Source: a virus
Reading direction: 5' to 3' (one strand)
DNA length: 44,967 bases
IMG/VR virus record: IMGVR_UViG_3300025141_000195
Location: 1 to 44,967 of that record
Part shown: positions 1 through 44,967 of the stretch, piece by piece
Layout: every line of letters begins with the position of its first letter
How positions within the stretch are numbered: the stretch's first letter is position 1
The notes under the pieces: model-generated
The model's input: only the letters and a program-made list of their open reading frames with translations
Databases searched by the model: none
Told to the model about the DNA's origin: nothing
Made by a program: the position numbers and the translations under genes

Positions 1-306
1 CATGCCTCCTTTTTCTGACCAGAGGACAAACTTATCCCACTCAATGGGGTGAAACTCTCCGTTATAGACGATGTAGTTGGAGTAGTGGCAATCGTTAGGC
101 TTGTATTCGTCGATGTCTGCTTGTCGTTCTGTCCACAGGCGACGAAAAGTCATAGGACCGCATAGACCATCGCCAGTAAGATTGTGCGCTTTTTGCCATT
201 TCTTGATTGCCCTTACTAACTTGTCATCAAAATATTTCTCACCAAACCAGCTTGGTTCCCATCCTAATTTTTTGGCGGAAGCTTCGTTATAGAAATGTTT
301 GTCCAT
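1..306 (-). CDS. Endolysin, N-terminal part (peptidoglycan-binding domain), cut by left edge
   Basis: An open frame starts at ATG 306-304 and runs without a stop through base 1, giving 102 residues of a longer protein. Residues about 27-57 form a typical PG_binding_1 repeat: KLVRAIKKWQKAHNLTGDG followed by LCGPMTFRRLW, the three-helix fold that holds lytic enzymes on the cell wall. The catalytic domain would begin near the edge. The linker with HYSNYIVYNGEFHP resembles the region before amidase_2 domains in phage endolysins, so an N-acetylmuramoyl-L-alanine amidase is my guess, not something seen. A purine-rich AAGGGG lies upstream of the start. It is the last gene of the replication-side array, just after the GroES-like gene. 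A copy of the late-type element lies about 60 bases upstream, inside that gene, which would suit late expression of a lysis gene. Confidence 0.75.
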   Translation of the reverse strand, partial: MDKHFYNEASAKKLGWEPSWFGEKYFDDKLVRAIKKWQKAHNLTGDGLCGPMTFRRLWTERQADIDEYKPNDCHYSNYIVYNGEFHPIEWDKFVLWSEKGGM

Positions 307-324
307 ACATGGGGCGCCCCTTAC

Positions 325-594
325 TTATTCAACAATGCCTACTACATAGTTGTCCAAGATCACGTTATAAATAGTTCCTTGGATGCTTATTTCCTCGATC
401 ATGGAGCGATCTACTATCATTCTATCCGACTCCGTAATGGAAAAACGCACATCAGAGGCAGCTTGCAACGCCTTGACCTCGATGTATGCTTCTTCTGGGG
501 CCTTATAGTCCTCCGGGAGCACGATTAGCGAGTTGGCTGGATCTTTAGGTTTGGGCACTTCTATGGCGATATATCTATTGACCGGCCTAAGCAT
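325..594 (-). CDS. GroES-like co-chaperonin
   Basis: An 89-residue protein whose layout matches the 10-kDa chaperonin fold. It opens with LRPVNRYIAIEV, comparable to the RPLHDRVIVKR opening of GroES, has a mobile-loop-like insert with VLPEDYKAPEE, and closes with DRMIVDRSMIEEI...NVILDNYVVGIVE, comparable to the GroES C-terminal strand ending in DILAIVE. T4 encodes an analogous co-chaperonin, gp31, which works with host GroEL to fold the major capsid protein. By analogy this protein may cap the host chaperonin during capsid folding; that is inference. The start overlaps the end of the preceding zinc-ribbon-like gene by 8 bases, so the two are probably translationally coupled. No close sequence match is claimed and the call rests on pattern and length. 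Confidence 0.6.
   Translation of the reverse strand: MLRPVNRYIAIEVPKPKDPANSLIVLPEDYKAPEEAYIEVKALQAASDVRFSITESDRMIVDRSMIEEISIQGTIYNVILDNYVVGIVE
367..375 (-). promoter_or_regulatory. Late-type element inside the GroES-like gene, before the endolysin
   Basis: ACTATTTAT on the minus strand, 61 bases before the endolysin start. It falls in coding sequence (GTIYNV), so it may be chance, but its core and orientation match the copies before virion genes and it precedes a lysis gene. Confidence 0.3.
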
Positions 595-814
595 TCTGAA
601 GCTCCTTCGTGATCAGCCTCTCTTGAACTTCATAATCTTGTTTACTAAGAAATATATCTTCTCGTTTTCCGCACTTGTTACAATACATTGTCATATGAAC
701 ATTCTCTCCGTGAGTAGATCTAACATTGCCGGCTGGTATAAAATAGCACTCACCGTTGGTGGCGCCACATCGTCTTTTTACGATATGGGCTTCTATTAAA
801 TGGTTAAAATTCAC
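587..814 (-). CDS. Small zinc-ribbon-like protein, function unknown
   Basis: About 75 residues. I place the start at GTG 814-812 because AGGAG (824-820) lies five bases upstream; a longer ATG frame from 850 would overlap the reductase gene. Four cysteines, in CGATNGEC and YCNKCGK, suggest a small zinc ribbon in which the second pair is a classic C-x2-C knuckle. The C-terminus, DYEVQERLITKELQNA, is helical and charged. It sits between the ribonucleotide reductase stop (823) and the GroES-like start (594), overlapping the latter by 8 bases, so it belongs to the same transcript. Small zinc-binding peptides of this kind in phages are often regulators or accessory binding factors, but nothing here fixes a role. 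Confidence 0.55.
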   Translation of the reverse strand: MNFNHLIEAHIVKRRCGATNGECYFIPAGNVRSTHGENVHMTMYCNKCGKREDIFLSKQDYEVQERLITKELQNA

Positions 815-822
815 ACTTTCTC

Positions 823-2790
823 CTAAATCGTGCAGGTGTCGTTGGTACAAAATTTAGTTCCAGTGCCCCCCTCGTCATTATCGGTGCGAGTAAGGGGAGT
901 AATCTGGGAAACCATTTTGTTATATTTTCTCTTGCTGATCGCCTCATAGGGAGCTTGTTCATATCCCGTTTCTTCATACTTTAAAAACGAAACCGCTTTA
1001 AGGCGCGTCTCGTAGAGTTCAAGTGCCGCCTTAAGATGAGGCGCTTCTTCTGGCTTAAAAGTGACCGTAATAGACACAGAGTTATCGGCCCAATAATATT
1101 GATATTGGGCTGCAATTTCAAGCTGCTCCCATATAGAAACATCTCGTTTTCCCTGCGTGTAATAGGGCTCGTGGACAGGAAACTCCACAACAGCAGTATT
1201 CGGAGAGTATTTATCATCTTCAACATTATAGCCCGCTTCCTTCAATTTGTCAACTAGATTTGAAGTCTTCGAAAACCGAATACGTCTAATATAGTATTCA
1301 TTCTCTGGAAAATGGATGCCAGGTGTAGAGCCATTCAACAATGAAACAGTCCCAGAAGGTTTGATAGAGGTCATACGCACCGACTTCGGAATGCAGAGCC
1401 AATTTGAATATTCTTCATCAAGCTGCTTTACATAAGCATATGCCTTGTCGCACATTTCATACATAGAGCGACGACCAAATTTATTAAAGGCCTGTACAAC
1501 GCCTGATTGGGATAAACCAATTCTTCTATTTTTCAACATTTTAGCGTTAGTCTCGGGCCAGTGAGTGTTGGAGAGAGTAATCGTTTTACCGTAAAGGTAT
1601 GCGATCTTTAGTGTGCGCAAATAATCTTCCAAATCATCATGTTTCGCAGGATAAGTTTCCACCAGACAACATAGTTCGGCATCTTCCAGCTGCTGTTCCA
1701 CACAAGGATTAAAGCCTGCCACATTGATATCGTCCAAGCGCTCGCCGTCTTTAAATCGGCCGCGGGTTCGTGCGTTTTCAAGCCAAATATATCCGGGTTC
1801 TCCATTCTTCTGGCTTTGTTCTGCATGCCAAGTATAGTCCATGCCCACTTGCGCATTGAATGAGTTGTTCGATCCCCATCGATGATGATATAGCTTCTCT
1901 TGATCGTTTTTCATTTCAAGATAGCGCCTATCTTGGTGGGATCCCATAGCCAGTGCCGCGGAACGACGGACATTGCCCGATACCACACATCGACCAATCA
2001 AATTCTCGGTATCAACAAGATCAACAGAAGAAACCGCCTCTCCAATCTTAGAGGAATACAGCTCTTTTAAATTCTTATGAAGCTCTATTAGTGGATCGGG
2101 ACCACTAGACGTGCCTCCGAAACCCTTAATCTCTGCCCCCAACTCACGAATCGCTGAGTAGTCAAACTTGGGTACTTTTCCACCAAAGAAGAACCCATCA
2201 AGAAGAGTGTGCACTGAATCCACCCACCCCTCGCGAGAGTCGTCAATAACCAAAGTATCGTTAGTATATGAGGGCTCTTGGATGGTAACGGTGCCGGCAC
2301 CTTCGGTATCGAAGCCTACGCCTACGCCAACCATGAGGGCGTCCATCATCCACGCAAACAAATAACCGCCCTTGGTGGCTAAGTCGCGTGTGGATCTAAA
2401 CGCACAGTTAAACAAGCCGGCAGCCGTTCGCTCTTCAATAAACTTGGTGCCCATCATCCACAAACCACGACCTGGAGGGGTCCACTTGAGATTAAACAGA
2501 CGTTCATAGGCCTCTTTGGCCGTCTTCTGTGCTTTTCCGTCGTTCCACTCTAAACCTAGTTGAAAGACATGTTGCTTTTGCATGTTGAACATGCCCTCTA
2601 CCACGCGGCGGCATGTGTGCCACCATTCCTCGCTGCCGATAGCGTCTGGATCAAATTCACTAAGGCGCCGAGAATATGTACGCTTAAAGGTTACATACCC
2701 CAATGGGCCCCAAGGCACTTCTTGCGTTTTGTACGGCTCAATAAATGTATCGGATAATCTAAATCTGCGTATGTTTTCTATAGTTCTCAT
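823..2790 (-). CDS. nrdJ: Adenosylcobalamin-dependent (class II) ribonucleotide reductase, monomeric RTPR type
   Basis: A 655-residue class II reductase that would make deoxynucleotides for phage DNA synthesis using coenzyme B12. Key residues can be assigned by spacing to the Lactobacillus leichmannii enzyme. C129 (FNCAFRSTRD) and C374 (AELCCL) would form the redox pair of C119/C419. N361, C363 and E365 in NPCVEQ would be the substrate N, thiyl-radical C408 and E410. C648 and C653 in the tail CTNDTCTI would be the shuttle cysteines C731/C736. WTPPGRGLWMMGT and IKPSGTVSLL are further family signatures. It is shorter than the 739-residue bacterial type. The gene starts 5 bases after the helicase stop, with AAAAAGGAAA upstream, so they are co-transcribed. 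Dependence on host B12 follows from the class. Confidence 0.93.
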   Translation of the reverse strand: MRTIENIRRFRLSDTFIEPYKTQEVPWGPLGYVTFKRTYSRRLSEFDPDAIGSEEWWHTCRRVVEGMFNMQKQHVFQLGLEWNDGKAQKTAKEAYERLFNLKWTPPGRGLWMMGTKFIEERTAAGLFNCAFRSTRDLATKGGYLFAWMMDALMVGVGVGFDTEGAGTVTIQEPSYTNDTLVIDDSREGWVDSVHTLLDGFFFGGKVPKFDYSAIRELGAEIKGFGGTSSGPDPLIELHKNLKELYSSKIGEAVSSVDLVDTENLIGRCVVSGNVRRSAALAMGSHQDRRYLEMKNDQEKLYHHRWGSNNSFNAQVGMDYTWHAEQSQKNGEPGYIWLENARTRGRFKDGERLDDINVAGFNPCVEQQLEDAELCCLVETYPAKHDDLEDYLRTLKIAYLYGKTITLSNTHWPETNAKMLKNRRIGLSQSGVVQAFNKFGRRSMYEMCDKAYAYVKQLDEEYSNWLCIPKSVRMTSIKPSGTVSLLNGSTPGIHFPENEYYIRRIRFSKTSNLVDKLKEAGYNVEDDKYSPNTAVVEFPVHEPYYTQGKRDVSIWEQLEIAAQYQYYWADNSVSITVTFKPEEAPHLKAALELYETRLKAVSFLKYEETGYEQAPYEAISKRKYNKMVSQITPLTRTDNDEGGTGTKFCTNDTCTI

Positions 2791-2795
2791 TATGT

Positions 2796-4166
2796 TTATT
2801 TCCTTTTTCTAAACTTCTCGTACTTGTTCTGCAACAGATTTTTCTGCATGCCGGCGCTGAGGGCGACCGGATTCATGGGGACTACCCCGTTAACCGGTGT
2901 CGGTGTCGGCATGATCTTAATGCTGGCACTGGAAGGATCCATAAATATATTATAAATCATCCCATCGGGTCCATTTCTATTTTTGGCAATAAACATTTTC
3001 CCTTGGTTGTTTTGCTTGTCTTCAATTGTCCGAGATACAGAAAAGATGAAATCAGCTACAAAACACTTATTGAATGCTTCTGAGATCTGCTCCATCGTGA
3101 TGACTTCTGCATTTAATCCCGAACGATTTGTTTGTGATGCTGTCCAAATGGGGCAAGAATATTCAGTAGAAATCCCACGAAGCTCCTCGTAGATGGACTC
3201 TAACTCGTTTCTCTTTTCCTTTCGGATAACAACTGGCTTTAAAAGATCGGCATAATCAACAATTATCATCCCCGGCTTGATGCCTCTCTTGATCAACTTA
3301 TTCAGGTGGGATTTAATAGTATTAGTTGATGCAGATTTGGTGGGGTATTCCTTAACGATAAGTTTTCCTTCGATGTCTTTAATTTCTTCGTAAACCTCAT
3401 CTTTGAAGTTAATGATATCAGACAATGGATAACCTGTTAAGCAACTATCATATCTAGTTGCAATAATGGTATCTCCAAGCTCTAAAGTGTAATGAACTAC
3501 AACTTTTCCTTCTTTTAATCCTTGGGCGCCCAGATGCACAAGACAGAATGACTTGCCTGCACCTGTTGGCGCGATTACCACCCCAAGCTCGCTCTTGCCT
3601 AAGCCACCACCACAGATGTCATCAATCTGCTTCCAGCCAGTTGTAACAGGTAAGCGGTGCTTGGGCACAAAGCGCTTCTCAAAGTCAGCAAGATAATCAT
3701 AACCAAAATTGTTATCCGATCCCAGCTTTAAGGAATCATTAATAGTTTTAGATATTTCATCAAAAGAGCACGACTGTAAAAGCCCTACGGACTTCATCAT
3801 CGCTTCTTTTAAATTTTGTTTGCGACAAAAATCAAGCGATTGCTCCTTGATATAATTAACGTCCGTAGGCTCTTTCGCGGTGATTTTGGCGAAGTATTCT
3901 CGGACCTGCTTGCGGACAATCTCGTCTTCACTATCAAGGTCTGTACGCAGAATCGTAATCACAGCTTCTACGGAGGGGTGGGTGCCGTATCGCTCTCTGT
4001 AGTTGAGAATTCGGCTGACAAACACCCTAAGATACTCAAGCTCCAAAAAATTAATGTTAAGAACTTCCGTTATCTGATCGGCAAACGGACGGTCTTCATA
4101 GATAATCTGAACTAGGCCTTCTTGAAAAGCTTTTCCATAACGACTAAAATTAACTTTTTCGTTCAA
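2796..4166 (-). CDS. DnaB-type replicative DNA helicase (T4 gp41-like role)
   Basis: A 456-residue RecA-fold hexameric helicase. Residues about 1-150 form a helical N-terminal region like DnaB. The motor has Walker A APTGAGKS (199-206), a Walker B strand MIIVDYADLL, and the downstream ASQTNRSG and FIAKNRNGPDG motifs typical of the DnaB/gp41 family. It would unwind the replication fork with the family A polymerase and gp32-like protein encoded nearby. No primase domain is visible. The start appears to be TTG (4166-4164), with GGGGTG a few bases upstream. A sigma70-like promoter lies at 4192-4219, so it may head the operon that continues into the reductase, zinc-ribbon and GroES-like genes. Confidence 0.9.
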   Translation of the reverse strand: MNEKVNFSRYGKAFQEGLVQIIYEDRPFADQITEVLNINFLELEYLRVFVSRILNYRERYGTHPSVEAVITILRTDLDSEDEIVRKQVREYFAKITAKEPTDVNYIKEQSLDFCRKQNLKEAMMKSVGLLQSCSFDEISKTINDSLKLGSDNNFGYDYLADFEKRFVPKHRLPVTTGWKQIDDICGGGLGKSELGVVIAPTGAGKSFCLVHLGAQGLKEGKVVVHYTLELGDTIIATRYDSCLTGYPLSDIINFKDEVYEEIKDIEGKLIVKEYPTKSASTNTIKSHLNKLIKRGIKPGMIIVDYADLLKPVVIRKEKRNELESIYEELRGISTEYSCPIWTASQTNRSGLNAEVITMEQISEAFNKCFVADFIFSVSRTIEDKQNNQGKMFIAKNRNGPDGMIYNIFMDPSSASIKIMPTPTPVNGVVPMNPVALSAGMQKNLLQNKYEKFRKRK

Positions 4167-4191
4167 AAATCACCCCGCCACTGCAGTAGTA

Positions 4192-4219
4192 AATATAACA
4201 AAAAACACCAGAAAGTCAA
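4192..4219 (-). promoter_or_regulatory. Sigma70-like promoter before the helicase gene
   Basis: On the minus strand, TTGACT (4219-4214) and TATATT (4197-4192) are separated by 16 bases. Each hexamer matches the bacterial housekeeping consensus at five of six positions. The helicase start is about 25 bases downstream. This would let host polymerase transcribe helicase, reductase and the genes beyond early in infection. Confidence 0.6.
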
Positions 4220-4224
4220 CCAAT

Positions 4225-5196
4225 TTAACGCTCGGAATTAATTTTATTTAAGTGCAGTTCGAGATCTTTCCAATTTAGTTCTCCAAAGCCATCATCGCGC
4301 ATTTTCTTTATAATTTCTATCTTATTGAAATTGCACTCAAAGTTCTCTATCGCGTTTCTAACGAAGTCTTTCGACTGGGGTGAAAGCATCGGAGAATAAA
4401 GCTGCATCATTTTATAATTATGTGCGATCGTCTCTTGACCAGACAAGATATTTTCATGAAATTTTAATCTCTTATCGATCTTTTCACAATAAGAGATAAC
4501 ATCATCGATGGTATAATCCTTATCAGCAGCCAAAAAGCCTAGACGGCGCTGGATGGTTTTAAATCCTACCGCTTTGATGCCCGGAAGGTTATCAGACGCG
4601 TCCCCCACTAGCGCCCGGGCTAGCGCCATGTTGCGGGGATGAACTCCCAACTCTTCTACTATTGTCTTTTTATTATATACCACATCACTAGTGGGGCGAT
4701 ATACGACCGTTTCATCATCACAAAGCTGATAAAAATCTTTATCATTTGAAACAATAACCTTTTGCCACCCATCGTAGTAGCTCATGCGAGTCAAATAAGA
4801 AATGACGTCATCAGCTTCTACCTCTGGCAACATCACCTGAACGATAGGCATCTCGTTGAAATACTCAATAGCACGGCGTTGTTGCCATACTCTATTGTTC
4901 ATTTCCTCTTCTTCTGTTTGTGCTGCCACACTTCGATTGAGGCGAATTGGTTTGCGGCCGGCTTTGTAATTCTTGTCCATACTTCGGCGCTTGCGTGAGC
5001 CATTTGGGCCGTCCCACACAATTACAACCTCATCCGGCTTCGTCATGCGGACTAGTTTCTGAACAATCTTGAGTGAACCCTTGAAGCCGCCGATGGGTTC
5101 CCCATTGGTCGACAAGCTGGGATCCACAATATATGCTCTCAAAAACATGTTGAGAGCATCGATGATCAACACTCTCTTCTTATCAGTTTGTGTCAT
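4225..5196 (-). CDS. 5'-3' exonuclease / flap endonuclease (T4 RNase H-like)
   Basis: A 323-residue FEN-family nuclease that would remove RNA primers and 5' flaps on the lagging strand. The N-terminal acidic motif is LIIDALNMFLRA (D13). The middle has VVIVWDGPNG and the basic arch-like stretch RKRRSMDKNYKAGRKP. EADDVISYL and VSNDKDFYQL carry metal-binding acids, and the helix-hairpin-helix DNA-binding region is VGDASDNLPGIKAVGFKTI. Together these are the full FEN/Pol I 5'-nuclease set, so the protein looks active. It is encoded separately from the DNA polymerase, as in T4. A good sigma70-like promoter lies just upstream, overlapping the end of the RecA gene, and AGGAGG precedes the ATG. Confidence 0.92.
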   Translation of the reverse strand: MTQTDKKRVLIIDALNMFLRAYIVDPSLSTNGEPIGGFKGSLKIVQKLVRMTKPDEVVIVWDGPNGSRKRRSMDKNYKAGRKPIRLNRSVAAQTEEEEMNNRVWQQRRAIEYFNEMPIVQVMLPEVEADDVISYLTRMSYYDGWQKVIVSNDKDFYQLCDDETVVYRPTSDVVYNKKTIVEELGVHPRNMALARALVGDASDNLPGIKAVGFKTIQRRLGFLAADKDYTIDDVISYCEKIDKRLKFHENILSGQETIAHNYKMMQLYSPMLSPQSKDFVRNAIENFECNFNKIEIIKKMRDDGFGELNWKDLELHLNKINSER

Positions 5197-5222
5197 AAAG
5201 CCCTCCTACAAGCTTATACATA

Positions 5223-5251
5223 AGTATAACGTATTGCCGAAGGGCTGTCAA
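5223..5251 (-). promoter_or_regulatory. Sigma70 promoter before the 5'-3' exonuclease gene, with overlapping inverted repeat
   Basis: TTGACA (5251-5246) and TATACT (5228-5223) on the minus strand are spaced exactly 17 bases, close to the full bacterial consensus. An inverted repeat TTATAC-4-GTATAA (5214-5229) overlaps the -10 element, as an operator would. It drives the exonuclease gene starting at 5196. Confidence 0.75.
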
Positions 5252-5257
5252 GTGTTT

Positions 5258-6385
5258 TTATTCTGGATCTGAGTAAAACTGGTCTGCAGATCCTTCTCGT
5301 CGATCAAACTTCTGAACAACCTCTTCGTCCATCAGTTGGATAATATTATTCTTAAATTCTTCGTCTGTTTGAATAATCTCGGTCCACTTGGATGGTTGGA
5401 ATTTCTTCTCATATCCGTCGGGCATTTTAAGCGTATACCATGCACCTGCAGAAGTTAGGCACTCTGAACTCTTTACGGCATCAAACCAACTTTCTTCATC
5501 TCGGATGCCAATGTCATCGGTACCCCACAGGATGCGGAATGCACAGTTTCTGCCTTGTGTGCCAAAACGTGACTTCTCTAGCTTAACTTTAACCTCGGAT
5601 CCGATTCGAAAGCCCTTCTCGTCTTCAACGAAAGCCGACTTGGCTTTGCGACCAGTGAGCCAGATCCGCAGCGAATATGAATAATGCATCGCCTTGCCAC
5701 CGGGTGTCATGTAGGGGGTGGTCATAGCGATGATACGGGCGTTAGGTCCGGATGGAATGTTGGTCTTGAGTTGATTGAGAACAACAAACGTGGCCTGCTT
5801 GTCTGCAATAGGAATGATCAGTTTCGACATTCCCTTAGCGAGAATACGGGCCTTAACCGCCATCGAGGATTGGGGATTAAAGTCTCCCTCCACATCCGAC
5901 ACAGACGGAGTAAGTGCCAGAGAATCCCAGATAAACAATAATTGTTCATCGGTTGCTCCCAGTAGTTCTTCCACGGTTTCCAAGACAAATTCCACAGAGG
6001 ACGCCTGAACGTACATTAAACGCTCTAGGTTGCATCCTGCTCGCTCCAAGAAGCTTGGGTCGATGGCAGACTCAGAATCGAAGTAAACGACCATCTTGCC
6101 CGTTTTCTGGGCGTTTGCGGCTACTTGCGCAGCCATGTAGGATTTGCCGGTACTCTCCAGGCCGGCTAATTCTGTGACTTTTCCAACGGGGATCCCTGCA
6201 ACTCGGCCCTTGCAGATAATAGAATCAAGCCATCGGGATCCTGTAGATATCCACTCTTTGACTTCTGTTGGGTTATCGCCGGTTAAATCGTGAGCGACAT
6301 TTCGGCCGGCTTTCTTATTTACAAGGCTCATCAAGTCTTGCATCGACACTCGGCCGGCTTTCTTTTCTTTGGCTTTTCTAGCCAT
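5258..6385 (-). CDS. RecA/UvsX-like recombinase
   Basis: A 375-residue strand-exchange ATPase. The N-terminal region has a basic helix and STGSRWLDSII, followed by Walker A GLESTGKS (about 75-82), the catalytic-region strand VVYFDSESAID, Walker B LLFIWDSLAL and the FVVLNQLKTNIPSG segment corresponding to the RecA FxxxNQ motif before loop L2. It would coat ssDNA for recombination-dependent replication and repair, working with the gp32-like protein encoded two genes upstream. Length and layout resemble phage UvsX and bacterial RecA about equally, so I give no symbol. AGGAG precedes the ATG at 6385, and a perfect hairpin (6409-6430) separates it from the Thr-rich peptide gene. Confidence 0.92.
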   Translation of the reverse strand: MARKAKEKKAGRVSMQDLMSLVNKKAGRNVAHDLTGDNPTEVKEWISTGSRWLDSIICKGRVAGIPVGKVTELAGLESTGKSYMAAQVAANAQKTGKMVVYFDSESAIDPSFLERAGCNLERLMYVQASSVEFVLETVEELLGATDEQLLFIWDSLALTPSVSDVEGDFNPQSSMAVKARILAKGMSKLIIPIADKQATFVVLNQLKTNIPSGPNARIIAMTTPYMTPGGKAMHYSYSLRIWLTGRKAKSAFVEDEKGFRIGSEVKVKLEKSRFGTQGRNCAFRILWGTDDIGIRDEESWFDAVKSSECLTSAGAWYTLKMPDGYEKKFQPSKWTEIIQTDEEFKNNIIQLMDEEVVQKFDRREGSADQFYSDPE

Positions 6386-6408
6386 GCGCTCTCCTATAAT
6401 TAAAATGT

Positions 6409-6430
6409 GGCAGACTTTAACCGGTCTGCC
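6409..6430 (-). terminator. Hairpin between the Thr-rich peptide gene and recA-like gene (weak terminator or attenuator)
   Basis: GGCAGAC and GTCTGCC form a perfect 7-bp stem with an 8-base loop. On the minus strand it is followed by ACATTTTAATT, a weak T tract. It could partly terminate transcription or protect a processed mRNA end. Confidence 0.4.
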
Positions 6431-6441
6431 AGCGGCCTATA

Positions 6442-6684
6442 TTACTCGCCTGACGTAGTTGTCGTGGGCGCAGTCTCAGTCGTTGTGGTAGGGGTGGTTG
6501 TCTCGGTCGTCGTAGTTGCAGACACCTCCACTGTTTCGGTCGTAGCCTCAGTGGTGGTGCTTGCATCTGATACGGTGCTCGGGTCAAGGGTGCAAGTTCC
6601 GTAAGCGGTGGCAACGACGAGCGCACCTCCGACAAGGGCAACACGCACCTTCCAACTAGCCAGTAGTGATTTTAACCATTCCAT
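6442..6684 (-). CDS. Thr-rich single-pass membrane peptide, function unknown
   Basis: An 80-residue peptide with a clear two-part design. Residues 1-13 are amphipathic (MEWLKSLLASWKV) and about 13-30 form a hydrophobic segment (RVALVGGALVVATAYG) that ends at a single cysteine. The rest is almost only Thr, Glu, Ser, Ala and Pro, with runs such as TTTTETTTPTTTT. The tail would be extended and probably outside the cytoplasm if the helix inserts. The residues before the cysteine (AYGTC) do not form a proper lipobox, so I do not call a lipoprotein. AAAGGAG sits at good distance from the ATG, so it is likely translated. It lies between ssDNA-binding and recombinase genes. A holin- or spanin-like role is only a guess. 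Confidence 0.6.
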   Translation of the reverse strand: MEWLKSLLASWKVRVALVGGALVVATAYGTCTLDPSTVSDASTTTEATTETVEVSATTTTETTTPTTTTETAPTTTTSGE

Positions 6685-6714
6685 AACATTTCTCCTTTTA
6701 GTATAGAAAATTGC

Positions 6715-6742
6715 GGCGCCCTATTTTCCCGACCGGGGCGCC
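6715..6742 (-). terminator. GC-rich hairpin after the ssDNA-binding protein gene
   Basis: GGCGCCC (6742-6736 on the minus strand) pairs perfectly with GGGCGCC (6721-6715) around a 14-base loop, followed by GCAATTTTCTATAC. It lies 20 bases past the ssDNA-binding stop and before the Thr-rich gene. It is a plausible weak terminator that would favour high expression of the first gene. Confidence 0.45.
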
Positions 6743-6762
6743 AGCGGTCTCGTTCAAGCCGA

Positions 6763-7536
6763 CTACTTATTGGCCATTAACTCATCGAATGCTCGGTCCA
6801 CATCGCTACCTTTATCTTTCGTGTTGTAACGGGTGGTTTCAGACGAGCGAGATTCGGCACTTAAGTTGCCAGAAAGTTGTTCGTCAAGAATTGCATCAAT
6901 CTCTTCCGGTGTTTTACGCTCAAAGAGTGCGCCAATATCTGGCATGCTATCAAGGAGGGCGGAGATAGCTTCTTTATCTTCAAGTGCCGGGGAGGTGTTT
7001 CTACGCATCTTTAGGCTTGTTTGGGGGTAGGCGCCGGGGGCGGTAGGCTTTGTGTAGGTAAGCGATATATCGGTTCCCTCCATGACATCAGTGATGTCTC
7101 CATAATCAGGATCGAGAATATAGCCTAGCAAAAGTTCATATGCTCGCTTTCCATATCCATAAACCTTGACTCCCTGCTCTTCGGCGCCGCGTACAATGAC
7201 GGGCGAGAAAAAGCGCGCTCTCACAAACAAAGACTTGGCAAGCTTTTTGCTTTCCTCGTCGTTGTTATTAACTCCTTCCTTCCACAAGGAAGAAGCAAAA
7301 TCGCAAATGGGGCAACGATCTCCAAAGTTGCGCTTTGGACAAACGATCCCTCCGCGATGATCTCCCACATTGTAGTGGAAGTATACTTCCTTGAGCGGGT
7401 CACCGTCGGATGTAGGTAAAATCCGAATAACCTGCTCACCTTCATCTGGCTTAAACCACGGGGATTGGTCATTGGAGGTATATTCACCTCTCAATTCAGC
7501 CAGTTTCTTTTTCATTAGTTCCATATTAATTGACAT
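6763..7536 (-). CDS. Single-stranded DNA-binding protein (T4 gp32-like)
   Basis: A 257-residue protein when started at ATG 7536, which has AGGAG (7550-7546) nine bases upstream; an in-frame ATG at 7575 lacks this. The signature is a gp32-type zinc site: VCPKRNFGDRCPICDFA gives C66, C75 and C78, and H54 lies twelve residues before C66. This nearly matches the T4 ligands H64, C77, C87 and C90. The N-terminal region SPWFKPDEGEQVIRILP and the Tyr/Phe-rich middle fit an OB fold that stacks on DNA. The C-terminal part is more acidic and ends DRAFDELMANK, like the protein-interaction tail of gp32. It would coat ssDNA for the polymerase, helicase and recombinase encoded around it. It has its own sigma70-like promoter and a nearby inverted repeat. 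Confidence 0.88.
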   Translation of the reverse strand: MSINMELMKKKLAELRGEYTSNDQSPWFKPDEGEQVIRILPTSDGDPLKEVYFHYNVGDHRGGIVCPKRNFGDRCPICDFASSLWKEGVNNNDEESKKLAKSLFVRARFFSPVIVRGAEEQGVKVYGYGKRAYELLLGYILDPDYGDITDVMEGTDISLTYTKPTAPGAYPQTSLKMRRNTSPALEDKEAISALLDSMPDIGALFERKTPEEIDAILDEQLSGNLSAESRSSETTRYNTKDKGSDVDRAFDELMANK

Positions 7537-7564
7537 TAGTTTTTTCTCCTGTTTGTTGTAAAGT

Positions 7565-7585
7565 ATATCAAGCATCCCTTGATAT
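7565..7585. promoter_or_regulatory. Inverted repeat near the transcription start of the ssDNA-binding gene (operator candidate)
   Basis: ATATCAAG-5-CTTGATAT is a perfect 8-bp inverted repeat with a five-base loop. It lies just downstream of the -10 element, around the predicted start of transcription and 15 bases before the Shine-Dalgarno site. It could be a repressor operator or a leader hairpin; T4 gp32 is known to repress its own mRNA through a leader structure. Confidence 0.5.
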
Positions 7586-7587
7586 CT

Positions 7588-7616
7588 AATGTACTACTCT
7601 TGATCTATCTTGTCAA
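7588..7616 (-). promoter_or_regulatory. Sigma70-like promoter before the ssDNA-binding protein gene
   Basis: TTGACA (7616-7611) and TACATT (7593-7588) on the minus strand are 17 bases apart: a perfect -35 and a four-of-six -10. It lies across the stop codon of the tubulin-like gene, giving the ssDNA-binding gene its own start of transcription. Confidence 0.65.
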
Positions 7617-8457
7617 GAGTTTGTTCTTGTATTACGTTAGTATGGGCAACGCAAAACCCAAAATCGCTGAGATGTGTTTCATAAATTCCATAAGAAATCT
7701 TGCGAAACGCATTTCTTGGCTTTTCTTTCAACATATTAACAATACGTCGGTGAAGGCCACTTTCTGTTTTTAATCTTTCCTCATTTATACACAAATAATA
7801 ACACACTTCACGAGGGCTGTCAAGCTCAAAAAGCCATCTTTCTTCAAGTTTTTCAGAATCTAGCATTCCAATAGAGCGAATTCGATTAATTTCGCCCGGA
7901 CGCGGCAAGACCCCTATCTCGGGCTCAGAATATGTAAAAAAGTTTAAGTAATGGACACTAGAAAAAATAGTGTCATTCAGTGCATCATAATAATTTTTAA
8001 TGGATATATTCTGGATATGCTTCTCTATTTCCAGATTAGAGATAACCGTAAAGCTGCTCAAAAGGCCGCTGCGTGCGTACTGCTGCAACACTCCGTATGC
8101 GACCTTTTCAAGCAAGTGGGGGAGTCCGCTAAGCATCTCCACATCCGGCTTGATGTAAAAGAGATCTATTTTTTTATCTTTTATCTGCTCTAGAATACCC
8201 AAAGTGTAGCTTGAACTCTTAGATGCGCCCACGACAAACACCTGAACGTGGTCTGCGGTGTCGGAAAAGAATTTGCTTAAGTCCGGTGTGTTTTTTTCGC
8301 ACTCTTCAGGGTTTTCATAATCTTTCAGGGGGTGACAATATTTTGTTTTTCTTTTAACGGTGCTATTAAGCTTGTACACTTGGTAGTTTTTCTCTTGGCT
8401 TTTAAACTTTTCTGCTATAGCACTGCCTGCGTTTCCAATTCCAACGATCGAGATCAT
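7594..8457 (-). CDS. Divergent tubulin/FtsZ-superfamily-like protein (tentative)
   Basis: A 287-residue protein with the order of elements expected of FtsZ/tubulin. The N-terminus ISIVGIGNAGSAIAEKF resembles the first strand and T1 loop. A second strand and loop, VFVVGASKSSSYTLGILEQI (about 73-92), sits where the T4 signature GGGTGSG should be, but with Ser replacing most Gly. Then follow a strand IDLFYIKPD, a long helix, and SSFTVISNLEI (about 134-144), matching the strand that ends in Asn in FtsZ. Nucleotide binding is uncertain because the T4 glycines are degenerate. Phage tubulins such as PhuZ position replicating DNA; any such role here is inference. A plain Rossmann NAD-binding protein is the alternative. 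The stop overlaps the ssDNA-binding promoter, and the start overlaps the polymerase stop by 4 bases. Confidence 0.5.
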   Translation of the reverse strand: MISIVGIGNAGSAIAEKFKSQEKNYQVYKLNSTVKRKTKYCHPLKDYENPEECEKNTPDLSKFFSDTADHVQVFVVGASKSSSYTLGILEQIKDKKIDLFYIKPDVEMLSGLPHLLEKVAYGVLQQYARSGLLSSFTVISNLEIEKHIQNISIKNYYDALNDTIFSSVHYLNFFTYSEPEIGVLPRPGEINRIRSIGMLDSEKLEERWLFELDSPREVCYYLCINEERLKTESGLHRRIVNMLKEKPRNAFRKISYGIYETHLSDFGFCVAHTNVIQEQTLDKIDQE

Positions 8458-9656
8458 AATACTAAATTCTCCAAATTATAATAATCTTTTCCAGCCTTCA
8501 AGTTTACCATAAATTTATCTAATTTATTGTCCTCAAATATATCTCTCAAGGTCGGAACAATATGCTTCTCATCATCTGCCAAATCAACTACTATCTCATC
8601 ATGCACGATGTGAGATATAAAAGACTTGTAATCTTTCAGAAAATCATCCAGCTTCGCTGCTCTCTCAATTACAAGATCGGCTGTGGTGCTTTGTATAATA
8701 TAATTAAAAGCGCGGCGGTCGTCAACCCTTATATGACGATCAAATGGTGTAGTGACGTGTTCTCCGTCATAGTAGCGTGTGGTAATGTCATCTCTCCTAT
8801 AGATACTTTCATCAAGTGCAGCTGATTCTGAATTGTAGAGCCAACTAAAGAAGAGTGTTTTAGCGGTTGAGCGCTCAATCACCCTTTGATCGGTAAAAAC
8901 ATTCTCCATGTTCCACTTATGTACGTCATATTCCGGCTGAGCTTCTCCCGATAAGGCCAACACCGTGCGAAGCTCAGCACCATTATAATCCATCGAAAGA
9001 AACCAATCATTGCGAGGCTTTATAAGCTGACGTAATTCGCGGTGCATGGTCAAAATAGGAAAAGAATTAGTATACGTGGCCAAGCGGCCGGTTACCGTTC
9101 CAAATAAATTATAATCAATATATGGAGAGCAAGACATTAGCTTGTTAGCCAAAGAACGATGAACCGATTTTGTAAAAATTGTTCGGCAGCCGTCTGCATT
9201 GACATCTATCTTTTGGTATTTAATTTTATGCAGAAGTCTGTGGGTTCTCTTTAAGAAGTCATAATTTTCTGGTCTGTTCTCATTTTCGAAAACGTGTTGA
9301 GTGATTTGATTCTTAAGCTCCAGAAATTGCAATAAAAAATCATGTGGCACTAAATCAAAAAAACAATGATCATTAAAGTTTACTTTTGCAATCTCAAACG
9401 ATCTCTTAAAAGCGCGCATCTTGGATGTTGCTCTGTCGAAAGCAGGCTTTAATTCTTCGGGACATAATTCTGTGAGCGATCTTCCGTCTGCAATAAGCCA
9501 CCCATAGTCAACATCGCTATTGTGTAGGGCACCCGAGTAGGTCCACGTACGCATGCCATCAAAATTGTCCGGCATTGAGGGCGGATCAAAAATTAATTTT
9601 CCATCATGATAAAGCCCAACACACTGAGCCTTATCGTCTATAGCTTGAAAATACAC
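8454..9656 (-). CDS. Family A DNA polymerase, polymerase domain only
   Basis: A 400-residue replicative polymerase of the Pol I family. TVTGRLATYTNSFPILTMHRELR leads into motif A, SMDYNGAELR with catalytic D223. Motif B is degenerate but has R262, K266, F270 and Y274. FNYIIQSTTADLVIERA is the conserved Q helix, and motif C is HIVHDEIVVDL with D353 and E354. The catalytic set is therefore intact. The roughly 180 residues before the palm are too short and lack DxE-type motifs for a 3'-5' exonuclease domain, so proofreading must come from another protein or be absent. The 5'-nuclease is encoded separately downstream. The start abuts the stop of the 392-aa gene, and the end overlaps the tubulin-like gene by 4 bases, indicating coupled translation. 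Confidence 0.9.
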   Translation of the reverse strand: MYFQAIDDKAQCVGLYHDGKLIFDPPSMPDNFDGMRTWTYSGALHNSDVDYGWLIADGRSLTELCPEELKPAFDRATSKMRAFKRSFEIAKVNFNDHCFFDLVPHDFLLQFLELKNQITQHVFENENRPENYDFLKRTHRLLHKIKYQKIDVNADGCRTIFTKSVHRSLANKLMSCSPYIDYNLFGTVTGRLATYTNSFPILTMHRELRQLIKPRNDWFLSMDYNGAELRTVLALSGEAQPEYDVHKWNMENVFTDQRVIERSTAKTLFFSWLYNSESAALDESIYRRDDITTRYYDGEHVTTPFDRHIRVDDRRAFNYIIQSTTADLVIERAAKLDDFLKDYKSFISHIVHDEIVVDLADDEKHIVPTLRDIFEDNKLDKFMVNLKAGKDYYNLENLVL

Positions 9657-10835
9657 TCATTCCTCTGTTTCTTTGCGCGCATTAATAATATAAGTCAAAG
9701 AGCCTCGATAGTCAAATGGTTTATTCAAAATAATTTCAAAACTGTCCAACGCCCTGTCTAAATTTACTTTGGCTAAAGACAAGGTCTGCCTGATCAAGCG
9801 CTCCTGTTGGGGGGGCGAAAAGGTACTTTCTTCCTCAGCAAATCTCAACTTACAATAAAGCTGAAGAAAATACAAATCATTATATTTTTGAGGGAGAGAG
9901 TCGAGAGTGTACGTGACCGGCTCATGTGTGATGAGTCGGGACGCATTGTTGACATAGGTGTGCCGCCGAATTCTTCGCAAACGATTACGTTCATAAAAAT
10001 TAAACATAATCTCTTTAAAATTGTTAAAATACGTCTTATGTGCGGTCGAAAAGGCCGAACCCAAAACGGCGTCGGTATTGGGGGCGCCATACGCTTGAGC
10101 ATACGATAGCATGGGGGCAGATGCAATATCAGCAACTAATCTATATGGAATGTGCCTGTCTACCATGAATCCATAATTCGCGCATGCGCTGAGAAAAAAG
10201 TACCAATTATTGCTCTGAAGGAATTCTTTATACTTCTTTTCATCATTATCGTAGGGAATGTCTGCTATCTCTATGGCGAGACCTGTAGCCAATATGGGGC
10301 ATTCTTTGCTTTTCAAAAAACCGGGAAAGGTGAAGGGGTGCTCAGTTGCGGTATCGGCCAGATAAGGAAGAATTTTATCCATAAATTGTTTAAAATTAAC
10401 AAAAATAATTCCCTCTTCTTGAATAATCTCCTCAAACGCCTCCATGTAGGCCGTATAATACTCATTATAAAAGCTTTGGGGAGACTTGTAACTCTTGTGT
10501 ACGGTTAAGGTTGAGAGATATTTTGTTGTCGTGTCAATTTGCCCTTGGGCTGCCTTTTCCGCAAACTGACCCTGCAGTGCGGCAAACGCATCTGCCACAA
10601 AATTCAATGCCAGCTGTGGCTGGCCCGGTGGCGCTGGGATATTCTTGACCGGAAGTGCCCCATGCAAATAAATTGGCACATAATCGCGGTCTACTCGGCC
10701 ATACAGTCGCTTCTCTGCAAAGCTAAAATCTACTAAATTGGTATCGGTGGGATTAAGATAGTAATCATAAATTAGCCTTTTGTCAAAAAGCTCTTCTGTG
10801 GTTTCTTTGTTGCTTTTGCGAAAATATTCAGACAT
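9657..10835 (-). CDS. Unrecognised 392-residue phage protein at the virion/replication junction
   Basis: I do not recognise a family. The protein is 392 residues, soluble in appearance, rich in aromatic residues (many Tyr and Phe) and mainly helical, with a basic stretch FNFYERNRLRRIRRHTYV about two thirds along and a central YNEYYTAYMEAFEEIIQEE helix. There are no nucleotide-binding motifs, cysteine clusters or membrane segments. It starts 9 bases after the 1149-aa baseplate hub gene and its stop abuts the polymerase start. Position after a run of tail genes suggests a virion or tail-assembly protein, but it could equally be a replication partner of the exonuclease-less polymerase. A strong start context supports it being real. 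Confidence 0.6.
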   Translation of the reverse strand: MSEYFRKSNKETTEELFDKRLIYDYYLNPTDTNLVDFSFAEKRLYGRVDRDYVPIYLHGALPVKNIPAPPGQPQLALNFVADAFAALQGQFAEKAAQGQIDTTTKYLSTLTVHKSYKSPQSFYNEYYTAYMEAFEEIIQEEGIIFVNFKQFMDKILPYLADTATEHPFTFPGFLKSKECPILATGLAIEIADIPYDNDEKKYKEFLQSNNWYFFLSACANYGFMVDRHIPYRLVADIASAPMLSYAQAYGAPNTDAVLGSAFSTAHKTYFNNFKEIMFNFYERNRLRRIRRHTYVNNASRLITHEPVTYTLDSLPQKYNDLYFLQLYCKLRFAEEESTFSPPQQERLIRQTLSLAKVNLDRALDSFEIILNKPFDYRGSLTYIINARKETEE

Positions 10836-10844
10836 AATGGTTCA

Positions 10845-13800
10845 TCACTGGCCCGGGTTTTGGGTTGGGTCGGGCATACCATTCACGTACTCCGCAGAGC
10901 CGGGAGGGTAATTAGATTTATACAGGGCTTGTTGGCGGGCCTTTGAAATTTCCGGCACCACTTGGGAGACATTAGTAGGAGTGTTATTTGGTGAGGGGCC
11001 CTTTTTTTCTACCACTTGGTTATAAGAGCATTTTTGCACTCCTTTGGGGGTCTCGTTCGGCTTGTTGCCTTGGGCGCCATCCGTGGTTGTCGGGGTTTCT
11101 ATTTGGGCTGTCCATTTTGCAGTGAAGGAGGTTTCAAACTTGCCGGGCGACAGCGAGTGCTCCACCTGCATTACATCATAATATCCCCCAATACCAAATT
11201 GAGTCAATCCCGCGGGGCCGCTAAATATCTTAGATAATTCTTCATCAAGAGATGGCACCCACCCTTGGGGATCAACGTATATCTTCTGGCCGGGCCAGAG
11301 ACCAAAATTGCCCACAAGGCGCGCCTCGATGGAGTAGGTCTCTCTCAGCTGTTTAAGCCCATCATATCCTTCCTGCGCAAAACGTGTCTCTGCAATATAC
11401 TTTCTTTTATCTCGCACGAGTTTGAGATCTTTGATAATGCCGCGATCACGCCCAATAGAATAGTGCATCACACCGCGCTTGACATCGGCGTTATAGTCTC
11501 CCTGATAAAGGTCCACGGGTGGGGTGCGGCCCGTGGAAAAAACCATATAATTGTGGGTGGGGTGATTCAGGGGCTTGCCGGCGCCGTGCACATTCAAAAG
11601 AGGGCTGTACAGCGCTCCCTTGAAAAGGGCCGGATAAAGCCTAGTAAACCCGAGAGAGTCTTTAATAAGCTCTTTCCTCATCCGCGTTGGGGACCCGGGC
11701 GTGCTGACTAGGAGGATGCTGCGCTCTTTGTACTTCGCGATGATCTGCCTCGTCATTAAATTCGTTAAATCATCACTGTCGCCCGGGTACTTTTGATAAC
11801 CAACAAAAGTTGCCCGGCGTAACTGGGTCCGTTGTTTAACCATTGCCTTGAAACAAGTGTCGTCATTCAAAAAGTTTTTTAATACGGAGTTGATAAGATT
11901 GTTCAAAAAAACATTGAGAGGATATTTGTATAAATTCTTCTTAAGAGTCTCTGATGTTAGAAACTCAACCAAATATTTGAGGGAAAGGGGAATATCCCCC
12001 AAATTGGCAATTAAAATATCGGCGGGATTAACCGGATTTACAAGCTCAATGGGTCCGAGCACCACACGCAGCTTCTGAAAATTTTTATATTCTGCCGCGT
12101 TCTTTTCTTTAAGGCCCTGACTCAACTCTTTGAAGGTTGACTTCTCGGCCCATCCCTTTCTTCCGGTGGCCTTTTTTTCTACCATCTTCATTATTGTTTC
12201 ATGTGCATCAGGAGAAAGTCGTGTGTCTATGCCCTCTAACACAGTGTCAATTAGATCCGACACGTACACAAAAGGAAGCTCGTTTTGATTAAGAGTAATG
12301 GATTCCGCGGTAATTGCTTTGGCATCTTTTTTCTTTACTTTCTTCTTTTTGATCTTTTTGCGCCGGCGCTCTTCTGACATGACTGCCCACTTAGCTTTAT
12401 CTAATTCCGACATTTCGAACAGAGGACCCTCTTTGTTGATTTTGGCCAAGAGATGATTGGGCAAATATAGATATTTTAGCCTATTAGTCTTAGTCAGACG
12501 TCGGGTCATAGCCGAAATTGCTTGAGGGCGTATTTTATCGATATCCTTCATCTGATCGGCCTTGAAGGCAGCAATTGTTTTGGTGCCGCACGTTTGGCGA
12601 ATTTGATCAAGTCGCAGAATTGATTCCAAAGTCAAGGCATGTAACGCTGGATCACTAAAAATGTCGTACTGTTGCGCAGAAAAAGCCTCGCTAATCCATG
12701 GTTTAAAATTGACAACAAACTCTAACGTCCCATCTGGGTTAAAGTTGAACTCATGCGTCGTCGGAGTCATATCTATGGTAATCCTGTTGTTGCGAAGGGC
12801 AGCCTGGTTGACGCCGGTAATCGCCTTGGGTGGGACTTGAAACCCAACAGATGCGCGGATTGTAAAGTCTAAACTATCCAAGTTGTCATCCATCTGTTGC
12901 GCATCTTTAGAATTGACTCCTTCGTATTTTTGAATTATCTGAGGATCGGAAATGGTCTTCAGAGCTAAATCAATATATCGATAGGACTTGCCCTTGGGCC
13001 CTCGGATTTTGAGCAAATCACTAAAACTATTAGCAAAAATAGTAAGTTGCGCCGTGAGATCTCGCTTGGCCGCAAAAGGATTGGTGCCTATAAACTTTAC
13101 ATCAAAATTTTTAATACCAACCCCATATCCTCGTTTTCTTTTGCTTTGAACTGCGGTTGTGAGAGACTTAAGATTCTCCTTGGTGAAACTAGTATCAAAT
13201 TCAATCGGAACAGATATAAAATGAGAAGCAGAAAAGGTGGATTTGTTTTTCGAAGGTTCCGCGGGCATCAATTTATAAAAGTCGACTGTGGGCTGTAGGT
13301 TTGCAATCTCCCCGGTAGACATTGTCACCAGTTCGTGTTGGCCTGGATCTACCGTGAGCCTATTCATAAAATCGAAGGGATCTCCTTGCACCATGATGCA
13401 TGCATTGGTGGATCCGTCAATCGCGTCGTGGGAAGTGTAAGGTCGCGTTTTAGGAGGGTGTTGGTTTTCGATAAGCTCAGTGGATCCTTTGGCCTTAATT
13501 GCATTTGCGGCCTTGACCTCTAGTTCTTCCACTTTGTATCTCGTGATTGGCACAATCTGACTCAACAAAAAGCACTGCTCTCTAAAGCCTAGTGTTCGGG
13601 CGCGCTTAATGGCGGCCGCAACGGCGCTCTTCTTTGCCTCGAACGCGGCCCGGGCCTTGTCGTCGGCCTTTTTAAGCGCGGCAGCGCGGGCTTTCGCGTC
13701 GGCAGTGCCAGGGGTGCCGGCCAAGGGATCTTTAAAGCCTTCAGGGGGAAAATTATTTGCAAAACGATTGTCTCCAACAACCTTGGAGACGACGATAAGT

Positions 13801-14294
13801 TTGTAGTTGTCGTCGATATATTTGGTGAGTGCCGCGGGATCTGTTGCAAGCTTAAATGTGTTATCGTACGACATTTCATCGGCGTCGGTCTGGAATGTTT
13901 GGGTCCCTGTCGAGTCTGGGTCCCCTCCTTTATCCTCGTATACCTGTTTATACTGGCGGTTGTTTGGATCGATTGTGGTAAGTGAGTCATTTAATATCTT
14001 GCGCGCGCCGGCATAGTAGGGATCGGTCCCCCAGCCGTTGGGTTTAGTTTGATTAAAGTAGTCCCACAAAGTGCCGCCGGGATAGGAGCCCGGGCCGGCG
14101 GAAGGATTGCCAGGATCATACCATGTGACCGACCCATCAGCCGCGGCGCGCGCATTATAGCCATCAGAAACCTGATCGGCAAGGTGTGCCTTACATTTTT
14201 TTCGCGCGGTGAGGATCCGGTCCGCATATGAGTTGTCATCGAACCTTCCCTCGTCCGGATTCTGGTGATTGTGGATAAAATCCTTGCAGGGCAT
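10845..14294 (-). CDS. Large baseplate hub protein (gp27/gpD-like C-terminal region)
   Basis: 1149 residues. The N-terminal 200 or so residues are Gly/Pro/Asp-rich, then an Ala/Lys-rich helix (about 200-235), then beta-rich segments. A very basic patch, RRRKKIKKKKVKKKDAK, lies near residue 645. The C-terminal region has GNFGLWPGQKIYVDPQGW, then FGIGGYYDVMQVEHSLSPG and FETSFTAKWTAQIE, the pattern of central hub proteins of the gpD/gp27 type, where this domain joins the tail tube to the spike. The extreme C-terminus is Pro/Asn-rich and disordered. It is much larger than T4 gp27 (391 residues) and probably fuses several hub functions. It follows the gp53-like gene by one base, with AGGAG before the ATG. 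Confidence 0.65.
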   Translation of the reverse strand: MPCKDFIHNHQNPDEGRFDDNSYADRILTARKKCKAHLADQVSDGYNARAAADGSVTWYDPGNPSAGPGSYPGGTLWDYFNQTKPNGWGTDPYYAGARKILNDSLTTIDPNNRQYKQVYEDKGGDPDSTGTQTFQTDADEMSYDNTFKLATDPAALTKYIDDNYKLIVVSKVVGDNRFANNFPPEGFKDPLAGTPGTADAKARAAALKKADDKARAAFEAKKSAVAAAIKRARTLGFREQCFLLSQIVPITRYKVEELEVKAANAIKAKGSTELIENQHPPKTRPYTSHDAIDGSTNACIMVQGDPFDFMNRLTVDPGQHELVTMSTGEIANLQPTVDFYKLMPAEPSKNKSTFSASHFISVPIEFDTSFTKENLKSLTTAVQSKRKRGYGVGIKNFDVKFIGTNPFAAKRDLTAQLTIFANSFSDLLKIRGPKGKSYRYIDLALKTISDPQIIQKYEGVNSKDAQQMDDNLDSLDFTIRASVGFQVPPKAITGVNQAALRNNRITIDMTPTTHEFNFNPDGTLEFVVNFKPWISEAFSAQQYDIFSDPALHALTLESILRLDQIRQTCGTKTIAAFKADQMKDIDKIRPQAISAMTRRLTKTNRLKYLYLPNHLLAKINKEGPLFEMSELDKAKWAVMSEERRRKKIKKKKVKKKDAKAITAESITLNQNELPFVYVSDLIDTVLEGIDTRLSPDAHETIMKMVEKKATGRKGWAEKSTFKELSQGLKEKNAAEYKNFQKLRVVLGPIELVNPVNPADILIANLGDIPLSLKYLVEFLTSETLKKNLYKYPLNVFLNNLINSVLKNFLNDDTCFKAMVKQRTQLRRATFVGYQKYPGDSDDLTNLMTRQIIAKYKERSILLVSTPGSPTRMRKELIKDSLGFTRLYPALFKGALYSPLLNVHGAGKPLNHPTHNYMVFSTGRTPPVDLYQGDYNADVKRGVMHYSIGRDRGIIKDLKLVRDKRKYIAETRFAQEGYDGLKQLRETYSIEARLVGNFGLWPGQKIYVDPQGWVPSLDEELSKIFSGPAGLTQFGIGGYYDVMQVEHSLSPGKFETSFTAKWTAQIETPTTTDGAQGNKPNETPKGVQKCSYNQVVEKKGPSPNNTPTNVSQVVPEISKARQQALYKSNYPPGSAEYVNGMPDPTQNPGQ

Positions 14295-14295
14295 C

Positions 14296-14631
14296 TTATA
14301 CTCCTAAGACTGCGCGGGCAGCGTCAACGTCTATAGGTATCTGAATTACGTCACCCGGGCGGATATCCGCTTCCGTAGGCAGGGCATTGTACCACGCTAT
14401 TACCCACCAATAGGAAGCTTCTCCGTAATATTTGTGAGCGAGGTTATAAAAGCGATCACCATATTTCCATATATGAGTATCGGTGACCACGCTCATTCTT
14501 TCCCAAACGTTTGGGTTCTGGAGAACTGGGGTGGCGTAGTGTTGTACGCTGGCCAAGTTCCTGTTTTTTCTCAAATATGAATAATAGGGAACATTATTAT
14601 CAAATATTAGTGTATAAAGATATCGATTCAT
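14296..14631 (-). CDS. Baseplate wedge protein, gp53-like with LysM-type domain
   Basis: A 111-residue protein. The middle reads HIWKYGDRFYNLAHKYYG then ASYWWVIAWYN, and the end is IRPGDVIQIPID. This is the LysM-like pattern of gp53-family baseplate proteins and of the small peptidoglycan-binding-like proteins found beside hub genes in contractile tails: G-D-x2-x2-A-x2-Y-G, W-W-x-I-A, and P-G-x-x-I-x-I-P. In T4, gp53 joins wedges around the hub; here it sits between a tube-like baseplate protein and the large hub, which fits. The first 45 residues form a separate strand-rich arm. Spacing to both neighbours is 1-9 bases, so it is part of the tail operon. Confidence 0.75.
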   Translation of the reverse strand: MNRYLYTLIFDNNVPYYSYLRKNRNLASVQHYATPVLQNPNVWERMSVVTDTHIWKYGDRFYNLAHKYYGEASYWWVIAWYNALPTEADIRPGDVIQIPIDVDAARAVLGV

Positions 14632-14640
14632 GTAAGTGTC

Positions 14641-15777
14641 CTAGTCTTTCTTCTTTTTGTTGTCGAGATACTCTTGGGCTTGGTCTTGTGTGGCCTGATT
14701 ATAGAGAGAATCTCCTCCGGCGCGTTCTTTGTCGGACTTACCCCAAATAAATACTGCTTTTTTATTGTCGGCCTCTCTCTTGGCTTTTCCTGTCATTTGT
14801 GCCCACAAGTTACCATAACGTGCATCGGCACTATCATCCAGCGCTTGAAGTTGGCGCTCGGTGCCAATGCGTCCATTTTCATAGCCGCCCTTCCAAAATT
14901 TGCTTCCCAGCGCAGAATCGCCCCCGCCAGAACGCCCCACTTGATGAGAATCATCAACCTTGAGATCGCCGGGCTCAGCTAATACTACCCCATAGGGAAA
15001 GGCTGGATCTAATGATTCGCCGCTTTCGTTCCACCCTAAAGTCTGCTCATGTATTACAGCAAAACTCAGCGTCACTTCAAAGTTCTTGGGCATTACTGTG
15101 TTTGGGCCCTTTTCCAGTACTCCATCTTTGCCTAGCTCAGTATTGAGGCTGAGATTTTGAATGGCGGCCAAGATACCTTCGGTGGGAAGCCATGTAGATT
15201 GGTAATTGTTGTAGATGTCTTGTCGTTTTTTCCAACTCTCATGTTTCTTACCTGCCTTGGCATTCACGAGATTTGCTAGCGTTGCAGTGTCACTGATGCG
15301 GGTTTTTTGAACAAGGTTCATCATCTTAATTCGAACCAAGGGCGACTGTCCAATGGTGAGAGAAGAATCTAGAGTGCCGGGGTTGGTTTCAAAATAAGCT
15401 GGGTACATAAATTGTGCTAGACGTGAAATTCTGCCCATATTTTCGTACGCCTCGCTTTCAGAGCCGGCCGGAACCGAAAACCCAAGTTCAATTTTACGAG
15501 TAGTGTTCCCAAAAGTATAAATTGGATCTGTTCTTCCAAAGACGTTTTCGCCACTCCATTCTGATGTGTAATTTTCGCTATATTTAGTAACAAAGGCCTT
15601 GAAGAAGACTTGCTTGCCAGAAGGAATATGGTGGAAAGAGATGACAAATTGGCCTTTATTGCCCAGTGTGTCGCTCCCGTCAATATACGTATTGCCGGCG
15701 GGACCATCTAACTGTTTATACTTGGATTGCCAGAAAAAATTACTGTCGTCTGTCTTATCCCACTCGTCTGCGCTCAT
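14641..15777 (-). CDS. Baseplate or tube-initiator protein, tail-tube-like fold
   Basis: 378 residues. The first 200 are beta-rich with a pattern seen in tail tube and tube-initiator proteins: FVISFHHIPSGKQVFFKAFV, then KIELGFSVPAGSESEAYENM and ARLAQFMYP-like helix, and LVRIKMMNLV. A later segment, NFEVTLSFAVIHEQTLGW, fits the last tube strand. The C-terminal 100 residues are charged and Gln/Asp-rich and end in KKKKD, probably flexible. Location between tape measure and gp53-like genes suggests it forms the first ring on the hub (a T4 gp48/gp54-like role). That assignment is by position and pattern only. It starts 3 bases after the tape-measure stop. Confidence 0.6.
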   Translation of the reverse strand: MSADEWDKTDDSNFFWQSKYKQLDGPAGNTYIDGSDTLGNKGQFVISFHHIPSGKQVFFKAFVTKYSENYTSEWSGENVFGRTDPIYTFGNTTRKIELGFSVPAGSESEAYENMGRISRLAQFMYPAYFETNPGTLDSSLTIGQSPLVRIKMMNLVQKTRISDTATLANLVNAKAGKKHESWKKRQDIYNNYQSTWLPTEGILAAIQNLSLNTELGKDGVLEKGPNTVMPKNFEVTLSFAVIHEQTLGWNESGESLDPAFPYGVVLAEPGDLKVDDSHQVGRSGGGDSALGSKFWKGGYENGRIGTERQLQALDDSADARYGNLWAQMTGKAKREADNKKAVFIWGKSDKERAGGDSLYNQATQDQAQEYLDNKKKKD

Positions 15778-15779
15778 GA

Positions 15780-18230
15780 TTAATCTCCAAATGCGGCATC
15801 GCGTGCAACGCCGCCCATTACATTAACTACCTTCTTGTCAACTTCTCGACCATCTAAATTCATTGAAAGATTAACTACGTATGGATCTGCCGAGCGCTCG
15901 TTAGAGTTGGCCATGGCGCCATAAGCGGCCCCTACACGCCCTGTGGCGGTTTCTATGGCACTCTTGGCTTGGTCGACTGCGAAGGCAGTATCAATCTCTC
16001 CTGCGCCGCTTATAAGGGCCATTGGGCCTCCCATTATTAGCTTTTTGGCGAAGTCGGGAAGCAGATCGAACCCTTTCCTGACAGCAATCATTAACAGATT
16101 TCCGAAGGAGTCGAAGGGGTTTAAGAGCCCCATCAAGAGTGGCATGCCCACTTCCCTTAGCATTTCCAACGACGGAGATGAAATATCGAAAAAGTCTTTG
16201 AGGCCGGCCATCAGGGCTTTGCCGGCAGTAATGAAGGGGTCGACAAATATGCCTCCCCAATCAACGTCCGCCAAGAAATCAATAAGTTCCGGGAAGAAGG
16301 CGATGAGAGAATCCCCAAGTTTAATCGACCACTCCTTGTATGCAGTGATGATCGCGTCAAACTTATCTGGGCTGAAGCCGTCTATGAACATTTCGGTCCA
16401 TGGACCTCCAACACCAAAAAAGTTAGCAATATGAGCTATGATCTTTCCAAATATGGCTACCACACCACCGAAAAAAGCATCAGAAAACTCACTCAGGGCA
16501 GACAAAATGCCGCGCTTGCTAAACGCTTCCTTAATATCGTCCCACTTGGCCACCACCCCCCTAATTCCTCCAGCGATCGCCACGACCAGGCCTGTTATCA
16601 GAAGCACTATCCCTGTTGTTGCTGAGAAGATCGCAGTTGCTATTCCTCCCAATACTGATGCCAGTCCCGAACCGACACTAGCCAAAAAGGCCGGAAGCCC
16701 AGCAAGCAGCCCGCTACTAAACAGACCTGTGAGTAAATTGAGGAACATCAAGCCAATTCCGATCCATTTGCCGAAATCGGTCCCCATCACATGTTCAGTA
16801 CCCTTGATCATCGTCTCGTTGAGTGCTTTGGTGCGAGCCAACAAGTGATCGGAGCTAGCATCAAAAGTATCTCGCATTGCATTTTGGAGCGCGTTAATGG
16901 AAGGCTGCAAAGCTTTAGCCATGTTTTTACCTACCTCGTGGACGGATTTAAGTGTAAAGGCGTCTTTCTCCAGCGCTGCAGCGGTGGCGGCAGTTTTGCC
17001 CACCTGCAGGGCATCCATTTGGCCGCTCATGGCCTTGCCAAGAGTGGTAACGTCTATATCCATTGCGTCGGCCATGGCCAGCTTTTGAAAACGGCCCATG
17101 CTCTCAAAAGAGAGGCCGGCAGAATCAAGGGCATCTCTCAGCATCATGAAACGCTCGACCGGATCTTCAGCCATCATCAAATCCATCGAATTGACAAAGT
17201 TTCCACCCAACATAGCGTTAAGGGACCCTGCGGCGTCTGCGGCGCCTTCGAAGGTGTCAAATTTGCCAGCGATCTCAACGAGTTTGTTCATCTCCAAGCC
17301 GGTAATTTTAGCTACGCGGGCTAATTCCATAAAAACGCCGGGTGCATCGCGCCCCAGAAGGGCGGTTTCTTCACCGGCGCTTGTGATTGAACCAACCACC
17401 TCATCAATAGGCATCTGCAGTTCCATAGCGCGGACCCGGAGATCCATCATCATTTGGGCGCCCTCTTCGGCAGACATCCCCATTGTCTTGGTGGCATGTT
17501 GAATGGAACCAGCATAGGTACCCATATCGACTCCCACTTCGGCTAAAAGCAACCCGGTTTTTACTATATTATGTTGCTGGTCTTTAGACGCCATGCTGAA
17601 ATCAGTCATGGTTTCGTACATCGTTGTTGTACCGGCTGCGGCTTTCGCAATGGTGACACCAAAAATCCTTAGCTGATCATAGGCCTGTCCAATATTGTCA
17701 GCCATGGCTTTTGAGGCTCCCACTTGGGCTCTCATCTTGGCCTCTGCCTCATCTAATGAATCAACCAAACTCAATGTCTGCATAACAGCCGTTTTCAACA
17801 TTCCGACAAGGTGGCCGCCGGCTCTTTTGAAGTGGCCCATGGCTTTGCCCGATTTTGTGAGAGCGTTTCCGTAGCTTCCCATTCCATCGGTACCATCCTT
17901 GATGGACTTATTCATCTCTTTCTGGATCTTCTGGCCCTCTTTGACCTGCTTTGCGTACTCTTTGGTTCCGGGGGCCAGTTCAGAAAGCTTTCGTTCGTGA
18001 TCTGCATACGCATCATTGAGTTCTTGCATGCGACCTACTTCATCGGCCGTGGGGATACCCCCCATACCTGCTCCAGCGCCTGTGCCGCCTACTCCAGCGC
18101 CGGGGGCTCCGCCTACACCAGTGCCGGGGGCTCCACCTACACCAGTGCCCGGCACGGCCGGCCCACTAGTTCCAAGCTTCTCACAACAGTCTTTTAGGAC
18201 ATTATATATATCGTCTAAAGAGGCGCTCAC
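15780..18230 (-). CDS. Tail tape measure protein
   Basis: 816 residues. The start is GTG (18230-18228), with AGGAAAG upstream. A Gly/Pro linker of 8-residue repeats (PGTGVGGA type, about 25-60) follows a short helix. Residues about 65-480 are helical and Ala/Lys/Met-rich with coiled-coil character, and about 485-560 hold two or three strongly hydrophobic segments, such as TGIVLLITGLVVAIAGGI. Long helices plus a membrane-like block are the hallmark of tape measures, which set tail length and may cross the inner membrane at DNA injection. By the usual rule of about 0.15 nm per residue the tail would be near 120 nm. It lies directly after the gp26/gp51-like pair, the standard position. Confidence 0.88.
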   Translation of the reverse strand: MSASLDDIYNVLKDCCEKLGTSGPAVPGTGVGGAPGTGVGGAPGAGVGGTGAGAGMGGIPTADEVGRMQELNDAYADHERKLSELAPGTKEYAKQVKEGQKIQKEMNKSIKDGTDGMGSYGNALTKSGKAMGHFKRAGGHLVGMLKTAVMQTLSLVDSLDEAEAKMRAQVGASKAMADNIGQAYDQLRIFGVTIAKAAAGTTTMYETMTDFSMASKDQQHNIVKTGLLLAEVGVDMGTYAGSIQHATKTMGMSAEEGAQMMMDLRVRAMELQMPIDEVVGSITSAGEETALLGRDAPGVFMELARVAKITGLEMNKLVEIAGKFDTFEGAADAAGSLNAMLGGNFVNSMDLMMAEDPVERFMMLRDALDSAGLSFESMGRFQKLAMADAMDIDVTTLGKAMSGQMDALQVGKTAATAAALEKDAFTLKSVHEVGKNMAKALQPSINALQNAMRDTFDASSDHLLARTKALNETMIKGTEHVMGTDFGKWIGIGLMFLNLLTGLFSSGLLAGLPAFLASVGSGLASVLGGIATAIFSATTGIVLLITGLVVAIAGGIRGVVAKWDDIKEAFSKRGILSALSEFSDAFFGGVVAIFGKIIAHIANFFGVGGPWTEMFIDGFSPDKFDAIITAYKEWSIKLGDSLIAFFPELIDFLADVDWGGIFVDPFITAGKALMAGLKDFFDISSPSLEMLREVGMPLLMGLLNPFDSFGNLLMIAVRKGFDLLPDFAKKLIMGGPMALISGAGEIDTAFAVDQAKSAIETATGRVGAAYGAMANSNERSADPYVVNLSMNLDGREVDKKVVNVMGGVARDAAFGD
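18090..18160. repeat. 24-bp tandem repeat encoding the Gly/Pro linker of the tape measure
   Basis: About three imperfect copies of a 24-base unit, roughly gccgggggctccgcctacaccagt on the plus strand in its first 20 bases, encode PGTGVGGA-type octapeptides. It is an in-frame protein linker, prone to slippage in copy number. Confidence 0.7.
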
Positions 18231-18271
18231 AATAATTCTTTCCTATATTCATAATTAGTTGTTTAAAGAAA

Positions 18272-18550
18272 TTATGAGCGACCAGACAGGTGTGCCGGCA
18301 TTTTGGGCTGATTTTGCGTCGTTAGCTCTTGCCGGGTACTTCTTTTGCTGCTCGACGAGTTCGATGAGGACTCAATTGCCTCTTTCTCTGCTTGAAGCTG
18401 CTTTATCAATCTTTCCACAAACCATGTACGAAGGCCAATTGGCAAATTATATGATTCTATGAAGGACCACCCTCCTGAGTATTTTAAGAAGAAGAACTGC
18501 TCATACACAGCTTCCATGTACTCAGAGGTTAGGCCAAAAAAACTCCGCAT
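18272..18550 (-). CDS. Small gp51-like baseplate/tail assembly protein
   Basis: 92 residues. The first 60 are aromatic and conserved-looking (SEYMEAVYEQFFFLKYSGG, then ESYNLPIGLRTWFVERLI), and the remainder is a Ser/Lys/Gln-rich tail. The pattern matches the small partner encoded after gp26-like proteins in myoviruses, comparable to T4 gp51 and to tail assembly chaperones that precede the tape measure. Its ATG (18550-18548) lies inside the preceding gene, and GGAGG (18566-18562) nine bases upstream is itself inside that gene's codons. The two frames overlap 29 bases across a run of seven T, so separate initiation, or a shift producing a joined product, are both possible. Confidence 0.65.
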   Translation of the reverse strand: MRSFFGLTSEYMEAVYEQFFFLKYSGGWSFIESYNLPIGLRTWFVERLIKQLQAEKEAIESSSNSSSSKRSTRQELTTQNQPKMPAHLSGRS

Positions 18551-19400
18551 TTAGCGGAACCTCCATGTCCTGCTCGTGATCACAAACTTCGCATGAAAAA
18601 TGTTGAGTTAAATCAATGTTGGGGGCAACGTATTTGTATGCATTTCGCAAATATATAGAGTCCATAGAAGGCAAGTTGCTCGAAACATAGTTGACCGCTT
18701 CATCGGTATCGTTTCCATTAACAGCAACCATCATAGTGGCCAATTGACGACTAATTACTCTCTCTGCTTTTCGCTTACGATCGCTCTCCATTTGGGCGCC
18801 GATTTGGCGTTCATCCGCGCCATTAAGCAATCGGGTTGTAATTATTAATTTGGACTGTGGTAACGTTACGTCAAACGTTCCATCTCCATTCGACTGTACA
18901 TCGAAGCCGTCGCCCGTGTCTTCTCTGGCGTACTCTTGTGGGCCCTTAATAGTGGCCATATTTAAATCGAACTGGTATTTTTGATTGGTTTGACAATTTG
19001 GGCAGCTAACCTTAGTACTATAAAGGTTTCCATAGCCCGACACACGACATGCAACCAAAATGGCATTTCTATCCCCTACTAACAAAGTATTGGGGTCGAT
19101 AGATTTATCAACAATAATACTACGCACTAAGCGATCAATAGCGACACCTTTCTTGACCAGAGACCGGGATGTAAGAATATCTTCTTCTTTCGCGGTCATT
19201 TGCTTGATTTCAATATGCTCGGCGCCGCATAAAGGGTGGCCTGGGGCATAAAACTGGCCTCTCGATGGAAGATCGACAAATTCAGTCGGAATTACAAATG
19301 AAAAATCGCTATCTGGCGAATTTTCAGTTAGTTGGTTAACGGGCGGATCAGCGTGTTTTACTTCCTTTTCTACGCCTGTCCGACTTCTGTTTCTTGACAA
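18522..19400 (-). CDS. Baseplate hub assembly protein, gp26-like (T4_baseplate family pattern)
   Basis: 292 residues. The start is TTG (19400-19398) with GAGGTG just upstream. The core begins FVIPTEFVDLPSRGQFYAPG, then IEIKQMTAKEEDILTSRSL and VDKSIDPNTLLVGDRNAILV, a pattern I associate with the T4 baseplate hub assembly family around gp26. Two C-x2-C knuckles, C133/C136 (CPNC) and C270/C273 (CEVC), could bind one zinc and bracket the middle domain. The last residues, NAEFFWPNL, are encoded across a T7 run where the gp51-like frame begins. It follows the tail tube gene and leads into the tape measure, the expected place for a tail assembly chaperone or hub catalyst. Confidence 0.72.
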   Translation of the reverse strand: MSRNRSRTGVEKEVKHADPPVNQLTENSPDSDFSFVIPTEFVDLPSRGQFYAPGHPLCGAEHIEIKQMTAKEEDILTSRSLVKKGVAIDRLVRSIIVDKSIDPNTLLVGDRNAILVACRVSGYGNLYSTKVSCPNCQTNQKYQFDLNMATIKGPQEYAREDTGDGFDVQSNGDGTFDVTLPQSKLIITTRLLNGADERQIGAQMESDRKRKAERVISRQLATMMVAVNGNDTDEAVNYVSSNLPSMDSIYLRNAYKYVAPNIDLTQHFSCEVCDHEQDMEVPLNAEFFWPNL

Positions 19401-19427
19401 TATACACCTCTCATTTTGTATTATCTA

Positions 19428-20033
19428 TTAGGAATTGTTGGAGCTAAAAAATGTGTTACCACCGAGAGCAACGGCTGCGGAGCCGCCTAAGGTCTCTATA
19501 GAAGCCCAATCGTACTGAATGGTCATCTTGTACTCGGTAAGCTCGTCATCACCATATTTGAGTCCCGATCCATAATCCAGCTTTTGGACAAACGAGTTTA
19601 CCAGCGTCCATGTTTCAATCGGGTTGCCATCTGCGTCGATTTGAGTAATAAAGACCGTGCCGAGGGCACCGGCCGCCTTCGCCTTAGACATGCTCGTTAA
19701 ACTTTCAGTATCGGCATTTGCGGGAACGTTATAGCCGCCGGCCTGTACGATGGCGGAAAGTGTTGCGGCCACATCCGGATCACTAGCAGGATCAACCATT
19801 GTAATCTCGATAGCATTCCACTTCACCGTAGATGGATAGTAGAACGTGTGATTTAAAAATTGGTGCTCCGATGATGAAATTTCGAAATTTGGCTTTTGAA
19901 CAGAAGTGGCGTACCACAGAACCATTCCGCCGTTTTGTGAATTAATACCGCTAATAGAAACAGTAAATCGAAAATTCCTTTTTGGATCTTTTAAGGTGAC
20001 ATCCTCACCGAAATTGGTTGACCAGAATGGCAT
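19428..20033 (-). CDS. Tail tube protein (gp19-like)
   Basis: 201 residues, matching the usual T4-type tube protein in length (T4 gp19 is 163). It opens MPFWSTNFGEDVTLKDPKRN, then FRFTVSI, and has beta strands that fit the two-sheet tube fold, including SEHQFLNHTFYYPSTVKW and IEITMVDPAS. The C-terminal part YKMTIQYDWASIETLGG is typical of tube subunits. Hexamers would stack to form the inner conduit within the sheath encoded just upstream. AGGGAG precedes the ATG, and a late-type element variant lies at 20058-20067. There are no unusual residues or breaks. Confidence 0.9.
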   Translation of the reverse strand: MPFWSTNFGEDVTLKDPKRNFRFTVSISGINSQNGGMVLWYATSVQKPNFEISSSEHQFLNHTFYYPSTVKWNAIEITMVDPASDPDVAATLSAIVQAGGYNVPANADTESLTSMSKAKAAGALGTVFITQIDADGNPIETWTLVNSFVQKLDYGSGLKYGDDELTEYKMTIQYDWASIETLGGSAAVALGGNTFFSSNNS

Positions 20034-20057
20034 TGTTAATTTTCTCCCTTAATAGTT

Positions 20058-20067
20058 TAACTAGTCT
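20058..20067 (-). promoter_or_regulatory. Late-type element variant before the tail tube gene
   Basis: AGACTAGTTA on the minus strand differs by one base from the AGACTAYTTA form found before other structural genes. It is about 25 bases before the tube start, in the 46-base space after the sheath gene. Confidence 0.35.
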
Positions 20068-20079
20068 TCAAACTGAGTT

Positions 20080-23000
20080 TTAGTCATCAAATGATGCCCC
20101 GGTTGAGGCGATGACAAAGTCGATTGCAATAAACTCGATTGCGCGAGCCGGCTTAATCATAATCTTAGCATACATGATGTTCTGATCAATGAGGTCCGGG
20201 GTGGTTGTGCTTTCATCAAGAATGAGGCGATATTCTGTAATACCATATCGAGTCTTAACGTTGGCGAGGAACGGCTCAATAAGGGCCTTAAATCGGTTCC
20301 ATGTAGCTTGCACATTCTGCTCAAAGAGAATCTGTGTTGAAAGAACCGAAATTTGTTTCTTGAGGTAGATTACCAATCTTCTTACATTCACTCTATCAAG
20401 TGCGGATTGACGCTCTTGAAGAGTTTTCTGTCCGAATACCACGATCCCGCTAGAGGGGAATGAGGCAATCGGGTTAATGCGGTTTTCATAAAGCGTATCG
20501 CGCTCCTTGGACGATAGGCGTGAAGTAACATTCGTGATTGGGATTCCTGCGGCGCCATCAGAGAGGCCTCCGCGGTTAAATCCTGCAGGAGCAAACCACA
20601 CTGCGGTTTTAGCTTCTGCGCTGCCTAACACACCGGCCATGGCTACGGTTGGTGGAATCCAAACCAGCTGGCCGGTAGTGGCGTCCCGAGTCTGAACCCA
20701 TGGGTAGAAAGTGGCACCGTAAGATGAGTCAATGCGACGATCTTTAAGCGAGTTGGCGATGTTGGTCACATTCCTGTTTGCGCGCTTATCCTTGGCCTTG
20801 TACGTCTCATGAGGCGGGGTATATACGTTCGCCAAGTCGATGAGCGCCATGGCATCGGCACGATCTTCACACAAGCTAATTGAATAACTCGTGAGAGAAT
20901 TGTTAGTGAGGCCCGGAGTGCTTAGCAGGTTAAAGTCAAGCAACTCAGGATCTGCCAGCGTTTCTAGTGCGCGGCGGTATGTGTGATAAACATAGTTGGT
21001 GTCTTCTGTGTCTCCACTGCTCATTAGTGAGTTAGCTAGGGGATCCGGCTTCGTAATATCGAATCCGTCGAAAGCTCCCCACACAGGGGCAGTAAAGCGG
21101 TTGTATCCTGCGTCAAGAAGCGTCTTATAGCTGCCTGTTCCAGCGGAGACTGAGTTGCCGCTAGCGCGGGAACCAGACTGGTAGTAATAAGAGCTTTTGT
21201 CGGAGTTGGCGCGTACATTATCAAGAGAGAAAATGTATTGCCACGACTTGGTGCCCTCACCCTGAGTAGCGCTGGTGGTGGGATCATCCGGGAATCCGGA
21301 CCACCACAGGCGGTTGCGATCGAAGACGCCATAACAGTTCTGAGAAGAATCTGCTGTACGTGTTGTCCTCATTCCAAAATATGCATCTGTAGGATCGGTG
21401 AGTCCTCCATCACTGGCGGATAATCTCAGTGGGCCCGATGGGAATCCGAGAGAAGCGGTAAAGGATGGGCCAGTACCAGCTTTGTTGAGACCTCCCGAAA
21501 GTCCGGAAGCTCGAACTGAAACACTCGATGCGGGGCCGTATCCCCATTGAATGAGTTCGGCACGAGCATATGGCTTCGAGCCGCTCATCCATCCGTCCGG
21601 GCTGGTGCCCGAAACATAAGTAATTGCACTTCCACCGCCGGAATTACGGTTTCGGAGTGATAAAGTCTGCTGGGCCGGTGGTGTTCCAGCTAGCGAACAG
21701 ATAATGGAGCCATTGTGCCCATTAGCAGATTCAATCGCAGTTTTAAGGCTAGCGAGAGCGCTTACTGTCGCTGTGCCCGTCAAGTAGGCGATAACCTTAG
21801 TACCACTGTTGACTTTTGCTCCGCTAGAGCCGGTGTTTACAATCTTATAATTCCGGACTGTTCCATTGCTGTCGGTGAGAACGGTGGTATAGACTGAAGC
21901 TGGGGCGCCCAAGGTACTTGGGGTGCTCTTGAACAACAGCGCGGGTGCAGTGGTACCACTGACCATTGAAACTTTCGATGTGGCAGCGCCAGCATTTACA
22001 CCCTGAGTGAAGAGGATTTTTGTCTTCGCATAGGAATTAGGTCTTGCATAACCTGCAAGAGAAGATGTGTTCTGAATCATGAGGCCCGGGCGGGATGTGC
22101 CAGATGGCTTGACTCCTGCGCGGGTTTTAAGCTGCGGAGGACCATAATAGCCGAAAGGCAGTAATGCCGGATCGGTGGCGCCGGCTTCGGCGTCTGGATT
22201 CATTTCGACATAAATAAAGTTTGAACGGTTGTCATACTCTCCATATTGACGGAGGCGGCGGTTGGTGGAATCCCACTTGTGGTATCTGTCACCGATCTTG
22301 CGTGCCACAAAATCAGGAGACTTGGGATCCATCGAGCAGTTATCAAAACGCTCAATAACCTGTACGTTATTGTCGGTATCATTGATGTTTCTCAAGACAA
22401 CCGAGAATGTACCATACTCGCTGGTGGTCGTGTTAGAGATGCGAATGTTCTCAATTGAGATTTTCACATGCTTGGGCAACCACTCACCGTGGCCGCGGCC
22501 AACAAGGCGGAATAATTTCTGCACCTTGGATGGAGTATAATCACTAGCAATTCCTGTATCTTGGGCAATAAACCAGCCTGCGACACCTTCGCGATGTGCT
22601 TGGCCTTTCATTTTCATGGGGCCGACCTGCGGATTGGTAGCAGAGCCAGAACCAATTGCCATAATAATACCAACTGCCTGAGTGCCTACTGCTCCGTTGT
22701 CGCGCATGTTCTGTTCGAAAGTTTCACCCAGCCAATAATCTACTTCGGCGCTAGCAGGATAATAACTGCCGCTTCCAATAAGCTGGGGGTTTGTATTAAA
22801 CTGGTTACGAATGAAGTTCTGTGAGTTATCATCAAAGTTAAATGTAAACGTTTCTGTCCCTTGCGCGGTACCATTAACGGTCATCTTAAAGACACCATTG
22901 GCATCAGATGTAATTAATGTACCTGCGGAGGCAGTAACGGCGGTGGTTCCCCAGACTGTACCACTGAGCTTGATAGAACCATTGTTCAAATACCAAATAG

Positions 23001-23475
23001 CTGCGCAGTCAAGGTTTCCGAGATTGCCGCGCGTATCGCCAGTAACACTCGATGACTTGATCAGGAAGAGTCCGTATGCGCCACCACCACTTTTGGGAGA
23101 GTTTACGGTTTGCCAACCGGCCTTGGCCGCGGCAGTGTTTTTCTTGCTTGTGGACTGCTCTCCGAGCAGGCGCACATAAGTAAGCGGTGCCACGCCAGAA
23201 TGCAGGAATGCCTTTGCGGCGTAAGTGCCGTACATGGGCGATTGGAGGTTTCCGTCGCGATAAACATCGCCTCCGCCAGAGCCCGGAACGGTATCTCCAA
23301 ACATATTCACAAAGTCGCTATATGATTCGATCTTTGTGGGAACATTCGCTAATCCCTTGCGTGCACGGCCGACGATTACGGGACCGATGTTATCCGGCGT
23401 ACGGGGGATAAATGAGTTATCAATTTCATTGATAAATACGCCGGGCGATACAAATTTAAAGTTTTTGACAGACAT
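20080..23475 (-). CDS. Tail sheath protein (gp18-like), unusually large
   Basis: 1131 residues. The N-terminus FVSPGVFINEIDNSFIP and GPVIVGRARKG are the sheath opening, where the first strand joins a neighbouring subunit. The C-terminal 160 residues, including LDRVNVRRLVIYLKKQI, FEQNVQATWNRFKALIEPFL and KIMIKPARAIEFIAIDFVIA, are the conserved sheath core that contracts. T4 gp18 has 659 residues, so about 450 more residues sit between these blocks, mostly Ser/Gly/Thr-rich (about residues 400-760), probably extra domains on the outer surface. The gene is unbroken. Two late-type elements lie in the 117 bases upstream. It is followed at once by the tube gene. Confidence 0.93.
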   Translation of the reverse strand: MSVKNFKFVSPGVFINEIDNSFIPRTPDNIGPVIVGRARKGLANVPTKIESYSDFVNMFGDTVPGSGGGDVYRDGNLQSPMYGTYAAKAFLHSGVAPLTYVRLLGEQSTSKKNTAAAKAGWQTVNSPKSGGGAYGLFLIKSSSVTGDTRGNLGNLDCAAIWYLNNGSIKLSGTVWGTTAVTASAGTLITSDANGVFKMTVNGTAQGTETFTFNFDDNSQNFIRNQFNTNPQLIGSGSYYPASAEVDYWLGETFEQNMRDNGAVGTQAVGIIMAIGSGSATNPQVGPMKMKGQAHREGVAGWFIAQDTGIASDYTPSKVQKLFRLVGRGHGEWLPKHVKISIENIRISNTTTSEYGTFSVVLRNINDTDNNVQVIERFDNCSMDPKSPDFVARKIGDRYHKWDSTNRRLRQYGEYDNRSNFIYVEMNPDAEAGATDPALLPFGYYGPPQLKTRAGVKPSGTSRPGLMIQNTSSLAGYARPNSYAKTKILFTQGVNAGAATSKVSMVSGTTAPALLFKSTPSTLGAPASVYTTVLTDSNGTVRNYKIVNTGSSGAKVNSGTKVIAYLTGTATVSALASLKTAIESANGHNGSIICSLAGTPPAQQTLSLRNRNSGGGSAITYVSGTSPDGWMSGSKPYARAELIQWGYGPASSVSVRASGLSGGLNKAGTGPSFTASLGFPSGPLRLSASDGGLTDPTDAYFGMRTTRTADSSQNCYGVFDRNRLWWSGFPDDPTTSATQGEGTKSWQYIFSLDNVRANSDKSSYYYQSGSRASGNSVSAGTGSYKTLLDAGYNRFTAPVWGAFDGFDITKPDPLANSLMSSGDTEDTNYVYHTYRRALETLADPELLDFNLLSTPGLTNNSLTSYSISLCEDRADAMALIDLANVYTPPHETYKAKDKRANRNVTNIANSLKDRRIDSSYGATFYPWVQTRDATTGQLVWIPPTVAMAGVLGSAEAKTAVWFAPAGFNRGGLSDGAAGIPITNVTSRLSSKERDTLYENRINPIASFPSSGIVVFGQKTLQERQSALDRVNVRRLVIYLKKQISVLSTQILFEQNVQATWNRFKALIEPFLANVKTRYGITEYRLILDESTTTPDLIDQNIMYAKIMIKPARAIEFIAIDFVIASTGASFDD

Positions 23476-23498
23476 CTTTGTAAAACCCTCTCTTCATT

Positions 23499-23508
23499 AA
23501 AGTAGTCT
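23499..23508 (-). promoter_or_regulatory. Late-type element variant, proximal copy before the sheath gene
   Basis: AGACTACTTT on the minus strand, about 24 bases before the sheath start. It matches the AGACTAYTTA form except for its last base, and is paired with a second copy 30 bases further upstream. Confidence 0.35.
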
Positions 23509-23527
23509 AATTGGTGGACAATCAACA

Positions 23528-23536
23528 GTAAATAGT
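23528..23536 (-). promoter_or_regulatory. Late-type element before the sheath gene
   Basis: ACTATTTAC on the minus strand, 53 bases before the sheath start, in the gap after the tail-completion gene. It shares the ACTATTTA core with copies before other virion genes. Confidence 0.45.
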
Positions 23537-23592
23537 TTACGCATTGTCAAAAGTCGTGAAGAGAATAAATAATTTTGCCTTCAGTTCAGGAA

Positions 23593-24477
23593 CTAATCTT
23601 CGATAAACGAGGGGTCTCCAGGAAGTGGGACGCTCTCGCGCGGATAGCTTACCTCTACGACATTTTCCTCTATTTTCACCAATTCACGATCATCGCTCTC
23701 TCCCTCTCCAATCAGATACCCCAATACTTTGATATTAATTTCCGTTGAAAACTTACGCGACTCTTCCCCCAAATCTTCAATATTGTTTGAATGTGTAAAA
23801 TTAGAATCCACGAAAGCTTCATATAGATGACCATTTCTACGCAATGCAAATGCATTGATTTGGCCCGGTCGGGCGATAAAAGGTGCCACCAGATCGTTCT
23901 GTTGTTGCTGGTATTCAGTTATGAGGGTGATCTTGTAGTCCACATTAATATATACGGGGATCGGAATGGACAGTGTTTGAATAACCACTTTTTTATTGGT
24001 GCGCGGATAGTATTTTTGAAATTTGGTGTCCTTTGGCAACATTCTCATAGATTGAGCAACCGCAAAATTTCGTGTCTTATCTTCTACAATTCGGCGCGCA
24101 ACCACCATTCTTCCTGTGCGGCCATCCTTGTTGTCTGAGTAAATTTGCGCTTGAAAGGCACCCTTTCGTTCAGGATCTTTGGATATCCCGGAGCGCTCTA
24201 TGCTCACTAAGGGCAACTTAAGTGCGTCTCCATCATCTCGCAATGATTTTTTATGTTTAATTTGATATGCGCGTTCCGGAGCCTGCCACAAAACAGGAAC
24301 TCGTACTCTCCCCTCGTTTGTCAAAGTTTGAAGCTGCAAATCCTCTTTTATCCATGCGGTGATCGCATAATCAATATTTTCAATAGTAGAGGACACCATT
24401 CCGATGTCTTGAAGCCGAGCAGACCCCGTATGGGGGATATCCGGCATCAGCGCGAAATTAAAATTATCAGGTAGCAT
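23593..24477 (-). CDS. Neck or tail-completion protein, 294 residues
   Basis: I place the start at ATG 24477, which has AAGGGG upstream and overlaps the previous gene by 11 bases. Starting 17 codons earlier would place the ATG deeper inside that gene. The protein is beta-rich with no membrane segments. Notable parts are the helix SSTIENIDYAITAWIKEDLQL, KVVIQTLSIPIPVYINVDYK and an acidic end with SYPRESVPLPGDPSF. Position between two neck-type genes and the sheath gene suggests a tail terminator or sheath-end protein (the T4 gp15/gp3 site), but I see no decisive family motif. It is followed by 117 bases that hold the sheath promoter elements. Confidence 0.6.
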   Translation of the reverse strand: MLPDNFNFALMPDIPHTGSARLQDIGMVSSTIENIDYAITAWIKEDLQLQTLTNEGRVRVPVLWQAPERAYQIKHKKSLRDDGDALKLPLVSIERSGISKDPERKGAFQAQIYSDNKDGRTGRMVVARRIVEDKTRNFAVAQSMRMLPKDTKFQKYYPRTNKKVVIQTLSIPIPVYINVDYKITLITEYQQQQNDLVAPFIARPGQINAFALRRNGHLYEAFVDSNFTHSNNIEDLGEESRKFSTEINIKVLGYLIGEGESDDRELVKIEENVVEVSYPRESVPLPGDPSFIED

Positions 24478-24955
24478 CGAAAAGCCCCTTTCTCGCTCTC
24501 TTGCAGATAGCAGATATTTCAAAACCATGATCTACTTGGCCAAACAGCTTGCTCTCTTCGGTTAATTTAACGATCTCATAAAAATAAGATCCATAAAGCA
24601 CAAAATCACCTTCTCGAACGTACATATTTTGATCCTCTTCCAGTCGACGTTTGTGAAAGTGCACCTTGATCTCCCAAGTCTTATCCACACCCGCACTCTT
24701 TAAATAGTCGGTTGAATAATCTGTAAATTCAACTAATGCATATATCCGCACTGGGGGGAGATAGCTTTTCTTGATCGCTTCTCCGTATAATTCATGAAAA
24801 TCCGTTGTTTCCATATCAATTGGATAATATAAAATCTGCTGGCCGATGATCTTTTCAATAAGTTCATCATTGACCTGCTTGACGAGATCGCGCTCTTTCT
24901 TACCAAAGAATAACGGTGGAGGCGGCTGTTTGGGTCTCTTCCATTCGTTGGACAT
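24467..24955 (-). CDS. Neck / head-closure protein (gp14-like position)
   Basis: 162 residues. A Pro-rich start (KRPKQPPPPLFFGKKERDLV) leads to a helix VKQVNDELIEKIIGQQILYY, then beta strands including VRIYALVEFTD and EGDFVLYGSYFYEIVKLTEE, which resemble the small barrel of head-closure and neck proteins (YPIDMETTDFHELYGEA before the barrel). In T4, gp13 and gp14 seal the capsid and receive the tail; this gene lies between the other two neck candidates. It overlaps the next gene by 11 bases and begins 6 bases after the previous stop, so translation is coupled. The exact T4 counterpart is uncertain. Confidence 0.62.
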   Translation of the reverse strand: MSNEWKRPKQPPPPLFFGKKERDLVKQVNDELIEKIIGQQILYYPIDMETTDFHELYGEAIKKSYLPPVRIYALVEFTDYSTDYLKSAGVDKTWEIKVHFHKRRLEEDQNMYVREGDFVLYGSYFYEIVKLTEESKLFGQVDHGFEISAICKRARKGLFDAT

Positions 24956-24960
24956 TTAAA

Positions 24961-26229
24961 TTACCCCACAAATATCGGCAACGGAGAGTTTTTGAACGTA
25001 GTAGCGGTTGCCTCAGATTTTTCGCTATCGCGCTTGACGAGTTCGCCGTATTCCATGCTCGTGAGAATCTCTAGAAGTTTGTCTCGCAATTCTTGTTGTT
25101 CGGCTTTTGCCTGCCCCAATAGTTCGCTGTGATTTAGAGTAACGCTTTGGCCTGGGATTGGCATCTGAGTAAACTTGCCTCGAATTTGCCCCAACATCTC
25201 CTTACATACGGCCAAACTATATTTTCGAATCCATTGCTTTCCGATGGCATTGATATTTCGAAAAGGAATATTATTATAGGGAAGCGTGTTCATATTGTTG
25301 ACGCCCTTTACTCCGTCGTCATAACCAGCGCCTGTGTCGGTGGAGTCTGTTTTAACGTAAAATTGAAACCATATTTCGCTATTCATGAAGGGAAAAAGAC
25401 TCGGTGACGGAAAAAGTCGCAGTTTATTGTTTTTGATTTCATATGAATAGTGAGATGTGCGTGTAAATAGAGAATCTTCATACATGATAGCTTGCATTTT
25501 GTTCTGCCACGTAGGAATTATCTCAAAAGTTGAGTCATCTGCAAATTGTCCATATGTTGAATAGTTTCCTACCACGCCGATGCCGCCATAGTATCCATAA
25601 AAACGCCACATGGCCCGGGGTGACTTAAAAAACACCTTGGTGACGTATACTCTATTGTTTCCGACTTTTCCTGCATAGGGCACAGTACGACCTTTTTCGT
25701 CGGTGCCGCTTGTAGATGCTGTTTCAACAATACTCTGAAGATCATAGTCTTGGCGGCTGTCTTTTGGTATCAAAGACGCAGAGTAGATCGTGGTGGTGCC
25801 GCCCATGTTGGCCATCGTTGCGAGGCCATCTCCCACCTTGCGTGCATATGCAGCCTGAAAGCGTGGATATCTCAGATTTGAACCGGTGGGGCCCGCTTTC
25901 TGATTTCCGCGATGATCAAATGTGCCCGTGGTATCGCCTAAAGCATCAGACAAGGCATTCTTGCTCTGGTGGAGATTAACAATATACGAATATTCTAATA
26001 CGGCTTCTTCATAGGCCGCATAAACATTAGCGGGAGTTAACTCGATGTCCACCACGTCGCCACCGAGCTTCTTATACACATAAGCTACTTGTAGTTTCGC
26101 TCCCTTGAGAAAATCGGCCGAGCCAGTGTACGCACCAATAGGACAGCCGGCAGCTACTTTGGTAGTGCTACCTGTGCTAGTAAGAACTATTGCGCTAGTT
26201 TGAGATTTCGGGGAAAGGTTTGTCGGCAT
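24961..26229 (-). CDS. Neck or head-completion protein, 422 residues
   Basis: 422 residues. Residues about 55-90 contain the acidic helix TPANVYAAYEEAVLEYSYIV, common in adaptor and neck proteins that dock under the portal, followed by a Gly/Asn-rich loop. The middle holds VYVTKVFFKSPRAMWRFYGY and NKLRLFPSPSLFPFMNSEIW, and the end has a long helix, KAEQQELRDKLLEILTSMEY. The location directly before the two neck genes and after capsid genes suggests a gp13-like neck or connector role; no enzyme motif is visible. AGGAG lies ten bases before the ATG, and a late-type element 18 bases before it. Confidence 0.62.
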   Translation of the reverse strand: MPTNLSPKSQTSAIVLTSTGSTTKVAAGCPIGAYTGSADFLKGAKLQVAYVYKKLGGDVVDIELTPANVYAAYEEAVLEYSYIVNLHQSKNALSDALGDTTGTFDHRGNQKAGPTGSNLRYPRFQAAYARKVGDGLATMANMGGTTTIYSASLIPKDSRQDYDLQSIVETASTSGTDEKGRTVPYAGKVGNNRVYVTKVFFKSPRAMWRFYGYYGGIGVVGNYSTYGQFADDSTFEIIPTWQNKMQAIMYEDSLFTRTSHYSYEIKNNKLRLFPSPSLFPFMNSEIWFQFYVKTDSTDTGAGYDDGVKGVNNMNTLPYNNIPFRNINAIGKQWIRKYSLAVCKEMLGQIRGKFTQMPIPGQSVTLNHSELLGQAKAEQQELRDKLLEILTSMEYGELVKRDSEKSEATATTFKNSPLPIFVG

Positions 26230-26246
26230 GCATGTGGGCTCCTATG

Positions 26247-26255
26247 CTAAATAGT
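26247..26255 (-). promoter_or_regulatory. Late-type element before the 422-residue neck gene
   Basis: ACTATTTAG on the minus strand, 18 bases before the start codon. It shares the ACTATTTA core with five other copies upstream of virion genes. Confidence 0.45.
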
Positions 26256-26294
26256 TTTACAAACTACAAAATTCAATGCGTAGAAACGTTTATT

Positions 26295-26693
26295 TTAGGC
26301 CGATGTAGAACGCGTCTTAGTTTTGGCTGTTTTTCTCGTACGTTTCCGAGTAGTAGCGCGCTTTTTGGGGGCGCTTTTTGTGATCTCTTTGATCACGGGA
26401 ATCTCCTCCGCAACGGGAGCGATCACCTCTGCCGCTGTTTCGATTTCAACTTCCGGCTCCACAGTGGGGGCTGGTGCGGTGAATTCGACATATGCTGAAG
26501 GATCTGGGGTACTGGCGATGATCGGGGTTGTAGTCTCCGTTGCCAATACTACCTCGGGAACCCTCTTTGCCTCCTTATTGGGGGGCTTTTGTTCTTCTTC
26601 AAGTTGCGCACTAATCCATTTCATTCGAGGGTGAGATGCGTGTTTGTTTTTAAATTTATTCCGGGCGGACATTAATCTTCTTTTTTTTCCCAT
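26295..26693 (-). CDS. Basic-ended low-complexity protein, possibly DNA- or capsid-associated
   Basis: 132 residues in three parts. The basic N-terminus starts MGKKRRLMSARNKFKNKHA. A long acidic Pro/Val/Ala/Glu linker (about 45-100) has runs like PTVEPEVEIETAAEV. The C-terminus KKRATTRKRTRKTAKTKTRS resembles histone H1 or Lys/Ala-rich DNA-binding tails. No folded domain is obvious. It sits between the decoration-protein unit and the neck genes, and a strong hairpin terminator lies upstream of it. AGGAG precedes the ATG and a late-type element lies 25 bases further. An internal head protein bound to packaged DNA would fit both charge and place, but this is inference. Confidence 0.6.
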   Translation of the reverse strand: MGKKRRLMSARNKFKNKHASHPRMKWISAQLEEEQKPPNKEAKRVPEVVLATETTTPIIASTPDPSAYVEFTAPAPTVEPEVEIETAAEVIAPVAEEIPVIKEITKSAPKKRATTRKRTRKTAKTKTRSTSA

Positions 26694-26717
26694 TTAAAAC
26701 TCCTAGGTTGGGCTATA

Positions 26718-26726
26718 GTAAATAGT
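26718..26726 (-). promoter_or_regulatory. Late-type element before the basic low-complexity gene
   Basis: ACTATTTAC on the minus strand, 25 bases before the start codon and about 90 bases past the 12-bp terminator. It therefore sits where a fresh start of transcription is needed. Confidence 0.5.
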
Positions 26727-26813
26727 AGCTTCTCGCCTAAAGCGAAAATCTCAAAAATTTGTCAGGGAAAAAATTTAAGAGATCGGCATTTTAACACCCA
26801 AGATCTCAAAATA

Positions 26814-26843
26814 AAAACCCCACCCGGCAAGGGGTGGGGTTTT
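26814..26843 (-). terminator. Rho-independent terminator after the decoration-protein gene
   Basis: A perfect 12-bp stem, AAAACCCCACCC with GGGTGGGGTTTT, closes a six-base loop and is followed by TATTTT on the minus strand. It lies 29 bases past the stop at 26872. The A/T-flanked stem could also stop plus-strand transcription. Confidence 0.9.
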
Positions 26844-26871
26844 AAGATTAATGTTAACTTAGTTTATAGTA

Positions 26872-27333
26872 TCAAGTCCATGCGCCGGCAGCTACAGCAT
26901 CCAAGTTGCCACGAATATACATCGACGTTCCGTCACATGTAATTTCTAGCCAGTCTCCAATATTGCCGCTAGTATCAATAGTGAAGGTGCCATTCGCATC
27001 ACTCTGAAGCGAACCATCGTCACATGTGATGAGTCCCATCAACTCGGTGCCATTAGCTGTAACAGCAAAACTTGTGGCGGGCTCATCGGTCAGGATGATC
27101 TTGCAGTGCCAACCAGCACCTGCTGCGGCAGATGTAGGAAGCGTAAGCACGGTGGTTCCCGCGTTAACAAAGTACACCTTTCCGCTGTCGGAAGCTGTGG
27201 CGCTTACCGAAGTGGTAACATTTTGGGTCTTCTTCTTTATACCCACAAGCGACGTGCCGTTTAACTGTAAATCTCTCTTTAAATTCTGAATTAGTGCTTG
27301 GGTTCTAGCCAAACCTACTCTTTTTGTTCCCAT
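26872..27333 (-). CDS. Probable capsid decoration protein
   Basis: 153 residues. The basic helical N-terminus (MGTKRVGLARTQALIQNLKR) is followed by a beta domain with VYFVNAGTTVLTLPTSAAAG and an end containing LEITCDGTSMYIRG. This beta domain resembles the C-terminal module shared by the phage's fibre proteins: a strand of LPsA type, a strand of II type, then an NGT/DGT turn. Location straight after the major capsid gene, with its own Shine-Dalgarno site (GGAGG) and a strong terminator on each side, suggests an abundant outer capsid protein such as a Soc/Hoc analogue. A fibre attached to the head is the alternative. Confidence 0.6.
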   Translation of the reverse strand: MGTKRVGLARTQALIQNLKRDLQLNGTSLVGIKKKTQNVTTSVSATASDSGKVYFVNAGTTVLTLPTSAAAGAGWHCKIILTDEPATSFAVTANGTELMGLITCDDGSLQSDANGTFTIDTSGNIGDWLEITCDGTSMYIRGNLDAVAAGAWT

Positions 27334-27375
27334 TTTTATAATCCTCCATTTGTAATCATATCATAAAAAATAACA

Positions 27376-27389
27376 AGCCCCTATGGGCT
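27376..27389 (-). terminator. Short hairpin with T-rich tail between capsid and decoration genes
   Basis: AGCCC-4-GGGCT (5-bp stem, loop ATAG on the minus strand) is followed by TGTTATTTTTTATG. It is weak in stem but good in tail, and is the second of two hairpins in this gap. Confidence 0.45.
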
Positions 27390-27395
27390 CGTCTG

Positions 27396-27405
27396 TAAGT
27401 AGTCT
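27396..27405 (-). promoter_or_regulatory. Late-type element variant before the decoration-protein gene
   Basis: AGACTACTTA on the minus strand, between the two hairpins and 63 bases before the decoration start. The same ten bases occur at 37001-37010 before a fibre gene. Confidence 0.45.
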
Positions 27406-27416
27406 CGCCATACAGG

Positions 27417-27444
27417 AAAGCCCCCGTTAAAAAACGGAGGCTTT
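27417..27444 (-). terminator. Hairpin terminator after the major capsid gene
   Basis: AAAGCCTCCGTT and AACGGGGGCTTT pair over 12 positions with one mismatch around a four-base loop, 29 bases past the capsid stop. T runs lie within the stem ends; the following sequence is only mildly T-rich. Confidence 0.7.
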
Positions 27445-27472
27445 ACCATGTAATGGGCTATAGTTTTAACTA

Positions 27473-29329
27473 TTAGCCGCTAGTAGCACCAGACTCACCA
27501 AGCAGTCCTCGCACAACAACAAGGCCGTACATATCAGGACGCACCATCTTCTTGGCATAGCGAGTCATCACGCCCTTGCGGGGCACGAAGTCTTCGACGC
27601 CGAAGATCGTGGGTGTAGTTTGCAGTGGTACATACGGTGCGTACACATATCCGCTTTCAAGGAAAGAGGATCCGCGACGTCCGACGAGAATCACGTTACG
27701 CAGGAAGTACGGGTCAACAATGACGTCGAACTTCTTACTGAGTGATCCCACCTTGACGGCACCGATGCTTCCGCGGTCGTCATCAGCAGTGACGGAAGCA
27801 CGGAATCCAGCGGTGAACTCAAGAATGTTGGCAACTTCAGGTCCACAGACGATGAAGTTAGCGCCACCACGCAGAGTCTTGCGATGGATTTGTGCAGAAA
27901 CGTCATTGATGGTTTCCGCGAGAGTCTCATACCACTCGGATACCGTACCGGTGAAGTCAGGAGCAGCCGAAGATGCGCCAATTTCAGCACCAGTTGTACG
28001 GTCCACGAAGAGACCCGGAGCGCGCGACCAATAATAGGTAGCGGCAGTTGCACCGTTGACCAAATCACCGATAATCTCACGATCAATCTCAAGAGCAACT
28101 TGCTCAGAGAGAATGCTCGTAAGCTCGACTTCCGCATCAAGGTTGTGGTAGGCATTAAGGTCTTGCCCTAATTCCGGAGTCCACTTAGCCTTGAGCTTCT
28201 TGGTCATCGCCGTGACAGCCACGGAATCGACCTTGATGTCGATCTCTGGGATGTCAGCGGAGCCTTCCAGTCCCCACTCAGTAGCACCAACAACCGCACC
28301 AAGTCTACCAGATCCAGCATTCTGGAAGGTATCCACGATGGGAGTTTGGACAGTAATTAGACCAGCGCGCTTAGAGATGTTACCGACTGAAGACGGAACC
28401 ACAAATACCATCCGCACAGCGCTTCCGGTAACGGGACCTGACTTGGCACTCTTCACCAATGTGGTAAGTCGACGAACCTGTTTGGGGCCCGTATTGCCGA
28501 ACCACTTGGTATCGCCGGTGTTTGTAACACCAATGCCAGAACCTGAAAGTGCAGAAGCCGAAACTTCAAAAGCACCAAGGTTATTAAAGTCAGCCGTCCG
28601 TGAACCTGATAGCAACATCTTCTTGTCAATTTCGAGAACAAGAACACTGTATGCAGTGGTGCTCCCTGTCAAAGCGTTGATATCCGGATCATACTCAATC
28701 AGCTGCTGCTGAGCGCGGGCAGTATGAAGCGATGAGGAGTGAATACCCCAATACTTCTTAATAGACCACTTTCCTTTACCGCATTGATGGCCACCCTTTG
28801 GCGATGCATACGCATAACCGCGTGCACCAACAGTACGAGGACCAGACTTATCTTGAGCCATGTTACCGACCAGGTCAAGACCGCCCGTGATCTCGGCACC
28901 AACTTTGTTGCCACCATAGATCGAGGAGCCAGAAATGTTACCAAATCTGTCCTTGGCCTGAGCGTCGTTCGCAGTTCCACCGAGGTCGGGGGAATACACG
29001 AAGTCAAGGAAGAAGATGAGTCCCGAGGGGAGACTCATCGGCTGAACGCTAACGAGATCGTTAGCAATTAAGCCTGCGAATACACGACGTACGATGGGGA
29101 ACGCGACGGCTGCAAAGCCCTCAACATCTCCAGCGCTCATGCTGCTACTTTCGCGGAGTAGTTCTTTTGCTTGGTTTTCAAGCAAGCGAGCCATAGCCGT
29201 CTTCTGACGATCCTTATCAAGACCTTCAAGAAGTCCCGTCTTCTCCCACTTGGAAAGAAGAGCGTGGCTTTCTGCTCGCATATCACGATTGACAACACCT
29301 TCTGTCAATCTTTCGATAATACTAGACAT
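27473..29329 (-). CDS. Major capsid protein (gp23-like)
   Basis: 618 residues, somewhat longer than T4 gp23 (521). The N-terminus, MSSIIERLTEGVVNRDMRAE, is helical and would be the region removed by the prohead protease in gp23-type capsids. The conserved core begins GFAAVAFPIVRRVFAGLIAN and continues VSVQPMSLPSGLIFFLDF, the clearest gp23 hallmark. WTPELGQDLNAYHNLDAEVE and a stretch near the C-terminus, FDVIVDPYFLRNVILVG, are also typical of HK97-fold T4-type capsids. AAAGGAGGTGA gives the strongest Shine-Dalgarno site in the window, in line with very high expression. It directly follows the scaffold gene and ends before paired hairpins. Confidence 0.95.
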   Translation of the reverse strand: MSSIIERLTEGVVNRDMRAESHALLSKWEKTGLLEGLDKDRQKTAMARLLENQAKELLRESSSMSAGDVEGFAAVAFPIVRRVFAGLIANDLVSVQPMSLPSGLIFFLDFVYSPDLGGTANDAQAKDRFGNISGSSIYGGNKVGAEITGGLDLVGNMAQDKSGPRTVGARGYAYASPKGGHQCGKGKWSIKKYWGIHSSSLHTARAQQQLIEYDPDINALTGSTTAYSVLVLEIDKKMLLSGSRTADFNNLGAFEVSASALSGSGIGVTNTGDTKWFGNTGPKQVRRLTTLVKSAKSGPVTGSAVRMVFVVPSSVGNISKRAGLITVQTPIVDTFQNAGSGRLGAVVGATEWGLEGSADIPEIDIKVDSVAVTAMTKKLKAKWTPELGQDLNAYHNLDAEVELTSILSEQVALEIDREIIGDLVNGATAATYYWSRAPGLFVDRTTGAEIGASSAAPDFTGTVSEWYETLAETINDVSAQIHRKTLRGGANFIVCGPEVANILEFTAGFRASVTADDDRGSIGAVKVGSLSKKFDVIVDPYFLRNVILVGRRGSSFLESGYVYAPYVPLQTTPTIFGVEDFVPRKGVMTRYAKKMVRPDMYGLVVVRGLLGESGATSG

Positions 29330-29359
29330 TTTAAATCACCTCCTTTATATTTTATATGA

Positions 29360-30619
29360 TTATTTTATTCCAGCTAGTTTTTTCATCCGATCTGAAATAG
29401 GATCGGAACTAGGCGCCTCTTGACGAGTTGCCCGGATGACGGCTGACCGACGACCAATAGCCTCGCTCAGTGATTGTGGGCCTCTTTTTGGAGTGGCCTC
29501 CACTGTGCTCTGAAGCGTTTCGTAGATCGTTCTTGCTTCCATCACAGAACCGGCGCCAGAAATCGCTTCGACAATCTTTTGTTTTTGTCGCTCATTAAGG
29601 GAGGTATTTCTCAATATCCGGTTCGTATAAAGCAAGCGAGCATTGGAGAGGTTTACATCTTGTAAGCTCTCTTTAAGCTCGTTAACTGCTTGCTTATATT
29701 GATTGTTCTGCTCATTGACTTGGTTATTTTCGAAAACCAACTCTTCTTGAGCTTTCTTCAAAGTGTTTAATTCTTCTTCCACATCTGTACTTCTACGATG
29801 TGCTAATTCTTTTTCCATGGCCCATTTCTGGTCTTCAGACGATCGGCCGGCCCAGCCGCTCAAGTCCGCGCCCATGTCTACTGTGAGCTTTTCTACGATC
29901 GCGTCGACGAGTTCGTTGATATTCTCTTCGTCTTCGGCGCGCTTATAGGCCTCACCCTCTTCGAGATCTTCATCTTCCTCGTCGCGGTTGCCCATAAGAT
30001 GACTAGCCAAGCCCATTGCCGCATCTTCTTCCAAGCCTGCGCGTTGCATTGCTTGTGAATCAGACTCTTCCTCTTCGGCCGAGGGGTCCCCTGACGGTTG
30101 CACTTGCCATGTTTGAGATGTGTCGTCGTCTTCGTCCAAGAGGGCTGCAAGATCAATTTCGTTTAAGTCAATCTCTTCTTCTACTCTGAGGGCCTCGATG
30201 CTCTCTTGGAGTGCTCCGAGATCTAAGGTTAATTGTACCTCTTCTCCGGTGGCCGGGAATGAATTCAGATTCTTTCCCTCTAGGTTTCCTAAATCATCGG
30301 TGGCCGCAAGAGGAATATCTTCTTCTGCGATTTCTTCGGGTTCAGCGCCCTCTTCCATTGGGGCCGCGGCCGGATCCATTGCCGGCATCTCTGCGCCGGC
30401 GGCTTCGGGTGCTGGCATCTCTGCACCAGCGTCTGCTCCAACTTCGGGGGCGGCGGCGCCGAGAGGATCGCCAAGGAGATCATCTTGCTCCAAGAGTTGC
30501 TCCAGTGTGTTCCGTACTTCATCGGAATATTTTTCGATGACGATGGTTTCAGCATTCTTCAAGGCTGCGGTACGTAGTGCCTTCGCATCTACAATTGCTT
30601 CGTTAAGCAAATTAGACAT
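29360..30619 (-). CDS. Prohead core scaffolding protein (gp22-like)
   Basis: 419 residues, very acidic in the middle. The N-terminus SNLLNEAIVDAKALRTAALK is followed by a helix, then an Ala/Pro/Glu linker (about 50-110), an acidic region with EEIDLNEIDLAALLDEDDD, and a long coiled coil (about 275-345, LNTLKKAQEELVFENNQVNE and on). The C-terminal domain has RLLYTNRILRNTSLNERQKQ and ends DRMKKLAGIK, the conserved motif of T4-type core proteins that binds capsid and portal. It would build the inner core around which gp23-like capsid assembles and then be cut by the prohead protease. The protease gene is not in the window. A late-type element lies 32 bases before the start. Confidence 0.88.
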   Translation of the reverse strand: MSNLLNEAIVDAKALRTAALKNAETIVIEKYSDEVRNTLEQLLEQDDLLGDPLGAAAPEVGADAGAEMPAPEAAGAEMPAMDPAAAPMEEGAEPEEIAEEDIPLAATDDLGNLEGKNLNSFPATGEEVQLTLDLGALQESIEALRVEEEIDLNEIDLAALLDEDDDTSQTWQVQPSGDPSAEEEESDSQAMQRAGLEEDAAMGLASHLMGNRDEEDEDLEEGEAYKRAEDEENINELVDAIVEKLTVDMGADLSGWAGRSSEDQKWAMEKELAHRRSTDVEEELNTLKKAQEELVFENNQVNEQNNQYKQAVNELKESLQDVNLSNARLLYTNRILRNTSLNERQKQKIVEAISGAGSVMEARTIYETLQSTVEATPKRGPQSLSEAIGRRSAVIRATRQEAPSSDPISDRMKKLAGIK

Positions 30620-30650
30620 AAATTATCTCCTAAAATGGCAATAGTTCAAA

Positions 30651-30659
30651 ATAAATAGT
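30651..30659 (-). promoter_or_regulatory. Late-type element before the scaffold gene
   Basis: ACTATTTAT on the minus strand continues as TTTGAAC, almost identical to the copy at 43182-43190 (ATTGAAC), and both lie 32-33 bases before a start codon. It would serve scaffold and capsid genes together. Confidence 0.55.
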
Positions 30660-30684
30660 TTTATTAACCCCAAAAACCATTACT

Positions 30685-33372
30685 TTAGCTGATTTTCTCA
30701 ATGGTAATCCAAGCCTGATCGACCTCTGTGCTTGTGGTGCACGGAAGAGAACCGAATATATGCTGGGCATATAATTCAATTATATCATTGGAGTTCAAAT
30801 TAGTGGTGAAGGTTGCGTTATTGGAGCCACGAGTATATCCGCCGCCTAAGCTATCAAATGTTACATAGTCCGAAGAAGCCGGAACGGTTCTAATCGATCC
30901 CGTAGCGGCGGCGCTTCCGGAGCCGGCCGAATAGCTCGATGATACCAAATAAGATCTCAGCACTTGAGGGGGAACAGCGCCAGTTTGGTACCAATTTATT
31001 CCATAAGAAACCTTATACAGGCCATTATCTAGAACGTGGATTTTAGAACCCCCGACAGACGCTGAATAGTATGAATCATCGTCCGCACTAATCACATCCC
31101 ACGACACTGAGGCAGATGTGGAGCTAACAGCCCAGTTAAAATCTTGAGCTGTTGTGGTGCGGGCGCTAAAGATAGCTCCGCGCTCTACGGCAGCATCTAC
31201 CGCAAGAGTGCCCGTAACGGTTAGGCCCATAGGTATAATTCTCGATGGAACGGTCCACTCATCTAAGGTTGCATCATAGTATCTGTTTTCACGATCGGCG
31301 GTAACAAACACGGTATCTCCGTCGGACGGGGCATAAACATCCCACGCGCCGCGGCGAAAGTGAATGATCTTGTTTTTAAGGCTATCACGACCAGAGGCAA
31401 TCGTGTCATAATAGCCTTTAACTGAAGTGTATTGCGTCTGCAGCGCGCTGCCGGTGATACCGCTGCTAAAGTCCCAAGCGGACTCACTTAAAAACACACT
31501 CCCCACCGAGGCGGATAGGCGCGCCTGCATATATGCATCTCCATAACCTGACGTCACAAAAGTCTCTAATACTATCTTAGAGGCCGGGGAAATGGTGGAT
31601 GACGATAGCGGGTTTGTGTAATTTTTTGATCCGGAAACATTATAAAAGGGATTGGCTGGCGGCCAAGTCGATGAGGATTTAGCTAAAATGGTTCTCCAGT
31701 AAGGAGTGATTCCGGTGGCTGGGGATTTTTTATCAACGCCGCCGCCGCCCTCGGTCCTTATTATAAATTTAAGATCGCCGCTATATTCTTTCTTTGTGGT
31801 CCACCTTTGGTAATGTCCTCTGATAGCAAGCTGGTATCGTGGAAACGTGGTCATGACACCACCTAAAGCGAGGCCACTCGGCACGCTTCTTTTTGTAAAG
31901 ACACCCGCATTCGGTTGTTGAAGGTAGAATGGATAATTCCATATTAGTTGACCGTCCGCATAAGCTGAGCCTGATTTAAATTTTTGTACGTGACTCGTTG
32001 GAGGAATATTCTGATTAAACAAGAATCCTTGCTGCACATGTAGGAGTCCGGTATCAGGCAAGTTGCGATTATACGCTGCAAAAACTTTTCCTAGTCGGTT
32101 CTGAATGGCTCCCGTGTGGTTACTGTAAACCAAAATAGTTCTGGGGCATGCTGCTACGTATCTATAGGCGGCGTTGGTTTCGCCGATCGGCTTGCCCTTC
32201 CAGCGTGCACAGCACGACGCAGAGTAAGGTACACCACCATTCATATCAAACACCGGTTCCGTGAGCCCCCCGCCGATGCCGGCCACGGGATTTACTCGCG
32301 TGAGGGTACGCCGGCGAGGGTTAGAATCGTTTGTCGTAATTCTGGCATTGATCCCCCAAATACGTGTCTGAAACCCATTGGCGGATCCGCTAATAAAATA
32401 CTTGATGGTATTGCCGCCGGCGACCAGATGAGGCTGTATATCGATCTCGTCTACTTCCGTTCGATTGTCCCCCGAGAGATCTCCAGTCCATACTTCGATA
32501 TCGTTAATCTTCACTGTCTTTTTAACGTTCTCTTTGTTGTCGTCCATGTGGGCGTCCTCGTGTACGAGGTGGAGGACGGCTTCGGTTGGAATGTCGGACG
32601 ACATCTTAAATCTCATAGTGGCGCCAACATACTCTACGGCTGAAACGGGGAAGCCATAGCTCCAGCCGAGTCGGACAGCAGGAATAGCATTCTTTGTGGC
32701 GGCAGTCGAATAATGAGTGGGAAAAAATTGAAACCTTCGATTCCATCGAGTTCCTGCTTTAACAATGCCTTGAACATCCCTATAGGTGTAGGATGGAATA
32801 TTGTCATTTTTGGCGGCGAAATCGTCGATGGTCCAACCAATCAAATTTGGATAAGTAAGAGATAATTTGGACAATTCCATGGCTGCAGAACCCCATTTTT
32901 TGGCCGCTGTTCCCGCATTTTCAACATACTGGTTGTTCTTTAAAAAACCGCCTTTGATCCCCCACCGGTTGACGCTTCCGGATAGAATGTTTTTGCGGGG
33001 GCCGCACACTGCAAATACTTTTATATTTGTGTCCTGCGACTGACTGAGAAAGCTTACTAGTTCGGGCCAGAGGGTGCCCGTTGAATTATCGTACGGAGTG
33101 CCCCCCACATTATCAAGCGCGAGTCCGATAATGTTGTGATTCAGGGCGTTTAAAGATGCTATGGTGCCGGTCATGTTATACTGAGAGCGGGCTCCATTGG
33201 CCTTTATCGTATTTCCATAAGCGCCTATTAATTGAAATGTATCAATGTCGTCACCATCAATAAGAAGAAATCTTTCGCCGGCGGAACCGGATCCATAATA
33301 TAGCTCTGTAGAGCGAACTGCCTTTACTGGCTCTAATACTGATCTGGAATCTTCTGGGGTTGTATAGCTCAT
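30685..33372 (-). CDS. Tail fibre/spike with barrel-like (possible glycoside hydrolase) domain and C1q/TNF-like end
   Basis: 895 residues. The first 260 alternate strands and helices as in a TIM barrel: FLLIDGDDIDTF, NIIGLALDNVGG, NIKVFAVCGPRK, NLIGWTIDDFAA with an Asp pair at the strand end, and RFQFFPTHYST. This is how many glycoside hydrolase barrels place their acids, so a surface-sugar enzyme is possible but unproven. The middle (about 260-650) is beta-rich with carbohydrate-module character. The last 150 residues, with HVLDNGLYKVSYGINWYQTG and SNDIIELYAQHIFGS, look like a trimeric C1q/TNF jelly roll, common at fibre tips. The stop is 66 bases before the scaffold start; AAAGGA precedes the ATG. 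Confidence 0.6.
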   Translation of the reverse strand: MSYTTPEDSRSVLEPVKAVRSTELYYGSGSAGERFLLIDGDDIDTFQLIGAYGNTIKANGARSQYNMTGTIASLNALNHNIIGLALDNVGGTPYDNSTGTLWPELVSFLSQSQDTNIKVFAVCGPRKNILSGSVNRWGIKGGFLKNNQYVENAGTAAKKWGSAAMELSKLSLTYPNLIGWTIDDFAAKNDNIPSYTYRDVQGIVKAGTRWNRRFQFFPTHYSTAATKNAIPAVRLGWSYGFPVSAVEYVGATMRFKMSSDIPTEAVLHLVHEDAHMDDNKENVKKTVKINDIEVWTGDLSGDNRTEVDEIDIQPHLVAGGNTIKYFISGSANGFQTRIWGINARITTNDSNPRRRTLTRVNPVAGIGGGLTEPVFDMNGGVPYSASCCARWKGKPIGETNAAYRYVAACPRTILVYSNHTGAIQNRLGKVFAAYNRNLPDTGLLHVQQGFLFNQNIPPTSHVQKFKSGSAYADGQLIWNYPFYLQQPNAGVFTKRSVPSGLALGGVMTTFPRYQLAIRGHYQRWTTKKEYSGDLKFIIRTEGGGGVDKKSPATGITPYWRTILAKSSSTWPPANPFYNVSGSKNYTNPLSSSTISPASKIVLETFVTSGYGDAYMQARLSASVGSVFLSESAWDFSSGITGSALQTQYTSVKGYYDTIASGRDSLKNKIIHFRRGAWDVYAPSDGDTVFVTADRENRYYDATLDEWTVPSRIIPMGLTVTGTLAVDAAVERGAIFSARTTTAQDFNWAVSSTSASVSWDVISADDDSYYSASVGGSKIHVLDNGLYKVSYGINWYQTGAVPPQVLRSYLVSSSYSAGSGSAAATGSIRTVPASSDYVTFDSLGGGYTRGSNNATFTTNLNSNDIIELYAQHIFGSLPCTTSTEVDQAWITIEKIS

Positions 33373-33389
33373 CGTAAATTAGTCCTTTT

Positions 33390-33965
33390 TTAAATTACAA
33401 ACCAGTACGTGCCGTTCGAATGCACGGTTACCGATTCGTTTAGAGTCGTAAGCTGTTTGGTTGGAGCCGAATCTATGGTGCTTCCAGCCGAGCTAGTTAT
33501 AGTTAAAGTGTTTAGAGAATTTATCTTTTTAATATTATATACTTTTCCGCTAGCGGTTGCGGCCGTCGGCATCTCCACCGTGATATTTCCGGCTGAAGTA
33601 TCTGCTAGTATTGTATAATCTTTTATAGAAACTGTGTAGGCGCTCGTGACGGTTTTGATGGGAAACGTTACCCTCTGCGCTAGGCCACGAAAAGTAGAAG
33701 CGGATATATAAGTTGACGAAGAGAGGGCACCTTGAGAGTTTATTGAAGCGACTCCAATGCTGTTTGTTTTATCGTACACCAAAAACCCATCAGATGCCGT
33801 CACTGGATGTTCTGCCTTAACTATGGCTCCCGCTACTGAGAATCTAATCTTATCACTGGTTCGAAGGCGAATCGTATCATTCTCAAAATCAATCTGAGTA
33901 TCTGGATCACCCTCGTATTCAATGTCGCCGAGATCTCTTTTACCTTTAGAGGTATTGTATGCCAT
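33390..33965 (-). CDS. Short tail fibre protein with shared C-terminal module
   Basis: 191 residues. The N-terminus MAYNTSKGKRDLGDIEYEGD resembles the MAYN starts of the 370- and 1303-residue fibre proteins and could be a common attachment segment. A middle region, DGFLVYDKTNSIGVASINSQ, precedes the C-terminal module: YTILADTSAGNITVEMPTAA, then KVYNIKKINSLNTLTITSS, and the end NESVTVHSNGTYWFVI. The module ends in NGT-x-W-F-x, as in the 216-residue fibre. It lies between two other fibre genes, with AAGGA upstream. A receptor-binding or fibre-joint role is inferred from this company. Confidence 0.65.
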   Translation of the reverse strand: MAYNTSKGKRDLGDIEYEGDPDTQIDFENDTIRLRTSDKIRFSVAGAIVKAEHPVTASDGFLVYDKTNSIGVASINSQGALSSSTYISASTFRGLAQRVTFPIKTVTSAYTVSIKDYTILADTSAGNITVEMPTAATASGKVYNIKKINSLNTLTITSSAGSTIDSAPTKQLTTLNESVTVHSNGTYWFVI

Positions 33966-33998
33966 GCTGTTATTCCTTTTTAATTATTGTCTCTAATA

Positions 33999-35111
33999 TT
34001 AGAGCGCCCACCAACTTCTTCCATCGGATTGCAGGGTCTTAGTTGCGCCGCGGGTCCTAATCTCTACTCGCTTCTTGAGGTCGACAAGTTCGTCTTCGGC
34101 TTCAATAACGACTGCTAAAGTTTTTTGATTTGCCTTGCCTCTATTAATATTTTTAACCACTATAAGGCGGCCGGCACACGTTGCTGCCGATGGTAGGGTC
34201 ACCAAAACTTTATTCTTGGTAGTGTCACACAACACCGTATAGTCATTGTTCGCTACTACATACAACATATCTGATACTGTGGTTATATTTTTGTGTACAG
34301 CGCCATTGCATACCAGTCTTTGATTTATGTGGGCAACATCTGCGTTGACCTCGCCGGCGACACGCAAAACGTTACTGGTCGCGTTGTAGGTGAGATTTTC
34401 TGACGCGTCTAAGGTGCCCTTCCCTTTCAACTGCAGGGAACCTCTTACTCCCTTGGGCCGCGGCATTTTGAGGCTTAAGTAATCCTCATACAGATCTTTT
34501 AGCGTAATGCCATATGTGTTTTTCATAGATTGATTGCCAACAATCAAAAGATCATCTGCGGCCACCGACTGGCCCGTGCGTTTGATGTTTTGCAGTTTTG
34601 TGGGATCTATTCCCAGCGCATTCGTTGCCAGAGTCAGGCCTCCTTGGGGCACGACATTCAAGCGTACCCCTGCGGTGTCGACTGAAAGGCCTGGGCCTGC
34701 ACCAAGAGACAGAGAACCATTGACACTTTTAAGGCCGGTACCGAGCTTAAGTTGGGTTGCGGTAATCGGACTGCTCAAGGCCTCTGTAGATATGTTGGTT
34801 AAATTAGAACCGTCGCCATGCACTGACCCGGCACACACCGTATCCACCGTTAGTTCTCCGTCGTCATAAGAAAGTTGCGGCGATGCATATGCTACGCCCT
34901 CTCTACCTAAAACAAGTACTGAATTGGGTACGTTCCCCACAATCGTGCGTAATGCTACGTCTTTTAAAGTTGCACACGGGCTTTGTGCATCCGTATCATA
35001 AAAGACACTAGCGCTGATTGTGCTTTTGAAAACTTTAACACCATTAATTTCTTGATCGGCATGTTGATCAACGGAGCCAGCAACATTCCCCTTTAATACA
35101 TTATAAGCCAT
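33999..35111 (-). CDS. Tail fibre protein with MAYN N-terminus and GDGS motif
   Basis: 370 residues. MAYNVLKGNVAGSVDQHADQ begins the shared N-terminal segment. About residues 90-105 hold CAGSVHGDGSNLTNIST, the GDGS-x-LTNI motif that also occurs in the 1303-residue fibre and is common in phage fibres made of beta-helical repeats. A middle part of alternating G/L/S strands follows (LGTGLKSVNGSLSLGAGPGL). The C-terminal module is YTVLCDTTKNKVLVTLPSAA, RLIVVKNINRG and an end TLQSDGRSWWAL. A terminator lies upstream of it, and a late-type element is 18 bases before the ATG, so it may start its own transcript. Confidence 0.7.
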   Translation of the reverse strand: MAYNVLKGNVAGSVDQHADQEINGVKVFKSTISASVFYDTDAQSPCATLKDVALRTIVGNVPNSVLVLGREGVAYASPQLSYDDGELTVDTVCAGSVHGDGSNLTNISTEALSSPITATQLKLGTGLKSVNGSLSLGAGPGLSVDTAGVRLNVVPQGGLTLATNALGIDPTKLQNIKRTGQSVAADDLLIVGNQSMKNTYGITLKDLYEDYLSLKMPRPKGVRGSLQLKGKGTLDASENLTYNATSNVLRVAGEVNADVAHINQRLVCNGAVHKNITTVSDMLYVVANNDYTVLCDTTKNKVLVTLPSAATCAGRLIVVKNINRGKANQKTLAVVIEAEDELVDLKKRVEIRTRGATKTLQSDGRSWWAL

Positions 35112-35127
35112 TTTTTACCTCACACGA

Positions 35128-35136
35128 ATAAATAGA
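35128..35136 (-). promoter_or_regulatory. Late-type element before the 370-residue fibre gene
   Basis: TCTATTTAT on the minus strand (first base differs from ACTATTTAT), about 18 bases before the start and 30 bases after a terminator, a logical place for a new start of transcription. Confidence 0.45.
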
Positions 35137-35165
35137 GCTTAAATTACTTAATATTCATAAAAAGA

Positions 35166-35188
35166 TGCCCCCCCACAAGGGGGAGGCA
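35166..35188 (-). terminator. Rho-independent terminator after the 555-residue fibre gene
   Basis: TGCCTCCCC and GGGGGGGCA pair over 9 positions with one mismatch around a five-base loop and lead into TCTTTTTATG on the minus strand. It lies 37 bases past the stop at 35225. Confidence 0.8.
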
Positions 35189-35224
35189 CCAAAAGGATAA
35201 CCAAATCCAAACACAAGGTTTAGA

Positions 35225-36892
35225 TTAGAAGATTCTCCAAGTATCAGCAGCAACATATTTCAGAGAGATAGAAGCATAGGCTTCGGTAATGCGAAGCTCT
35301 GTCAATCCATCAATCGTCTGGGAACCAGCGCGCGCGACGATGATCACACCAGAGGCACCAATTGCGGCAGCTTTGATGTAAACCGTATCGCCCACAGACA
35401 GACCGGCCGAAGCAGGCAGTGTCCAAGTACGAGCAGCTGTGATCTCAGCACTAGCATAGTTGAATGCTTCCGTAAGGGTAGCATTTGCATCGCCCACAGC
35501 GGCAGGAGCCGAAGCGGCAGACACGCTAAGTTGACCAGAGGAAGCAGACAGACCAGTACCAGCCATGCCAGCAACAAGGTCAGCAATGCTTTCCTTGCGA
35601 GAAGCGTTACTGTCGTTAGCGTCGACGATAGCAATGCTATCGGTAGCAACGTCAACAGCAGCAGCAGTCAACTCGTTAAGGTCAAGAGCCATAACTGCGG
35701 TAGTTGCGGAAAGACCATCACCAGCGAAAAGAGTAGCCATGTCGTCGATTGTGACTTTCTTAGGAATGTCAGAATCGTTAACGTCAGCAAAAACGAACTC
35801 ATCGAGCGTTTGAACTGCGGCAGCGCTTAAGCTTTGTGGATCAAACTGAAGTTTACCACCCGAAGATGCGAAGCCGGGCTCCGAAGCAACAAGTGCAGCT
35901 GCATAGTCAGCCATGGTGTCACGCTTAAGCGTGCCGTCTGCATCACGGAAATAGAAGCTGTCAGCACTAACGTCAAGCGCAGTATCGCCAGCGCCACTAA
36001 GAGTGATTGCACCCTGAAGATCAGAGGCGCCCTCAGCGGTCAGTGCCTGCAGAGTGGTTGCTCCGCCGGCCTGAAGAGTGCTGGAGCCGCTTATTGTCGT
36101 AGCAGTAACAACTCCAAGAGTAGAGGCTCCTGTTACTGTCATGGCGTCGATATGACCGACATCAGCATGAACTTCAGCCCACTGAAGCGCACTAGAACCT
36201 AAGTCACTAGTAGAATCAGCAATTGGAAGAAGATCAGAGTCGAAGCGACCGGTAACAGTAACACTGTCTGTGGCAGCGTTACCAAGGTCTACATTGCCCT
36301 GAACACCCAAAGAGCCGATAACCTCGACTAAGGTAGCTGTGATATCAACATCACCGCTTGATACGATGTCTAGATCAGTACCATCGCCGGAGATATATTC
36401 GCCGGCGTTACCGAAAGCGAGCCTAGCTCCACTCGCGGCCATCACGCAGTTATTCGCTGCTTGATCGGTCAAAGTGAACTTAGACGTACTACCAATGTTG
36501 ATGATTGCACCATCAGATAACAGATCGAGATCATCACCGATAACAGCACTTTTAGCAACACTCAAACCACCATCGGTCTGTAAAGAACCGTCAGTAGTAG
36601 AAGTTGCCTCAGTGGTGTCGTCAGTTTTGAGAACACCAGAGTAAGTACCAGTGGTACCCACAACTGCGGCGAAAGAACCAGCGGCAACCGAAGTAGCACC
36701 AATAACGGTACCATCAATGTTACCACCGTTAATATCGGCAGTATCAGCAACGAGACTGTCAATGTTTGCAGTGCCGTCGATGTAGAGATCTTTCCACTCC
36801 AGACCGGAAGCACCAAGGTCGAAAGCGCCATCTACAGCTGGTGCAACTGCACCGCTTAGTTCCGCAGGACCTGTTTGAAATTTATAAGACAT
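35225..36892 (-). CDS. Tail fibre protein with internal repeats and shared C-terminal module
   Basis: 555 residues, strongly Ala/Asp/Ser/Thr-rich with few Lys or aromatic residues. Two repeats of a chaperone-joint type occur: FDLGASGLEWKDLYIDG near residue 25 and SDLGSSALQWAEVHADVG near 230. Three 50-residue repeats follow, seen in LKRDTMADYAAAL, PKKVTIDDMATLFAGDGLSA and SRKESIADLVAGMAGTGLSA, each with an Asp/Asn-rich strand before. The C-terminal module has WTLPASAGLSVGDTVYIKAA and SQTIDGLTELRI and ends ADTWRIF. Regular repeats suggest a trimeric beta shaft. GGAGGG is well placed upstream, a terminator lies downstream, and the 136-base leader carries a late-type element. Confidence 0.75.
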   Translation of the reverse strand: MSYKFQTGPAELSGAVAPAVDGAFDLGASGLEWKDLYIDGTANIDSLVADTADINGGNIDGTVIGATSVAAGSFAAVVGTTGTYSGVLKTDDTTEATSTTDGSLQTDGGLSVAKSAVIGDDLDLLSDGAIINIGSTSKFTLTDQAANNCVMAASGARLAFGNAGEYISGDGTDLDIVSSGDVDITATLVEVIGSLGVQGNVDLGNAATDSVTVTGRFDSDLLPIADSTSDLGSSALQWAEVHADVGHIDAMTVTGASTLGVVTATTISGSSTLQAGGATTLQALTAEGASDLQGAITLSGAGDTALDVSADSFYFRDADGTLKRDTMADYAAALVASEPGFASSGGKLQFDPQSLSAAAVQTLDEFVFADVNDSDIPKKVTIDDMATLFAGDGLSATTAVMALDLNELTAAAVDVATDSIAIVDANDSNASRKESIADLVAGMAGTGLSASSGQLSVSAASAPAAVGDANATLTEAFNYASAEITAARTWTLPASAGLSVGDTVYIKAAAIGASGVIIVARAGSQTIDGLTELRITEAYASISLKYVAADTWRIF

Positions 36893-36933
36893 ATTTTAAA
36901 ACCCTCCATTTTATAGTTTTTATATTTTGTCAA

Positions 36934-36993
36934 GCGAGCAGTAATGCACCTATTCACCACTCCATATCAAAATGGAAGTTACACAGGGCTCGC
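36934..36993. other. Inverted-repeat leader region before the 555-residue fibre gene
   Basis: GCGAGC (36934-36939) pairs with GCTCGC (36988-36993), enclosing a smaller hairpin TCCAT-6-ATGGA (36961-36976). The 136-base gap between the two fibre genes otherwise holds only the late-type element and the Shine-Dalgarno site. It may be a leader structure or a remnant terminator. Confidence 0.35.
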
Positions 36994-37000
36994 CTGCTCT

Positions 37001-37010
37001 TAAGTAGTCT
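37001..37010 (-). promoter_or_regulatory. Late-type element variant before the 555-residue fibre gene
   Basis: AGACTACTTA on the minus strand, the same ten bases as at 27396-27405. It lies about 110 bases before the start, farther than the other copies, leaving room for the structured leader. Confidence 0.45.
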
Positions 37011-37028
37011 TGTATAAGAGATAAAAAT

Positions 37029-38120
37029 TTAGAAAATATAATACTTGTCGGTCCCGTTACAATAAAGCTGGATCGCTGCATAGGAAGACTGCAATATTAC
37101 TTTATTTTGACCATCGATTGTTTGGGAACCATGGGCTCTTATAGTGACCGGATTGGTATTTGCTTCGCCGGCCTCATCTTTTATAACTATGATCTGCCCC
37201 TCATTTAGGCTGGCGGCGCTCTGTAGTCTAATATCGAACGAGGCGCCACTTGAATCAGCGCCAATCACATAGTCATCCACAGAGGCTGTCATCATACTGC
37301 TGACACTGCGATAGTTAAGGCTAATTCCGCCATCGACCTTAAGTACGTCGGAGGCAAACTTAAGTTTTGCAGAGCCCGTAAGGGCGCCAGATGCGTTTTT
37401 AATTTGAATTGAATTGGTGGGGCCGGCCGCGGTGCCTGATGAGCCCGAGATTGCATCCACTACCGTATCAAGATAATCGCCTACATACAAATAGGCTGAA
37501 GCGGTGACGGGCACCGTTGCGCTTTTGTAATCTTGGATAAAGATAACACCAGCATAATAATCAAATTGCCAGTCAATGGTATCGCCAGATGTGATTTCGT
37601 TAGCCGGATTGGTGGGATCCCCTTTGTACAGCTTTACAAAAAACCTATTCGGGCTAGCGTTAGAAACTAGCGGAGGGATCAATTGAAGGCCGCCGCGTGT
37701 GTTGTAAACCCGTTTGCTGTTGGTAAAGTTCCCGGTGCCTCGTTTTGGGTTGGATGAAGTGGTTTCATAGTTGGCCGGCAATTTTAAGTAATAACCGTGA
37801 GGCCCATTCTGGGAGGATTCGCCACCGCCGCCACCGCTTAATTCGGTACTGGCGTTATATATGGTGTCAGAGATTGACACAACATCTAAGTAAATTCTTT
37901 CGGCCGTTGCGGGCTTTCCGGCTGATGCGCTGTACATCGTGTAAAAGGCAGTCCCGGGATCGTTGGGGATAGCTTCACCAAAAATGGTAGTGCTGGGTAA
38001 TGAAACGTTAGACGGAATACTCTCGTTTACATCACTTTTCAAGTTAGAAGTGTGCGCCTTGCCTAACAATTTCTTGGAGGCAAATAACGTCGATGTTCTA
38101 ATTGATTTTCCTGTGCTCAT
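37029..38120 (-). CDS. Tail fibre protein with shared C-terminal module
   Basis: 363 residues. The N-terminus is not of the MAYN type: STGKSIRTSTLFASKKLLGK, a basic helix, and then a region with Pro/Gly strands including FFVKLYKGDPTNPANEITSG and DTIDWQFDYYAGVIFIQDYK, typical of beta-sandwich fibre domains. The last 110 residues repeat the shared plan: NSIQIKNASGALTGSAKLKF, DDYVIGADSSGASFDIRLQS, GQIIVIKDEAGEANTNPVTI and an end with QTIDGQNKVILQSSYAAIQL then NGTDKYYIF. NSIQ-x-K/Y before the module is also present in the 216-residue fibre. It starts 12 bases after the 1303-residue gene. Confidence 0.72.
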   Translation of the reverse strand: MSTGKSIRTSTLFASKKLLGKAHTSNLKSDVNESIPSNVSLPSTTIFGEAIPNDPGTAFYTMYSASAGKPATAERIYLDVVSISDTIYNASTELSGGGGGESSQNGPHGYYLKLPANYETTSSNPKRGTGNFTNSKRVYNTRGGLQLIPPLVSNASPNRFFVKLYKGDPTNPANEITSGDTIDWQFDYYAGVIFIQDYKSATVPVTASAYLYVGDYLDTVVDAISGSSGTAAGPTNSIQIKNASGALTGSAKLKFASDVLKVDGGISLNYRSVSSMMTASVDDYVIGADSSGASFDIRLQSAASLNEGQIIVIKDEAGEANTNPVTIRAHGSQTIDGQNKVILQSSYAAIQLYCNGTDKYYIF

Positions 38121-38132
38121 TTTTTACTCTTC

Positions 38133-41100
38133 TTATGTGTAGTCTATCTCTATTCTCGACAAATACCCAGTCCAATTTTGGTTGGCAGAGATCTTTAAAA
38201 TAAAGTATTGATTATTCCGAACCTGTTTCTCTTGTAACTGGATTGGTATTTCTCTTCCGCCTGCTCCCACCGACTGTGAGAGATCTGTGCCTCCTAAATT
38301 CAAAATTCCTACTCCGTCAGCATCTGGCTGCGTGCCGGCAGAGTAGGGCCTTATACAATCAACCCATGCGGTTGAAGTATCGTCCAACCCAGTGAAGGCC
38401 GGATCGGATGGGGTCTTCAATTCTACTTGAATATTTGAATTTGCTCCCAATGATCCTGTATAAAATGCGCCGGCTTGAGAAATCAAATTAGCCGAACCGT
38501 ATAATTTGATCTTAAAAGTAGCTTTTGAGAGGCCAGTCTTGTTAATAAAATATCTATAATAAGTTCGGGTGGCATTCGTCAAAGAAGAATAGTTGGGATT
38601 ACTGGCCGGGGCTTGCAGTGAGCCGCCATCTGCTCGATTGCGTGTGTCACCGACATTTCCAATTTTAAGAGGAGATATTGCATATCCATTGGCTGTCACC
38701 ACTCCATCGGCGTGTTCTGCGTAACTGCCAGCGTCGTTAACCGATCGGGCGGAGTTCCACTTGTTTGCGGCGTCTGTTACCGCTGCTTGGTTTGCATAGG
38801 CGCCCGAGACTATTCGGTACGTTTCAAGGCCGAAGTATTCAGCGCTGCCGCTTGTTGTGCTCCCAAGGCTTCCAGAATAAACCATGAATGCATTGCGGCT
38901 ATATTGGGTTATATTCAGATTACTCTTAAGGGGGTGAAGGACAGTCGAATCTACCGCAATATCATAATCGGTATACAAGCCCAAGCCGCCTGAAATAGAG
39001 GTTAAGCTATCAAATAGGACCGTGCCTGTGACCTGTATATTCTGCTGTTCGCAGTTAGCAGAGTTGTTGAGAGATGCGAGAGAAGTAGAAGATGCAGCCG
39101 TCGATAGTGTCGTCACTCCGGAGCCTACAATTCTAATATTACTCACCGCACAATTGGTAGTGGTCGGATAGGAGATAGCTGTACCATTTTGATACACATT
39201 TCGATAAACATTTGAAGCCAAGTAGGTGTAAGAGCCAGACGGCCGTGAAGCAAAATATCCGATCCCAGACTGATAGTAAGTGTCGGCATGCGAGAAATTG
39301 GACAATCCGACCGAGGACGAGGCCAGATTGTTTGAGTCAGTATCTACTACCCATTCAACATAGTTTGTAGTAGTGTCAGAACCGCCTATCCGATGTATCA
39401 CTCTGGCATAGTTCCACCCGAGGCGTTGATCCCCCGCTCCTACCTGATAGTCCCCTGTTCGATATGGCTTCTCGTAGCTTGGAATTCCATCCACGCTACT
39501 AAAGTCAACCGCCGAGACACTAAATCCAGAATCATTTCCATTAAAGTCGTTACTTATGCTGTTGAGATTAACCATGCTTACAGAGTGAACTTCTGCTCCG
39601 TTGACCTCCATCACTAACAATCCAGAATATGCATCTTTAAAGGCGTTTGCAGGGTAGTTGTCGCCACTTGATGGTACATCCTCGTTCAACTCCCCAGTGA
39701 GGGTGGGGAAGCTGCTAAAGATGCCACGACGATCGCCGCTTAAATCATATAAATCGTTGGAATCATAATTTGTCAGACCAATTGCTGCGCCTAGAGCGTC
39801 CGAATAGCTTGCCACATTGTTGGAGGATCCGAACGAAAGTTTAGCATCAGTACCAGAATTGTTGGCATCCACATCGTCAAGTGCGGGAGCCTCGGTAGTG
39901 GTATTGGTGGTGGCGCCCAAGGTGAAATCAAGCTGTGAGACGTATCCCGACCAACTGGAATCAGTCACTATTTTAAGCATCACATGTTCATTGTTGGCTA
40001 CGGAGCCCGTGCCAAACGTAATACAATGAACCGAGTTGCCGGTACCGGTAGTGTTGCTGTTGTCGTTGGCTCCGTTAATGAGTGCGCCTGCACCGTCCGT
40101 AATGCTGCCATATGTAAAGTTTTGAGATACATCCATCCACCCAGAGGTGCCGGGGAGCTTAGCAAAAAAGTGGACATCATTGGAGTCCAGAGCATTATTG
40201 GAGAATGCTGTTCCATTTTTGGTGGAAGTTATCTTAAAGTCACTCTTACTAACTCCACTAGAATTGGAGAGTACTCGATAGAATGTGCGTTTCCCCGTTG
40301 TGGTCGAATAGTTAGGCTGGCCTGATTCAACATTTGAGAGGCCCGAGAACTTACCGTTCAAAGGTATGTCATCATCAATGGGGCTGTAGAGCCTCTGGTT
40401 GAAGAGTAGTAGCCCGTCGGTGTGACCAGCGGGCCCACTCGCGGTCATATGGTTTTGTGAGTTCCATTTACCGCCGGCCGCAGTGACTGCACCCTGAGTG
40501 GCGTAGGAGCCCGATGTCTTGCGGTAGGTTTCGTCATGAAACTTTTCAGATAGATTGGTACTATCTAAGGTTCTATTGTCAACGAGGAAGCCATCTCCGG
40601 TCGTCGCAGAACCCGCATTTGATATTGTGTTCTTAAGGGGGTGGGTAACTGTCACATCTGTGGTGATCGCACCGCTGAGCAACGAATCAACGCTAGCGTT
40701 AACATCCAAGGAACCCGTGATTCCCAAGGTCTTTTTATTGGTTTGGGGTGCTGCTATGTCCGGTACAGACTGTGCCGCTGGGGTGGAGGAATTAGTTGTA
40801 CTAAAGGAAATTGGAGTACCAGAGGCTGCGTAGACGTTCCGGTATAAGTTCACAATGTCGGCTTTATAGTTGGCGGTTGCATCTGTGTTATATTGAACGC
40901 CAGATAGATATTTGGAGCCAACTAGGGTAATGTTTTCTATGCGCGCATTGGTAGCCCCAAGATCATTGACAGCGCCGGAGGGATCATTTATCCACTCAAT
41001 ATAGTTTGTAGTGTAGTCGCTTGAGCCGATAGTGTGTATGACTCTTGCATAGTTCCAGCCCGGGCTCATGTCTGCAGAGCCAATCTTATATTTTGACGTT

Positions 41101-42044
41101 CTTTGTTTGAAGATTGTCCATTCGGCGCCGTTACCGTCGTATCCCGAAGCGGTGACCGAGAGTGCTATAAAGCCCGTGTTACTGGTAACGCTGCTGGCAG
41201 AACCAGTGCCGGGTGCGCCGGTGCCAACTGCTCCCGTCAGCGAAATAGAGTGATAGGTGGTGCCATTTAATTCTAGCTTCAGGGTACCCTGTTCGGCGTT
41301 TCCAAATGCCGCTGAGGCATAATTAAGATAGGTACCTTCTTTCTTTTTGGCTACATTATAATTGATGGTGCCGGTGATGTTTGTGGATCCGCCATATACT
41401 CCTAGGCGGAAATTGTTTCCACTTGTTGCGGGAGCATAAGTTCCGGCGCGTGCAACAGCAGAGAAGCCGGCTGCCGTCGCCGAAGAGGTATATTTATTAA
41501 CCGGATATGATGACCCAAATGAAAGTTTGGCGGTGACACCTTGGGTGGTGCCATAATTAATTCTCTGAACAGACGGCGCGGGATCTGGGGCCAAGATCTT
41601 TAGCACTTCATTAAAGCGATCAATCGGAACCCCTATAAGGGTGTCCTCTGTAAAGTCGGTAAACAAGCCATCAGTATAAGAACCATCGGGGGCTGGCCCA
41701 ATGGCTCCGCCAGATGAACTAATGTTTGTTAGCCTAGAACCATCTCCATAGAAGAAAGAGGCGGAGATGTTAGCACTAGCACTCACTTCTCCAACGATGG
41801 ACAACTGGTTTGGTGTGCTCGAAGGGTTAAACTTTAAATTGGCGCTACATTCAAACTTGTTTGAATTGCCGTCAACGTTTATGACAACAGCATTATCTGC
41901 CGGCGTTAAAACGCGCGGGACTTTCCTTATGGCGGAGCCATCGCCCTGCAAGGTTCCCGATATAACATTGGTGCCCGGCTGGCCCAATCCGGGGCCAAAA
42001 TACTGGGGAGCAATGATTGACCCAGTTAGTCTGTTGTATGCCAT
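38133..42044 (-). CDS. Very large tail fibre protein with a tandem duplication of about 550 residues
   Basis: 1303 residues. It opens MAYNRLTGSIIAPQYFGPGL, then a fibre shaft segment with ASANISASFFYGDGSRLTNI. From residue about 172 to the end, two copies of a roughly 550-residue unit follow. Copy one starts AKLSFGSSYPVN (172), copy two AKLSFGSSNNVA (about 733). Matching landmarks are GWNYARVIHTIG with GWNYARVIHRIG, TTNYIEWINDP with TTNYVEWVVDT, VTHPLKN with VLHPLKS, and KRTFYRVLSNSSGVSKSDFK with TRTYYRYFINKTGLSKATFK. The copies have diverged to moderate identity, so the duplication is old. The protein is Ser/Asn/Gly/Thr-rich and should be beta-rich. Its length suits a long fibre or main adhesin. 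AGGGAG precedes the ATG. Confidence 0.82.
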   Translation of the reverse strand: MAYNRLTGSIIAPQYFGPGLGQPGTNVISGTLQGDGSAIRKVPRVLTPADNAVVINVDGNSNKFECSANLKFNPSSTPNQLSIVGEVSASANISASFFYGDGSRLTNISSSGGAIGPAPDGSYTDGLFTDFTEDTLIGVPIDRFNEVLKILAPDPAPSVQRINYGTTQGVTAKLSFGSSYPVNKYTSSATAAGFSAVARAGTYAPATSGNNFRLGVYGGSTNITGTINYNVAKKKEGTYLNYASAAFGNAEQGTLKLELNGTTYHSISLTGAVGTGAPGTGSASSVTSNTGFIALSVTASGYDGNGAEWTIFKQRTSKYKIGSADMSPGWNYARVIHTIGSSDYTTNYIEWINDPSGAVNDLGATNARIENITLVGSKYLSGVQYNTDATANYKADIVNLYRNVYAASGTPISFSTTNSSTPAAQSVPDIAAPQTNKKTLGITGSLDVNASVDSLLSGAITTDVTVTHPLKNTISNAGSATTGDGFLVDNRTLDSTNLSEKFHDETYRKTSGSYATQGAVTAAGGKWNSQNHMTASGPAGHTDGLLLFNQRLYSPIDDDIPLNGKFSGLSNVESGQPNYSTTTGKRTFYRVLSNSSGVSKSDFKITSTKNGTAFSNNALDSNDVHFFAKLPGTSGWMDVSQNFTYGSITDGAGALINGANDNSNTTGTGNSVHCITFGTGSVANNEHVMLKIVTDSSWSGYVSQLDFTLGATTNTTTEAPALDDVDANNSGTDAKLSFGSSNNVASYSDALGAAIGLTNYDSNDLYDLSGDRRGIFSSFPTLTGELNEDVPSSGDNYPANAFKDAYSGLLVMEVNGAEVHSVSMVNLNSISNDFNGNDSGFSVSAVDFSSVDGIPSYEKPYRTGDYQVGAGDQRLGWNYARVIHRIGGSDTTTNYVEWVVDTDSNNLASSSVGLSNFSHADTYYQSGIGYFASRPSGSYTYLASNVYRNVYQNGTAISYPTTTNCAVSNIRIVGSGVTTLSTAASSTSLASLNNSANCEQQNIQVTGTVLFDSLTSISGGLGLYTDYDIAVDSTVLHPLKSNLNITQYSRNAFMVYSGSLGSTTSGSAEYFGLETYRIVSGAYANQAAVTDAANKWNSARSVNDAGSYAEHADGVVTANGYAISPLKIGNVGDTRNRADGGSLQAPASNPNYSSLTNATRTYYRYFINKTGLSKATFKIKLYGSANLISQAGAFYTGSLGANSNIQVELKTPSDPAFTGLDDTSTAWVDCIRPYSAGTQPDADGVGILNLGGTDLSQSVGAGGREIPIQLQEKQVRNNQYFILKISANQNWTGYLSRIEIDYT

Positions 42045-42065
42045 TCATGGTTCTCCCTATCATAA

Positions 42066-42716
42066 TTAGAATACAAACCAATTTGTTCCATTGGAGTATA
42101 AGCTAATTGCGGGCATAGAGCCCGTCAATATATAGGTCAGATTACCATCGATCGTATAGCCGCTACGAGAATGAAGAGTTATATTTTTGCCGCCGCGGGA
42201 GGTGACCTCATCCTTAACCATGATAATGGCGCCCGCCCCATATAGGGAAGCACTGGGAATTAGGATGTTTACATTCGCTGCCTGGCTTACTCCGAGGATA
42301 TATGATGGCACACTTGCTGTGGCTGCTTTGGCGCTAATTCCCGAGTACATTCCCTTAAAGGCTCGCACTGCGACTGTTTGGGTGGAATTGTCCACATCCA
42401 AGATTTTGACATTAGATATATTAGATATAGATAAACTACCGGTGCGTACGTGAACGTCGGTATTGTCATTTCCAAAATATGTAGAACCAGTTACATTGAG
42501 TTCTAATCGATTTTTAATATAATAGTTGTCGGCATGGATGGCGCCTGACACACGCAAACTACCAGTCAGAAGCAATCGGTTGTTGGAATCTTTAAAAACA
42601 AGATCCGCACTTCCCTTCGTGCTCCCGCTTCCAATATAATATTGGATAGAGTTAATTGGTCCCGATCCGGTACCAGTACTCTCGCAGTCTACATATGCCC
42701 AGCCAAACTTTGCCAT
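42066..42716 (-). CDS. Tail fibre protein, compact version of the shared module
   Basis: 216 residues. The first 60 read AKFGWAYVDCESTGTGSGP, NSIQYYIGSGSTKGSADLVF and DSNNRLLLTGSLRVSGAIHA, the NSIQ-shaft pattern shared with the 363-residue fibre. A middle repeat of short strands follows (FGNDNTDVHVRTGSLSISNI). The C-terminal module is nearly the consensus of the family: VNILIPSASLYGAGAIIMVK, GGKNITLHSRSGYTIDG and the end AISLYSNGTNWFVF. It starts 5 bases after the stop of the 142-residue gene. A short fibre or adaptor role is likely but not demonstrated. Confidence 0.72.
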   Translation of the reverse strand: MAKFGWAYVDCESTGTGSGPINSIQYYIGSGSTKGSADLVFKDSNNRLLLTGSLRVSGAIHADNYYIKNRLELNVTGSTYFGNDNTDVHVRTGSLSISNISNVKILDVDNSTQTVAVRAFKGMYSGISAKAATASVPSYILGVSQAANVNILIPSASLYGAGAIIMVKDEVTSRGGKNITLHSRSGYTIDGNLTYILTGSMPAISLYSNGTNWFVF

Positions 42717-42720
42717 GGGC

Positions 42721-43149
42721 CTAACTTACCCCTAACGAGCCTGACCAACTGGGGCCGATGGAGCCCGATACCTTATTAGGACGAATGGATGTCATGCCGG
42801 CAACCACTGACACCTCGGGGGTACCGGCTGAGTATAGCCACAATTCCGCAACTTTTAATTCCAAGCGTACGCTGTTGTGATAATTTCCCGATGTACCGTT
42901 TCCTTTGGGCACGACAAAAAAGTTTGCATTGGGGGCGTTGAGGCCATTCGAAGAGAAGGCGACCTTCACATCCGAACTACCATTGTTAACAATGTAAACC
43001 CAGCGAGAAACGTAAGGGAACTGTACCTGTGTCTTCGTTGCGGCCGACATCGTTTGGTGATAAGCAAAGGGGCGACCGCTAACTTGATATGACGGCACAT
43101 TGTTGACGCCTACGTCGGAGGCCCACGATGGATTCCAGTTTTTAGCCAT
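42721..43149 (-). CDS. Probable virion protein, small beta-sandwich type, at head of fibre operon
   Basis: 142 residues. It starts AKNWNPSWASDVGVNNVPSY, continues with QVSGRPFAYHQTMSA and strands RWVYIVNNGSSDVKVAFSS, then ELKVAELWLYSAGTPEVSVV, and ends in a Gly/Ser tail with GSIGPSWSGSLGVS. The even run of strands with small loops suggests a jelly-roll or beta-sandwich fold. I do not recognise a named family. The gene begins a run of fibre genes, follows the bS21 gene, and carries a full late-type element 33 bases before its start. A fibre-base or head-surface protein is plausible. Confidence 0.58.
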   Translation of the reverse strand: MAKNWNPSWASDVGVNNVPSYQVSGRPFAYHQTMSAATKTQVQFPYVSRWVYIVNNGSSDVKVAFSSNGLNAPNANFFVVPKGNGTSGNYHNSVRLELKVAELWLYSAGTPEVSVVAGMTSIRPNKVSGSIGPSWSGSLGVS

Positions 43150-43181
43150 GTTTAAAAATCTCCATAATTTAAATGTTCAAT

Positions 43182-43190
43182 ATAAATAGT
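43182..43190 (-). promoter_or_regulatory. Late-type element at the head of the fibre gene run
   Basis: ACTATTTAT preceded by AG and followed by ATTGAAC on the minus strand, 33 bases before the start at 43149. Together with 30651-30659 it gives the longest shared form, ACTATTTAT(A/T)TTGAAC. Confidence 0.55.
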
Positions 43191-43192
43191 CT

Positions 43193-43441
43193 CTATTTTT
43201 TTCTATTACGTCTTTCTTGTGCTTTCAATCGTTTTAGTTGTTCTCTTTTTCTTACTCGGGCTGCTCGGATTCGTTTTTCTTTTCTGGCTACCGATGGTTT
43301 TTTGTAATATCGTCGCTCTCGCACCTGTTCTATGATTTTCTCTTTTTTAGTTTTTTTAATAAACTTTCGAATCATTTTTTCATGATTGCCGCGACATTCT
43401 TTAGATGTTACTTTAATGTTCGACTTAACTCTTTTTGCCAT
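43193..43441 (-). CDS. rpsU: Ribosomal protein bS21 homologue
   Basis: 82 residues, very basic. The alignment to bacterial bS21 is direct over most of the length: EKMIRKFIKKTKKEKIIEQV matches the [20 protein letters not shown] region of E. coli bS21, and RERRYYKKPSVARKEKRIRA matches [20 protein letters not shown]. The hallmark Y-x-K-P is intact. The N-terminal strand (SNIKVTSKECRGN) and a longer Arg/Lys C-terminus are also present. bS21 sits at the small-subunit platform near the mRNA Shine-Dalgarno contact, and phage copies, known from several cultivated and metagenomic viruses, are thought to enter host ribosomes; that effect is inference here. AGGT is upstream. It lies between an unknown gene and the fibre run, and the fibre late-type element directly abuts its stop. 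Confidence 0.85.
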   Translation of the reverse strand: MAKRVKSNIKVTSKECRGNHEKMIRKFIKKTKKEKIIEQVRERRYYKKPSVARKEKRIRAARVRKREQLKRLKAQERRNRKK

Positions 43442-43459
43442 TTTTACCTACTTCTATTT

Positions 43460-43885
43460 CTATTTCTGCTTAATTGCATTCCACATACGTGGGGCAGCTC
43501 CCATTAGGGAACTAATATCGACTCCCGCATCTCTTGGATCTCCAAGCTCAACTGCGCCGGGTTTTGGCGCACTCACCTCATGGGCGGTCATCGGTGCCGT
43601 TCCCTCAAACAAGTTGACGCCGTTATATGCATCTTCCCCGATCGCTTCCATAAGCTTTTGGCGTTTAGCTATAGCAGCCTGCCGGCGGGATTCATCGGGC
43701 GGAGGATTCGCGCGCGTTGGTTGCGGAATGTTGTTTCGCGGTGATGCTTCAACAAGGAGGGCGCCCTGTAGTCCTGTCGCGACTTCCGCCACAACGTTAG
43801 ACAAGAGCCCTTCTTCAAGCAATACTTCGTGTATGCACTCCTTAACAAGAGGTTTGATAAGTGTTTTTAAATCTTTTTTGTTCAT
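43460..43885 (-). CDS. Unrecognised 141-residue phage protein
   Basis: I do not recognise the family. Residues 1-40 form a strong helix, NKKDLKTLIKPLVKECIHEV then LLEEGLLSNVVAEVATGL, which looks like an assembly or binding helix. The middle is Pro/Arg/Asn-rich (PRNNIPQPTRANPPPDESRR), and the end, DPRDAGVDISSLMGAAPRMW, is short and helical. It is acidic to neutral and lacks membrane parts. It starts 11 bases after the edge-cut gene and 19 bases before the bS21 gene, so it shares their transcript. Its place ahead of virion genes suggests a small structural or head-assembly protein. Confidence 0.5.
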   Translation of the reverse strand: MNKKDLKTLIKPLVKECIHEVLLEEGLLSNVVAEVATGLQGALLVEASPRNNIPQPTRANPPPDESRRQAAIAKRQKLMEAIGEDAYNGVNLFEGTAPMTAHEVSAPKPGAVELGDPRDAGVDISSLMGAAPRMWNAIKQK

Positions 43886-43895
43886 AGGGTATCCA

Positions 43896-44967
43896 TTAAA
43901 TATTAGCTAATTGTTTCCAGCGATCCAAACGGTGGTTGGCTTGTTCAGCCAAAATTGCATTACGCAAGAGCTGTTCTAAGATAGCATCGATTTGTTTCGG
44001 TGCATATTGTCTCTTTTGCAATTGTATCCTCAGCGCTAAACCCACCTCATCAAAAAGAGCTTTGAGTCTCTCTGGATCGCTAAAGACGGCGATGGCTTCT
44101 TCGCTCTTAAGCGGATCTCCTTCAGGCGCCTGCTCGAAGGCTCTCACCAAGATTTTGCCGATGGCACTGTTGCCGGCCTCTAATTTAGCGCGGGCCCGGG
44201 CGCCGGCTTCTACTGATTGGCCACCGCGTGCGCGGGCTTCTGGATCTTCCGGAGATGGAGGTGCCTCGGTGTCGGCACCATCTGATTCGGGGTTGGCGGC
44301 TGCAGTGGCGCGCCTCAAGACTTCTATCGCGTCTAAGTTTTTCTTAGCCCACGCGTTAACCTTCAGAGCAATATCTGGCATGCCTGCTTTTTCTAATACC
44401 TTCGAAGCGGAGAGCAACTGATCTCTCAATTCCCTTTGTTGTTCGGCAGGAAGCTGCGCCACACCGGCAGCCGTAAGGTTCTCTACACTAGCGGCGTTTT
44501 GGACAGCCTTAGCCATAGCTGTTGTGTTTTTTGCTGACTCGATGGCTCGGGCGGCCCCTGTTAAGCCTTTGGCTAGTTTGCCAGCTTTGCCGGCACTGAC
44601 AATTCCCTTGAAATATGAGCCGGCTATTGGTAGTGCGGCAATTAGATCAATGGTTGCTTTTCCCCATTCTCCCCGGGAAGCATGCAGAACCAAAGATGCA
44701 AGTGCTGCAGGGGTGGCTAATGCAGCTCCAAAACCAGTCATACCCAGAAGTTGCGCGGCATCCAGCACTAACTCTGTCTTGTCTCCAAGTGACTTCTCTT
44801 GGGGTGTAGCTGCGGCCTCTCCTTCGGGTTCACCAGCAGCGCGCTGTGCCATGGCTTGCTGGGCAGCACGATTCGGACCGGAGGGATCGCCGTCGCCGGG
44901 GGGTGCGGCCGCTTGCTCTGGGGCGCCCTGTTGGGCGCGGTGCTGGCGCCAAGCTTCGTCTTCTTGT
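43896..44967 (-). CDS. Ala-rich protein with hydrophobic Gly/Ala segments, 5' end cut by right edge
   Basis: The frame is open to the right edge. An ATG exists at 44852, but codons before it (QEDEAWRQHRAQQGAPEQ and on) continue without a stop, so the true start is probably outside; 357 residues are visible. After a Pro/Gly/Ala-rich, Gln-rich linker come LLGMTGFGAALATPAALASL and IDLIAALPIAGSYFKGIVSA followed by GKAGKLAKG, a hydrophobic glycine-zipper-like stretch. This recalls the pre-toxin region of polymorphic toxins and some phage head or injection proteins. The C-terminal 200 residues are helical and charged. No catalytic motif is seen. It would be a virion or ejected protein by position; this is uncertain. 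Confidence 0.55.
   Translation of the reverse strand, partial: QEDEAWRQHRAQQGAPEQAAAPPGDGDPSGPNRAAQQAMAQRAAGEPEGEAAATPQEKSLGDKTELVLDAAQLLGMTGFGAALATPAALASLVLHASRGEWGKATIDLIAALPIAGSYFKGIVSAGKAGKLAKGLTGAARAIESAKNTTAMAKAVQNAASVENLTAAGVAQLPAEQQRELRDQLLSASKVLEKAGMPDIALKVNAWAKKNLDAIEVLRRATAAANPESDGADTEAPPSPEDPEARARGGQSVEAGARARAKLEAGNSAIGKILVRAFEQAPEGDPLKSEEAIAVFSDPERLKALFDEVGLALRIQLQKRQYAPKQIDAILEQLLRNAILAEQANHRLDRWKQLANI

Follow-up and report, generated by a model that had tools for sequence, protein, structure and literature searches.

A short AT-rich element recurs before the virion genes of the virus record IMGVR_UViG_3300025141_000195 (IMG/VR), of which 44,967 nucleotides, called the window below, were analyzed. 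The question raised by this locus is what the element does. An earlier note, made from the sequence alone, had listed ten sites and proposed a phage-specific late promoter. All ten were present on the minus strand, with edges agreeing to within 1 to 2 bases, and the next start codon was 17 to 108 nt away, in keeping with the claim that they lie a short distance upstream of virion genes. When both strands were counted, ACTATTTA was found seven times on the minus strand and never on the plus strand (1.28 expected), and 0 of 100 shuffles reached seven copies. Gap-located ACTANTTA occurred nine times in sense against 0.35 expected, with no antisense copy. The element was present in all 10 virion-block gaps of at least 40 bases versus 0 of 4 replication-block gaps (Fisher p 0.001). 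All of the listed sites do share one orientation, but this by itself is weak evidence, since the window has no plus-strand genes at all; the weight is carried by the element's absence from the plus strand and from most coding DNA. One exact ACTATTTA, absent from the earlier list, lies inside a gene at 24701-24708.

All of the window's copies described here, with their neighboring genes, boxes and terminators, are on the minus strand. ACTATTTA at 43183-43190 lies 33 nt before gene 42721-43149. ACTACTTA at 37001-37008 is 108 nt before gene 35225-36892 (3 of 13 orthologs carry the element), and TCTATTTA at 35129-35136 sits just past an intrinsic terminator (35164-35190), 17 nt before gene 33999-35111 (9 of 12 orthologs). 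A further ACTATTTA at 30652-30659 is 32 nt before gene 29360-30619 (29 of 51 orthologs); this gene is immediately upstream of the capsid gene. ACTACTTA recurs at 27396-27403, 62 nt before gene 26872-27333 (20 of 29 orthologs). ACTATTTA is found at 26719-26726, downstream of an intrinsic terminator (26814-26843) and 25 nt before gene 26295-26693, and again at 26248-26255, 18 nt before the head-tail adaptor-like gene 24961-26229. The tail sheath gene (20080-23475; phrog_23, E 3.9e-62) is served by ACTATTTA at 23529-23536, 53 nt upstream (20 of 48 orthologs), and is also preceded by a weak, degenerate second copy, ACTACTTT, at 23499-23506. The tail tube gene (19428-20033; phrog_4542, E 4e-19) has the variant ACTAGTTA at 20058-20065, 24 nt upstream. 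Two further sites had not been listed earlier: a weak variant, ACTAATTA, at 18252-18259 before gene 15780-18230 (4 of 11 orthologs), and ACTATTTAT at 367-375, inside ORF 325-594 and about 60 nt before ORF 1-306. The latter ORF is peptidoglycan-binding and endolysin-like, and ACTATTTAT is a possible late promoter for it.

Relatives were found using the window's T4-type (gp23) major capsid gene (27473-29329; phrog_138, E 4e-69) as bait. Across 81 related contigs (961 kb), ACTATTTA occurred 261 times in sense versus 3 times in antisense, and 219 of the 261 sense copies (84%) fell within gaps that make up 6.6% of the bases. The 12 long relatives held 55 sense and 0 antisense copies of ACTATTTAT. 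Unseeded EM returned ACTATTTA as the top motif, present in 75% of 495 gap segments. The input was restricted to gaps in the virion region of many contigs because single-genome EM was dominated by early promoters and ribosome-binding sites; a whole-genome run on the long genome G001 alone did not return the late motif. Compared gene by gene, retention was best for the head-tail adaptor-like gene (68 of 71 orthologs), the tail tube gene (30 of 32) and genes 42721-43149 (10 of 10) and 26295-26693 (9 of 9). The major capsid gene has no element of its own in the window, and genes unmarked there also are unmarked in relatives, with the element before 0 of 54, 2 of 72 (major capsid protein) and 0 of 28 orthologs. 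The first 50 kb of RM378 had no element upstream of genes. We found no isolate belonging to exactly this phage group and, in the open-access literature (subscription papers were outside the coverage), no report of such a promoter.

When 324 sites were aligned, a further conserved box (GGCnTTT) emerged on the upstream side of the element, at a near-fixed spacing of about 13 bases, together with a purine at position +13, the expected start site, at approximately 80% of the sites. The upstream box had been missed in the earlier note; the element is promoter-like, as was claimed, but is only one half of a two-box promoter. In the window, the -35-like box is GGTTTTT at 30672-30678 (PWM score 5.4 bits, offset +1, paired with 30652-30659), GGGCTTT at 27417-27423 (7.1 bits, offset 0, paired with 27396-27403) and GACTTTT at 23549-23555 (5.2 bits, offset +1, paired with 23529-23536). 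A weak box, TGAATTT at 26269-26275 (3.3 bits, offset 0), pairs with 26248-26255, and roughly every second site of the window has a weak -35 box or none. A PWM built from other contigs peaked at matching spacing in 13 long genomes outside the training set. Sequence statistics establish both boxes, as well as how they are spaced, which strand they occupy, where they lie and how well they are conserved.

Many of the upstream boxes are made of the 3' arm and U-tract of a terminator. The GGGCTTT box at 27417-27423, for example, consists of a hairpin's 3' arm and T-tract; this hairpin was identified by inspection at about 27417-27444. Terminator-like hairpins were found at 136 of 353 sites, their ends most often at about -17 to -13. 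It could be argued from this that the upstream box is nothing but terminator ends and that the promoter is of the T4 late type with a -10 element only, a reading with which the TATTTATA promoters of phage immuto, which lack a -35 peak, would agree. However, the GGCnTTT columns are kept at unchanged spacing in 149 hairpin-free sites, and the -35 peak recurs at hairpin-free sites of genomes outside the training set. On the strength of these sites we rejected mere terminator sequence as the origin of the box, and we regard the -10-only reading as distinctly unlikely.

The element also might act at the RNA level, as a processing or stability signal of late transcripts, and its position just before genes, always in sense, would suit such a role. 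The earlier note had named RNA processing as its alternative. It is disfavored by the fixed upstream partner box, by the frequent location directly past intrinsic terminators, by a purine at the +1 spacing and by a variable distance to the start codon; we judge it extremely unlikely. Two boxes spaced broadly as in sigma promoters could also mark a promoter for an alternative sigma factor of the host that acts late in infection. Yet the element is common to phages whose major capsid proteins are 58-72% identical and whose base compositions differ, the lineage has a gp55-class sigma, and the early genes of these phages use ordinary TTGACA-type promoters, making this explanation very improbable. 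The window's replication block fits the last point: as the earlier note had proposed, it contains sigma70-type promoters (34 in a consensus scan versus 22 in shuffles), including TTGACA-17-TATACT at 5251-5223, TTGACT-16-TATATT at 4219-4192, TTGACA-17-TACATT at 7616-7588 and TTGACT-17-TATATT at 9715-9687. The late element, GGCnTTT/ACTATTTA with a shorter spacer, is unlike the host sigma70 form (TTGACA/TATAAT, 16 to 18 nt). A promoter for a phage single-subunit RNA polymerase would be long and gapless, and the two-box layout speaks against it. A T4 late promoter on the opposite strand (ACTATTTATA, the reverse complement of which is TATAAATAGT) was rejected because the upstream box, the +1 purine and the downstream virion genes all fit the sense direction.

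Enrichment, a near-absolute strand bias, location before virion genes, conservation at orthologs, the -35-like partner at fixed spacing and the +1 purine together strongly support the proposal of a phage-specific late promoter. We consider it quite probable that the element is the -10 part of a two-box, gp55-type late promoter in a marine T4-related myovirus lineage. The element almost certainly is the late switch of a large, uncultured group of marine phages related to T4, in a divergent form of the T4 late promoter to which an upstream (-35) box is added. Of the two readers suggested earlier, a different sigma factor and a phage RNA polymerase, the likely one is the sigma factor, in the shape of a diverged protein of the gp55 class that long relatives encode. 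The link to gp55 is drawn from relatives because the 45-kb window fragment contains no gp55 gene. In the relatives, a gp55-class late sigma was recognized by a modest profile match (phrog_234, E 9e-5) and occurs at 228 loci. Its predicted fold gives weak sigma matches (best structural match, E 0.009), and its C-terminal 72 residues are predicted to form a confident three-helix, helix-turn-helix (HTH)-like domain (pLDDT 90) that resembles HTH proteins generally rather than sigma region 4 specifically, no match being significant. The gp55 profile matched neither PDB sequences nor the small sigma-region-4 protein discussed below.

From these data we infer promoter function and its readers. The element, at -13 to -6, would be paired at many sites with the GGCnTTT box at about -33 to -27, and initiation would occur at the purine about 6 nt past the -10 element. 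The -10 element most likely is read by host core RNA polymerase with the phage gp55-class sigma, and the -35 box most likely by a DNA-binding domain that is joined to this sigma or acts as its partner; the best candidate is the C-terminal HTH-like extension of gp55 itself. Such gp55-linked reading would replace the gp33 coactivator and sliding clamp of T4. Terminators of upstream genes often supply the -35 box, so that the end of one unit is packed against the next promoter.

Another candidate reader is a small Cys-rich protein (79 to 107 amino acids) forming a split sigma with gp55. It has a clear sigma70 region 4.2 (PF04545, E 2e-10, with PDB sigma matches) in which the DNA-reading residues are changed, is widespread in relatives (325 loci), and its gene adjoins a ACTATTTAT site. 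The -35 peak nonetheless keeps its spacing in five long genomes that yielded no such protein; one of these, G001, has the syntenic cluster without the gene. We therefore rejected it as the sole cause of the box, and its part in reading the box appears unlikely.

Profile searches detected no gp33 (PF16805) in 12 long relatives, with T4 (6e-28) and P-SSM2 (2e-30) as positive controls; a very diverged gp33 would be undetectable. The gp45-type clamp PF09116 also was undetected in these 12 (P-SSM2 control, 5.8e-14), as were PF02916 in 9 relatives and the bacterial clamp PF02768 in the 12. Absence here means undetected by the profiles used, in records that may be incomplete, and a very diverged clamp would escape. 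It is conceivable, if short of probable, that this is a clamp-free, gp33-free T4-type branch in which a gp55-class sigma with its C-terminal HTH alone reads a bipartite promoter with terminators built in as -35 boxes.

T4 late transcription, in which a sliding clamp couples activation of a -10-only promoter to replication, is the textbook example. If it is real, a clamp-free branch would show how the clamp-coupled system of T4 took over a sigma region-4 function or gave it back. A gp55-class sigma with a -35 box, where clamp and gp33 are undetected, offers a natural comparison with T4 for the role of each part. In practice, the promoter rule should allow late operons to be located in the hundreds of contigs from uncultured marine phages and help to name gp55 genes currently annotated as hypothetical.

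The closest known late elements are those of the T4 family. T4 late promoters have no -35 element, and gp55 plus gp33 can be viewed as a split sigma (PMC2988020). Like the window element, T4 TATAAATA is short and AT-rich, precedes virion genes, occupies -13 to -6 and goes with a gp55-class sigma. The T4 system (gp55/gp33/gp45) differs in core sequence, in its lack of a -35-like box and in its gp33 and gp45, undetected here. The core ACTA(T/C/A)TTA replaces TATAAATA, whose gap excess is antisense, as the reverse complement. The earlier note had set the motif apart from that of T4; the core indeed is not TATAAATA, but the element is closer to the T4 family than was supposed, agreeing at 6 of 8 positions in the TATTTA(T)(A) register. 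T4 and P-SSM2 TATAAATA sites (only 10 and 3, respectively) gave no -35 peak.

In Aeromonas phage Aeh1, the published late element is (a/g)CTAAATA, its C being at -12 (PMC1524935); it agrees with ACTATTTA at 6 of 8 positions. The two share register, the C at -12, TA at -11/-10, the final TA and a location before late genes, and both presumably are read by a diverged gp55. Aeh1, which belongs to the T4 group proper, has AA rather than TT mid-element and no reported -35 box.

Flavobacterium phage immuto and Microcystis phage Mel-JY01, two culturable relatives with related capsid and sheath proteins, appear by sequence comparison to use TATTTATA as their late promoter, in sense before virion genes. 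They encode gp55 homologues at 26-29% identity. Unlike the window element, theirs lacks the strong ACTA start and a clear GGCnTTT box. Both of these gp55 proteins have the C-terminal extension too, yet at their few sites the PWM scan gave no -35 peak in immuto and only a weak one in Mel-JY01, a point against the favored reading.

The SPO1 gp33/gp34 late sigma and the Bacillus SigO/RsoA split sigma consist of two polypeptides and act at two-box promoters. They belong to unrelated phage and host systems with other promoter sequences, and the likeness, drawn by description only, lies in a sigma activity split over two polypeptides and in the two-box promoter.

All genes of the window, an IMG/VR virus contig of 44,967 bases, are carried on the minus strand. 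The replication block encodes a B12-type ribonucleotide reductase, a DnaB-like helicase, a 5'-3' exonuclease, RecA, a gp32-like protein and a piece of a family-A DNA polymerase (8454-9656, partial, 400 aa), which is possibly split as in Rhodothermus phage RM378. The virion block encodes a T4-type capsid protein, contractile sheath, tube, baseplate hub and head-tail adaptor, and also contains a phage-encoded ribosomal protein S21 homologue (43193-43441; PF01165, E 1.4e-8). The sheath (20080-23475, 1131 aa), whose family match is limited to the C-terminal part, and the capsid protein (27473-29329, 618 aa) are longer than their T4 counterparts. Virion-block genes at 33390-33965, 33999-35111, 35225-36892 and 38133-42044 have similar N termini (MAYN/MSYK...) and perhaps encode paralogous fibre or decoration proteins; some are preceded by their own putative late promoter. 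Comparison of the capsid and sheath placed Flavobacterium phage immuto, Microcystis phage Mel-JY01 and RM378 among the nearest named phages; at the DNA level, no named phage matched the virion half of the window.

The earlier note had proposed that a short element recurs on the coding strand before virion genes, and this was borne out. ACTATTTA occurs seven times in the window, on the coding strand only (expectation, 1.28). The intergenic sequence, 1.4 kb in total, contains nine copies of ACTANTTA versus 0.35 expected, with no copies on its opposite strand. All virion-block gaps of at least 40 bases (10/10) carry the element or a one-base variant, and none of the four replication-block gaps of this size do. 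The latter hold sigma70-like hexamers in its place, in agreement with the note's assignment of sigma70-type promoters to the replication genes.

Hundreds of related contigs were found via the capsid protein, and 80 were kept; their gene calls are heuristic and the records possibly incomplete. Counting on both strands and in coding versus intergenic DNA, as the note had proposed for the full genome, revealed 261 sense and 3 antisense copies of ACTATTTA in these relatives plus the window (961 kb). Gaps make up 6.6% of the bases, yet they hold 84% of the sense copies; control words showed no such bias towards sense gaps. A motif search from random starts in 495 gap segments converged on ACTATTTA (75% of segments), and in 12 of the longest relatives the 55 copies of ACTATTTAT lie on only one strand per genome. 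Orthologs of element-bearing window genes retained the element in 68/71, 30/32, 10/10, 9/9 and 20/29 cases and, more weakly, in 20/48 for the sheath, and those of unmarked genes had it in 0/54, 2/72, 0/28 and 0/13; these contigs share ancestry, so the counts are not independent events, though the proteins compared are ~40 to 65% identical.

Alignment of 324 sites on ACTANTTA revealed a second box, G-G-(C/G)-n-T-T-T(-T), spanning -20 to -13 when counted from the first base of ACTANTTA. Purines are conserved at +13 and +14, and there is little conservation beyond these features and the element. If the 8 bases are set at -13 to -6, in T4 fashion, the box falls at about -33 to -27 and a conserved purine at +1. 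The box is similar to the end of an intrinsic terminator; indeed, a hairpin lies 5' of the element at 136 of 353 sites, its 3' arm most commonly ending at the box. The 149 hairpin-free sites nevertheless keep the box columns (G44 G54 C44 n T68 T74 T69, per cent). A PWM derived from hairpin-free sites, with the contigs of long genomes left out, peaked at the same spacing (+/-1) on 13 long genomes and gave no peak on the few TATAAATA sites of T4 and the control phage P-SSM2. Because the columns persist without a hairpin and the peak recurs, the second box is real, and terminators frequently overlap it. At 27417-27444 of the window and at related sites, the 3' arm and U-tract of a terminator hairpin also make up the -35 box of the putative late promoter that follows.

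T4 late promoters are recognized by gp55, whose docking site is that of sigma domain 2 (PMC2988020). Long relatives encode a protein of 229-230 residues that matches this late sigma family (phrog_234; 228 loci) and is longer than P-SSM2 gp55 (about 160 codons). The PHROG match leaves out its last ~56 residues, and the C-terminal 72 residues are predicted to form a three-helix, HTH-like domain (pLDDT 90). Matches to this domain were all non-significant, mostly DNA-binding HTH proteins; those to the whole model were weak and included several sigma factors. Proteins of this class are listed as hypothetical in immuto (MW353176, 78130-78828) and Mel-JY01 (PP395634, 158764-159534). Profiles for the co-activator gp33 (PF16805) and the sliding clamp gp45 (PF09116) found their targets in the controls and in 0/12 long relatives, a profile-based absence, and a bacterial clamp was likewise found in 0/12. 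These absences fit the window's family-A polymerase. We infer that the gp55-class sigma itself, or some partner, would read the upstream box, replacing tethering by the clamp.

Many relatives (loci L154-L233) also encode a small protein of 79-107 aa in which a Cys-rich N terminus (C-x10-C-x4-C..W..NC) is joined to a sigma70 region 4.2 helix-turn-helix; examples lie on the complement strand of the related genomes G005 (16374-16634) and G002 (43029-43253). Its gene adjoins a ACTATTTAT site and is flanked by a 108-aa ORF and an acidic protein/ClpP cluster. Named phages yielded no full-length relative, and one copy (G019:C1:32497-32751, minus strand) has an in-frame TAA inside the matched stretch. 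This protein looked like a candidate for reading the -35 box but was rejected as the sole explanation, since the -35 peak persists in five long genomes where no copy was detected. It may have a modulating role at late or other promoters.

T4 late promoters lack an upstream (-35) element, and T4 gp55 and gp33 together are conceivable as a split sigma (PMC2988020). Phage Aeh1, whose gp55 has itself diverged, uses the late promoter CTAAATA, with C at -12 (PMC1524935), from which ACTATTTA departs only by a central AA to TT change. In immuto and Mel-JY01, the gp55 homologues are 26-29% identical to those of the window's group, and sense TATTTATA precedes virion genes without a clear -35 box. Taken strictly, the putative promoter of the window's group departs from several T4 features and is classed as a variant outside the T4 late-promoter class. 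Judged from these sequences, it looks like part of a T4-family late promoter lineage with a TT centre, in which the window's group has gained or kept a -35 box.
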